In this document: positions 1-64,000 of the stretch, one piece after another
Numbering within the stretch: the stretch's first letter is position 1
Layout: each line of letters starts with the position of its first letter
Assembly (NCBI GenBank): GCA_963662155.1
Contig: OY759270.1
Span: 11,110,926-11,174,925 of the forward strand
Length of the DNA: 64,000 nt
Source of the DNA: Lamellibrachia columna
Taxonomy: Eukaryota > Annelida > Polychaeta > Sabellida > Siboglinidae
Direction of reading: 5' to 3'
Notes under the pieces: model-generated
Seen by the model: only the letters and a program-made list of their open reading frames with translations
What the model was told of the DNA's origin: nothing
Database searches by the model: none
Program-made: the position numbers and the translations under genes

Positions 1-523
1 CATACTGCACTAAGGGCTAAATGTTTGACTATCGCTGGTGTTAAGCTTTGGGATGGCCTACGTATTGCACTAAGAAAGTGTAAAAATATTTTTGCTTGCA
101 AAGACATGTACAAAGCATCTATACCTGATAGATACAAAAGGGATATTTTATTCTGAGACGCAACATGTTTACTGTATTAGCTTTTGGTATATTTGTACAT
201 TAATTATATGTGTTTTATCAGTATGATACAAGGGACTACTATATAAAAAAGTAAAAATATATATGTGTATGTGTGTCTATGTATATATATATATATATAT
301 ACATAATATTATAACAAATCAATACAGCAGGGGAGAGTACACATAAGTTTACATTTCAATTCTCTCCATTTCCAACATAAGATTGTAGCACACTCTGATT
401 GTAACTATTCATCTTTTAAATATATATGATTTAAATGAGCAGTGTATAGAAATGTTCTGCATTAACAATGTATGTATATACACTGCATATATGTAATGTT
501 GGAAATAAATGTATTATTATTAT
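1..523 (+). mobile_element. 3' end of a decayed LINE (non-LTR retrotransposon)
   Basis: The frame beginning at base 1 is open for 51 codons to a TGA at 154-156. It reads like the C-terminal tail of a LINE reverse transcriptase protein: a 'GVKLWDGL' segment corresponding to the usual G-x-x-LWNSLP motif, then a basic stretch ending 'YKRDILF'. About 350 bp of AT-rich 3' UTR follows, with a (TA)n run near 280-300. It ends at an AATAAA-like signal and a short (ATT)n tail near 505-523, a typical LINE terminus. The 5' part lies outside the window. The clade (Jockey- or CR1-like) is not certain. Confidence 0.55.
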
Positions 524-524
524 T

Positions 525-1010
525 CTGTGCGTTTTAGAATAATAACAAGAGGAAAAGTTGCGACTTCCCCTTTACTAAAAATAGATATCACAAATATTGA
601 TAGAGTATTTGAATTCAGTTTTCTTGGAATAAGTTTTAATGAACAACTTGACTGGAAAGTTACATCGACAACATTTCAAATAGGTGTTAAAAGACGACTG
701 GTATTCTAAATAGACTAAAACAGTTATTATCTCTTAATATAATGATCATATTATATAACACACTGATACTGCCAAACTTAAACCATCTGATGTTAAACAG
801 AACATTGCGTTTTACCACGGATAAATCATAGACATAGAAACGCTGCTAAAAATATTAACTTACGACGAAGTTAGACCGCTCATAAAGCAACATATCCACC
901 ATAATTTACAGTCAAATTTATCTAAACTGCGTATTATCATGACTCCACTTTTATGTAGAGATACAGTTTTTCACAGTCAAAAAGTTTTCAAAATGTGAAG
1001 GAGGAATAGT
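525..1010 (+). pseudogene. Degenerate LINE reverse-transcriptase fragment
   Basis: Translation in shifting frames gives residues typical of the region after the RT catalytic core. Around 580-660 there is 'PLLKIDITNIDRV', 'EFSFLGI' and 'NEQLDWK'; after a frameshift near 700 there is 'LNRLKQLLSLNI' and 'LYNTLILPNLNH'. That order (FLGI, L-W-K, RLK, LYNTLILPHLNY) is the thumb/connection region of Jockey/CR1-type LINEs. Stops and frameshifts show it is dead. It starts immediately after the ATT tail of the previous fragment, so the two are either nested or head-to-tail insertions. Confidence 0.55.
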
Positions 1011-2300
1011 TCGTAAATTATGGGTTTTGTCTACAGCATCTATTTTACAGCACTGACGTTGACAAAGTTGTCGTGCGCGCTGTTTTACGGCACCGCGAAG
1101 GTCAAGGTTGTTCGCGAAACGTTTGCTATTAAATTTGGAGCAAATGTTTAGCTGTGCCTAACCAAAATATGTACACCCCTAACCTTCATATTGGTATACT
1201 CGATGACACAACTTCGATTGAGGTTGTTGGCGCTCTCCGCGAGCTTTGTTATTGAAAACTGTCAAAGCTTCACTTGTCAAAACAACACGTCGCCGGTGTG
1301 TCACAGAAATAGTGTCCTCTGTGACACGGCGTCTTCTTTTTAAAATCAAATTTTTTCTCTTCACCCAATGAGCAAATCAGTGAAATGTAGTTGAAAAGTG
1401 TTCGATAGATCGTATTATCAGCCAATTTTTGACGACTTTTCTATAAATGTTGCCCAATTGTGCACACTTTGGAGCTAAAAATGGAATTTTTTAGAATTTA
1501 GCTTATGATGGATTTTGTAATTATGAGCATCTTAGTGAAACGCATTTTGAAAACGCTCGTAAAAATCTATGATGGATTTTCCTTATGAGCTATTTGTCTT
1601 AGTGAAACGCTTCATAGCTGGAGATTTGCAGACTTCGCGCGCCACTACAGACTTTACTGATGCATGGTAGAGTCCGCATTCGTTTTTTTTTTGTTATTCA
1701 GTTGAAATATACCAAAAATTGGAAAGCAATCAATGATATCAGTCTGACATTAATAACGAACGTAACGATCGCCAAGATTATATTGCTCCGTAACGCTTTC
1801 CTGGATACCCACCCCACACCCTGAGCGTGACGTACTTTGTGGATGGCCCTTATGCCAAGTATCACGTGCAAGTACGGATTTATTTTGAGACTTTGGATAA
1901 AACGAAAGAACAAAGCGAAATATTATAATCCACCGATGTTTAATTGATGTTTTACAAATTATTGCTTGCGAAGACGCCGCCGTTGAAACTTCGTTAACGT
2001 CAACGTTAACATGACGTCACGCGAAACGAAAGGCTGTCCGACTTATGTGCACATTTCTATTAACGCAGCGCAACTTTTTTACAGATGTTACGTTAGCAAT
2101 TGGTTTAAGCTACTTCTACATCGTTTTGCTAAATCGTTTTTCATGTTCAGGGTATAGCTGCGTTGCTTCCAATCGTTACCTAAGACGCAAGGAATCTTGT
2201 TTTTAGATTGTCTGTTTGAATCGGGTCGTTACGTTGCCGAGCTTCATGGAATCGCTTGCAATTGGCCGAACACAGCGTCTCTCGACGCATGACCGAATAC
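1011..2300. other. Intergenic stretch without recognised gene
   Basis: Mixed-composition DNA with no convincing coding frame. A perfect TGACGTCA palindrome is at 2012-2019, and an AATAAA on the minus strand at 1884-1879 could be a polyadenylation signal for the small gene upstream of it. The minus-strand frame at 1698-1913 is open but resembles no family I know. Confidence 0.4.
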
Positions 2301-2367
2301 TTGTTCGCGAGACACTCGCAGCGATTGTTGACGTCACGTCGTTGGGAGCTCGGGGAAGAGACCGAGA

Positions 2368-2984
2368 CTAGCGCTTCTTCGACTTGCACTGGCAATCCTT
2401 CATTTTGTTGCAATGCTTCTTTAGGTTGACGTAGCTGTCCATGGCATAGCGAACGTTCGAACCCGACTCCTACAAACGAAGCAGAACAAGTCAAACATAT
2501 GACTGATATTGCAGTGATATTCGTAATTTGCGTACACCAATTGTTGAATAAACGTTTAGCGAAAGCGAACCAAATTGTCAAAAAAAACATGGTTTCGAAA
2601 CGCTACAACTTAGAAGGTCAAAGAACATTATGTCATGGTAGTAACTGGGTTGCCTAAAGCAATTAGGCATACATAGCCGGGAATGACTAATGTTTTTGCA
2701 GGCTCTGATATTCCAACGTCTCGATAATGTCCACATGTGAAAGTCATAAAAACGAATACCTTCATGATGTAGCGAAGATAGTTGCGTTTCGTCATGCCAC
2801 TAAGCTGGCAGCTGAGGCTCTTCGCAGAGCGGTGGCCAGCCTTTCTAAGCCTCCTTCCCAGGACGCCGTTGATGCCGCCCACGTCCTCGACGGTCTTGCC
2901 CCTTAACTTCGCATTTTCGAAAACCTTCGCCTTACGCGAACCTGCGAAGATAATGTCTTTGTTGCCATTCCTTGATCTGCCCAT
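2368..2984 (-). CDS. Probable two-exon gene for a small basic protein (about 108 aa), unknown function
   Basis: Exon 1 runs 2984 to 2760 (75 codons) from an ATG in good context (GTACCATGG). It ends at a GT donor (AAG|GTATTC). Exon 2 runs 2469 to 2368, after an acceptor CGTTTGTAG, to a TAG stop (33 codons). Both boundaries are phase 0, so the joined frame is open. The product is rich in Arg and Lys throughout, starts 'MGRSRNGNKDIIFAG', contains 'NAKLRGKTVEDVGGIN', and ends in a Cys-rich basic tail with 'HCNKMKDCQCKSKKR'. There is no signal peptide or membrane segment, so it may be nuclear or nucleolar. The N-terminal half loosely resembles the K-rich, V-x-x-L-x-x-IN pattern of RBIS/C8orf59 ribosome-biogenesis factors, but too weakly to name it. 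The local composition is less AT-rich than its surroundings. A longer start at 3182 is in frame but would run through promoter-like sequence. Confidence 0.42.
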
Positions 2985-3137
2985 GGTACTTGCTGATGTT
3001 GTTGCTTGAAACTGGTGCTGCGCGTTTTTGCTGCGACGATCCCTGGTGTTAGATAGTAACGAGATCGGAGCCTGCGGAAAAAGACGCCGTTTGATAGATT
3101 TATTTTTGCAAACTGACGGTAGTCGTGGTAACGACGA

Positions 3138-3145
3138 TGACGTCA
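3138..3145. promoter_or_regulatory. CRE-type palindrome TGACGTCA upstream of the small basic-protein gene
   Basis: A perfect 8-bp CREB/ATF-type palindrome lies about 155 bp upstream of the ATG at 2984, on the promoter side of the minus-strand gene. Two more perfect copies lie downstream at 2329-2336 and 2012-2019. The site is certain as sequence; a regulatory role is inferred from position. Confidence 0.35.
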
Positions 3146-3329
3146 CACGTGATTTACAACGGTCGGATTTGTTTTCACGCACAACGGTACTTCGGGAAAT
3201 TTAAACAGCTATATAAGTAAATAAAAACGTGTTGTTTTTATTCATATTGCAATCACCTATTCCGAAAAGTATATAAAATTAAAAAAAAGAGTCACGGTGC
3301 TTGTTTTTAAAATATGGGTACTTGAGTTC

Positions 3330-3540
3330 GACCAGGGCAGAGCCAGAGGCAGAGGCAGAGCTAGTAGTGGGTAGTGCGATTGCGTTTCATCATATCTGCT
3401 ACACAAACGCAAACTGTTCTCGAGTATTATTGCTTTTACTACAAACTTCCTTAAACCTGGTAATGTTGTCTTCACAACTGAAGCAGTTATACAACTGGAC
3501 ATCCGTTGAATCAAGGTAAGAACAAACAATTGCATCCTTC
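3330..3540 (-). repeat. Dispersed repeat, copy A (inverted relative to 8245-8400)
   Basis: Read on the minus strand, this segment aligns with the plus strand at 8245-8400 over about 150 bp. Shared runs include GATTCAACGGATGTCCAGTT, CAGTTGTGAAGAC and CCAGGTTTAAGGA. One translated frame is partly conserved between copies ('DSTDVQLYN', 'SCED', 'RFKE'), which hints at an ancestral coding piece, but both copies are short and end in unrelated frames. A run of GGCACT/CCAGTG-type short repeats at 3575-3610 adjoins it. Confidence 0.5.
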
Positions 3541-3599
3541 GCCTTCGGCCATTGCCATTGGCATTGGCGTCGCCATCTGGGACAGTGCCAGTGCCAGTG

Positions 3600-4139
3600 C
3601 CAGTGGCAGTGAGTAACTCTTGTTGATGTTGGGGATTTTAATAAAAAATTCACATTGGCATATCAGATCTATTTTGTTTTATATATTTTTATGATATTGC
3701 TGAAATTCAGCACAGCGTACATATCACGTTTTGCAATTACCATTTGATGTGCCATTTCCAAAGAAATAAAACCTACCCTGTACTCAAATCTCAAATTTTC
3801 GGCATACCAAGTAAATTATCAATATATGTAAACTAGTTCTATTAACTTAATAGTCAACCAGAACATTATCGCCGATCTCTAGTTTCTTGTCGTATATTTT
3901 TTGCAGTCAGGCTCAATCAGACTTGGTCTTGATGTCGGTGACAGTGTCACTGTAATTGGAACGTCAATTCCGGAGCGGAATTAGGAATAGTGAAATTATT
4001 TCTTGTAACATTTCTACTCCAATTATTTGTACAAATATTAAACTAAATATAATATGTTGCATATATGTTTATCATTATATGTATCATGTACTCAAAGGAG
4101 TACAAACTACAAATACACATCCAAAGAAATGTTCACCAA
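3600..4139. other. AT-rich spacer
   Basis: No gene recognised. It contains short GTGACAGTGTCACTGT-like and GTCAATTCCGGAGCGGAATT-like inverted motifs around 3940-3985 and otherwise AT-rich DNA. Confidence 0.3.
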
Positions 4140-4698
4140 TAATTTCGGAAAATGAACTTAAATGCCAGGAGCATACATAGTAAATAAAAAAAGCGAGTTA
4201 GACATTATGGTAGCATATACTGATCCTCACGTAATCATGGGCTACTAAAGATATAGTAGATGCTGAGTTATCACCGACAGCTTATAAAATGTTTAAGACG
4301 GATAGGCGAGAAAGAACGGGGGGGGGGAGTAATGTTATATATATTAAATAATCTACCCAAGCATATGAAATAACACTGAAGAGTGAAGCACATTGTGAAG
4401 AAGCAATTTGGTGTAACATAGTTACCAATAAGTCAACATTAACAATACTAATAGATCGGAGTAGTTTATTGTAGTAGTCAAACATAGCCATAGGACAAGA
4501 AGAATATATAAAACTACAAGAATATAAGGGAGGAGAGCAAGGGGGAATGTGTTATAATGGAAATGAATTAGTTGAAAATGTTAAAATATACGAAACTTTG
4601 AGTTCAAGTGATCATAACCAAATCCATTTTAATATAAAAGTAGAACAGGGAATACATATAAAAACAATGGAGATAAGAATCAGTATCAGGCCATATAC

Positions 4699-4752
<54 letters not shown>

Positions 4753-5453
4753 GATTTGGAAGATGACAAAGTACTGAAATTTGCAGATAACACAAAAGTA
4801 TTCAAAAAGGTTACAAATGATACAGATAAACAAAGTTTACAGGATGATCTAGATTAATTAGTTAAATGGTCAGAAAAAATGGCAAATGTTATTAAATTTT
4901 GGGAAGTGTAAATGCATACACATAGGACATGGAAACATGGACGAAGAATATAAAATGGGGGATGCTGCATTAGGTAGAACCACACAAGAAAAGGACCTAG
5001 GAGTAACATTTAGTGCTGACATGAAAGTGTCACAGAAATATGGGATTGCTGCTTCTAAAGGAAATTAAATTCTTAGGCTAATTATGAGAACTATGACATA
5101 TAAGGAGAAGCAGCACATTGTACCCCTGTGCAAAGCAATAGTTACAACGCATTTGGAATATTGTATACAATCACGGAGGCCATATCGTAAGGACATAGAC
5201 AAGCTAGAAAGAATTCAACGAAGAGCAACTAAAATGATTCTAGAATTGAGAGACCTTAGTTATGAAAGCTGCTTGTTGTTTGACAATACTAGAGACCAGG
5301 AGACTAAGAGGTGACCAAGTAGAAGTGCTTAAAATAGTGAATGGTTATGAGGATATTGATAGGAACATGTTCTTCAAACATAAAGAAGGCAGTAGAACCA
5401 GAGCACACAAAGCAACATGTATTGTCCATGGGGAAATAAACCTTGTCCACTGA
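4140..5453 (+). pseudogene. Degenerate CR1-like LINE (endonuclease plus reverse-transcriptase remains)
   Basis: Pieces of a CR1-type ORF2 appear in order across several frames. From the endonuclease: 'LNARSIHSK' near 4150, 'KTDRRERTGGGSNVIYIK' near 4295-4350 (matching D-R-x-x-x-GGG-V-x-x-YIK) and 'SSSDHNQIHFNI' near 4605. From the RT: 'VLKFADNTKVF' near 4775 (catalytic FADD box with the second Asp changed to Asn), 'GKCKCIHIGHGN' near 4905, 'EKDLGVTFS', 'HLEYCIQ' near 5150, 'LERIQRRATKMI' near 5205, and 'RRLRGDQVEVLKIVNGY' near 5305. Multiple frameshifts, stops and the broken catalytic box show an inactive copy. A (TA)n tract at 4706-4749 replaces the region between the endonuclease and the FADD box. 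Confidence 0.75.
4706..4749. repeat. (TA)n microsatellite inside the CR1-like remnant
   Basis: About 44 bp of uninterrupted TA dinucleotide between the endonuclease-derived and RT-derived parts of the LINE, where palm-domain sequence is missing. Confidence 0.9.
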
Positions 5454-8160
5454 GAAAGAAAATGAGACAAGGCCTGAATGGTCTGACTTTGGTTGGTTTT
5501 ACTGTCTGTTACAGTAACCTAGCATTTGTTTTTGATGCAAATGCTTGATTATATTGTTTTTGTTCACAATGTTTCAATAACAGAGTATATGCTATAATGT
5601 TGACAGCTTCCTGGCTGTTACCAGATTCAGGGTGACATACTAATAGCAGACAAATATGATTTTAATAGTAAATTTAAGGGGTAAAAATTAACAGTATCAA
5701 ATCAATAATTCCAGCAAAATCAATTCCATTTCCCAAAAAAGATCAATTCTAATTCCAACTGACTTTCGAAAATCGTTTCTGGAATTGGAATTGAGGAATG
5801 GAATTTACCTCATGTCTGTTAAAAATAGAATTGAAAGATATCTGATAAGGGCAGGCTATACATAGATGATAAAATTGTTGGAATCTCTGTAAGCCAATGG
5901 CTTCCTTGTCCACTTGTCATCTGGAACTTGTTGTTTGGGATGGCAATCTGGTTAAATGTAGAAATCATAATATTACGCAGGTGTCAAATAAAGCTCACTC
6001 TAAATAAGTGTTAGTTTGTGGCACTGAGTATGTCTATGGTTGCTCTGTTGACATACTGATATTTCAATAAGGAGTTGAAATTGGTGTGTTAGGAGGTGAA
6101 ATTGGAATTGATATGTGTAATTGGAATTGACATAACTGTAATTGACCAAAATTCTGGACTCAAATGCACATACAATTGTGTACACGCAAACAATATATAA
6201 TAGTGAATGTCACTTTAACAGTTCTTGTGATGTTTACGGTTATGTTATTCTTTATGAGATCGATACACACGTCTTTGTAAATCCAATGTAATTCACTTCC
6301 AGTTTACACATGGCACTGTTTGTACTTCACAGATATGGTTCCATAGCCTTGGTTGTTACTTCCGCGGCAGATGAGAATCATTATTATGAAGAAAGCCATA
6401 GTTGGAACAGCATTGCAAAGCAACTACACATTAGCCGACGGACTGTGATGAAGCACCAGTTGTCCGACAATGTTCATGAGAGGACAGGCAGAGATCGAGA
6501 GAATATGACCACTCACAAAAATCACGTTATTAACCAATGTTGGCTGATTGGAGGAAGACATCTAAGACGTTGACAAGAGAGTGGGAAGTGGGAAGAAGTG
6601 TTTTGTTTAAGTGCGTCATGTGTTTATCAGTTGATTTTATAGGTTCGACTCCACCCCAAGGTTATTACAGTATAGTACCATTGCTGATGCAAGTGTTCGC
6701 ATTACCTTTTGGTTCCTCAAAACTGGGCAATAGTGCATGTGAAAATAATTGGAATTGAATATTTTGTTTGTAAATAAACCCTAAAACAAACCATTGCCTA
6801 GCAACTATTTAAGTTGACATATTAGTAATAACGGTCCATTGATTCATGTTTGCAGATATTACAAAAGGGAAACTCACACGAATTTACAATGAAATGAAAA
6901 ATAAAGCATGACAATACTGTTTATAAGTTTTATATTTTTTCAAATTTGAATTTCAGTGTTACACACGAAATGCAAATTTCTGAAACCTTCATTTCTTTAA
7001 AAAAAAAATTCAATATGGTTTATAAATCAGCACTACTACTTGTGTAGTACCAACATATAAAAGATGTGACATGCAAAATGTGACAAGGAGGCAACACAAC
7101 ACTAATTTAATAATAATTGACACACCAGGGGAAACACCCTTAATCATCTCTTTAGAATGTCTGATTTGCATGTATTCAGTCTCGGATTTGCACACAGCTA
7201 TGGATCAGTATAATTGACACTGCAAAGTGCATGTTTCATAGTAAGTACCATAATGAGGCTTAGTACTATACTGTCCTGTTTTTCAAATTATGCTCTTTTT
7301 GTTTGTGGGTTTGGTGATTAAAGATAAAGTTAAATGGATCATATCTTATTATTTATATTACCCAGGGCATATTAAATAAATATGTCACATAACTATTTGT
7401 TTTATCACAATTAACTTACCTCATTATGTTGTGTTATTACAGCGTATACTAAAATGTCATATTGTCATGTAAACAGTCGCTATCAACTAAGAACATACGT
7501 CTATTTCACGCACATCACACACGTAACTAAAAATGTGTCATACACTATTTTATAATTTTTTAATGAAAAAAAAATAACCAATCACAGTCATGAATATGCA
7601 TAGTATACGTATACACGTGTTTAATTATTATAAAGCAACTTATTAAATGCTACCATAATTTCACAGACTTGGCAAAATTTGCTAATAACCAATTCACCAG
7701 TCGGAATTTAGATTTGTGTGCGTCACACGTATATTAATATGGATTATTATTAATAAAACTACATGTCATTAAGTTGGCCTACTTCAATCTATACCTGACT
7801 TGCGTTGTTGTTCTGCATAAATATATATATATTATATTTTTTCTTAAATTCATTATTGATGAAAAATTTATTTTGTCTACCCTAACTATTCAAAAACATG
7901 TAGAACAATGCAATGATCAAAATTAAAACAGTGGGCAATACTTTGATATGGATCTGCAAAGTTTCAAAGAAAAACATTTTTGTCTGAATGTCACAGACGA
8001 CACGTAATGGCTAATACTAATGCTGCCGCTGGAATCGCCCTTTAAAAATCATATTTCGAAAAGTAATTTACCGATTTTGAAACTTTTCAATTTCTCATGG
8101 CTGCAGCCATATCATAACAAATATAAAACAAAATAGATCGACACCCCGAATATCAACTGA
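5454..8160. other. AT-rich spacer with GGAATTGGAATT-type repeats
   Basis: No gene recognised. Between 5705 and 5815 a TTCCAATT-rich left part and a GGAATTGGAATTG-rich right part are complementary and could fold into a hairpin. Similar AATTGGAATTG motifs recur at 6075-6145 and near 6750. The open frame at 6310-6573 contains a faint helix-turn-helix-like stretch ('SWNSIAKQLHISRRTV') that might come from a transposase, but nothing around it supports this. Confidence 0.35.
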
Positions 8161-8244
8161 CAACAATAACACTGACTGTGACAGTGTCCTGTCACCGGCG
8201 ATGCGATGCCGATGGCGATGTGTGCAATTGTTCGTTTGTGTTCT

Positions 8245-8400
8245 TGCTTTGATTCAACGGATGTCCAGTTGTATAACCGCATCAGTTGTGAAGACTACAT
8301 TGCCAGGTTTAAGGAGTTTAGAAATAAAGCGATACTTCACAAGAACTGTTTGTGTAGCAGAAAGGATAAAACGCAATCGCATTGTCAACAGCGGGTTATG
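8245..8400 (+). repeat. Dispersed repeat, copy B (inverted relative to 3330-3540)
   Basis: Plus-strand counterpart of the repeat at 3330-3540, preceded like it by GATGCGATGCCGATGGCGATG-type short repeats. The conserved frame reads 'DSTDVQLYN', 'SCEDYIARFKE'. Divergence by substitutions and small indels indicates an old dispersed family rather than a recent local duplication. Confidence 0.5.
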
Positions 8401-8544
8401 TCGACTGCCCTCTCACCTGGAAATGTAACTTGAGATTTGGCGCATGCGGAATCGAACTACCGGATGCACTGAAGTTGTAGCTGCCCCCTACTTGGTGGCG
8501 CTGAACGTCAATTTACAAAATGGCTCCTCCATGTCAATTCGGAG

Positions 8545-8583
8545 AGTGGCGCAGCTCGGTATACACTAGCTCTGGTTCGACCA
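8545..8583 (+). repeat. Possible tRNA-derived SINE remnant (A-box and B-box like motifs)
   Basis: TGGCGCAGCTCGG matches the Pol III A box and GGTTCGACC, about 14 nt later, matches most of the B box. In a real tRNA or SINE head the boxes are about 30-40 nt further apart, so this would be an internally deleted remnant, or chance. Confidence 0.25.
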
Positions 8584-9569
8584 AGTCACGTCAACGTTTT
8601 CAACGCCGGTTGCTTCACAGTGGCGGCAAGATGACATGCAACATATATACATCGGCATACAGCTTCTAACGTCCCTAAATGTAATACCAATAATACAAAA
8701 TATTGATCACTATGCTAGCGCAACCATAACAATCATTGTATATTATAAAACAAAAACGAAGATGACCGCAATAGGAACAAAAGCTAGTTATTGTCAACTT
8801 TTTCCTTATGCTGTTGTTAGACCGGGAGTCCAGAGCTTTCATTTATGTAAACGACGCTAAAACGTTTGACCCCATGGACTGAAGGAACCACCCCCCGACA
8901 TCCCCTAAAATGCACTGCTGTCGGGTCTGGGTTGGTGGGGTTGCCCCCGAAATCATCCATTAAAGGGGCAAAAAAGTACATTTATTTATGGGAATGGCGT
9001 CAAGGCTTAAAACAATGCCAAATGCTACCTTGGGGTTCCCTGAGTATGGAATGACCAATGCCAGCAATTTTAGGTGGGGGAGTCCCCCTGCCAGCAACCC
9101 CTAAATGGTGCGGGAAAGGGGGCATTTATTTATAAGAATGACGCCAATAATAAAAGATGTGTCAAATCTTTCATTGGGGTTCCCTGAGTATGGAATGACA
9201 AATGACAGCAATTTTAGGCGGGGCCTCCCCCTGCTAACGACCCCTAATGGGTGAGAAAATTGGGCAGTTATTTAATAAAATGACGCCAAGGCTAAAAACA
9301 ATGTCAAATCTTCCCTTGTGGTTCCCTGAACATAGAATGACCAATGCCAGCAATTTTAGGTGAGGCTTTCCCCCTGCCAGCAACCCCTAAAGGGTGAGGA
9401 AAGGGGGCATTTATTTATGGGAATGACGCCAAGGCTAAAAACAGTGTTAAATCTTCCCTTAGGGTCCCCTGAGTACGACAGGACCAGTGCCCGCAATTTT
9501 AGGTGGGGGTTCTCCTTGCCAGCAACCCCCAAAGTGTTAGAAAAGGGATATTCATTTAATGGAATGAGC

Positions 9570-10780
9570 GATGGATAAAACAGTGATTGATGGCGGCATC
9601 CTCGTACATGAAACCGTGCTGCAAGTCGACATGTGCAATCATGGCCAGGGATCGTATGGTGAAGATGTATTCCAGTCGTGGTGAACAAATCCCCTCGGTA
9701 CTCGACAAATACCTCTCACCATTGATCAGATTCGGAGCGAAAGCTGCGTTGATCAGGGTATCACCACACCATCACTGGACCTGGCCAGGCCCAGCGGTAG
9801 AGTGGGACGGAGCTCCTAAAACATAGAGCATTCAGGGAAGAGTTTACCCGTTTCCACATGGAGGAATGAAATAAGCCGCGCTACTGGCCACTCAGGACAG
9901 TATACATATTATATGGTGGTAAATGCGATGAAGACCAACAAAGGCGAACTGCTGCAAACAGTACCCAATTACCTTGAAGGTCGACTCGAGGAAGCCGACA
10001 TCCTCACCCGAAACCCTGATTACATTTTATGCAAACAGTGTTTCCTCCATAAACGTTCTAGTGAGGTCCAACCATACTGACGTCCTCGCCATTCTTCTTA
10101 GGCTTGTCGACGTTCCAGTTGTTATCTCCTTGTGTCTGCTTGTTGTACTATGTCAAAACCTCTGACAGCACCAAGGCAAGGTGCAAGGCTTTCATGCGCA
10201 TGAGTGGTAGCAATGAGAAAGAACCTCTGGCCAGAATAAAGAAGATTAACTGTGCCTCTCTTCCCCATGTACCAAGATTCTAGCCAATCACGTCAACAGG
10301 GCCCACTTTGTGCAAGGTGAGGTGAGTACCACCAACTACAGATGGAACGAGACTGAAAACTGCTTGGAGCATGACTAGTGAACTCCTGGGGTCCCTCGCA
10401 GGGACAGCGTGGGAGCGACGTAAGCAGACGATGAGTCAGGCAATTTATGGAGCAAGGACAGTGATGACATCTAATGCATTCATTAGAACAATAAGTGTAA
10501 TAATACTGCTATTTTCCGTATGAATATATAATTGAACAATGACTGTACATATTGTCGAGTTCCTTTTTAGTTATACAGAAACAAGATCACTTTGTACTGT
10601 GCTATATAGTATAGTAGTGTCAGCGCTGTGTTATTCGAATTCATGGTTTTGTGTGTTTGTTACGACTTAAAATATTTGTCCAAACAAACAACGTTGTGTT
10701 TCTGTAGACTCTTCTCATCGAGATCATCATTGATAGATCAAAGTATGTACCCACGGTGATAACAATGGAAGCAATAACCA
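9570..10780. other. Unique core of the foldback-like element
   Basis: Moderately GC DNA between the inverted arms. Short open frames (9587-9826, 9974-10165) show no recognisable domain. It could be captured host DNA or a decayed transposase region; nothing in the sequence decides. Confidence 0.3.
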
Positions 10781-10904
10781 TTGGGACTGGGGGGCTTAGG
10801 TTGCTGGTGGGGATAAAGCCTACATAAAATTCCTGGCATTGGTCATTCCGTACTCAGGGAACCCAAATGGAAGATGTGACACTTATTTACACTTGGGGCC
10901 AATT

Positions 10905-11200
10905 TATTTATTTATTTATTACACCGAACTTATAAAGCGCTCTTTTCATACATAAAAGCCTGTTCAAAAGCACTGTACATAACGAATAGAATAATCATAG
11001 ACAGTAAAAACAGCATAAAAACGATAACATGATAGAAAAATAAAATATTATAGAAGACTGGATATAATAAGATGAATATATATATACTGTTTTAAAAATG
11101 TAATAAAAAAGAGATAAAAACTGACTAGAAAGAGTTAAGCACCAAAATGAGCCAGGAACTAAATTAATGTGTTTTTAGCAGCTTCTTGAAAGTGTTCAGT
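10905..11200 (-). mobile_element. LINE/SINE 3' tail nested in the foldback-like element
   Basis: On the minus strand this ends with AAAGAGCGCTTTATAAGTTCGGTGT followed by (AATA)n, seen on the plus strand as TTATTTATTTATTTATT at 10905-10920. The AGTGCTTTTGAAC ... AGCGCTTTATAAG pair followed by an AATAAATAAATA tail is a common invertebrate retroposon 3' end. Flanking ~142-bp subrepeats are interrupted here, so the insertion is younger than the arm. Confidence 0.5.
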
Positions 11201-12290
11201 GTTTTTGCTTCAATCCTTTAAAAATAAAAATTTCTCACCATTTGGGGGGTGCTGGCAGGGGAAGACCCCACCTAAAATGTTGGCTTTGATCATTCCGTAC
11301 TCAGGGAACCCCCAGGGAAGATTTGACACTGTGTTTATCCTTGGCGTTATTTCCATAAATAAATGTCACCCTTTTATCACCCTTTGGGGGTTGTTGGCAG
11401 AGGGAAGGCCCCGCCTAAAATTGCTGGCATTGGTCATTCCATACTCAGGCAACCCCGCAGGAACAATTGACACTTTTTTATCATTCGCATTATTCCATTA
11501 AATAAGCATCACCCCATTAAACAAGTGAACCTTTTCTCACCCTTTGGGGGTTGCTGGCAAGGGGGAATCCCCCACCTAATATTGTTGGCATTGGTCATTC
11601 CATACTCAGGGAACCCCAAGGTAACATTTGGCACTGTTTTTAGCCTTGGCGCCATTCCCATAAATAAATGTACTTTTTGCCCCCTTTGATGGATGATTTC
11701 GGGGGCAACCCCACCAGCCCAGATCCGGCAGCAATGCATTTTAGGGGATGTCGGGGGTGGTCCATTCAGTCTCCAAGGAAACATTTGACATAATTTTTTC
11801 TTTCGCGCCAATCCATTAATTCGGCGTCATTGTATTAAATAAATGTCCCTTTTCTCACCTTTTGGGGGTTTCTGGCAGGGGGAAGGCCCTATTTAAAATT
11901 GCTGGCATTGGTCATTCAATACTCAGAGAACTCCATGAAAAAATTTGACACTGTTTTTAGCGTCGGTATCATTCCCGTAGATAAATGCCCCTCTTTTCGC
12001 ACCCTTTCGGGTTGCTGGCAGGAGGAATCCCCCACCTAAAATTGCTTGCATTGGTCACTCCATATTCAGGGAACCCAAATGGAACATTTGGCTCTGTTTT
12101 TAGCCATGGCGCCATTCCCATAAATAAAATAATGTACTTTTTTTCGATTGGTGATTTCGGGGGCAACCCCCACCACTTAACTGCCAGGAACGCATTGTTT
12201 TTTAGGTGTCGGGGGTGGCTTCTTCAGTCCATGGGGTTCAAACCTTTTGGCGTCGTTTACATAAATAAAACTCAGGGCTCCCCTGTTGAC

Positions 12291-12923
12291 CAGAGCTTCC
12301 ACCATATGCAGGCGGTGGCGATGTTGGTTAATCGGTGTTACGTAATTCTGACTTGACCAGGTCAGACAGACTGCATGAATGGCTTGACGTGGTCGCGACG
12401 AGAGTGACCATTAAGCACTTTTGCCACTAGTCGAACTCGGCCCAGGGGACCCGAACTTAGAGGCGTAGAAAACGAGAATCGTTTAACATAAGGACGCGCG
12501 GGAGTCACCCTAAGAGCAATGGGCCGCTGAGAATGTTGGTTGGAAATGCAATTAAACAATGTACGTCCTCAGATTTTTCGGTTTTCTCAACTGAAAGAGG
12601 GTTGAGGAGGTTGCCGACAGGTTTACTGTCACAACAGCCATGGATATTTCTAATCCAGTGCTTTGGTAATGTTGGTGGTTCAAGCCCGCGCAACACACGG
12701 TGGTGCGTACATGGGGCGAGGCCTGGCTTCAAGTGTCAACGTTCTTGACATCCAGAAGATCTGAGCTCTTAGGACCTAACTGATGTTCAACCATGCTGCT
12801 TTTGGGTGTGACAGGGTGTCAGTGTTCGTTGGCAAAAGACCGTGTTGCATAAGTTGCAGGAGAGTTTACAAAAACTCGGCTACACGGAGGTTTTCAACAA
12901 CATTGACACCACAAAGGAGGACT
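12291..12923. other. Unassigned stretch
   Basis: No gene recognised. GGTTCAAGCCC near 12678 resembles a Pol III B box, but no paired A box was found. Open frames here (12505-12732 minus, 12533-12748 plus) overlap each other and resemble nothing known. Confidence 0.3.
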
Positions 12924-13028
12924 GGCTCACTCACTCACTCACTCACTCACTCACTCACTCACTCACTCACTCACTCACTCACTCACTCACTCACTCACTC
13001 ACTCACTCACTCACTCACCCACTCACTC
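12924..13028. repeat. (CTCA)n microsatellite
   Basis: About 25 copies of the tetranucleotide, nearly perfect. It creates 'THSLTHSL' open frames that are not genes. It most likely grew from the tail of the adjacent LINE. Confidence 0.95.
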
Positions 13029-13330
13029 AGTCCTCGTCGCTCCCACTGGAGTATAAGGCGCCAACAAATCTTCTCCAGTCAGCACGATCTTGGGCAAGTT
13101 AGCCAAGTTAATCCAGGTCTTCTCAGCCGGTATTCATTTCTTCTTCAACAGTCCTTCTCCAGGTGTCCAGTGGTCTACCTCTTTTTATTTCCCAGGTGGT
13201 GTCCATTTGAAGAAGATTGTTCCTGTCCGTGTGGAGAACGTGGTCAAGCCATCCCCATCTTCTCTACTTTACCTCATCTACGACGTTGTTGGAGGAGGAC
13301 ATGTGACTATTAATGTATCCAGTATCCATC
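12924..13330 (-). mobile_element. RTE-like LINE C-terminal fragment with (GAGT)n tail
   Basis: Plus-strand (CTCA)n at 12924-13028 is, on the minus strand, a (TGAG)n tract directly after coding remains. Minus-strand translation near 13180-13050 gives 'GRPLDTWRRTVEEEM', then 'LAQDRADWRRFVGA', the characteristic end of RTE-like (EndoRT) ORFs (GRP-x-x-TWRR ... LAQDR-x-x-W). A frameshift or stop between these blocks shows decay. The microsatellite is the normal 3' tail of such elements. Confidence 0.6.
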
Positions 13331-13493
13331 CATGTTTACATTTTTGTAGCATATCTCCGTCAATTTAAATGTGTTGCCCCGCTGACGGTGCTAGCTAGGT
13401 GCTACAGTCGACCGCACCTGGGAAACTTCACTTATCTACCTAACTACAATACGGAATATCAATAGTGTAGTAGTAGTGTAGTCATGCTCACTT

Positions 13494-13499
13494 TTTATT
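13494..13499 (-). promoter_or_regulatory. Candidate polyadenylation signal of the tetraspanin gene
   Basis: AATAAA on the minus strand about 300 nt downstream of the tetraspanin stop codon (13801-13799). The intervening 13500-13798 is AT-rich and gene-free, as expected of a 3' UTR. This is one candidate; the true cleavage site is unknown. Confidence 0.35.
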
Positions 13500-13798
13500 G
13501 CAAAATAAAAAATATTGTACAAATGCTGAAGAATTGGAGGTCTAAATTGAGCGTGAAAAACGAGACAAGGAATTAATTTGATATATTTTTTATGTTCGGC
13601 AATACGTTCTATGCCAATATTCCCCTGCTACAATTACGTATATATATATATATATGCTATGCACGAGAAAAAATTACTTATGTTGTATAGTGCCTCCTCT
13701 CGTTCCCTCCAGGCGCTACTATACTACTTATTTATAATAATATATTGCTAGTAATTGAATTTTCGGTTTAACTCCATTGGTTTAACATCGGCACTTGT

Positions 13799-14185
13799 CT
13801 ACACCCTGTATGAGTATCTTCTAGGCTTCCCTTTGACACCGGCCATGGGAGAGGGCATCGTCGTTTTCCCCTTTATTGTCGCCCTACACTTAATAGCGTC
13901 CAAAGCAGACGACTGTGGGATCAAAGACGTCGTATTCAAATCGGTTCTCGAAGTGTTGACTCTCGTTGTCGGCGTCGTGTTTTGGTACAGCAAGTTTTCA
14001 GACAGGCCAACCATCATGGCGAACAACCTGCGTTTCTCATCCCGGAAGGCCAGCGCACGCAGGAACCGGTGCCGAAGCGTCTTGAAGAGGCAAACTGCCA
14101 GTGCCGTGCAGCAGACGTCAACGAGCGTATTGGCGACTGCGAAAGCCACGTGAATGTTTGTGTAGTCGCGGATCATTGAGCTCAC
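13799..14185 (-). CDS. Tetraspanin, terminal exon (TM4 and cytosolic tail)
   Basis: Last coding exon, 128 codons plus TAG. The acceptor is a pyrimidine-containing TTTGATGTTGCAG ending at 14186, and the exon opens in phase 0 with 'VSSMIRDYTN'. About 20 hydrophobic residues follow ('VAFAVANTLVDVCCTALAVCLF') as TM4, then 'KTLRHRFLRAL', a basic juxtamembrane start of the tail. The spacing from the last loop cysteine (in the preceding exon, 46 kb upstream) to TM4 matches tetraspanins such as CD9. The tail after TM4 is about 90 residues, longer than the usual 5-20. An overlapping plus-strand frame at 13755-14153 is treated as a shadow, because only the minus strand completes the tetraspanin fold and phase. 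On its own this exon could be mistaken for a GPCR TM7/helix 8. Confidence 0.78.
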   Translation of the reverse strand: MSSMIRDYTNIHVAFAVANTLVDVCCTALAVCLFKTLRHRFLRALAFRDEKRRLFAMMVGLSENLLYQNTTPTTRVNTSRTDLNTTSLIPQSSALDAIKCRATIKGKTTMPSPMAGVKGKPRRYSYRV

Positions 14186-14565
14186 CTGCAACATCAAATA
14201 GCAATGTGAGACGAGTTGTTCTTCAGAGGAATGTACAACGATTTTCATTGGTTAACAAAACTGCTGTTTTATGAGACATCGTAACATTGAATTAATTAGT
14301 ATTGATAGCATATCGGTAGGTTACAAACTTTTAATATACGATGGCCGAGAAGGTTCATCGCTGTTGTGTGCTGAATTATGCAACACGATGGACCGATGCC
14401 CGATTCGATGCGCTATGTGATAAAGCGATGTGATGGTCATCCCGTTGTTAATTTAATACATATCTAAATTTATCGTATTTCACTTTTTTTTATTTGAAAA
14501 TATTTATTATGTACGCCTGTACTCTTCAGCCACGATGGCTGCAAAGTGAATTAAACTTATTTTTT
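14186..14565. other. Unique acceptor-proximal part of the giant intron
   Basis: About 380 bp of AT-rich, non-satellite DNA between the satellite edge and the TM4-exon acceptor. It probably represents what is left of the pre-expansion intron. No gene or repeat seen. Confidence 0.6.
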
Positions 14566-17500
14566 TACGGCACGTACCGACCCTAGACAAGGCTTTGTAT
14601 TGATGTAAACTAGGTGATTCATACACATGGTGGAGCCAAGTGACGGGAAACCTAGACTACCGCACATACCGACTTCAGACAAGGCTTTGTGTTGACGTAG
14701 ACTAGGTGATTCATACACATGGTGGAGCCAAGTGACGGGAAACCTGGACTACCGCACATACCGACTTTAGACAAGGCTTTGTGTTGATGTAGACTAGGTG
14801 ATTAATACACATGGTGGAGCCAAGTGAGGGGAAACCTAGACTACTGCACATACCGACTTTAGACAAGGCTTTGTGTTGACGTAGACTAGGTGATTCATAC
14901 ACATGGTGGAGCCAAGTGACGGGAAACCTAGACTACCGCACATACCGACTTTAGACAAGGCTTTGTGTTGATGTAGACTAGGTGATTAATACACATGGTG
15001 GAGCCAAGTGACGGGAAACCTAGACTACTGCACATACCGACTTTAGACAAGGCTTTGTGTTGATGTAGACTAGGTGATTCATACACATGGTGGAGCCAAG
15101 TGACGGGAAACCTAGACTACCGCACATACCGACTTTAGACAAGGCTTTGTGTTGATGTAGACTAGGTGATTAATACACATGGTGGAGCCAAGTGACGGGA
15201 AACCTAGACTACTGCACATACCGACTTTAGACAAGGCTTTGTGTTGACGTAGACTAGGTGATTCATACACATGGTGGAGCTAAATGACGGGAAACCTAGA
15301 CTACCGCACATACCGACTTCAGACAAGGCTTTGTGTTGATGTAGACTAGGTGATTCATACACATGGTGGAGCCAAGTGACGGGAAACCTAGACTACAGCA
15401 CATACCGACTTTAGACAAGGCTTTGTGTTGATGTAGACTAGGTGATTCATACACATGGTGGAGCCAAGTGACGGGAAACCTAGACTACCGCACATACCGA
15501 CCCTAGACAAGGCTTTGTATTGATGTAGACTAGATGATTCATACACATGGTGGAGCCAAGTGACGGGAAACCTAGACTACCGCACATATCGACTTTAGAC
15601 AAGGCTTTGTGTTGATGTAGACTAGGTGATTCATACACATGGTGGAGCCAAGTGACGGGAAACCTAGAGTACTGCACATACCGACTTTAGACAAGGCTTT
15701 GTGTTGACGTAGACTAGGTGATTCATACACATGGTGGAGCCAAGTGACGGGAAACCTAGGCTACTGCACATATCGACTTTAGACAAGGCTTTGTGTTGAT
15801 GTAGACTAGGTGATTCATACACATGGTGGAGCCAAGTGACGGGAAACCTAGACTACCGCACATACCGACTTAGACAAGGCTTTGTGTTGATGTAGACTAG
15901 GTGATTCATACACATGGTGGAGCCAAGTGACGGGAAACCTAGACTACTGCACATACCGACTTTAGACGCTTTGTGTTGACGTAGACTAGGTGATTCATAC
16001 ACATGGTGGAGCCAAGTGACGGGAAACCTAGACTACCGCACATACCGACTTTAGACAAGGCTTTGTGTTGATGTAGACTAGTTGATTCATACACATGGTG
16101 GAGCCAAGTGACGGGAAGACTACCGCACATACCGACTTTAGACAAGGCTTTGTGTTGATGTAGACTAGGTGATTCATACACATGGTGGAGCCAAGTGACG
16201 GGAAACCTAGACTACCGCACATACCGACTTTAGACAAGGCTATGTGTTGATGTAGACTAGGTGATTCATACACATGGTGGAGCCAAGTGACGGGAAACCT
16301 AGACTACCGCACATACCGACTTCAGACAAGGCTTTGTGTTGACGTAGACTAGGTGATTCATACACGTGGTGGAGCCAAGTGACGGGAAACCTAGACTACC
16401 GCACATACCGACTTCAGACAAGGCTTTGTGTTGACGTAGACTAGGTGATTCATACACATGGTGGAGCCAAGTGACGGGAAACCTAGACTACCGCACATAC
16501 CGACTTTAGACAAGGCTTTGTGTTGATGTAGACTAGGTGATTCATAAACATGGTGGAGCCAAGTGACGGGAAACCTAGACTACCGCACATACCGACTTCA
16601 GACAAGGCTTTGTGTTGACGTAGACTAGGTGAATCATACACATGGTGGAGCCAAGTGACGGGAAACCTAGACTACCGCACATACCGACTTTAGACAAGGC
16701 TTTGTGTTGATGTAGACTAGGTGATTCATACACGTGGTGGAGCCAAGTGACGGGAAACCTAGACTACCGCACATACCGACTTTAGACAAGGCTTTGTGTT
16801 GATGTAGACTAGGTGATTCATACACATGGTGGAGCCAAGTGACGGGAAACCTAGACTACCGCACATACCGACTTCAGACAAAGCTTTGTGTTGATGTAGA
16901 CTAGGTGATTCATACACATGGTGGAGCCAAGTGACGGGAAACCTAGACTACCGCACATACCGACTTTAGACAAGGCTTTGTGTTGACGTAGACTAGGCGA
17001 TTCATACACATGGTGGAGCCAAGTGACGGGAATCCTAGACTACCGCGTATACCGACCCTAGACAAGGCTTTGTATTGATGTAGACTAGGTGATTCATACA
17101 CATGGTGGAGCCAAGTGACGGGAAACCTAGACGACCGCACATACCGACCCTAGACAAGGCTTTGTATTGATGTAGACTAGGTAATTCATACACATGGTGG
17201 AGCCAAGTGACGGGAAACCTAGACTACCGCACATACCGACTTTAGACATGGCTTTGTGTTGACGTAGACTAGGTGATTCATACACATGGTGGAGCCAAGT
17301 GACGGGAAACCTAGACTACCGCACATACCGACTTTAGACAAGGCTTTGTGTTGATATAGACTAGGTGATTCATAAACATGGTGGAGCCAAGTGAAGGGAA
17401 ACCTAGACTACCGCACATACCGACTTCAGACAAGGCTTTGTGTTGATGTAGACTAGGTGATTCATACACATGGTGGAGCCAAGTGACGGGAAACCTAGAC

Positions 17501-20500
17501 TACCGCACATACCGACTTCAGACAAGGCTTTGTGTTGACGTAGACTAGGTGATTCATACACATGGTGGAGCCAAGTGACGGGAAACCTAGACTACCGCAC
17601 ATACCGACTTTAGACATGGCTTTGTGTTGACGTAGACTAGGTGATTCATACACATGGTGGAGCCAAGTGACGGGAAACCTAGACTACCGCACATACCGAC
17701 TTTAGACAAGGCTTTGTGTTGATGTAGACTAGGTGATTCATAAACATGGTGGAGCCAAGTGACGGGAAACCTAGACTACCGCACATACCGACTTCAGACA
17801 AGGCTTTGTGTTGATGTAGACTAGGTGATTCATACACATGGTGGAGCCAAGTGACGGGAAACCTAGACTACCGCACATACCGACTTCAGACAAGGCTTTG
17901 TGTTGACGTAGACTAGGTGATTCATACACATGGTGGAGCCAAGTGACGGGAAACCTAGACTACCGCACATACCGACTTTAGACATGGCTTTGTGTTGACG
18001 TAGACTAGGTGATTCATACACATGGTGGAGCCAAGTGACGGGAAACCTAGACTACCGCACATACCGACTTTAGACAAGGCTTTGTGTTGATGTAGACTAG
18101 GTGATTCATAAACATGGTGGAGCCAAGTGACGGGAAACCTAGACTACCGCACATACCGACTTCAGACAAGGCTTTGTGTTGATGTAGACTAGGTGATTCA
18201 TAAACATGGTGGAGCCAAGTGACGGGAAACGTAGACTACCGCACATACCGACTTCAGACAAGGCTTTGTGTTGATGTAGACTAGGTGATTCATACTCATG
18301 GTGGAGTCAAGTGACGGGAAACCTAGACTACCGCACATACCGACTTCAGACAAGGCTTTGTGTTGACGTAGACTAGGTGATTCATACACATGGTGGAGCC
18401 AAATGACGGGAAACCTAGAGTACTGCACATACCGACTTTAAACAAGGCTTTGTGTTGACGTAGACTAGGTGATTCATACACATGGTGGAGCCAAGTGACG
18501 GGAAACCTAGGCTACTGCACATATCGACTTTAGACAAGGGTTTGTGTTGATGTAGACTAGGTGATTCATACACATGGTGGAGCCAAGTGACGGGAAACCT
18601 AGACTACCGCACATACCGACTTTAGACAAGGCTTTGTGTTGATGTAGACTAGGTGATTCATACACATGGTGGAGCCAAGTGACGGGAAACTTAGACTACT
18701 GCACATACCGACTTTAGACAAGGCTTTGTGTTGACGTAGACTAGGTGATTCATACACATGGTGGAGCCAAGTGACGGGAAACCTAGACTACCGCACATAC
18801 CGACTTTAGACAAGGCTTTGTGTTGATGTAGACTAGTTGATTCATACACATGGTGGAGCCAAGTGACGGGAAACCTAGAATACCGCACATACCGACTTTA
18901 GACAAGGCTTTGTGTTGATGTAGACTAGGTGATTCATACACATGGTGGCGCCAAGTGACGGGAAACCTAGACTACTGCACATATCGACTTTAGACAAGGC
19001 TTTGTGTTGATGTAGACTAGGTGATTCATACACATGGTGGAGCCAAGTGACGGGAAACCTAGACTACCGCACATACCGACTTTAGACAAAGCTTTGTGTT
19101 GATGTAGACTAGGTGATTCATACACATGGTGGAGCCAAGTGACGGGAAACCTAGACTACTGCACATACCGACTTTAGACAAGGCTTTGTGTTGACGTAGA
19201 CTAGGTGATTCATACACATGGTGGAGCCAAGTGACGGGAAACCTAGACTACCGCACATACCGACTTTAGACAAGGCTTTGTGTTGATGTAGACTAGGTGA
19301 TTCATACACATGGTGGAGCCAAGTGACGGGAAACCTAGCCTACCGCACATACCGACTTTAGACAAGGCTTTGTGTTGATGTAGACTAGGTGATTCATACA
19401 CCTGGTGGAGCCAAGTGACGGGAAACGTAGACTACTGCACATATCGACTTTAGACAAGGATTTGTGTTGATGTAGACTAGGTGATTCATACACATGGTGG
19501 AGCCAAGTGACGGGAAACCTAGACTACCGCACATACCGACTTTAGACAAGGCTTTTTTGTTGATGTAGACTAGGTGATTCATACAAATGGTGGTGCCAAG
19601 TGACGGGAAACCTAGACTACCGCACATACCGACTTTAGACAAGGCTTTGTGTTGATGTAGACTAGGTGATTCATACACATGGTGGAGCTAAATGACGGGA
19701 AACCTAGACTACCGCACATACCGACTTCAGACAAGGCTATGTGTTGATGTAGACTAGGTGATTCATACACATGGTGGAGCCAAGTGACGGGAAACCTAGA
19801 CTACCGCACATACCGACTTTAGACAAGGCTTTGTGTTGATGTAGACTAGGTGATTCATACACATGGTGGAGCCAAGTGACGGGAAACCTAGACTACTGCA
19901 CATACCGACTTTAGACAAGGCTTTGTGTTGACGTAGACTAGGTGATTCATACACATGGTGGAGCCAAGTGACGGGAAACCTAGACTACCGCACATACCGA
20001 CTTTAGACAAGGCTTTGTGTTGATGTAGACTAGTTGATTCATACACATGGTGGAGCCAAGTGACGGGAAACCTAGAATACCGCACATACCGACTTTAGAC
20101 AAGGCTTTGTGTTGATGTAGACTAGGTGATTCATACACATGGTGGCGCCAAGTGACGGGAAACCTAGACTACTGCACATATCGACTTTAGACAAGGCTTT
20201 GTGTTGATGTAGACTAGGTGATTCATACACATGGTGGAGCCAAGTGACGGGAAACCTAGACTACCGCACATACCGACTTTAGACAAAGCTTTGTGTTGAT
20301 GTAGACTAGGTGATTCATACACATGGTGGAGCCAAGTGACGGGAAACCTAGACTACTGCACATACCGACTTTAGACAAGGCTTTGTGTTGACGTAGACTA
20401 GGTGATTCATACACATGGTGGAGCCAAGTGACGGGAAACCTAGACTACCGCACATACCGACTTTAGACAAGGCTTTGTGTTGATGTAGACTAGGTGATTC

Positions 20501-23500
20501 ATACACATGGTGGAGCCAAGTGACGGGAAACCTAGCCTACCGCACATACCGACTTTAGACAAGGCTTTGTGTTGATGTAGACTAGGTGATTCATACACCT
20601 GGTGGAGCCAAGTGACGGGAAACGTAGACTACTGCACATATCGACTTTAGACAAGGATTTGTGTTGATGTAGACTAGGTGATTCATACACATGGTGGAGC
20701 CAAGTGACGGGAAACCTAGACTACCGCACATACCGACTTTAGACAAGGCTTTTTTGTTGATGTAGACTAGGTGATTCATACAAATGGTGGAGCCAAGTGA
20801 CGGGAAACCTAGACTACCGCACATACCGACTTTAGACAAGGCTTTGTGTTGATGTAGACTAGGTGATTCATACACATGGTGGAGCTAAATGACGGGAAAC
20901 CTAGACTACCGCACATACCGACTTCAGACAAGGCTATGTGTTGATGTAGACTAGGTGATTCATACACATGGTGGAGCCAAGTGACGGGAAACCTAGACTA
21001 CCGCACATACCGACTTTAGACAAGGCTTTGTGTTGATGTAGACTAGGTGATTCATACACATGGTGGAGCCAAGTGACGGGAAACCTAGACTACTGCACAT
21101 ACCGACTTTAGACAAGGCTTTGTGTTGACGTAGACTAGGTGATTCATACACATGGTGGAGCCAAGTGACGGGAAACCTAGACTACCGCACATACCGACTT
21201 TAGACAAGGCTTTGTGTTGATGTAGACTAGGTGATTCATACACATGGTGGAGCCAAGTGACGGGAAACCTAGACTACCGCACATACCGACTTTAGACAAG
21301 GCTATGTGTTGATGTAGACTAGGTGATTCATACACATGGTGGAGCCAAGTGACGGGAAACCTAGACTACCGCACATACCGACTTCAGACAAGGCTTTGTG
21401 TTGACGTAGACTAGGTGATTCATACACGTGGTGGAGCCAAGTGACGGGAAACCTAGACTACCGCACATACCGACTTCAGACAAGGCTTTGTGTTGACGTA
21501 GACTAGGTGATTCATACACATGGTGGAGCCAAGTGACGGGAAACCTAGACTACCGCACATACCGACTTTAGACAAGGCTTTGTGTTGATGTAGACTAGGT
21601 GATTCATAAACATGGTGGAGCCAAGTGACGGGAAACCTAGACTACCGCACATACCGACTTCAGACAAGGCTTTGTGTTGATGTAGACTAGGTGATTCATA
21701 CACATGGTGGAGCCAAGTGACGGGAAACCTAGACTACCGCACATACCGACTTCAGACAAGGCTTTGTGTTGATGTAGACTAGGTGATTCTTACATATGGT
21801 GGAGCCAATTGACGGGAAACCTAGACTACCGCACATACCGACTTTAGACAAGGCTTTGTGTTGACGTAGACTAGGTGATTCATACACGTGGTGGAGCCAA
21901 GTGACGGGAAACCTAGACTACCGCACATACCGACTTTAGACAAGGCTATGTGTTGATGTAGACTAGGTGATTCATACACATGGTGGAGCCAAGTGACGGG
22001 AAACCTAGACTACCGCACATACCGACTTTAGACAAGGCTTTGTGTTGACGTAGACTAGGCGATTCATACACATGGTGGAGCCAAGTGACGGGAATCCTAG
22101 ACTACCGCGCATACCGACCCTAGACAAGGCTTTGTATTGATGTAGACTAGGTGATTCATACACATGGTGGAGCCAAGTGACGGGAAACCTAGACGACCGC
22201 ACATACCGACCCTAGACAAGGCTTTGTATTGATGTAGACTAGGTGATTCATACACATGGTGGAGCCAAGTGACGGGAAACCTAGACTACCGCACATACCG
22301 ACTTTAGACATGGCTTTGTGTTGACGCAGACTAGGTGATTCATACACATGGTGGAGCCAAGTGACGGGAAACCTAGACTACCGCACATACCGACTTTAGA
22401 CAAGGCTTTGTGTTGATGTAGACTAGGTGATTCATAAACATGGTGGAGCCAAGTGACGGGAAACCTAGACTACCGCACATACCGACTTCAGACAAGGCTT
22501 TGTGTTGATGTAGACTAGGTGATTCATACACATGGTGGATCCAAGTGAAGGGAAACCTAGACTACCGCACATACCGACTTCAGACAAGGCTTTGTGTTGA
22601 CGTAGACTAGGTGATTCATACACATGGTGGAGCCAAGTGACGGGAAACCTAGACTACCGCACATACCGACTTTAGACATGGCTTTGTGTTGACGTAGACT
22701 AGGTGATTCATACACATGGTGGAGCCAAGTGACGGGAAACCTAGACTACCGCACATTCCGACTTTAGACAAGGCTTTGTGTTGATGTAGACTAGGTGATT
22801 CATAAACATGGTGGAGCCAAGTGACGGGAAACCTAGACTACCGCACATACCGACTTCAGACAAGGCTTTGTGTTGATGTAGACTAGGTGATTCATACACA
22901 TGGTGGAGTCAAGTGACGGGAAACCTAGACTACCGCACATATCGACTTTAGACAAGGCTTTGTATTGATGTAGACTAGGTGATTCATACACATGGTGGAG
23001 CCAAGTGATGGGATACCTAGACTACCGCACATACCGACTTCAGACGAGGCTTTGTGTTGACGTAGACTAGGTGATTCATACACATGGTGGAGCCAAGTGA
23101 CGGGAAACTTAGACTACCGCACATACCGACTTCAGACAAGGCTTTGTGTTGACGTAGACTAGGTGATTCATACACATGGTGGAGCCAAATGACGGGAAAC
23201 CTAGAGTACTGCACATACCGACTTTAGACAAGGCTTTGTGTTGACGTAGACTAGGTGATTCATACACATGGTGGAGCCAAGTGACGGGAAACCTAGGCTA
23301 CTGCACATATCGACTTTAGACAAGGCTTTGTGTTGAAGTAGACTAGGTGATTCATACACATGGTGGAGCCAAGTGACGGGAAACCTAGACTACCGCACAT
23401 ACCGACTTTAGACATGGCTTTGTGTTGATGTAGACTAGGTGATTCATACACATGGTGGAGCCAAGTGACGGGAAACCTAGACTACTGCACATACCAACTT

Positions 23501-24313
23501 TAGACAAGGCTTTGTGTTGACGTAGACTAGGTGATTCATACACATGGTGGAGCCAAGTGACGGGAAACCTAGACTACCGCACATACCGACTTTAGACAAG
23601 GCTTTGTGTTGATGTAGACTAGTTGATTCATACACATGGTGGAGCCAAGTGACGGGAAACCTAGACTACCGCACATACCGACTTCAGACAAGGCTTTGTA
23701 TTGATGTAGACTAGGTGATTCATACACATGGTGGAGCCAAGTGACGGGAAACCTAGACTACCGCACATACCGATTTTAGACAAGGCTTTGTGTTGATGTA
23801 GACTAGGTGATTCATACACATGGTGGAGTCAAGTGACGGGAAACCTAGACTACCGCACATACCGACTTTAGACAAGGCTTTGTGTTGACGTAGACTAGGT
23901 GATTCATACACGTGGTGGAGCCAAGTGACGGGAAACCTAGACTACCGCACATACCGACTTTAGACAAGGCTTTGTGTTGACGTAGACTAGGTGATTCATA
24001 CACATGGTGGAGCCAAGTGACGGGAAACCTAGACTACCGCACATACCGACTTTAGACAAGGCTTGGTATTGATGTAGACTAGGTGATTCATACACATGGT
24101 GGAGCCAAGTGACGGGAAACCTAGACTACCGCACATACCGACTTCAGACAAGGCTTTGTGTTGATGTAGACTAGGTGATTCATACACATGGTGGAGCCAA
24201 GTGACGGGAAACCTAGACTACCGCACATACCGACTTCAGACAAGGCTTTGTGTTGATGTAGACTAGGTGATTCATACACATGGTGGAGCCAAGTGACGGG
24301 AAACCTAGACTAC
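14566..24313 (-). repeat. 92-bp exon-boundary satellite, segment 1
   Basis: About 106 tandem monomers, head to tail. On the minus strand the monomer is 31 nt matching the end of the tetraspanin loop exon (CTACATCAACACAAAGCC, then TTGTCTRAAGTCG), followed by GTATGT and 55 more nt ending AATCACCTAGT. The array edge at 14566 is a partial, diverged copy (donor GTACGT) that breaks into unique intron after about 15 bp. Period 92 is not divisible by 3, and one frame has TAG soon after the donor, so no long protein is encoded. Variants such as GGTCGG/TGTATTG (14.57, 15.5, 17.05 kb) and CATAAACATGG recur at irregular multiples of 92. Confidence 0.93.
18550..20944. repeat. Tandem block duplication of 1,197 bp (13 monomers)
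   Basis: Private variants recur exactly 1,197 bp apart: the TTAGAATACCGC monomer (18,878 and 20,075), GGTGGCGCCAAG, ACCTGGTGGAG, the GGCTTTTTTGTTG 1-bp insertion (19,550 and 20,747) and GGAGCTAAATGACG. 1,197 is 13 x 92 plus that inserted base. The copies differ at very few sites, so the duplication is recent. Confidence 0.85.
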
Positions 24314-25240
24314 TGAATGTGCATCCTGCCATCTGTCACTGGACTCTCAACTTTCTTCTTCACAGGCCTCAATCTGTCAAGGTCAAAAACTCTCTCTCCA
24401 AACCTGTTATTCTTAACACTGGTGCCCCACAAGGCTGCGTGCTTTCTCCTTTCCTTTTCACTCTCTTTACAAACGACTGTGTATCTGTTAACCAATCTGT
24501 TCGCGTGGTTAAGTTCTCGGATGACACCACTGTAATTGGCTGTGTCAACAATGCTAACGAGTCTGTGTATAGAGAGGAAGTTCAAAGACTGGTCGGCTGG
24601 TGTAAGAACAACAACCTGGTACTAAACATATCCAAAACGAAGGAAATGATCATTGATTTTCGCAAAAAGAAAACACCCATCCACCCCCTTGTCATTGACG
24701 GTACTGAAGTTTTACAAGCCGACTCTGTAACATTTTTGGGTTCGACTATTTCTAAAGATCTTTCCTGGTGTAATAACACGATTGGCATCATTAAAAAAGC
24801 ACAAAAACGCATGTACTTCCTTAGACACCTCAAACGATTCGGCTTATCTCAAGCAATATTAACACGTTTCTACCGCGCAGTTATTGAAAGTGTCTTGTCA
24901 TTTTCTATCACTGTCTGGTTTGGTCGCGCCAGCCAAGATGAAATTAATCAAATTGAATCAGTCGTCAAGTACGCCTCTAAACTAATCGGGTTAAATATGC
25001 CGTCCATCAGATCTCTTTATCTATCTCGCAGTTTGCGCAAATCCAAGCGCATTGTACAAGACGAATATCATCCAGCCAACCATCTCTTTGAACTCCTTCC
25101 CTCCGGTAAGCGCTACCGTAGCATAAAAACTAAAACGACGCGATTTAACAATAGTTTCTATCCTCAAGCGCTGAGATTTTTAAACGGAGAGCCATCATAA
25201 ATGTCTAGCCTCTAGTAGGTAGATGCAATGTCGCCTTTTT

Positions 25241-25273
<33 letters not shown>

Positions 25274-25463
25274 CTTGCAACCTATTATATTACTCTCGCT
25301 TGTTTTCAACTGTTTTTAGTATTACGATTGTGATATGTAATGTTTAGTTCCGTGTGTGATTGGGTGCATGAGTGTATGTTTGTGCTAACGCCACAACACT
25401 ACAAATTCCTTGTACTTGCTACTTGGTAATAAAACGTATCTTATCTTATCTTATCTTATCTTA
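24314..25463 (+). mobile_element. L2-type LINE fragment, copy 1 (5'-truncated)
   Basis: Inserted in the satellite on the plus strand, antisense to the tetraspanin gene. The open frame (24280-25200, 306 codons) borrows its ATG and first 12 residues from a satellite monomer. The LINE part begins inside the RT domain: 'GAPQGCVLSP' (residues 48-57), catalytic FSDD (79-82), 'NISKTKEMIIDFR', 'VTFLGSTIS', 'AQKRMYFLR', 'FYRAVIESVL', and a C-terminal 'LLPSGKRYRSIKTKTTRF', the typical L2/CR1-group end. The endonuclease and RT fingers are missing, so it cannot be autonomous. A 28-nt T run lies in the 3' UTR, and the element ends AATAAAACG followed by (TATCT)n, like the short microsatellite tails of L2 elements. 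At the target about 7 bp of monomer is missing and no target duplication is seen. Confidence 0.88.
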
Positions 25464-28400
25464 TACCGACTTTAGACAAGGCTTTGTGTTGATGTAGACT
25501 AGGTGATTCATACACATGGTGGAGCCAAGTGACGGGAAACCTAGACTACCGCACATACCGACTTCAGACAAGGCTTTGTGTTGATGTAGACTAGGTGATT
25601 CTTACATATGGTGGAGCCAATTGACGGGAAACCTAGACTACCGCACATACCGACTTTAGACAAGGCTTTGTGTTGACGTAGACTAGGTGATTCATACACG
25701 TGGTGGAGCCAAGTGACAGGAAACCTAGACTACCGCACATACCGACTTTAGACAAGGCTATGTGTTGATGTAGACTAGGTGATTCATACACATGGTGGAG
25801 CCAAGTGACGGGAAACCTAGACTACCGCACATACCGACTTTAGACAAGGCTTTGTGTTGATGTAGACTAGGTGATTCATAAACATGGTGGAGCCAAGTGA
25901 CGGGAAACCTAGACTACCGCACATACCGACTTCAGACAAGGCTTTGTGTTGATGTAGACTAGGTGATTCATACACATGGTGGAGCCAAGTGACGGGAAAC
26001 CTAGACTACCGCACATACCGACTTCAGACAAGGCTTTGTGTTGATGTAGACTAGGTGATTCTTACATATGGTGGAGCCAATTGACGGGAAACCTAGACTA
26101 CCGCACATACCGACTTTAGACAAGGCTTTGTGTTGACGTAGACTAGGTGATTCATACACGTGGTGGAGCCAAGTGACGGGAAACCTAGACTACCGCACAT
26201 ACCGACTTTAGACAAGGCTATGTGTTGATGTAGACTAGGTGATTCATACACATGGTGGAGCCAAGTGACGGGAAACCTAGACTACCGCACATACCGACTT
26301 TAGACAAGGCTTTGTGTTGACGTAGACTAGGCGATTCATACACATGGTGGAGCCAAGTGACGGGAATCCTAGACTACCGCGCATACCGACCCTAGACAAG
26401 GCTTTGTATTGATGTAGACTAGGTGATTCATACACATGGTGGAGCCAAGTGACGGGAAACCTAGACGACCGCACATACCGACCCTAGACAAGGCTTTGTA
26501 TTGATGTAGACTAGGTGATTCATACACATGGTGGAGCCAAGTGACGGGAAACCTAGACTACCGCACATACCGACTTTAGACATGGCTTTGTGTTGACGCA
26601 GACTAGGTGATTCATACACATGGTGGAGCCAAGTGACGGGAAACCTAGACTACCGCACATACCGACTTTAGACAAGGCTTTGTGTTGATGTAGACTAGGT
26701 GATTCATAAACATGGTGGAGCCAAGTGACGGGAAACCTAGACTACCGCACATACCGACTTCAGACAAGGCTTTGTGTTGATGTAGACTAGGTGATTCATA
26801 CACATGGTGGAGCCAAGTGAAGGGAAACCTAGACTACCGCACATACCGACTTCAGACAAGGCTTTGTGTTGACGTAGACTAGGTGATTCATACACATGGT
26901 GGAGCCAAGTGACGGGAAACCTAGACTACCGCACATACCGACTTTGGACATGGCTTTGTGTTGACGTAGACTAGGTGATTCATACACATGGTGGAGCCAA
27001 GTGACGGGAAACCTAGACTACCGCACATTCCGACTTTAGACAAGGCTTTGTGTTGATGTAGACTAGGTGATTCATAAACATGGTGGAGCCAAGTGACGGG
27101 AAACCTAGACTACCGCACATACCGACTTCAGACAAGGCTTTGTGTTGATGTAGACTAGGTGATTCATACACATGGTGGAGTCAAGTGACGGGAAACCTAG
27201 ACTACCGCACATATCGACTTTAGACAAGGCTTTGTATTGATGTAGACTAGGTGATTCATACACATGGTGGAGCCAAGTGATGGGATACCTAGACTACCGC
27301 ACATACCGACTTCAGACGAGGCTTTGTGTTGACGTAGACTAGGTGATTCATACACATGGTGGAGCCAAGTGACGGGAAACTTAGACTACCGCACATACCG
27401 ACTTCAGACAAGGCTTTGTGTTGACGTAGACTAGGTGATTCATACACATGGTGGAGCCAAATGACGGGAAACCTAGAGTACTGCACATACCGACTTTAGA
27501 CAAGGCTTTGTGTTGACGTAGACTAGGTGATTCATACACATGGTGGAGCCAAGTGACGGGAAACCTAGGCTACTGCACATATCGACTTTAGACAAGGCTT
27601 TGTGTTGAAGTAGACTAGGTGATTCATACACATGGTGGAGCCAAGTGACGGGAAACCTAGACTACCGCACATACCGACTTTAGACATGGCTTTGTGTTGA
27701 TGTAGACTAGGTGATTCATACACATGGTGGAGCCAAGTGACGGGAAACCTAGACTACTGCACATACCAACTTTAGACAAGGCTTTGTGTTGACGTAGACT
27801 AGGTGATTCATACACATGGTGGAGCCAAGTGACGGGAAACCTAGACTACCGCACATACCGACTTTAGACAAGGCTTTGTGTTGATGTAGACTAGTTGATT
27901 CATACACATGGTGGAGCCAAGTGACGGGAAACCTAGACTACCGCACATACCGACTTCAGACAAGGCTTTGTATTGATGTAGACTAGGTGATTCATACACA
28001 TGGTGGAGCCAAGTGACGGGAAACCTAGACTACCGCACATACCGATTTTAGACAAGGCTTTGTGTTGATGTAGACTAGGTGATTCATACACATGGTGGAG
28101 TCAAGTGACGGGAAACCTAGACTACCGCACATACCGACTTTAGACAAGGCTTTGTGTTGACGTAGACTAGGTGATTCATACACGTGGTGGAGCCAAGTGA
28201 CGGGAAACCTAGACTACCGCACATACCGACTTTAGACAAGGCTTTGTGTTGACGTAGACTAGGTGATTCATACACATGGTGGAGCCAAGTGACGGGAAAC
28301 CTAGACTACCGCACATACCGACTTTAGACAAGGCTTGGTATTGATGTAGACTAGGTGATTCATACACATGGTGGAGCCAAGTGACGGGAAACCTAGACTA

Positions 28401-28585
28401 CCGCACATACCGACTTCAGACAAGGCTTTGTGTTGATGTAGACTAGGTGATTCATACACATGGTGGAGCCAAGTGACGGGAAACCTAGACTACCGCACAT
28501 ACCGACTTCAGACAAGGCTTTGTGTTGATGTAGACTAGGTGATTCATACACATGGTGGAGCCAAGTGACGGGAAACCTAGACTAC
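25464..28585 (-). repeat. 92-bp exon-boundary satellite, segment 2
   Basis: About 34 monomers between LINE copies 1 and 2. From about 25.77 kb on, it repeats the 21.5-24.3 kb stretch with a 4,272-bp offset, including private variants (CTTACATATGG/CCAATTGAC, GGCGATTC, GATGGGATACC, TTGAAGTAG). A local 460-bp (5-monomer) repeat of the CTTACATATGG type lies at 25,601 and 26,061. Confidence 0.93.
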
Positions 28586-29512
28586 TGAATGTGCATCCTG
28601 CCATCTGTCACTGGACTCTCAACTTTCTTCTTCACAGGCCTCAATCTGTCAAGGTCAAAAACTCTCTCTCCAAACCTGTTATTCTTAACACTGGTGCCCC
28701 ACAAGGCTGCGTGCTTTCTCCTTTCCTTTTCACTCTCTTTACAAACGACTGTGTATCTGTTAACCAATCTGTTCGCGTGGTTAAGTTCTCGGATGACACC
28801 ACTGTAATTGGCTGTGTCAACAATGCTAACGAGTCTGTGTATAGAGAGGAAGTTCAAAGACTGGTCGGCTGGTGTAAGAACAACAACCTGGTACTAAACA
28901 TATCCAAAACGAAGGAAATGATCATTGATTTTCGCAAAAAGAAAACACCCATCCACCCCCTTGTCATTGACGGTACTGAAGTTTTACAAGCCGACTCTGT
29001 AACATTTTTGGGTTCGACTATTTCTAAAGATCTTTCCTGGTGTAATAACACGATTGGCATCATTAAAAAAGCACAAAAACGCATGTACTTCCTTAGACAC
29101 CTCAAACGATTCGGCTTATCTCAAGCAATATTAACACGTTTCTACCGCGCAGTTATTGAAAGTGTCTTGTCATTTTCTATCACTGTCTGGTTTGGTCGCG
29201 CCAGCCAAGATGAAATTAATCAAATTGAATCAGTCGTCAAGTACGCCTCTAAACTAATCGGGTTAAATATGCCGTCCATCAGATCTCTTTATCTATCTCG
29301 CAGTTTGCGCAAATCCAAGCGCATTGTACAAGACGAATATCATCCAGCCAACCATCTCTTTGAACTCCTTCCCTCCGGTAAGCGCTACCGTAGCATAAAA
29401 ACTAAAACGACGCGATTTAACAATAGTTTCTATCCTCAAGCGCTGAGATTTTTAAACGGAGAGCCATCATAAATGTCTTGCCTCTAGTAGGTAGATGCAA
29501 TGTCGCCTTTTT

Positions 29513-29545
<33 letters not shown>

Positions 29546-29735
29546 CTTGCAACCTATTATATTACTCTCGCTTGTTTTCAACTGTTTTTAGTATTACGAT
29601 TGTGATATGTAATGTTTAGTTCCGTGTGTGATTGGGTGCATGAGTGTATGTTTGTGCTAACGCCACAACACTACAAATTCCTTGTACTTGCTACTTGGTA
29701 ATAAAACGTATCTTATCTTATCTTATCTTATCTTA
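28586..29735 (+). mobile_element. L2-type LINE fragment, copy 2
   Basis: Almost identical to copy 1, offset 4,272 bp, with the same 5' truncation point, the same junctions with the satellite and an intact 306-codon chimeric frame (28552-29472). It differs in the 3' UTR at one base after the stop (GTCTTGCC instead of GTCTAGCC). Shared junctions show it arose by block duplication of array plus insert, not by a new insertion. Confidence 0.9.
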
Positions 29736-30925
29736 TACCGACTTTAGACAAGGCTTTGTGTTGATGTAGACTAGGTGATTCATACACATGGTGGAGCCAA
29801 GTGACGGGAAACCTAGACTACCGCACATACCGACTTCAGACAAGGCTTTGTGTTGACGTAGACTAGGTGATTCATACACATGGTGGAGCCAAGTGACGGG
29901 AAACCTAGGCTACTGCACATATCGACTTTAGACAAGGCTTTGTGTTGAAGTAGACTAGGTGATTCATACACATGGTGGAGCCAAGTGACGGGAAACCTAG
30001 ACTACCGCACATACCGACTTTAGACATGGCTTTGTGTTGATGTAGACTAGGTGATTCATACACATGGTGGAGCCAAGTGACGGGAAACCTAGACTACTGC
30101 ACATACCAACTTTAGACAAGGCTTTGTGTTGACGTAGACTAGGTGATTCATACACATGGTGGAGCCAAGTGACGGGAAACCTAGACTACCGCACATACCG
30201 ACTTTAGACAAGGCTTTGTGTTGATGTAGACTAGTTGATTCATACACATGGTGGAGCCAAGTGACGGGAAACCTAGACTACCGCACATACCGACTTCAGA
30301 CAAGGCTTTGTATTGATGTAGACTAGGTGATTCATACACATGGTGGAGCCAAGTGACGGGAAACCTAGACTACCGCACATACCGATTTTAGACAAGGCTT
30401 TGTGTTGATGTAGACTAGGTGATTCATACACATGGTGGAGTCAAGTGACGGGAAACCTAGACTACCGCACATACCGACTTTAGACAAGGCTTTGTGTTGA
30501 CGTAGACTAGGTGATTCATACACGTGGTGGAGCCAAGTGACGGGAAACCTAGACTACCGCACATACCGACTTTAGACAAGGCTTTGTGTTGACGTAGACT
30601 AGGTGATTCATACACATGGTGGAGCCAAGTGACGGGAAACCTAGACTACCGCACATACCGACTTTAGACAAGGCTTGGTATTGATGTAGACTAGGTGATT
30701 CATACACATGGTGGAGCCAAGTGACGGGAAACCTAGACTACCGCACATACCGACTTCAGACAAGGCTTTGTGTTGATGTAGACTAGGTGATTCATACACA
30801 TGGTGGAGCCAAGTGACGGGAAACCTAGACTACCGCACATACCGACTTCAGACAAGGCTTTGTGTTGATGTAGACTAGGTGATTCATACACATGGTGGAG
30901 CCAAGTGACGGGAAACCTAGACTAC
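29736..30925 (-). repeat. 92-bp exon-boundary satellite, segment 3
   Basis: About 13 monomers between LINE copies 2 and 3. After about 29,850 it repeats 27.5-28.6 kb with an offset of 2,340 bp (for example the GGCTACTGCACATATCG then TTGAAGTAG pair at 27,569 and 29,909). Confidence 0.93.
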
Positions 30926-31852
30926 TGAATGTGCATCCTGCCATCTGTCACTGGACTCTCAACTTTCTTCTTCACAGGCCTCAATCTGTCAAGGTCAAAA
31001 ACTCTCTCTCCAAACCTGTTATTCTTAACACTGGTGCCCCACAAGGCTGCGTGCTTTCTCCTTTCCTTTTCACTCTCTTTACAAACGACTGTGTATCTGT
31101 TAACCAATCTGTTCGCGTGGTTAAGTTCTCGGATGACACCACTGTAATTGGCTGTGTCAACAATGCTAACGAGTCTGTGTATAGAGAGGAAGTTCAAAGA
31201 CTGGTCGGCTGGTGTAAGAACAACAACCTGGTACTAAACATATCCAAAACGAAGGAAATGATCATTGATTTTCGCAAAAAGAAAACACCCATCCACCCCC
31301 TTGTCATTGACGGTACTGAAGTTTTACAAGCCGACTCTGTAACATTTTTGGGTTCGACTATTTCTAAAGATCTTTCCTGGTGTAATAACACGATTGGCAT
31401 CATTAAAAAAGCACAAAAACGCATGTACTTCCTTAGACACCTCAAACGATTCGGCTTATCTCAAGCAATATTAACACGTTTCTACCGCGCAGTTATTGAA
31501 AGTGTCTTGTCATTTTCTATCACTGTCTGGTTTGGTCGCGCCAGCCAAGATGAAATTAATCAAATTGAATCAGTCGTCAAGTACGCCTCTAAACTAATCG
31601 GGTTAAATATGCCGTCCATCAGATCTCTTTATCTATCTCGCAGTTTGCGCAAATCCAAGCGCATTGTACAAGACGAATATCATCCAGCCAACCATCTCTT
31701 TGAACTCCTTCCCTCCGGTAAGCGCTACCGTAGCATAAAAACTAAAACGACGCGATTTAACAATAGTTTCTATCCTCAAGCGATGAGATTTTTAAACGGA
31801 GAGCCATCATAAATGTCTTGCCTCTAGTAGGTAGATGCAATGTCGCCTTTTT

Positions 31853-31886
<34 letters not shown>

Positions 31887-32076
31887 CTTGCAACCTATTA
31901 TATTACTCTCGCTTGTTTTCAACTGTTTTTAGTATTACGATTGTGATATGTAATGTTTAGTTCCGTGTGTGATTGGGTGCATGAGTGTATGTTTGTGCTA
32001 ACGCCACAACACTACAAATTCCTTGTACTTGCTACTTGGTAATAAAACGTATCTTATCTTATCTTATCTTATCTTA
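30926..32076 (+). mobile_element. L2-type LINE fragment, copy 3
   Basis: Third near-identical copy, offset 2,340 bp from copy 2. The 306-codon frame (30892-31812) is intact, with one Leu-to-Met change near the C-terminus (CTG to ATG). The T run is 29 nt. It shares the GTCTTGCC variant with copy 2, so its body derives from that lineage. Its right flank instead matches the right flank of copy 1, including a private GACAGG variant (25,712 and 32,330), which indicates recombination between copies. Confidence 0.9.
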
Positions 32077-35000
32077 TACCGACTTTAGACAAGGCTTTGT
32101 GTTGATGTAGACTAGGTGATTCATACACATGGTGGAGCCAAGTGACGGGAAACCTAGACTACCGCACATACCGACTTCAGACAAGGCTTTGTGTTGATGT
32201 AGACTAGGTGATTCTTACATATGGTGGAGCCAATTGACGGGAAACCTAGACTACCGCACATACCGACTTTAGACAAGGCTTTGTGTTGACGTAGACTAGG
32301 TGATTCATACACGTGGTGGAGCCAAGTGACAGGAAACCTAGACTACCGCACATACCGACTTTAGACAAGGCTATGTGTTGATGTAGACTAGGTGATTCAT
32401 ACACATGGTGGAGCCAAGTGACGGGAAACCTAGACTACCGCACATACCGACTTTAGACAAGGCTTTGTGTTGACGTAGACTAGGCGATTCATACACATGG
32501 TGGAGCCAAGTGACGGGAATCCTAGACTACCGCGCATACCGACCCTAGACAAGGCTTTGTATTGATGTAGACTAGATGATTCATACACATGGTGGAGCCA
32601 AGTGACGGGAAACCTAGACGACCGCACATACCGACCCTAGACAAGGCTTTGTATTGATGTAGACTAGGTGATTCATACACATGGTGGAGCCAAGTGACGG
32701 GAAACCTAGACTACCGCACATACCGACTTTAGACATGGCTTTGTGTTGACGTAGACTAGGTGATTCATACACATTGTGGAGCCAAGTGACGGGAAACCTA
32801 GACTACCGCACATACCGACTTTAGACAAGGCTTTGTGTTGATGTAGACTAGGTGATTCATAAACATGGTGGAGCCAAGTGACGGGAAACCTAGACTACCG
32901 CACATACCGACTTCAGACAAGGCTTTGTGTTGATGTTGACTAGGTGATTCATACACATGGTGGAGCCAAGTGAAGGGAAACCTAGACTACCGCACATACC
33001 GACTTCAGACAAGGCTTTGTGTTGACGTAGACTAGGTGATTCATACACATGGTGGAGCCAAGTGACGGGAAACCTAGACTACCGCACATACCGACTTTAG
33101 ACATGGCTTTGTGTTGACGTAGACTAGGTGATTCATACACATGGTGGAGCCAAGTGACGGGAAACCTAGACTACCGCACATTCCGACTTTAGACAAGGCT
33201 TTGTGTTGATGTAGACTAGGTGATTCATAAACATGGTGGAGCCAAGTGACGTGAAACCTAGACTACCGCACATACCGACTTCAGACAAGGCTTTGTGTTG
33301 ATGTAGACTAGGTGATTCATACACATGGTGGAGTCAAGTGACGGGAAACCTAGACTACCGCACATATCGACTTTAGACAAGGCTTTGTATTGATGTAGAC
33401 TAGGTGATTCATACACATGGTGGAGCCAAGTGATGGGAAACCTAGACTACCGCACATACCGACTTCAGACGAGGCTTTGTGTTGACGTAGACTAGGTGAT
33501 TCATACACATGGTGGAGCCAAGTGACGGGAAACTTAGACTACCGCACATACCGACTTCAGACAAGGCTTTGTGTTGACGTAGACTAGGTGATTCATACAC
33601 ATGGTGGAGCCAAATGACGGGAAACCTAGAGTACTGCACATACCGACTTTAGACAAGGCTTTGTGTTGACGTAGACTAGGTGATTCATACACATGGTGGA
33701 GCCAAGTGACGGGAAACCTAGGCTACTGCACATATCGACTTTAGACAAGGCTTTGTGTTGAAGTAGACTAGGTGATTCATACACATGGTGGAGCCAAGTG
33801 ACGGGAAACCTAGACTACCGCACATACCGACTTTAGACATGGCTTTGTGTTGATGTAGACTAGGTGATTCATACACATGGTGGAGCCAAGTGACGGGAAA
33901 CCTAGACTACTGCACATACCGACTTTAGACAAGGCTTTGTGTTGACGTAGACTAGGTGATTCATACACATGGTGGAGCCAAGTGACGGGAAACCTAGACT
34001 ACCGCACATACCGACTTTAGACCAGGCTTTGTGTTGATGTAGACTAGGTGATTCATACACATGGTGGAGCCAAGTGACGGGAAACCTAGACTACTGTACA
34101 TATCGACTTTAGACAAGGCTTTGTGTTGACGTAGACTAGGTGATTCATACACATGGTGGAGCCAAGTGACGGGAAACCTAGACTACCGCACATACCGACT
34201 TAAGACAAGGCTTTGTGTTGATGTAGACTAGGTGATTCATACACATGGTGGAGCCAAGTGACGGGAAACCTAGACTACCGCACATACCTACTTCAGACAA
34301 GGCTTTGTGTTGACGTAGACTAGGTGATTCTTATATATGGTGGAGCCAATTGACGGGAAACCTAGACTACCGCACATACCGACTTTAGACAAGGCTTTGT
34401 ATTGACGTAGACTAGGTGATTCATACACGTGGTGGAGCCAAGTGAAGGGAAACCTAGACTACCGCACATACCGACTTCAGACAAGGTTTTGTGTTGATGT
34501 AGACTAGGTGATTCATACACAATGTGGAGCCAAGTGACGGGAAACCTAGACTACCGCACATACCGACTTTAGACAAGGCTTTGTGTTGACGTAGACTAGG
34601 TGATTCATACACGTGGTGGAGCCAAGTGACGGGAAACCTAGACTACCGCACATACCGACTTCAGACAAGGCTTTGTGTTGATGTAGACTAGGTGATTCAT
34701 ACACATGGTGGAGCCAAGTGACGGGAAACCTAGACTACCGCACATACCGACTTTAGACAAGGCTTTGTATTGATGTAGACTAGGTGATTCATACACATGG
34801 AGGAGCCAAGTGACGGGAAACCTAGACTACCGAACATATCGACTTTAGACAAGGCTTTGTGTTGATGTAGACTAGGTAATTCATACACATGGCGGAGCCA
34901 AATGACGGGAAACCTAGACTACTGCACATATCGACTTTAGACAAGGCTTTGTGTTGATGTAGACTAGGTGATTCATACACGTGGTGGAGCCAAGTGACGG

Positions 35001-37699
35001 GAAACCTAGACTACCGCACATACCGACTTTAGAGAAGGCTTTGTGTTGACGTAGACTAGGTGATTCAAACACGTGGTGGAGCCAAGTGACGGGAAACTTA
35101 GACTACCGCACATACCGACTTTAGACAAGGCTTTGTATTGATGTAGACTAGGTGATTCATACCCATGGAGGAGCCAAGTGACGGGAAACCTAGACTACCG
35201 AACATATCGACTTTAGACAAGGCTTTGTGTTGATGTAGACTAGGTTATTCATACACATGGCGGAGCCAAGTGACGGGAAACCTAGACTACTGCACATATC
35301 GACTTTAGACAAGGCTTTGTGTTTATGTAGACTAGGTGATTCATACACATGGTGGAGCCAAGTGACGGGAAACCTAGACTACCGCACATACCGACTTCAG
35401 ACAAGGCTTTGTGTTGATGTAGACTAGGTGATTCTTACATATGGTGGAGCCAATTGACGGGAAACCTAGACTACCGCACATACCGACTTTAGACAAGGCT
35501 TTGTGTTGACGTAGACTAGGTGATTCATACACGTGGTGGAGCCAAGTGACGGGAAACCTAGACTACCGCACATACCGACATCAGACAAGGCTTTGTGTTG
35601 ATGTAGACTAGGTGATTCATACTCGTGGTGGAGCCAAGTGACGGGAAACCTAGACTACCGCACATACCGACTTTAGACAAGGCTTTGTGTTGACGTAGAC
35701 TAGGTGATTCATACACATGGTGGAGCCAAGTGACAGGAAACCTAGACTACCGCACATACCGACTTCAGACAAGGCTTTGTGTTGATGTAGACTAGGTGAT
35801 TCTTACATATGGTGGAGCCAAGTGACGGGAAACCTAGACTACCGCACATACCGACTTTAGACAAGGCTTTGTGTTGATGTAGACTAGGTGATTCATACAC
35901 ATGGTGGAGCCAAGTGACGGGAAACCTAGACTACCGCACATACCGACTTTAGACAAGGCTTTGTGTTGATGTAGACTAGGTGATTCATACACATGGTGGA
36001 GCCAAGTGACGGGAAACCTAGACTACCGCACATACCGATTTTAGACAAGGCTTTGTGTTGATGTAGACTAGGTGATTCATACACATGGTGGAGCCAAGTG
36101 ACGGGAAACCTAGACTACCGCACATACCGACTTCAGACAAGGCTTTGTGTGATGTAGACTAGGTGATTCATACTCGTGGTGGAGCCAAGTGACGGGAAAC
36201 CTAGACTACCGCACATACCGACTTCAGACAAGGCTTTGTGTTGATGTAGACTAGGTGATTCATACTCATGGAGGAGCCAAGTGACGGGAAACCTAGACTA
36301 CCGCACATACCGACTTTAGACAAGGCTTTGTGTTGACGTAGACTAGGTGATTCATACTCATGGTGGAGCCAAGTGACGGGAAACCTAGACTACCGCACAT
36401 ACCGACTTCAGACAAGGCTTTGTGTTGACGTAGACTAGGTGATTCATACAAATGGTGGAGTCAAGTGACGGGAAACCTAGACTACCGCACATACCGACTT
36501 TAGACAAGGCTTTGTATTGATGTAGACTAAGTGATTCATACACGTGATGGAGCCAAGTGAAAGGAAACCTAGACTACCGCACATACCGACTTCAGACAAG
36601 GCTTTGTGTTTACGTAGACTAGATGATTCATACTCATGGTGGAGTGAAGTGACGGGAAACCTAGACTACCGCACATACCGACTTCATACAAGGCTTTGTG
36701 TTGACGTAGACTAGGTGATTCATACAAATGGTGGAGCCAAGTGACGGGAAACCTGGACTACCGCACATACCGACTTCAGACAAGGCTTTGTGTTGACGTA
36801 GACTAGGTGATTCATACATATGGTGGAGCCAAGTGACGGGAAACCTAGACTACCGCACATACCGACTTTAGACAAGGCTTTGTGTTGACGTAGACTAGGT
36901 GATTCATACACGTGGTGGAGCCAAGTGACGGGAAACCTAGACTAACGCACATACCGACTTCAGACAAGGCTTTGTGTTGATGTAGACTAGGTGATTCATA
37001 CACATGGTGGAGCCAATTGACGGGAAACCTAGACTACTGCACATACCGACTTTAGACAAGGCTTTGTGTTGACGTAGACTAGGTGATTTATACACGTTGT
37101 GGAGCCAATTGACGGGAAACCTAGACTACCGCACATACCGACTTTAGACAAGGCTTTGTGTTGACGTAGACTAGGTGATTCATACACATGGTGGAGCCAA
37201 GTGACGGGAAACCTAGACTACCGCACATACCGACTTTAGACAAGGCTTTGTGTTGGTGTAGAATAGGTGATTCATACACATGGTGGAGCCAAGTGAAGGG
37301 AAACCTAGACTACCGCACATACCGACTTTAGACAAGGCTTTGTGTTGATGTAGACTAGGTGATTCATACTCATGGTGGAGTCAAGTGACGGGAAACCTAG
37401 ACTACCGCACATACCGACTTTAGACAAGGCTTTGTGTTGACGTAGACTAGGTGATTCATACTCATGGAGGAGCCAAGTGACGGGAAACCTAGACTACCGC
37501 ACATACCGACTTTAGACAAGGCTTTGTGTTGATGTAGACTAGGTGATTCATACTCATGGTGGAGTCAAGTGACGGGAAACCTAGACTACCGCACGTACCG
37601 ACTTTAGACAAGGCTTTGTGTTGAAGTAGACTAGGTGATTCATACTCGTGGTGGAGCCAAGTGACGGGAAACCTAGACTACCGCACATACCGACTTCAG

Positions 37700-40600
37700 A
37701 CAAGGCTTTGTGTTGATGTAGACTAGGTGATTCATACTCATGGAGGAGCCAAGTGAGGGGAAACCTAGACTACCGCACATACCGACTTTAGACAAGGCTT
37801 TGTGTTGATGTAGACTAGGTGATTCATACACATGGTGGAGCCAAGTGACGGGAAACCTAGACTACCGCACATACCGACTTCAGACAAGGCTTTGTGTTGA
37901 CGTAGACTAGGTGATTCATACACATGGTGGAGCCAAGTGACGGGAAACCTAGACTACCGCACATACCGACTTTAGACAAGGCTTTGTGTTGAAGTAGACT
38001 AGGTGATTCATACAAATGGTGGAGCCAAGTGACGGGAAACCTAGACTACCGCACATACCGACTTTAGACAAGGCTTTGTGTTGATGTAGACTAGGTGATT
38101 CATACACATGGTAGAGCCAAGTGACGGGAAACCTAGACTTCCGCACATACCGACCCTAGACAAGGCTTTGTATTGATGTAGACTAGGTGATTCATACACA
38201 TGGTGGAGCCAAGTGACGGGAAACCTAGACTACCGCACATACCGACTTTAGACAAGACTTTGTGTTGATGTAGACTAGGTGATTCATACACATGGTGGAG
38301 CCAAGTGACGGGAAACCTAGACTACCGCACATACCGACTTCAGACAAGGCTTTGTGTTGACGTAGACTAGGTGATTCATACACGTGGTGGAGCCAAGTGA
38401 CGGGAATCCTAGACTACCGCACATATCGACTTTAGACAAGGCTTTGTGTTGATGTAGACTAGGTGATTCATACACGTGGTGGAGCCAAGTGACGGGAAAC
38501 CTAGACTTCCGCACATACCGACTTCAGACAAGGCTTTTTGTTGATGTAGACTAGGTGATTCATACACATGGTGGAGCCAAGTGACGGGGAACCTAGTCTA
38601 CCGCACATACAGACTTTAGACAAGGCTTTGTGTTGACGTAGACTAGGTGATTCATACACGTGGTGGAGCCAAGTGACGGGAAACCTAGACTACCGCACAT
38701 ACCGACTTTAGACAAGGCTTTGTGTTGATGTAGACTAGGTGATTCATACACATGGTGGAGCCAAGTGACGGGTAACCTAGACTACCGCACATACCGACTT
38801 TAGACAAGGCTTTGTGTTGATGTAGACTAGGTGATTCATACACATGGTGGAACCAAGTGACGGGAAACCTAGACTGCCGCACATACCGACTTCAGACAAG
38901 GCTTTTTGTTGATGTAGACTAGGTGATTCATACACATGGTGGAGCCAAGTGACGGGAAACCTAGTCTACCGCACATACAGACTTTAGACAAGGCTTTGTG
39001 TTGACGTAGACTAGGTGATTCATACACGTGGTGGAGCCAAGTGACGGGAAACCTAGACTACCGCACATAATGACTTTAGACAAGGTTTTGTTTTGACGTA
39101 GACTAGGTGATTCATACACGTGGTGGAGCCAAGTGACGGGAAACCTAGACTACCGCACATTCCGACTTCAGACAAGGCTTTGTGTTGATGTAGACTAGGT
39201 GATTCATAAACATGGTGGAGCCAAGTGACGGGAAACCTAGTCTACCGCACATACCTAATTTAGACAAGGCTTTGTGTTGACGTAGACTAGGTGATTCATA
39301 CACGTGGTGGAGCCAAGTGACGGGAAACCTAGACTACCGCACATACTGACTTCACACAAGGCTTTGTGTTGATGTAGTCTAGGTGATTCATACACATGGT
39401 GGAGCCAAGTGACGGGAAACCTAGACATCCGCACATATCGAACCTAGACAAGGCTTTGTATTGATATAGACTAGGTGATTTATACACATGGTGGAGCCAA
39501 GTGACGGGAAACCTAGACTACCACACATACCGACTTTAGACAAGGCTTTGAGTTGATGTAGACTAGGTGATTCATACACATGGTGGAGCCAAGTGACGGG
39601 AAACCTAGACTACCGCACATACCGACCCTAGACAAGGCTTTGTATTCATGTAGACTAGGTGATTCATACACATGGTGGAGCCAAGTGACGGGAAACCTAG
39701 ACTACCGCACATACCGACTTCAGACAAGGCTTTGTGTTGATGTAGACTAGGTGATTCATACTCATGGAGGAGCCAAGTGACGGGAAACCTAGACTACCGC
39801 ACATACCGACTTTAGACAAGGCTTTGTGTTGATGTAGACTAGGTGATTCATACACATGGTGGAGCCAAGTGACGGGAAACCTAGACTACCGCACATACCG
39901 ACTTTAGACAAGGCTTTGTGTTGATGTAGACTAGGTGATTCATATACATGGTGGAGCCAAGTGACGGGAAACCTAGACTACCGCACATACCGACTTCAGA
40001 CAAGGCTTTGTGTTGAAGTAGACTAGGTGATTCATACACATGGTGGAGCCAAGTGACGGGAAACCTAGACTACCGCACATACCGACTTTAGACAAGGCTT
40101 TGTGTTGAAGTAGACTAGGTGATTCATACAAATGGTGGAGCCAAGTGACGGGAAACCTAGACTACCGCACATACCGACTTTAGACAAGGCTTTGTGTTGA
40201 TGTAGACTAGGTGATTCATACACATGGTAGAGCCAAGTGACGGGAAACCTAGACTTCCGCACATACCGACCCTAGACAAGGCTTTGTATTGATGTAGACT
40301 AGGTGATTCATACACATGGTGGAGCCAAGTGACGGGAAACCTAGACTACCGCTCATACCGACTTTAGACAAGACTTTGTGTTGATGTAGACTAGGTGATT
40401 CATACACATGGTGGAGCCAAGTGACGGGAAACCTAGACTACCGCACATACCGACTTCAGACAAGGCTTTGTGTTGACGTAGACTAGGTGATTCATACACG
40501 TGGTGGAGCCAAGTGACGGGAATCCTAGACTACCGCACATATCGACTTTAGACAAGGCTTTGTGTTGATGTAGACTAGGTGATTCATACACGTGGTGGAG

Positions 40601-41930
40601 CCAAGTGACGGGAAACCTAGACTTCCGCACATACCGACTTCAGACAAGGCTTTTTGTTGATGTAGACTAGGTGATTCATACACATGGTGGAGCCAAGTGA
40701 CGGGAAACCTAGTCTACCGCACATACAGACTTTAGACAAGGCTTTGTGTTGACGTAGACTAGGTGATTCATACACGTGGTGGAGCCAAGTGACGGGAAAC
40801 CTAGACTACCGCACATACCGACTTTAGACAAGGCTTTGTGTTGATGTAGACTAGGTGATTCATACACATGGTGGAGCCAAGTGACGGGTAACCTAGACTA
40901 CCGCACATACCGACTTTAGACAAGGCTTTGTGTTGATGTAGACTAGGTGATTCATACACATGGTGGAACCAAGTGACGGGAAACCTAGACTACCGCACAT
41001 ACCGACTTCAGACAAGGCTTTTTGTTGATGTAGACTAGGTGATTCATACACATGGTGGAGCCAAGTGACGGGAAACCTAGTCTACCGCACATACAGACTT
41101 TAGACAAGGCTTTGTGTTGACGTAGACTAGGTGATTCATACACGTGGTGGAGCCAAGTGACGGGAAACCTAGACTACCGCACATACCGACTTTAGACAAG
41201 GTTTTGTGTTGACGTAGACTAGGTGATTCATACACGTGGTGGAGCCAAGTGACGGGAAACCTAGACTACCGCACATTCCGACTTCAGACAAGGCTTTGTG
41301 TTGATGTAGACTAGGTGATTCATAAACATGGTGGAGCCAAGTGACGGGAAACCTAGTCTACCGCACATACCGAATTTAGACAAGGCTTTGTGTTGACGTA
41401 GACTAGGTGATTCATACACGTGGTGGAGCCAAGTGACGGGAAACCTAGACTACCGCACATACTGACTTCACACAAGGCTTTGTGTTGATGTAGTCTAGGT
41501 GATTCATACACATGGTGGAGCCAAGTGACGGGAAACCTAGACATCCGCACATATCGAACCTAGACAAGGCTTTGTATTGATATAGACTAGGTGATTTATA
41601 CACATGGTGGAGCCAAGTGACGGGAAACCTAGACTACCACACATACCGACTTTAGACAAGGCTTTGAGTTGATGTAGACTAGGTGATTCATACACATGGT
41701 GGAGCCAAGTGACGGAAAACCTAGACTACCGCACATACCGATCCTAGACAAGGCTTTGTATTCATGTAGACTAGGTGATTCATACACATGGTGGAGCCAA
41801 GTGACGGGAAACCTAGAATACCGCACATACCGACTTTAGACAAGGCTTTGTGTTGACGTAGACTAGGTGATTCATACTCATGGAGGAGCCAAGTGACGGG
41901 AAACCTAGACTACCGCACATACCGACTTTA
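37700..41930. repeat. Tandem block duplication of 2,116 bp (23 monomers)
   Basis: Distinctive monomers recur at exactly 2,116 bp: the TCCGCACATACCGACC type (38,140 and 40,256), GGAATCCTAGAC (38,404 and 40,520), the CATCCGCACATATCGAACC type (39,421 and 41,537) and ACCACACATACC (39,520 and 41,636). Related versions appear again from 47.7 kb on, so this is a family of higher-order repeats. Boundaries are approximate. Confidence 0.8.
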
Positions 41931-44239
41931 GACAAGGCTTTGTGTTGATGTAGACTAGGTGATTCATACTCATGGTGGAGTCAAGTGACGGGAAACCTAG
42001 ACTACCGCACATACCGACTTTAGACAAGGCTTTGTGTTGAAGTAGACTAGGTGATTCATACACATGGTGGAGCCAAATGACGGGAAACCTAGAGTACTGC
42101 ACATACCGACTTTAGACAAGGCTTTGTGTTGACGTAGACTAGGTGATTCATACACATGGTGGAGCCAAGTGACGGGAAACCTAGACTACCGAACATACCG
42201 ACTTTAGACAAGGCTTTGTGTTGACGTAGATTAGGTGATTCATACACGTGGTGGAGCCAAGTGACGGGAAACCTAGACTACCGCACATACCGACTTCAGA
42301 CAAGGCTTTGTGTTGATGTAGACTAGGTGAATCATACACATGGTGGAGCCAAGTGACGGGAAACCTAGACTACCGCACATACCGACTTTAGACAAGGCTT
42401 TGTATTGATGTAGACTAGGTGATTCATACACATGGAGGAGCCAAGTGACGGGAAACCTAGACTACCGAACATATCGACTTTAGACAAGGCTTTGTGTTGA
42501 TGTAGACAAGGTGATTCATACACATGGCGGAGCCAAATGACGGGAAACCTAGACTACTGCACATATCGACTTTAGACAAGGCTTTGTGTTGATGTAGACT
42601 AGGTGATTCATACACGTGGTGGAGCCAAGTGACGGGAAACCTAGACTACCGCACATACCGACTTTAGACAAGGCTTTGTGTTGACGTAGACTAGGTGATT
42701 CAAACACGTGGTGGAGCCAAGTGACGGGAAACTTAGACTACCGCACATACCGACTTTAGACAAGGCTTTGTATTGATGTAGACTAGGTGATTCATACCCA
42801 TGGAGGAGCCAAGTGACGGGAAACCTAGACTACCGAACATATCGACTTTAGACAAGGCTTTGTGTTGATGTAGACTAGGTTATTCATACACATGGCGGAG
42901 CCAAGTGACGGGAAACCTAGACTACTGCACATATCGACTTTAGACAAGGCTTTGTGTTTATGTAGACTAGGTGATTCATACACATGGTGGAGCCAAGTGA
43001 CGGGAAACCTAGACTACCGCACATACCGACTTCAGACAAGGCTTTGTGTTGATGTAGACTAGGTGATTCTTACATATGGTGGAGCCAATTGACGGGAAAC
43101 CTAGACTACCGCACATACCGACTTTAGACAAGGCTTTGTGTTGACGTAGACTAGGTGATTCATACACGTGGTGGAGCCAAGTGACGGGAAACCTAGACTA
43201 CCGCACATACCGACTTCAGTCAAGGCTTTGTGTTGATGTAGACTAGGTGATTCATACTCGTGGTGGAGCCAAGTGACGGGAAACCTAGACTACCGCACAT
43301 ACCGACTTTAGACAAGGCTTTGTGTTGACGTAGACTAGGTGATTCATACACATGGTGGAGCCAAGTGACAGGAAACCTAGACTACCGCACATACCGACTT
43401 CAGACAAGGCTTTGTGTTGATGTAGACTAGGTGATTCTTACATATGGTGGAGCCAAGTGACGGGAAACCTAGACTACCGCACATACCGACTTTAGACAAG
43501 GCTTTGTGTTGATGTAGACTAGGTGATTCATACACATGGTGGAGCCAAGTGACGGGAAACCTAGACTACCGCACATACCGACTTTAGACAAGGCTTTGTG
43601 TTGATGTAGACTAGGTGATTCATACACATGGTGGAGCCAAGTGACGGGAAACCTAGACTACCGCACATACCGATTTTAGACAAGGCTTTGTGTTGATGTA
43701 GACTAGGTGATTCATACACATGGTGGAGCCAAGTGACGGGAAACCTAGACTACCGCACATACCGACTTCAGACAAGGCTTTGTGTGATGTAGACTAGGTG
43801 ATTCATACTCGTGGTGGAGCCAAGTGACGGGAAACCTAGACTACCGCACATACCGACTTCAGACAAGGCTTTGTGTTGATGTAGACTAGGTGATTCATAT
43901 TCATGGAGGAGCCAAGTGACGGGAAACCTAGACTACCGCACATACCTACTTTAGACAAGGCTTTGTGTTGACGTAGACTAGGTGATTCATACAAATGGTG
44001 GAGCCAAGTGACGGGAAACCTAGACTACCGCACATACCGACTTCAGACAAGGCTTTGTGCTGATGTAGACTAGGTGATACTTACATATGGTGGAGCCAAT
44101 TGACGGGAAACCTAGACTACCGCACATACCGACTTTAGACAAGGCTTTGTGTTGAAGTAGAGTAGGTGATTCATACACATGGTGGAGCCAATTGACGGGA
44201 AACCTAGACTACCGCACATACCGACTTTAGACAAGGCTT

Positions 44240-46450
44240 TGTGTTGATGTAGACTAGGTGATTCATACACGTGGTGGAGCCAAGTGACGGGAAACGTAGA
44301 CTACCGCACATACCGCCTTTAGACAAGGCTTTGTGTTGATGTAGACTAGGTGATTCATTCACATGGTGGAGCCAAGTGACGGGAAACCTAAGCTACCGCA
44401 CATACCGACTTTAGACAAGGCTTTGTATTGATGTAGACTAGGTGATTCATACTCGTGGTGGAGCCAAGTGACGGGAAACCTAGACTACCGCACATACCGA
44501 CTTCAGACAAGGCTTTGTGTTGACGTAGACTAGGTGATTCATACTCGTGGTGGAGCCAATTGACGGGAAACCTAGACTACCGCACATACCGACTTTAGAC
44601 AAGGCTTTGTGTTGACGTAGACTAGGTGATTCATACTCGTGGTGGAGCCAATTGACGGGAAACCTAGACTACCGCACATACCGACTTCAGACAAGGCTTT
44701 GTGTTGACGTAGACTAGGTGATTCATACTCGTGGTGGAGCCAATTGACGGGAAACCTAGACTACCGCACATACCGACTTCAGACAAGGCTTTGTGTTGAC
44801 GTAGACTAGGTGATTCGTACACATGGTGGAGCCAAGTGACGGGAAACCTAGACTACCGCACATACCGACTTTAGACAAGGCTTTGTGTTGATGTAGACTA
44901 GGTGATTCATACTCATGGTGGAGCCAAGTGACGGGAAACCTAGACTACCGCACATACCGACTTCAGACAAGGCTTTGTGTTGACGTAGACTAGGTGATTC
45001 ATACTCATGGTGGAGCCAAGTGACGGGAAACCTAGACTACCGCACATACCGACTTCAGACAAGGCTTTGTGTTGACGTAGACTAGGTGATTCATACAAAT
45101 GGTGGAGTCAAGTGACGGGAAACCTAGACTACCGCACATACCGACTTTAGACAAGGCTTTGCATTGACGTAGACTAAGTGATTCATACACGTGGTGGAGC
45201 CAAATGAAAGGAAACCTAGACTACCGCACATACCGACTTCAGACAAGGCTTTGTGTTTACCTAGACTAGGTGATTCATACTCATGGTGGAGTCAAGTGAC
45301 GGGAAACCTAGACTACCGCACATACCGACTTCATACAAGCCTTTGTGTTGATGTAGACTAGGTGATTCATACACGTGGTGGAGCCAAGTGACGGGAAACG
45401 TAGACTACCGCACATACCGCCTTTAGACAAGGCTTTGTGTTGATGTAGACTAGGTGATTCATTCACATGGTGGAGCCAAGTGACGGGAAACCTAAGCTAC
45501 CGCACATACCGACTTTAGACAAGGCTTTGTATTGATGTAGACTAGGTGATTCATACTCGTGGTGGAGCCAAGTGACGGGAAACCTAGACTACCGCACATA
45601 CCGACTTCAGACAAGGCTTTGTGTTGACGTAGACTAGGTGATTCATACTCGTGGTGGAGCCAATTGACGGGAAACCTAGACTACCGCACATACCGACTTT
45701 AGACAAGGCTTTGTGTTGACGTAGACTAGGTGATTCATACTCGTGGTGGAGCCAATTGACGGGAAACCTAGACTACCGCACATACCGACTTCAGACAAGG
45801 CTTTGTGTTGACCTAGACTAGGTGATTCATACTCGTGGTGGAGCCAATTGACGGGAAACCTAGACTACCGCACATACCGACTTCAGACAAGGCTTTGTGT
45901 TGACGTAGACTAGGTGATTCGTACACATGGTGGAGCCAAGTGACGGGAAACCTAGACTACCGCACATACCGACTTTAGACAAGGCTTTGTGTTGATGTAG
46001 ACTAGGTGATTCATACTCATGGTGGAGCCAAGTGACGGGAAACCTAGACTACCGCACATACCGACTTCAGACAAGGCTTTGTGTTGACGTAGACTAGGTG
46101 ATTCATACTCATGGTGGAGCCAAGTGACGGGAAACCTAGACTACCGCACATACCGACTTCAGACAAGGCTTTGTGTTGACGTAGACTAGGTGATTCATAC
46201 AAATGGTGGAGTCAAGTGACGGGAAACCTAGACTACCGCACATACCGACTTTAGACAAGGCTTTGCATTGACGTAGACTAAGTGATTCATACACGTGGTG
46301 GAGCCAAGTGAAAGGAAACCTAGACTACCGCACATACCGACTTCAGACAAGGCTTTGTGTTTACCTAGACTAGGTGATTCATACTCATGGTGGAGTCAAG
46401 TGACGGGAAACCTAGACTACCGCACATACCGACTTCATACAAGCCTTTGT
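44240..46450. repeat. Tandem block duplication of 1,104 bp (12 monomers)
   Basis: The GAAACGTAGACTACC plus CATACCGCC monomer occurs at 44,291 and 45,395, and the CATACAAGCC variant near 45,333 and 46,437, both 1,104 bp (12 x 92) apart. Intervening monomers match in order, with a few private differences. Confidence 0.8.
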
Positions 46451-49400
46451 GTTGACGTAGACTAGGTGATTCATACAAATGGTGGAGCCAAGTGACGGGA
46501 AACCTAGACTACCGCACATACCGACTTCAGACAAGGCTTTGTGTTGACGTAGACTAGGTGATTCATACACGTGGTGGAGCCAAGTGACGGGAAACCTAGA
46601 CTAACGCACATACCGACTTCAGACAAGGCTTTGTGTTGATGTAGACTAGGTGATTCATACACATGGTGGAGCCAATTGACGGGAAACCTAGACTACTGCA
46701 CATACCGACTTTAGACAAGGCTTTGTGTTGACGTAGACTAGGTGATTTATACACATTGTGGAGCCAATTGACGGGAAACCTAGACTACCGCACATACCGA
46801 CTTTAGACAAGGCTTTGTGTTGACGTAGACTAGGTGATTCATACACATGGTGGAGCCAAGTGACGGGAAACCTAGACTACCGCACATACCGACTTTAGAC
46901 AAGGCTTTGTGTTGATGTAGAATAGGTGATTCATACACATGGTGGAGCCAAGTGAAGGGAAACCTAGACTACCGCACATACCGACTTTAGACAAGGCTTT
47001 GTGTTGATGTAGACTAGGTGATTCATACTCATGGTGGAGTCAAGTGACGGGAAACCTAGACTACCGCACATACCGACTTTAGACAAGGCTTTGTGTTGAC
47101 GTAGACTAGGTGATTCATACTCATGGAGGAGCCAAGTGACGGGAAACCTAGACTACCGCACATACCGACTTTAGACAAGGCTTTGTGTTGATGTAGACTA
47201 GGTGATTCATACTCATGGTGGAGTCAAGTGACGGGAAACCTAGACTACCGCACGTACCGACTTTAGACAAGGCTTTGTGTTGAAGTAGACTAGGTGATTC
47301 ATACTCGTGGTGGAGCCAAGTGACGGGAAACCTAGACTACCGCACATACCGACTTCAGACAAGGCTTTGTGTTGATGTAGACTAGGTGATTCATACTCTT
47401 GGAGGAGCCAAGTGACGGGAAACCTAGACTACCGCACATACCGACTTTAGACAAGGCTTTGTGTTGATGTAGACTAGGTGATTCATACACATGGTGGAGC
47501 CAAGTGACGGGAAACCTAGACTACCGCACATACCGACTTTAGACAAGGCTTTGTGTTGATGTAGACTAGGTGATTCATACACATGGTGGAGCCAAGTGAC
47601 GGGAAACCTAGACTACCGCACATACCGACTTCAGACAAGGCTTTGTGTTGATGTAGACTAGGTGATTCATACACATGGTGGAGCCAAGTGACGGGAAACC
47701 TAGACTACCGCACATACCGACTTTAGACAAGGCTTTGTGTTGAAGTAGACTAGGTGATTCATACAAATGGTGGAGCCAAGTGACGGGAAACCTAGACTAC
47801 CGCACATACCGACTTTAGACAAGGCTTTGTGTTGATGTAGACTAGGTGATTCATACACATGGTAGAGCCAAGTGACGGGAAACCTAGACTTCCGCACATA
47901 CCGACCCTAGACAAGGCTTTGTATTGATGTAGACTAGGTGATTCATACACATGGTGGAGCCAAGTGACGGGAAACCTAGACTACCGCACATACCGACTTT
48001 AGACAAGACTTTGTGTTGATGTAGACTAGGTGATTCATACACATGGTGGAGCCAAGTGACGGGAAACCTAGACTACCGCACATACCGACTTCAGAGAAGG
48101 CTTTGTGTTGACGTAGACTAGGTGATTCATACACGTGGTGGAGCCAAGTGACGGGAATCCTAGACTACCGCACATATCGACTTTAGACAAGGCTTTGTGT
48201 TGATGTAGACTAGGTGATTCATACACGTGGTGGAGCCAAATGACGGGAAACCTAGACTTCCGCACATACCGACTTCAGACAAGGCTTTTTGTTGATGTAG
48301 ACTAGGTGATTCATACACATGGTGGAGCCAAGTGACGGGAAACCTAGTCTACCGCACATACAGACTTTAGACAAGGCTTTGTGTTGACGTAGACTAGGTG
48401 ATTCATACACGTGGTGGAGCCAAGTGACGGGAAACCTAGACTACCGCACATACCGACTTTAGACAAGGCTTTGTGTTGATGTAGACTAGGTGATTCATAC
48501 ACATGGTGGAGCCAAGTGACGGGTAACCTAGACTACCGCACATACCGACTTTAGACAAGGCTTTGTGTTGATGTAGACTAGGTGATTCATACACATGGTG
48601 GAACCAAGTGACGGGAAACCTAGACTACCGCACATACCGACTTCAGACAAGGCTTTTTGTTGATGTAGACTAGGTGATTCATACACATGGTGGAGCCAAG
48701 TGACGGGAAACCTAGTCTACCGCACATACAGACTTTAGACAAGGCTTTGTGTTTATGTAGACTAGGTGATTCATACACGTGGTGGAGCCAAGTGACGGGA
48801 AACCTAGACTACCGCACATTCCGACTTCAGACAAGGCTTTGTGTTGATGTAGACTAGGTGATTCATAAACATGGTGGAGCCAAGTGACGGGAAACCTAGT
48901 CTACCGCACATACCGAATTTAGACAAGGCTTTGTGTTGACGTAGACTAGGTGATTCATACACGTGGTGGAGCCAAGTGACGGGAAACCTAGACTACCGCA
49001 CATACTGACTTCACACAAGGCTTTGTGTTGATGTAGTCTAGGTGATTCATACACATGGTGGAGCCAAGTGACGGGAAACCTAGACATCCGCACATATCGA
49101 ACCTAGACAAGGCTTTGTATTGATATAGACTAGGTGATTTATACACATGGTGGAGCCAAGTGACGTGAAACCTAGACTACCACACATACCGAGTTTAGAC
49201 AAGGTTTGAGTTGATGTAGACTAGGTGATTCATACACATGGTGGAGCCAAGTGACGGGAAACCTAGACTACCGCACATACCGACCCTAGACAAGGCTTTG
49301 TATTCATGTAGACTAGGTGATTCATACACATGGTGGAGCCAAGTGACGGGAAACCTAGACTACCGCACATACCGACTTTAGACAAGGCTTTGTGTTGACG

Positions 49401-50734
49401 TAGACTAGGTGATTCATACTCATGGAGGAGCCAAGTGACGGGAAACCTAGACTACCGCACATACCGACTTTAGACAAGGCTTTGTGTTGATGTAGACTAG
49501 GTGATTCATACTCATGGTGGAGTCAAGTGACGGGAAACCTAGACTACCGCACATACCGACTTTAGACAAGGCTTTGTGTTGAAGTAGACTAGGTGATTCA
49601 TACACATGGTGGAGCCAAGTGACGGGAAACCTAGACTACCGCACATACCGACTTTAGACAAGGCTTTGTGTTGACGTAGACTAGGTGATTCATACAAATG
49701 GTGGAGCCAAGTGACGGGAAACCTAGACTACCGCACATACCGACTTTAGACAAGGCTTTGTGTTGATGTAGACTAGGTGATTCATACACATGGTAGAGCC
49801 AAGTGACGGGAAACCTAGACTTCCGCACATACCGACTTTAGACAAGGTTTTGTGTTGACGTAGACTAGGTGATTCATACACGTGGTGGAGCCAAGTGACG
49901 GGAAACCTAGACTACCGCACATTCCGACTTCAGACAAGGCTTTGTGTTGATGTAGACTAGGTGATTCATAAACATGGTGGAGCCAAGTGACGGGAAACCT
50001 AGTCTACCGCACATACCGAATTTAGACCAGGCTTTGTGTTGACATAGACTAGGTGATTCATACACGTGGTGGAGCCAAGTGACGGGAAACCTAGACTACC
50101 GCACATACTGACTTCACACAAGGCTTTGTGTTGATGTAGTCTAGGTGATTCATACACATGGTGGAGCCAAGTGACGGGAAACCTAGACTTCCGCACATAT
50201 CGAACCTAGACAAGGCTTTGTATTGATATAGACTAGGTGATTTATACACATGGTGGAGCCAAGTGACGGGAAACCTAGACTACCACACATACCGACTTTA
50301 GACAAGGCTTTGAGTTGATGTAGACTAGGTGATTCATACACATGGTGGAGCCTAGTGACGGGAAACCTAGAGTACCGCACATACCGACCCTAGACAAGGC
50401 TTTGTATTGATGTAGACTAGGTGATTCATACACATGGTGGAGCCAAGTGACGGGAAACCTAGACTACCGCACATACCGACTTTAGACAAGGCTTTGTGTT
50501 GACGTAGACTAGGTGATTCATACTCATGGAGGAGCCAAGTGACGGGAAACCTAGACTACCGCACATACCGACTTTAGACAAGGCTTTGTGTTGATGTAGA
50601 CTAGGTGATTCATACTCATGGTGGAGTCAAGTGACGGGAAACCTAGACTACCGCACATACCGACTTTAGACAAGGCTTTGTGTTGAAGTAGACTAGGTGA
50701 TTCATACACATGGTGGAGCCAAGTGACGGGAAAC

Positions 50735-53700
50735 CTAGACTACCGCACATACCGACTTTAGACAAGGCTTTGTGTTGACGTAGACTAGGTGATTCATACA
50801 AATGGTGGAGCCAAGTGACGGGAAACCTAGACTTCCGCACATACCGACTTTAGACAAGGCTTTGTGTTGATGTAGACTAGGTGATTTATACACATGGTAG
50901 AGCCAAGTGACGGGAAACCTAGACTTCCGCACATACCGACCCTAGACAAGGCTTTGTATTGATGTAGACTAGGTGATTCATACACATGGTGGAGCCAAGT
51001 GACGGGAAACCTAGACTACCGCACATACCGACTTTAGACAAGACTTTGTGTTGATGTAGACTAGGTGATTCATACACATGGTGGAGTCAAGTGACGGGAA
51101 ACCTAGACTACCGCACATACCTACTTCAGACAAGGCTTTGTGTTGACGTAGACTAGGTGATTCATACACGTGGTGGAGCCAAGTGACGGGAATCCTAGAC
51201 TACCGCACATATCGACTTTAGACAAGGCTTTGTGTTGATGTAGACTAGGTGATTCATACACGTGGTGGAGCCAAGTGACGGGAAACCTAGACTTCCGCAC
51301 ATAGCGACTTCAGACAAGGCTTTTTGTTGATGTAGACTAGGTGATTCATACACATGGTGGAGCCAAGTGACGGGAAACCTAGTCTACCGCACATACAGAC
51401 TTTAGACAAGGCTTTGTGTTGACGTAGACTATGTGATTCATACACGTGGTGGAGCCAAGTGACGGGAAACCTAGACTACCGCACATACCGACTTTAGACA
51501 AGGCTTTGTGTTGATGTAGACTAGGTGATTCATACACATGGTGGAGCCAAGTGACGGGTAACCTAGACTACCGCACATACCGACTTTAGACAAGGCTTTG
51601 TGTTGATGTAGACTAGGTGATTCATACACATGGTGGAACCAAGTGACGGGAAACCTAGACTACCGCACATACCGACTTCAGACAAGGCTTTTTGTTGATG
51701 TAGACTAGGTGATTCATACACATGGTGGAGCCAAGTGACGGGAAACCTAGTCCACCGCACATACAGACTTTAGACAAGGCTTTGTGTTGACGTAGACTAG
51801 GTGATTCATACACGTGGTGGAGCCAAGTGACGGGAAACCTAGACTACCGCACATACCGACTTTAGACAAGGTTTTGTGTTGACGTAGACTAGGTGATTCA
51901 TACACGTGGTGGAGCCAAGTGACGGGAAACCTAGACTACCGCACATTCCGACTTCAGACAAGGCTTTGTGTTGATGTAGACTAGGTGATTCATAAACATG
52001 GTGGAGCCAAGTGACGGGAAACCTAGTCTACCGCACATACCGAATTTAGACAAGGCTTTGTGTTGACGTAGACTAGGTGATTCATACACGTAGTGGAGCC
52101 AAGTGACGGGAAACCTAGACTACCGCACATACTGACTTCACACAAGGCTTTGTGTTGATGTAGTCTAGGTGATTCATACACATGGTGGAGCCAAGTGACG
52201 GGAAACCTAGACTTCCGCACATATCGAACCTAGACAAGGCTTTGTATTGATATAGACTAGTTGATTTATACACATGGTGGAGCCAAATGACGGGAAACCT
52301 AGACTACCACACATACCGACTTTAGACAAGGCTTTGAGTTGATGTAGACTAGGTGATTCATACACATGGTGGAGTCAAGTGACGGGAAACCTAGACTACC
52401 GCACATACCGACCCTAGACAAGGCTTTGTATTGATGTAGACTAGGTGATTCATACACATGGTGGAGCCAAGTGACGGGAAACCTAGACTACCGCACATAC
52501 CGACTTTAGACAAGGCTTTGTGTTGACGTAGACTAGGTGATTCATACAAATGGTGGAGCCAAGTGATGGGAAACCTAGACTACCGCACATACCGACTTTA
52601 GACAAGGCTTTGTGTTGATGTAGACTAGGTGATTCATACACATGGTAGAGCCAAGTGACGGGAAACCTAGACTTCCGCACATACCGACCCTAGACAAGGC
52701 TTTGTATTGATGTAGACTAGGTGATTCATACACATGGTGGAGCCAAGTGACGGGAAACCTAGACTACCGCACATACCGACTTTAGACAAGACTTTGTGTT
52801 GATGTAGACTAGGTGATTCATACACATTGTGGAGCCAAGTGACGGGAAACCTAGACTACCGCACATACCGACTTCAGACAAGGCTTTGTGTTGACGTAGA
52901 CTAGGTGATTCATACACGTGGTGGAGCCAAGTGACTGGAATCCTAGACTACCGCACATATCGACTTTAGACAAGGCTTTGTGTTGACGTAGACTATGTGA
53001 TTCATACACGTGGTGGAGCCAAGTGACGGGAAACCTAGACTACCGCACATACCGACTTTAGACAAGGCTTTGTGTTGATGTAGACTAGGTGATTCATACA
53101 CATGGTGGAGCCAAGTGACGGGTAACCTAGACTACCGCACATACCGACTTTAGACAAGGCTTTGTGTTGATGTAGACTAGGTGATTCATACACATGGTGG
53201 AACCAAGTGACGGGAAACCTAGACTACCGCACATACCGACTTCAGACAAGGCTTTTTGTTGATGTAGACTAGGTGATTTATACACAAGGTGGAGCCTAGT
53301 GACGGGAAACCTAGTCTACCGCACATACAGACTTTAGACAAGGCTTTGTGTTGACGTAGACTAGGTGATTCATACACGTGGTGGAGCCAAGTGACGGGAA
53401 ACCTAGACTACCGCACATACCGACTTTAGACAAGGTTTTGTGTTGACGTAGACTAGGTGATTCATACACGTGGTGGATCCAAGTGACGGGAAACCTAGAC
53501 TATCGCACATTCCGACTTCAGACAAGGCTTTTTGTTGATGTAGACTAGGTGATTCATAAACATGGTGGAGCCAAGTGACGGGAAACCTAGTCTACCGCAC
53601 ATACCGAATTTAGACAAGGCTTTGTGTTGACGTAGACTAGGTGATTCATACACGTGGTGGAGCCAAGTGACGGGAAACCTAGACTACCGCACATACTGAC

Positions 53701-56700
53701 TTCACACAAGGCTTTGTGTTGATGTAGTCTAGGTGATTCATACACATGGTGGAGCCAAGTGACGGGAAACCTAGACTTCCGCACATATCGAACCTAGACA
53801 AGGCTTTGTATTGATATAGACTAAGTGATTTATACACATGGTGGAGCCAAGTGACGGGAAACCTAGACTACCACACATACCGACTTTAGACAAGGCTTTG
53901 AGTTGATGTAGACTAGGTGATTCATACACATGGTGGAGCCAAGTGACGGGAAACCTAGACTACCGCACATACCGACCCTAGACAAGGCTTTGTATTGATG
54001 TAGACTAGGTGATTCATACACATGGTGGAGCCAAGTGACGGGAAACCTAGACTACCGCACATACCGACTTTAGACAAGGCTTTGTGTTGACGTAGACTAG
54101 GTGATTCATACTCATGGAGGAGCCAAGTGACGGGAAACCTAGACTACCGCACATACCGACTTTAGACAAGGCTTTGTGTTGATGTAGACTAGGTGATTCA
54201 TACTCATGGTGGAGTCAAGTGAATGGAAACCTAGACTACCGCACATACCGACTTTAGACAAGGCTTTGTGTTGAAGTAGACTAGGTGATTCATACTCGTG
54301 GTGGAGCCAAGTGACGGGAAACCTAGACTACCGCACATACCGACTTCAGACAAGGCTTTGTGTTGATGTAGACTAGGTGATTCATACTCATGGAGGAGCC
54401 AAGTGACGGGAAACCTAGACTACCGCACATACCGACTTTAGACAAGGCTTTGTGTTGATGTAGACTAGGTGATTCATACACATGGTGGAGCCAAGTGACG
54501 GGAAACCTAGACTACCGCACATACCGACTTTAGACAAGGCTTTGTGTTGATGTAGACTAGGTGATTCATACACATGGTGGAGCCAAGTGACGGGAAACCT
54601 AGACTACCGCACATACCGACTTCAGACAAGGCTTTGTGTTGATGTAGACTAGGTGATTCATACACATGGTAGAGCCAAGTGACGGGAAACCTAGACTTCC
54701 GCACATACCGACCCTAGACAAGGCTTTGTATTGATGTAGACTAGGTGATTCATACACATGGTGGAGCCAAGTGACGGGAAACCTAGACTACCGCACATAC
54801 CGACTTTAGACAAGACTTTGTGTTGATGTAGACTAGGTGATTCATACACATGGTGGAGCCAAGTGACGGGAAACCTAGACTACCGCACATACCGACTTCA
54901 GACAAGGCTTTGTGTTGACGTAGACTAGGTGATTCTTACACGTGGTGGAGCCAAGTGACGGGAATCCTAGACTACCGCACATATCGACTTTAGACAAGGC
55001 TTTGTGTTGATGTAGACTAGGTGATTCATACACGTGGTGGAGCCAAGTGACGGGAAACCTAGACTACCGCACATTCCGACTTCAGACAAGGCTTTGTGTT
55101 GATGTAGACTAGGTGATTCATAAACATGGTGGAGCCAAGTGAGGGGAAACCTAGTCTACCGCACATACCGAATTTAGACAAGGCTTTGTGTTGACGTAGA
55201 CTAGGTGATTCATACACGTGGTGGAGCCAAGTGACGGGAAACCTAGACTACCGCACTTACTGACTTCACACAAGGCTTTGTGTTGATGTAGTCTAGGTGA
55301 TTCATACACATGGTGGAGCCAAGTGACGGGAAACCTAGACTTCCGCACATATCGAACCTAGACAAGGCTTTGTATTAATATAGACTAGGTGATTTATACA
55401 CATGGTGGAGCCAAGTGACGGGAAACCTAGACTACCACACATACCGACTTTAGACAAGGCTTTGAGTTGATGTAGACTAGGTGATTCATACACATGGTGG
55501 AGCCAAGTGACGGGAAACCTAGACTACCGCACATACCGACCCTAGACAAAGCTTTGTATTGATGTAGACTAGGTGATTCATACACATGGTGGAGCCAAGT
55601 GACGGGAAACCTAGACTACCGCACATACCGACTTTAGACAAGGCTTTGTGTTGACGTAGACTAGGTGATTCATACTCATGGAGGAGCCAAGTGACGGGAA
55701 ACCTAGACTACCGCACATACCGACTTTAGACAAGGCTTTGTGTTGAAGTAGACTAGGTGATTCATACTCGTGGTGGAGCCAAATGACGGGAAACCTAGAC
55801 TACCGCACATACCGACTTCAGACAAGGCTTTGTGTTGATGTAGACTAGGTGATTCATACTCATGGAGGAGCCAAGTGACGGGAAACCTAGACTACCGCAC
55901 ATACCGACTTTAGACAAGGCTTTGTGTTGATGTAGACTAGGTGATTCATACACATGGTGGAGCCAAGTGACGGGAAACCTAGACTACCGCACATACCGAC
56001 TTTAGACAAGGCTTTGTGTTGATGTAGACTAGGTGATTCATACACATGGTGGAGCCAAGTGACGCGAAACCTAGACTACCGCACATACCGACTTCAGACA
56101 AGGCTTTGTGTTGATGTAGACTAGGTGATTCATACACATGGTGGAGCCAAGTGACGGGAAACCTAGACTACCGCACATACCGACTTTAGACCAGGCTTTT
56201 TGTTGACGTAGACTAGGTGATTCATACAAATGGTGGAGCCAAGTGACGGGAAACCTAGACTACCGCACATACCGACTTTAGACAAGGCTTTGTGTTGATG
56301 TAGACTAGGTGATTCATACACATGGTAGAGCCAAGTGACGGGAAACCTAGACTTCCGCACATACCGATCCTAGACAAGGCTTTGTATTGATGTAGACTAG
56401 GTGATTCATACACATGGTGGAGCCAAGTGACGGGAAACCTAGACTACCGCACATACCGACTTTAGACAAGACTTTGTGTTGATGTAGACTAGGTGATTCA
56501 TACACATGGTGGAGCCAAGTGACGGGAAACCTAGACTACCGCACATACCGACTTCAGACAAGGCTTTGTGTTGACGTAGACTAGGTGATTCATACACGTG
56601 GTGGAGCCAAGTGACGGGAATCCTAGACTACCGCACATATCGACTTTAGACAAGGCTTTGTGTTGATGTAGACTAGGTGATTCATACACGTGGTGGAGCC

Positions 56701-57700
56701 AAGTGACGGGAAACCTAGACTTCCGCACATAACGACTTCAGACAAGGCTTTTTGTTGATGTAGACTAGGTGATTCATACACATGGTGGAGCCAAGTGACG
56801 GGAAACCTAGTCTACCGCACATACAGACTTTAGACAAGGCTTTGTGTTGACGTAGACTAGGTGATTCATACACGTTGTGGAGCCAAGTGACGGGAAACCT
56901 AGACTACCGCACATACCGACTTTAGACAAGGCTTTGTGTTGATGTAGACTAGGTGATTCATACACATGGTGGAGCCAAGTGACGGGTAACCTAGACTACC
57001 GCACATACCGACTTTAGACAAGGCTTTGTGTTGATGTAGACTAGGTGATTCATACACATGGTGGAACCAAGTGACGGGAAACCTAGACTACCGCCCATAC
57101 CGACTTCAGACAAGGCTTTTTGTTGATGTAGACTAGGTGATTCATACACATGGTGGAGCCAAGTGACGGGAAACCTAGTCCACCGCACATACAGACTTTA
57201 GACAAGGCTTTGTGTTGACGTAGACTAGGTGATTCATACACGTGGTGGAGCCAAGTGACGGGAAACCTAGACTACCGCACATACCGACTTTAGACAAGGT
57301 TTTGTGTTGACGTAGACTAGGTGATTCATACACGTGGTGGAGCCAAGTGACGGGAAACCTAGACTACCGCACATTCCGACTTCAGACAAGGCTTTGTGTT
57401 GATGTAGACTAGGTGATTCATAAACATGGTGGAGCCAAGTGACGGGAAACCTAGTCTACCGCACATACCGAATTTAGACAAGGCTTTGTGTTGACGTAGA
57501 CTAGGTGATTCATACACGTGGTGGAGCCAAGTGACGGGAAACCTAGACTACCGCACATACCGACTTCACACAAGGCTTTGTGTTGATGTAGTCTAGGTGA
57601 TTCATACACATGGTGGAGCCAAGTGACGGGAAACCTAGACTTCCGCACATATCGAACCTAGACAAGGCTTTGTATTGATATAGACTAGGTGATTTATACA
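50735..57700. repeat. Long-range block repeat, offset 5,428 bp (59 monomers)
   Basis: Ordered sets of variant monomers at about 50.7-52.3 kb reappear at 56.2-57.7 kb with a 5,428-bp offset. An example is the GGGTAACC then GGAACC then TTTTTGTTG then GTCCACCGC order starting near 51,558 and 56,986. The two blocks are separated by other higher-order units, so this is not simple tandem duplication. Confidence 0.7.
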
Positions 57701-58589
57701 CATGGTGGAGCCAAGTGACGGGAAACCTAGACTACCACACATACCGACTTTAGACAAGGCTTTGTGTTGATGTAGACTAGGTGATTTATACACGTGGTGG
57801 AGCCAAGTGACGGGAAACCTAGACTACAGCACATACCGACTTTAGACAAGGCTTTGTGTTGATGTAGACTAGGTGATTCATACACATGGTGGAGCCAAGT
57901 GACGGGAAACCTAGACTACCGCACATACCGACTTTAGACAAGGCTTTGTGTTGATGTAGACTAGGTGATTCATACACATGGTGGAGCCAAGAGACGGGTA
58001 ACATAGACTACCGCACATACCGACTTTAGACAAGGCTTTGTGTTGATGTAGACTAGGTGATTCATACACATGGTGGAGCCAAGTGACGGGTAACATAGAC
58101 TACCGCACATACCGACTTCAGACAAGGCTTTGTGTTGACGTAGACTAGGTGATTCATACACATGGTGGAGCCAAGTGACGGGTAACATAGACTACCGCAC
58201 AAACCGACTTTAGACAAGGCTTTGTGTTGATGTAGACTAGGTGATTCATACACATGGTGGAGCCAAGTGACGGGAAACCTAGACTACCGCACATACCGAC
58301 TTCAGACAAGGCTTTTTGTTGATGTAGACTAGGTGATTCGTACATGTGGTGGAGCCAAGTGACGGGAAACCTAGACTACCGCACATACCGACTTAAGACA
58401 AGGCTTTGTGTTGATGTAGACTATGTGATTCATACACGTGGTGGAGCCAAGTGGCGGGAAACCTAGACTACCGCACATACCGACTTTAGACAAGGCTTTG
58501 TGTTGATGTAGACTAGGTGATTCATACACGTGGTGGAACCAAGTGACGGGAAACCTAGACTACCGCACATACCGACTTTAGACAAGGCT

Positions 58590-58970
58590 TTGTGTTGATG
58601 TAGACTATGTGATTCATACACGTGGTGGAGCCAAGTGACGGGAAACCTAGACTACCGCACATACCGACTTTAGACAAGGCTTTGTGTTGATGTAGACTAT
58701 GTGATTCATACACGTGGTGGAGCCAAGTGACGGGAAACCTAGACTACCGCACATACCGACTTTAGACAAGGCTTTGTGTTGATGTAGACTATGTGATTCA
58801 TACACGTGGTGGAGCCAAGTGACGGGAAACCTAGACTACCGCACATACCGACTTTAGACAAGGCTTTGTGTTGATGTAGACTATGTGATTCATACACGTG
58901 GTGGAGCCAAGTGACGGGAAACCTAGACTACCGCACATACCGACTTTAGACAAGGCTTTGTGTTGATGTA
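58590..58970. repeat. Run of four locally homogenised monomers
   Basis: Four consecutive monomers carry the same CTATGTGATTCATACACGTGG variant with no other differences, a single-monomer expansion near the exon end of the array. Confidence 0.75.
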
Positions 58971-60504
58971 GACTAGGTGATTCATACACGTGGTGGAGCC
59001 AAGTGACGGGAAACCTAGACTACCGCACATACCGACTTTAGACAAGGCTTTGTGTTGACGTAGACTAGGTGATTCATACACATGGTGGAGCCAAGTGACG
59101 GGAAACCTTGACTACCGCACATTCCGACTTTAGACAAGGCTTTGTGTTGACGTAGACTAGGTGATTCATACACATGGTGGAGCCAAATGACGGGAAACCT
59201 AGACTACCGCACATACCGACTTTAGACAAGGCTTTGTGTTGATGTAGACTAGGAGATTTATACACATGGTGGAGCCAAGTGACGGGAAACCTAGACTACT
59301 GCACATATCGACTTTAGACAAGGCTTTGTATTGATGTAGACTAGTTGATTCATACACGTGGTGGAGCCAAGTGACGGGAAACCTAGACTACCGCACATAC
59401 CGACTTTAGACAAGGCTTTTTGTTGATGTAGACTAGGTGATTCATACACGTGGTGGAGCCAAGTGACGGGAAACCTAGACTACCGCACATACCGACTTTA
59501 GACAAGGCTTTGTGTTGATGTAGACTAGGTGATTCATACACGTTGTGGAGGCAAGTGACGGGAAACCTAGACTTCCGCACATACCGACTTTAGACAAGGC
59601 TTTGTGTTGATGTAGAGTAGGTTATTCATACTCATGGTGAAGCCAAGTGACGGGAAACCTAGACTTCCGCACACACCGACTTTAGACAAGGCTTTGTGTT
59701 GATGTAGACTAGGTGATTCATACACATGGTGGAGCCAAGTGACGGGAAACCTAGACTACCGCACATACCGACTTCAGACAAGGCTTTTTGTTGATGTAGA
59801 CTAGGTGATTCATACACGTGGTGGAGCCAAGTGACGGGAAACCTAGACTACCGCACATACCGTCTTTAGACAAAGCTTTGTGTTGATGTAGACTAGGTGA
59901 TTCATACACGTGGTGGAGCCATGTGACGGGAAACCTAGACTACCGCACATACCGACTTTAGACAAGGCTTAGTGTTGATGTAGACTAGGTGATTCATACA
60001 CGTGGTGGAGCCATGTGACGGGAAACCTAGACTACCGCACATACCGACTTTAGACAAGGCTTTGTGTTGATGTAGACTAGGTGATTCATATACGTGGTGG
60101 AGCCAAGTGACGGGAAACCTAGACTACCGCACATACCGACTTTAGACAAGGCTTTGTGTTGATGTAGACTAGGTGATTCATACACGTGGTGGAGCCAAGT
60201 GACGGGAAACCTAGACTACCGCACATTCCGACTTCAGACAAGGCTTTGTGTTGATGTAGACTAGGTGATTCATACACATGGTGGAGCCAAGTGACGGGAA
60301 ACCTAGACTACCGCACATACCGACTTTAGACAAGGCTTTGTGTTGACGTAGACTAGGTGATTTATACACATGGTGGAGCCAAGTGACGGGAAACCTAGAC
60401 TACCGCACATACCGACTTTAGACAAGGCTTTGTGTTGACGTAGACTAGGTGATTCATACACATGGTGGAGCCAAGTGACGGGAAACCTAGACTACCGCAC
60501 ATAC

Positions 60505-60736
60505 CGACTTCAGACAAGGCTTTGTGTTGATGTAGCGCTCGTCTCCATGCTTCATACACTTGCCGAGGTTCACGAACTTCACGTTGCCCATGTCGTGAGG
60601 GTAGGCCCAATATTTCTCCACCTTACAGCACACAAGCGGTACGTGGGCTCGCACGATGGTGTCACGGAAAAAGAGGGCCCGGTTCCAGCGCGTCGCGTTC
60701 TTTGCGAAGTCCGTGTGGCTGGTGACCCCGCAGCAC
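60505..60736 (-). CDS. Tetraspanin, exon for the Cys-rich part of the large extracellular loop
   Basis: The acceptor ATATGGCAG ends at 60737. The first base completes the Glu codon split with the upstream exon, and 77 codons follow. It opens with the tetraspanin signature CCG, then an N-glycosylation sequon (NAT), 'VPLVCC', a fifth cysteine ('GKC') and a sixth in the last codons ('KPCLKS'), six in all as in many tetraspanin loops. The donor TCG|GTATGT at 60505/60504 is in phase 0 and joins the TM4 exon at 14185. The last 31 nt of this exon (60535-60505) are identical in kind to the satellite monomer, so the array starts inside the coding sequence. If this donor were skipped, translation would add V-C-A-V-V and stop, losing TM4. 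Confidence 0.82.
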
Positions 60737-60773
60737 CTGCCATATCCACCGACATATATTAATATTGTTGACG

Positions 60774-61023
60774 ATTTTCTTTTAATCACAACTATTGAGA
60801 TTTATTTACTCAATGTTTAGGCTAGATCAGAAAGGCGATTCCAATCGTGAATCGAGACCAGGGGGGATATCGACTAAATCACTATGGGACGGCCTTCTTG
60901 CCATGTCAACTGGCGAGCAGAGGAAGAACTATTGCTATCCCAGAATTCAATTTCCGATGAAGGTTACCGACGGCAGCCGAAACGTTGAGTAATAAATCTT
61001 AATAGTTGTGATTAAAAGAAAAT
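60774..61023. mobile_element. 250-bp MITE with ~45-bp terminal inverted repeats
   Basis: The left end ATTTTCTTTTAATCACAACT (continuing ATTGAGATTTATTTACTCAA) and the reverse complement of the right end match with about three differences over ~45 bp. The interior contains GGCAGCCGAAACGTTGAG and GATATCGACT ... GGCGAGCAGAGGAAGAA, which recur twice in the element at 61745-62215. No coding capacity. No clear target duplication was found. Confidence 0.65.
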
Positions 61024-61211
61024 TGTTTCTTCATTATTATCGACCAGCTTGATGCAAATTTTGACAGACATTAATATTGTGTTCACGTATATATAATACT
61101 GTGTTCACGTTGTACTTGGTAGCAAATACAATATATGGGGGCATTAAGGTTACATTAGTGTTAAATATAATATTATAATTATAAGCAGCATTTATATTGG
61201 GACCTGACGTG

Positions 61212-61220
61212 TGTGGCCAT

Positions 61221-61306
<86 letters not shown>

Positions 61307-61402
61307 AATACAACACTGCTGCTATGCATAAAGACTATATATATATATCATGGCCACACACATCATGGCCACACACTATATATAGTCTTTAAGCATAGCA
61401 GC
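61212..61402. repeat. (TA)n tract within a large imperfect palindrome
   Basis: A pure (TA)n run of about 80 bp (61223-61302) is flanked by GTGTGGCCATGA on the left and its complement TCATGGCCACACAC on the right. Further arms CACTGCTGCTATGCATAAAGAC (left part) and GTCTTTAAGCATAGCAGCAG (right part) are also complementary. The segment could extrude a cruciform or mark a foldback insertion. Confidence 0.7.
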
Positions 61403-61410
61403 AGTGTAGT

Positions 61411-61582
61411 CAGTGACGTATCTAGGATCTCGCAAAGGGGAGGCCAAAGTGGGAAGCCAAAGGGGGAGGCCAAAGGGGGAGATCAAAGGGGGGTCAAGCC
61501 TAATCACCCATGGTACCGTTTTGCGGCGCAACGGTAAAAAATAAAACAATTAAGCCAAAGGGCCCATCTAAATACGCCACTG
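61411..61582. mobile_element. hAT-type MITE with perfect 8-bp target duplication
   Basis: A 172-bp element with ends CAGTGACGTATCTAGGAT and, on the other strand, CAGTGGCGTATTTAGATG. It is flanked on both sides by AGTGTAGT (61403-61410 and 61583-61590). TIRs beginning CAGTG with 8-bp target duplications are the hallmark of hAT elements. The interior has GGGGAGGCCAAAG-like short repeats. Non-autonomous. Confidence 0.8.
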
Positions 61583-61744
61583 AGTGTAGTAAGGTGTTTT
61601 ACAATGTATTATGCCAAAGACAACTTCGTAATTAAAACGACGAGTATAGTTCTGAGCCAATATGTCGGTCATGGCGCACGTTTGAAACAGTTATCCAACT
61701 AGTGAGATGTTCAACAAGTTGGGAGAATAATGTAACATAGATTT

Positions 61745-62215
61745 GTTTTTGATCAAAAGTATTAATCTTTAATCATCTCAACGTTACGACACCCATCAGT
61801 TGCCGTTTTCGGGAATTAAATTCTGGGACTAAATTCTGGTTTTCTTCCGCTCGCCAGATGGTATGGCAAGCAGGCTCTTCCATACGTACTGAGTCGATAT
61901 CCCAACGTCTCGTTGAATTATATATCTTGTCCCGATTCATGACAGGGAAAGTAAAAAAAATTTGCTATATATGAAGGAGGCCGTGAATGGATGAGAAAGA
62001 CACCTATCATGAGGGAGGTACGACCACGTATGGGACGGCATGCTTACCATATCATGAGGGAGGTACGACCACGTATGGGACGGCATGCTTACCATATCAT
62101 CGGGCGAGCAGAAGAATAACTAATTCCCAAAATTCAGTTCCTGAAGAAGATAACCGATGGTTGCGCTTACGTTGAAATAAGTAAACTTTAATAGTTGCGT
62201 TCAAAGGGAAATGTA
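61745..62215. mobile_element. Long inverted-repeat element related to the 60.77-kb MITE
   Basis: The left arm (61745-61915, read on the minus strand) and right arm (62030-62215, plus strand) are similar over about 150-170 bp. Both contain a CGTATGG ... TGCTTACCATA-type block, GGCGAGC-AGAAGAA, a CAGAATT/AAATTC block and an ACGTTGA end. The same block occurs at 60835-61000. All three probably belong to one non-autonomous family. No TSD was resolved. Confidence 0.5.
62005..62094. repeat. 45-bp tandem duplication
   Basis: TATCATGAGGGAGGTACGAC (and the following 25 bp to CTTACCA) is present twice in perfect tandem, period 45. It lies at the edge of the right arm of the inverted-repeat element. 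Confidence 0.9.
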
Positions 62216-62521
62216 GTAAGTTATCAAACTGTCTATGCAGACATTGTTTTGACTCGCAATATTTGAATTTCTAAAAAACAACTTTGACCGAATTTGTTCT
62301 TTATGATGTAGTAAAGCATTAACTAATTTAAAATAAGCAACGGTGGTCAATAAAACAATTTTAAATATAAATACTGTTAGAAAGAATATTGATCGAAAAG
62401 TGTTTTCCCTATACGCAATTTGCAGAAATGCCTAGGCGGCGTAGTGTTTAGCCGAAGTTAATTGCACGTAATCTAGACTGCGCATAGGAGTTCAGTGTGG
62501 ACGGGAATGGTGCAGCCTTAC
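62216..62521. other. Intronic sequence of the tetraspanin gene, no feature seen
   Basis: AT-rich DNA next to the 5' splice site GTAAGG (62521-62516) of the TM2/TM3 exon. Nothing else recognised. Confidence 0.5.
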
Positions 62522-62829
62522 TCGTAGCGAGTCATAACCATGTCCCATGCCATCGAGAACGGGTCGTATGTCTGGATGATGTGGTGGTTTCTGTTGATGG
62601 TAGCGCCCGCGTACGCGTCGTGAATCGTTAGCTTCATCATATTCTCGAGGTTAGTGTCGACCCTCTTGACGTAGTTGAGGCACATCGACATTACGACCAC
62701 CTGGCCGATAATGACAACCGACAGGGCGATGGCGAACGTGATGAGCAAGTACTTGACGTGCTTGACGGCGACGAGGACACCTAAGATGCCCTTGACACAG
62801 GCGATGGCGCCGAGTGAAGTCACTACCAC
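62522..62829 (-). CDS. Tetraspanin, exon for TM2, TM3 and start of the large loop
   Basis: 102 codons plus two bases. The acceptor ATCATCCCAAG ends at 62830; the donor is GA|GTAAGG. TM2 is 'VVVTSLGAIACVKGILGVLVA' (positions about 1-21), then a short intracellular turn 'VKHVKYLL' where tetraspanins have their conserved small loop. TM3 is 'ITFAIALSVVIIGQVVV', with the polar Gln usually found there. The large loop then begins ('NLENMMKLTIHDAY' ... 'YDPFSMAWDMVMTRY'), ending in a split Glu codon directly before the CCG of the next exon. The cysteine usually found in the TM2 end motif (GCCG) is replaced here (GILG). The frame has no ATG at its start because it is internal. Confidence 0.85.
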
Positions 62830-63582
62830 CTTGGGATGATAATGTCATTTATTTATTAATTATTATTTGAATGTTATCATTATTAACATATTATATTTTA
62901 TTTAATTAATTATTATTATTAAATGTATTCATTTATGTAATTATTGATTAAGTATTATGCAATTTTTATATAATATGTATATTTATTAATTAATTTGTAA
63001 TATTTTTTTAATTATTTGTGTGTGTTTATTTACGTAATAATAATTATGATTTTATTATTACATATATATTTCTTTCATTAATTATTAATGAATTATTTCA
63101 TTATTATTATTTATATTTATTTAGTTATTCGTTAATTATTATTGCTATGTGTTTATTTATTTGATTATTCAAAGAGTGTTATTATTTAGTATTATTTTGC
63201 TTGCGATAATACCAATCAGCATTAGTGTCAAGGGACGACACTACCACATTGGGATAATAACAATCATTATTTGGGGCAGGTGAAGACACTATTACTTGGG
63301 GCTAATAACAATCATTATTAGCGTCGAATAACGACAATACCACATTGGGATAATAATGGTAATACTGCCTATTAGACAATAACATTAGGTACTCTTCCCG
63401 GCGTAGATATCTTAATTCTTCAGTAACTCAATCCCGCGTGTTTCTCGTTGGTCTTCTGATTTAGTTAATTATTTATCAATGATATTATTATTATTATTAT
63501 TTATGTATATATTATTGATTAATTAATTATTGTTTAGTTCTGTTTATTTATTTAATATTGTAACACTTTTTTTAATAATCAC
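62830..63582 (-). other. Tetraspanin intron between the TM1 and TM2 exons, AT-rich
   Basis: A phase-0 intron (donor AGG|GTGATT at 63582, acceptor AAG at 62830). Positions 62850-63190 and 63470-63560 are low-complexity TTATTAATTATT runs. The 48-bp minisatellite described separately lies at 63205-63348. Confidence 0.75.
63205..63348. repeat. 48-bp x3 minisatellite resembling the intron's own 3' splice-site boundary
   Basis: Three units, each exactly 48 bp (starts 63205, 63253, 63301), diverged from each other. The block GTGAAGACACTATTACTTGG in the second unit matches GTGAAGTCACTACCACCTTGG at 62813-62833, which is the first 17 nt of the TM2 exon plus the splice acceptor. The match continues as GATAATAACAATCATTA versus GATGATAATGTCATTTA into the intron. 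Confidence 0.7.
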
Positions 63583-63747
63583 CCTGCCATAGCCGAGAAG
63601 CGACATCGTACTGAGCGTGTCCGAGCTCTTTTGTCCGACAGGTGGCGGAAGGCGTGAAAACGTCATCAGTTTCGCTTGATCTGGGTACTCGTACAAGCCG
63701 ATGCCGATCATGGCTGACCCGAGCAGGAAGTTGATCACGCTGAAGGC
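63583..63747 (-). CDS. Tetraspanin, exon for TM1 and small extracellular loop
   Basis: 55 codons, phase 0 at both ends. The acceptor is ACTCGCAG (ends 63748) and the donor AGG|GTGATT. TM1 is 'AFSVINFLLGSAMIGIGLYEY' (residues 1-21) with the conserved Asn of tetraspanin TM1. About 30 residues of small loop follow, including a 'LPPPVGQKSSD' stretch, and the exon ends 'SLLGYGR' leading into TM2 of the next exon. The initiating exon with the cytosolic N-terminus is not in 63748-64000, so the gene is 5'-incomplete here. The exact tetraspanin subfamily is not recognised. Confidence 0.82.
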
Positions 63748-64000
63748 CTGCGAGTGTTTGACTAAGTGTAACGTTCACAAAGAAACATTCAATGATAATA
63801 TATGCTCTCTAGATAAAAGGGATATTTGAAAATAAATATATCTGTAAAAAAAATGTTCGGTTGTTTAGCGACGTAGTTGTTATAGTAAAACGGGTAGTAA
63901 TAATAATAAACTAATACTAATTATTATAATAACAACACTAATGGTAATGATGATAGTAGAGTAGGGTGGGGCAAGGCGCACCCCCCTACCCCCGGACAAA

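Follow-up and report, generated by a model that had tools for sequence, protein, structure and literature searches.

In Drosophila, kl-3 and kl-5 are described as having gigantic introns filled with satellite (PMC6508621), and in sea squirts, the satellite U2_sat is reported to derive from the U2 snRNA gene (PMC4640811). Here, we analyze a 64,000-nt stretch of DNA from Lamellibrachia columna (GCA_963662155.1, contig OY759270.1, positions 11,110,926-11,174,925), referred to as the window, in which the last intron of a predicted tetraspanin gene is largely taken up by a 92-bp satellite whose unit repeats the exon/intron boundary of that same intron.

The Tetraspanin Gene

The coding exons and the unique part of the last intron lie in the window as follows:

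63583..63747, minus strand: TM1 exon, the first coding exon in the window (the N-terminus lies outside)
62522..62829, minus strand: TM2 and TM3 exon, phase 2 at its end
60505..60736, minus strand: exon 3, large loop (CCG, VCC, GKC, KPC), CLKS end, phase 0
14186..14565, minus strand: unique remainder of the intron, 380 bp, acceptor TTGCAG
13799..14185, minus strand: exon 4, with TM4, tail, and stop codon

The reading frame is open in each of the four exons, and the joined frame has a single stop, at its end. The donor of the TM1 exon is placed at AGG/GTGATT from the reading frame and the residues GYGRVVV in P0001 of the tubeworm Lamellibrachia satsuma, the only homologue found (93% identity). 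The spliced protein matches Pfam Tetraspanin PF00335 (E = 1.4e-24, residues 2-270, profile positions 8-224 of 225) over four membrane spans and the large loop, and this match runs across the exon 3/exon 4 junction. Tetraspanins are recognized by a CCG motif plus additional loop cysteines; CCG, VCC, GKC, and KPC can all be read from the sequence of the predicted protein. The exon 3/exon 4 junction also aligns without gaps to a solved tetraspanin, 8jj5 chain A (YxxTKxC...IxxYT), with a weak E value of 0.056. An earlier, sequence-only reading of this DNA had taken the final 31 nt of exon 3 for coding sequence that carries the sixth loop cysteine. The PF00335 match and the 8jj5 alignment agree with it: this 31-nt end is ordinary tetraspanin coding sequence. 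The same reading had the phase-0 donor of exon 3 fit the phase-0 TM4 exon at 14185 and the array stop 380 bp from the next acceptor, and both claims hold.

Composition of the 92-bp Array

Tandem Repeats Finder returned a single array (14566-60535, period 92) with a score of 68,952, far above chance. The elements of the array are:

14566..60535, minus strand: satellite array, period 92, in the last intron of the tetraspanin gene, 459 near-full monomers
60444..60535, minus strand: monomer 1, consisting of the exon end (60535-60505) and the first 61 intron nt, with the GTATGT donor at 60504-60499
14566..14608, minus strand: distal partial monomer, diverged, ending 11-14 nt past the exon part
24315..25463, plus strand: LINE insert copy 1, with a reverse transcriptase domain and a TATCT-rich 3' end
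28587..29735, plus strand: LINE insert copy 2
30927..32076, plus strand: LINE insert copy 3

Cyclic alignment divided the array into 500 segments, 459 of which are near-full monomers (>80% identity to the consensus); among the 41 dropped, 39 overlap the three LINE inserts and two are end fragments. Subtracting 3,448 bp of LINE from the 45,970 bp of the array leaves 42.5 kb of satellite, in agreement with the ~42.5 kb and ~460 copies given by the sequence-only reading. That reading had the repeat run for 46 kb, which is right for the extent from 14566 to 60535, while the LINE breaks the array three times. Its description of the monomer stands: each unit comprises the 31-nt end of exon 3 (60535-60505 in the exon itself), the GTATGT donor, and 55 further nucleotides of intron. 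The GT is intact in 404 of the 459 copies and the full GTATGT in 393. There are 214 distinct monomers (haplotypes), and two monomers differ by 5.4% on average. Rows of period 45-47 in the Tandem Repeats Finder output, with ~50% matches, were rejected as a genuine half-unit. Satellite DNA commonly occurs at many genomic loci in high copy number, though this is not required; the array qualifies by its long head-to-tail run of similar units.

Growth and Exchange within the Array

The array has recently grown by tandem duplication on the kilobase scale. Adjacent blocks of 4,272, 2,340, 1,197, and 1,104 bp are 99.65-99.9% identical, and exact repeated blocks within the array reach 2.5 kb. The largest of these adjacent pairs is the following:

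21498..30041: two adjoining 4,272-bp blocks, 99.65% identity, one LINE copy apiece

The 4,272- and 2,340-bp blocks bear one and the same LINE insertion, and the three LINE copies, flanks included, are 99.76-99.92% identical, i.e., copies of one inserted LINE. An offset of 7,635 bp (95.5% identity) was rejected as a recent duplication, being near the random-monomer background of 94.6%. All four gametes are found in 48 of 171 site pairs across array copies. These patterns speak for kilobase blocks having been duplicated in tandem and for exchange across the whole array.

The copies of the array are without detectable constraint on the donor or the exon part. No constraint on the exon part relative to the rest of the intron part was detectable (P = 0.54), and 14 of 20 possible synonymous changes and 34 of 70 non-synonymous ones are represented, an excess in the synonymous direction that is not significant (P = 0.13). 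A stop codon within the exon part occurs in 8 of 454 copies. Array variants include I-to-V in about one-third of copies and K-to-G in ~7%. Monomer 1, which bears the exon end, is identical over its 92 nt to 15 internal monomers and is the third most central of the 214 haplotypes, with two more central, as expected of a founder or of a copy exchanging with the array. When only the 31 nt of exon are compared, monomer 1 is surpassed in centrality by 172 of the 459 monomers.

The Repeat in Lamellibrachia satsuma

At the same exon 3/exon 4 junction, P0001 contains 57 repeat-derived residues, 54 of which equal a translation found in the L. columna array. Comparison of the exon end with an orthologue from a related species had been proposed as a check in the sequence-only reading; the L. 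satsuma orthologue has the exon end and has the repeat as well. Judged from this protein, the repeat at this junction is common to the two species, which is new here. For annotators this is a warning, as satellite sequence may have entered the protein through the L. satsuma gene model. For concerted evolution, the between-species side consists of two L. satsuma monomers only, seen via a protein. Searches with array translations matched only P0002 (75 candidates) and P0001 itself (9 candidates). P0002 is an array-encoded protein of 51 residues from a 1,493,905-bp ENA contig; its first four residues are unexplained by the array, and no start matching them was found on the minus strand of the window.

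Donor Choice

Since translation continuing past exon 3 would end at a stop in codon six of the intron, the first donor is probably the one used, via exon definition. Such splicing is predicted to join ...CTGAAGTCG to GTGAGCTCA. The L. satsuma protein includes array sequence, which, if its gene model is real, runs against simple splicing from the first donor to TM4. RNA or DNA structure that hides donors was rejected as too weak: a two-monomer stretch gave z = -1.79 (RNA) and -1.81 (DNA), and 10/200 and 8/200 shuffles, respectively, were as good. Rfam at gathering scores gave no match in the 64-kb window.

Origin of the Satellite

Because the exon part is tetraspanin coding sequence, the gene is the most likely source of the repeat, coding sequence having become satellite rather than the reverse. 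We consider it probable that the satellite was born in place, by a duplication of the splice boundary that was tolerated and grew by unequal exchange to fill the intron; birth in place, unequal exchange as its mechanism, and exchange between the exon copy and the array are all inferred. In an ancestor shared with L. satsuma, a tandem duplication would have covered the last donor, with 31 nt of exon and 61 nt of intron. It would have been tolerated because all of the added copy was intronic and normal protein was still made from the exon-proximal first donor. Tandem copies would then have fed unequal exchange, including kilobase-scale duplications, leading to growth and homogenization into a 92-bp satellite that now occupies the intron and probably continues to turn over. 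The exon-bearing copy would be part of the same pool, with protein-level selection presumably keeping it to a coding haplotype.

The sequence-only reading had likewise derived the satellite from a tandem duplication across the splice site. Derivation from the gene stands, while simple serial duplication, which would leave complete units at the distal edge, does not suffice, as the array stops mid-monomer and would require a later rearrangement; the distal copy resembles an internal sub-family, and the original distal edge was presumably lost. This mid-monomer edge, unexpected from plain duplication, counts against birth in place, as do the weak junction alignment and the many monomers more central than monomer 1 in the exon part.

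A mid-monomer end is also what an inserted concatemer might leave, and P0002, with its four unexplained initial residues, may lie at another locus. A satellite that is older, came from elsewhere, and invaded the intron, with the exon-end match due to capture or to the satellite converting the exon, is nonetheless unlikely: across the junction the exon end agrees with the tetraspanin family, L. satsuma shares this end, and the array-translation searches yielded P0002 and P0001 alone. Two exact repeat patterns had no matches in prokaryotic and viral contig collections, which says little given those taxa. P0001 raises the further idea of cassette exons drawn from the array, in which a 171-nt two-monomer stretch (bounded by an AG at monomer positions 43-44 and a GT donor) would be spliced in frame into the large loop. 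P0001 has exactly such a 57-residue stretch, and 310 of 430 gap-free monomer triples in L. columna retain the AG, the GT, and an open frame, yet we regard this as quite improbable. By eye, no pyrimidine tract precedes the AG, neither constraint comparison above is significant, some copies carry stops, and the solved structure 8jj5 chain A shows no insert at the place in question, after the conserved loop cysteine.

That the gene is decaying in L. columna, and the array tolerated as the protein no longer matters, seems very unlikely. Divergence from L. satsuma is indeed higher in exon 4, where 10 of the first 65 residues differ, than across exons 1-3, with 8 differing out of 235, and a 46-kb intron packed with decoy donors could hamper splicing; against this, the four exons are open, the lone stop is terminal, and the loop cysteines are retained. 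Least credible of all is an array made or inflated in length by the assembler. Exact repeats as long as 2.5 kb are difficult for assemblers and the copy number could be wrong, but the diversity of 214 distinct monomers among 459 and the repeat at the same gene in a record from another species argue against an artefact.

Birth in place, if correct, makes this a traceable satellite birth, its likely founder still present, still coding, and comparable with every copy. It also poses testable questions: how splicing selects one donor among ~400 near-identical ones per transcript, and whether the concerted evolution of a satellite can extend into a coding exon. As to the latter, it is possible, though doubtful, that the exon end co-evolves with the satellite by two-way conversion and unequal exchange, the array being a pool of variants writable into the protein since before the split of the two tubeworm species.

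Comparison with Known Systems

A limited literature search of titles and abstracts found no precedent for a satellite whose unit comes from the exon/donor boundary of the gene that hosts it, which is weak evidence. As described for Drosophila kl-3 and kl-5, a functional protein-coding gene has an intron dominated by tandem satellite (PMC6508621). Those introns hold megabases of simple repeats, whereas L. columna has 42.5 kb of a complex 92-bp unit from its own exon/intron boundary, and the array thus falls outside the Drosophila-type gigantic intron, with its megabases of simple satellite. In known intron gain by tandem duplication, as described, an exon/intron boundary is likewise crossed and splice signals are copied; there, however, one acceptor-side duplication creates a new intron, while here the donor side has been copied hundreds of times in an existing one. 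As in the account of sea squirt U2_sat (PMC4640811), the monomer stems from a functional gene. The source of U2_sat is a small RNA gene, whereas that of the L. columna satellite would be a protein-coding splice boundary that is still the first unit of the array in its own gene.

The Tetraspanin Gene and Its Last Intron

The 92-bp tandem array occupies the last intron of a tetraspanin gene, whose exons lie on the minus strand.

Parts of the tetraspanin gene in the window
63747-63583, minus strand: coding exon 1 within the window (N-terminus outside the window)
62829-62522, minus strand: coding exon 2 within the window
60736-60505, minus strand: exon 3, ending at the first donor of the array
60504 to 14186, minus strand: last intron
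14185-13799, minus strand: exon 4

The spliced product of 363 residues matches the Pfam Tetraspanin profile (E = 1.4e-24, residues 2-270), and a search of solved structures aligned its large loop and the start of exon 4 with 8jj5 chain A, annotated Tetraspanin. Chain D of the same entry, which we take to be a uroplakin complex, carries the label UPK1B. Across the exon 3/exon 4 junction the alignment is gapless (YINTKPCLKS/VSSMIRDYT versus YLFTKGCFEHIGHAIDSYT of chain A), with a weak E-value of 0.056; the two aligned halves come from exons separated by 46 kb, and the far stronger Pfam match also covers the junction. Given this gapless junction and the profile match over it, the 31-nt exon end looks like ordinary tetraspanin sequence. 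The direction of derivation would likewise appear to run from coding sequence to satellite, and splicing at the first donor is predicted to yield an ordinary tetraspanin protein.

The exon 4 acceptor (14186/14185) reads TTGCAG/GTGAGC, an AG/GT arrangement that resembles a recursive-splicing site and is probably a coincidence with the codons for V and S. In the preceding intron a 45-bp unit is perfectly repeated in tandem (2.1 copies, 62005-62100) amid inverted-repeat elements.

Composition and Constraint of the Array

A single array of period 92 starts inside the exon at 60535 and runs down to 14566. Cyclic alignment divided it into 500 segments, of which 41 were dropped (39 overlapping three inserts of a reverse-transcriptase element, or LINE, and two end fragments). 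The 459 near-full monomers retained bear out the roughly 460 boundary copies proposed by the sequence-only reading; their consensus consists of the 31-nt exon end CTACATCAACACAAAGCCTTGTCTAAAGTCG, GTATGT, and 55 further intron nucleotides. The exon differs from this consensus by one synonymous A/G change; 133/459 monomers have G at that site, and the exon-bearing monomer is one of these. Within the monomer, GTAGTCTAGG (positions 41-50) and CCTAGTCTAC (87-92 plus 1-4, across the unit junction) can pair at 9 of 10 positions; folding is only weakly better than for shuffled sequence. A ~143-bp repeat family, with copies in both orientations that are 69-82% identical, lies at 8824-12282.

No constraint on the array copies was detected. 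Per-site divergence from consensus averages 4.2% across the exon part (median 1.7%); the donor averages 2.4%, as does the remaining intron part (median 1.1%), and the exon and remaining intron parts do not differ significantly (P = 0.54). GT is retained in 404/459 monomers and GTATGT in 393/459; YINTKPCLKS is encoded by 197 of 454 gap-free copies and the stop variant YINT*PCLKS by eight, and the synonymous excess among copies is non-significant (P = 0.13).

Growth of the Array and Probable Exchange among Monomers

Side-by-side blocks of 4,272 bp (99.65% identical), 2,340 bp (99.9%), 1,197 bp (99.9%), and 1,104 bp (99.8%) point to recent growth by kb-scale tandem duplication. The two largest share one LINE at an identical monomer position (GTA/TAAGATAAG), so two subsequent duplications must have copied what was originally one insertion. 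Each LINE copy (24280-25200, plus strand, and its copies) has a 306-residue open frame running from a satellite start into reverse transcriptase.

The distal edge does not fit the simple serial duplication across the splice site proposed by the sequence-only reading: if a 92-nt segment had merely been duplicated, only complete units would be expected, and the array ends in a partial monomer (exon part plus 11-14 nt) whose CTAGGG variant recurs in 21 internal monomers. The original edge has thus probably been lost, most simply via deletion. Just beyond the array (about 14557-14490, minus strand), AATAAA-type sequences come after an acceptor-like TTTAATTCACTTTGCAG; this may be a remnant or an alternative last exon.

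Monomers differ by 5.4% on average, almost independently of distance, and identical pairs fall from 1.7% of near pairs to about 0.65% of far pairs. Monomer 1, the exon-bearing copy (60444-60535), shares its full 92-nt sequence with 15 others located between 54,647 and 21,777, and just two of 214 haplotypes (41/459 monomers) are more central. No haplotype is more central for the 61 intronic nucleotides alone; for the 31-nt exon part alone 172/459 monomers are, so the centrality stems from the intronic part. A founder would show this picture, as would a copy exchanging with the array. Positions 5 and 25 occur in all four combinations on an otherwise identical background (n = 29, 16, 12, and 11 copies), and 48 of 171 site pairs carry four gametes; both point to inter-monomer exchange, the alternative being recurrent mutation.

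Related Proteins and Splicing

A search of the spliced protein against ~5.8 billion proteins (E up to 10; 2,291 candidates) gave a sole match, P0001, the hypothetical protein LSAT2_010837 of the tubeworm Lamellibrachia satsuma (Annelida, Siboglinidae), 93% identical in alignment (71% by BLASTP, lowered by an insertion). It differs at 8/235 residues in exons 1-3; in exon 4, 10 of the initial 65 residues differ. The exon end recurs in this orthologue, as the sequence-only reading implied, together with satellite-derived residues: the junction reads YINTKPCLKS, 57 residues closing with a second YINTKPCLKS, then VSSMIRDY. Those 57 residues (268-324) are translated from 171 nt of the 92-bp satellite, and 54 match the translation of a window stretch. 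An A-to-G change at position 73 of two consecutive L. satsuma monomers explains two of the mismatches, H to R and M to V, out of three in all; this position is A in 457/459 and T in 2/459 window monomers. Species-specific homogenisation would give such a picture, as judged from two monomers read through a protein. P0001 sits on a 37,867-bp contig, so the L. satsuma array, as assembled there, is shorter than the window array.

Under exon definition, an acceptor pairs with the nearest donor; the acceptor at 60737 would then pair with the first donor (60504-60499), and the remainder of the array would leave with the excised intron. Translation continuing beyond this donor would end at a stop in intron codon six, and use of any later donor would take in that stop. 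The gene most likely tolerates the array through this predicted first-donor use. The 57 residues of P0001 could be a real array-derived exon, in which case monomer pairs sometimes serve as exons; 310 of 430 gap-free monomer triples in the window would permit an exon of two monomers. We take them instead to be, probably, a prediction artefact, since no pyrimidine tract is visible by eye before the acceptor and no coding constraint on the copies was detected.

Searches with array translations matched only P0001 and P0002, an unnamed 51-residue protein from an ENA contig of 1,493,905 bp. An array sub-family encodes it, 46/47 residues equalling window stretches near 55478, 53914, 50326, and 52350. 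The array does not account for its first four residues, and a pattern search for these gave no match on the window minus strand. P0002 may stem from a different assembly of this array, be a spliced prediction, or lie at a separate locus.

Comparison with Known Systems

One paper dates the Paraescarpia/L. luymesi split to 62.7 Ma (31.6-113.7) (PMC8476170). What did not turn up in one literature collection is the combination, a large satellite whose first unit is its own intron's predicted working exon end and donor, common to two tubeworm lineages. Satellite-filled introns (PMC6508621), boundary-crossing duplications (PMC4974935), and gene-derived satellites (PMC4640811) are already known.
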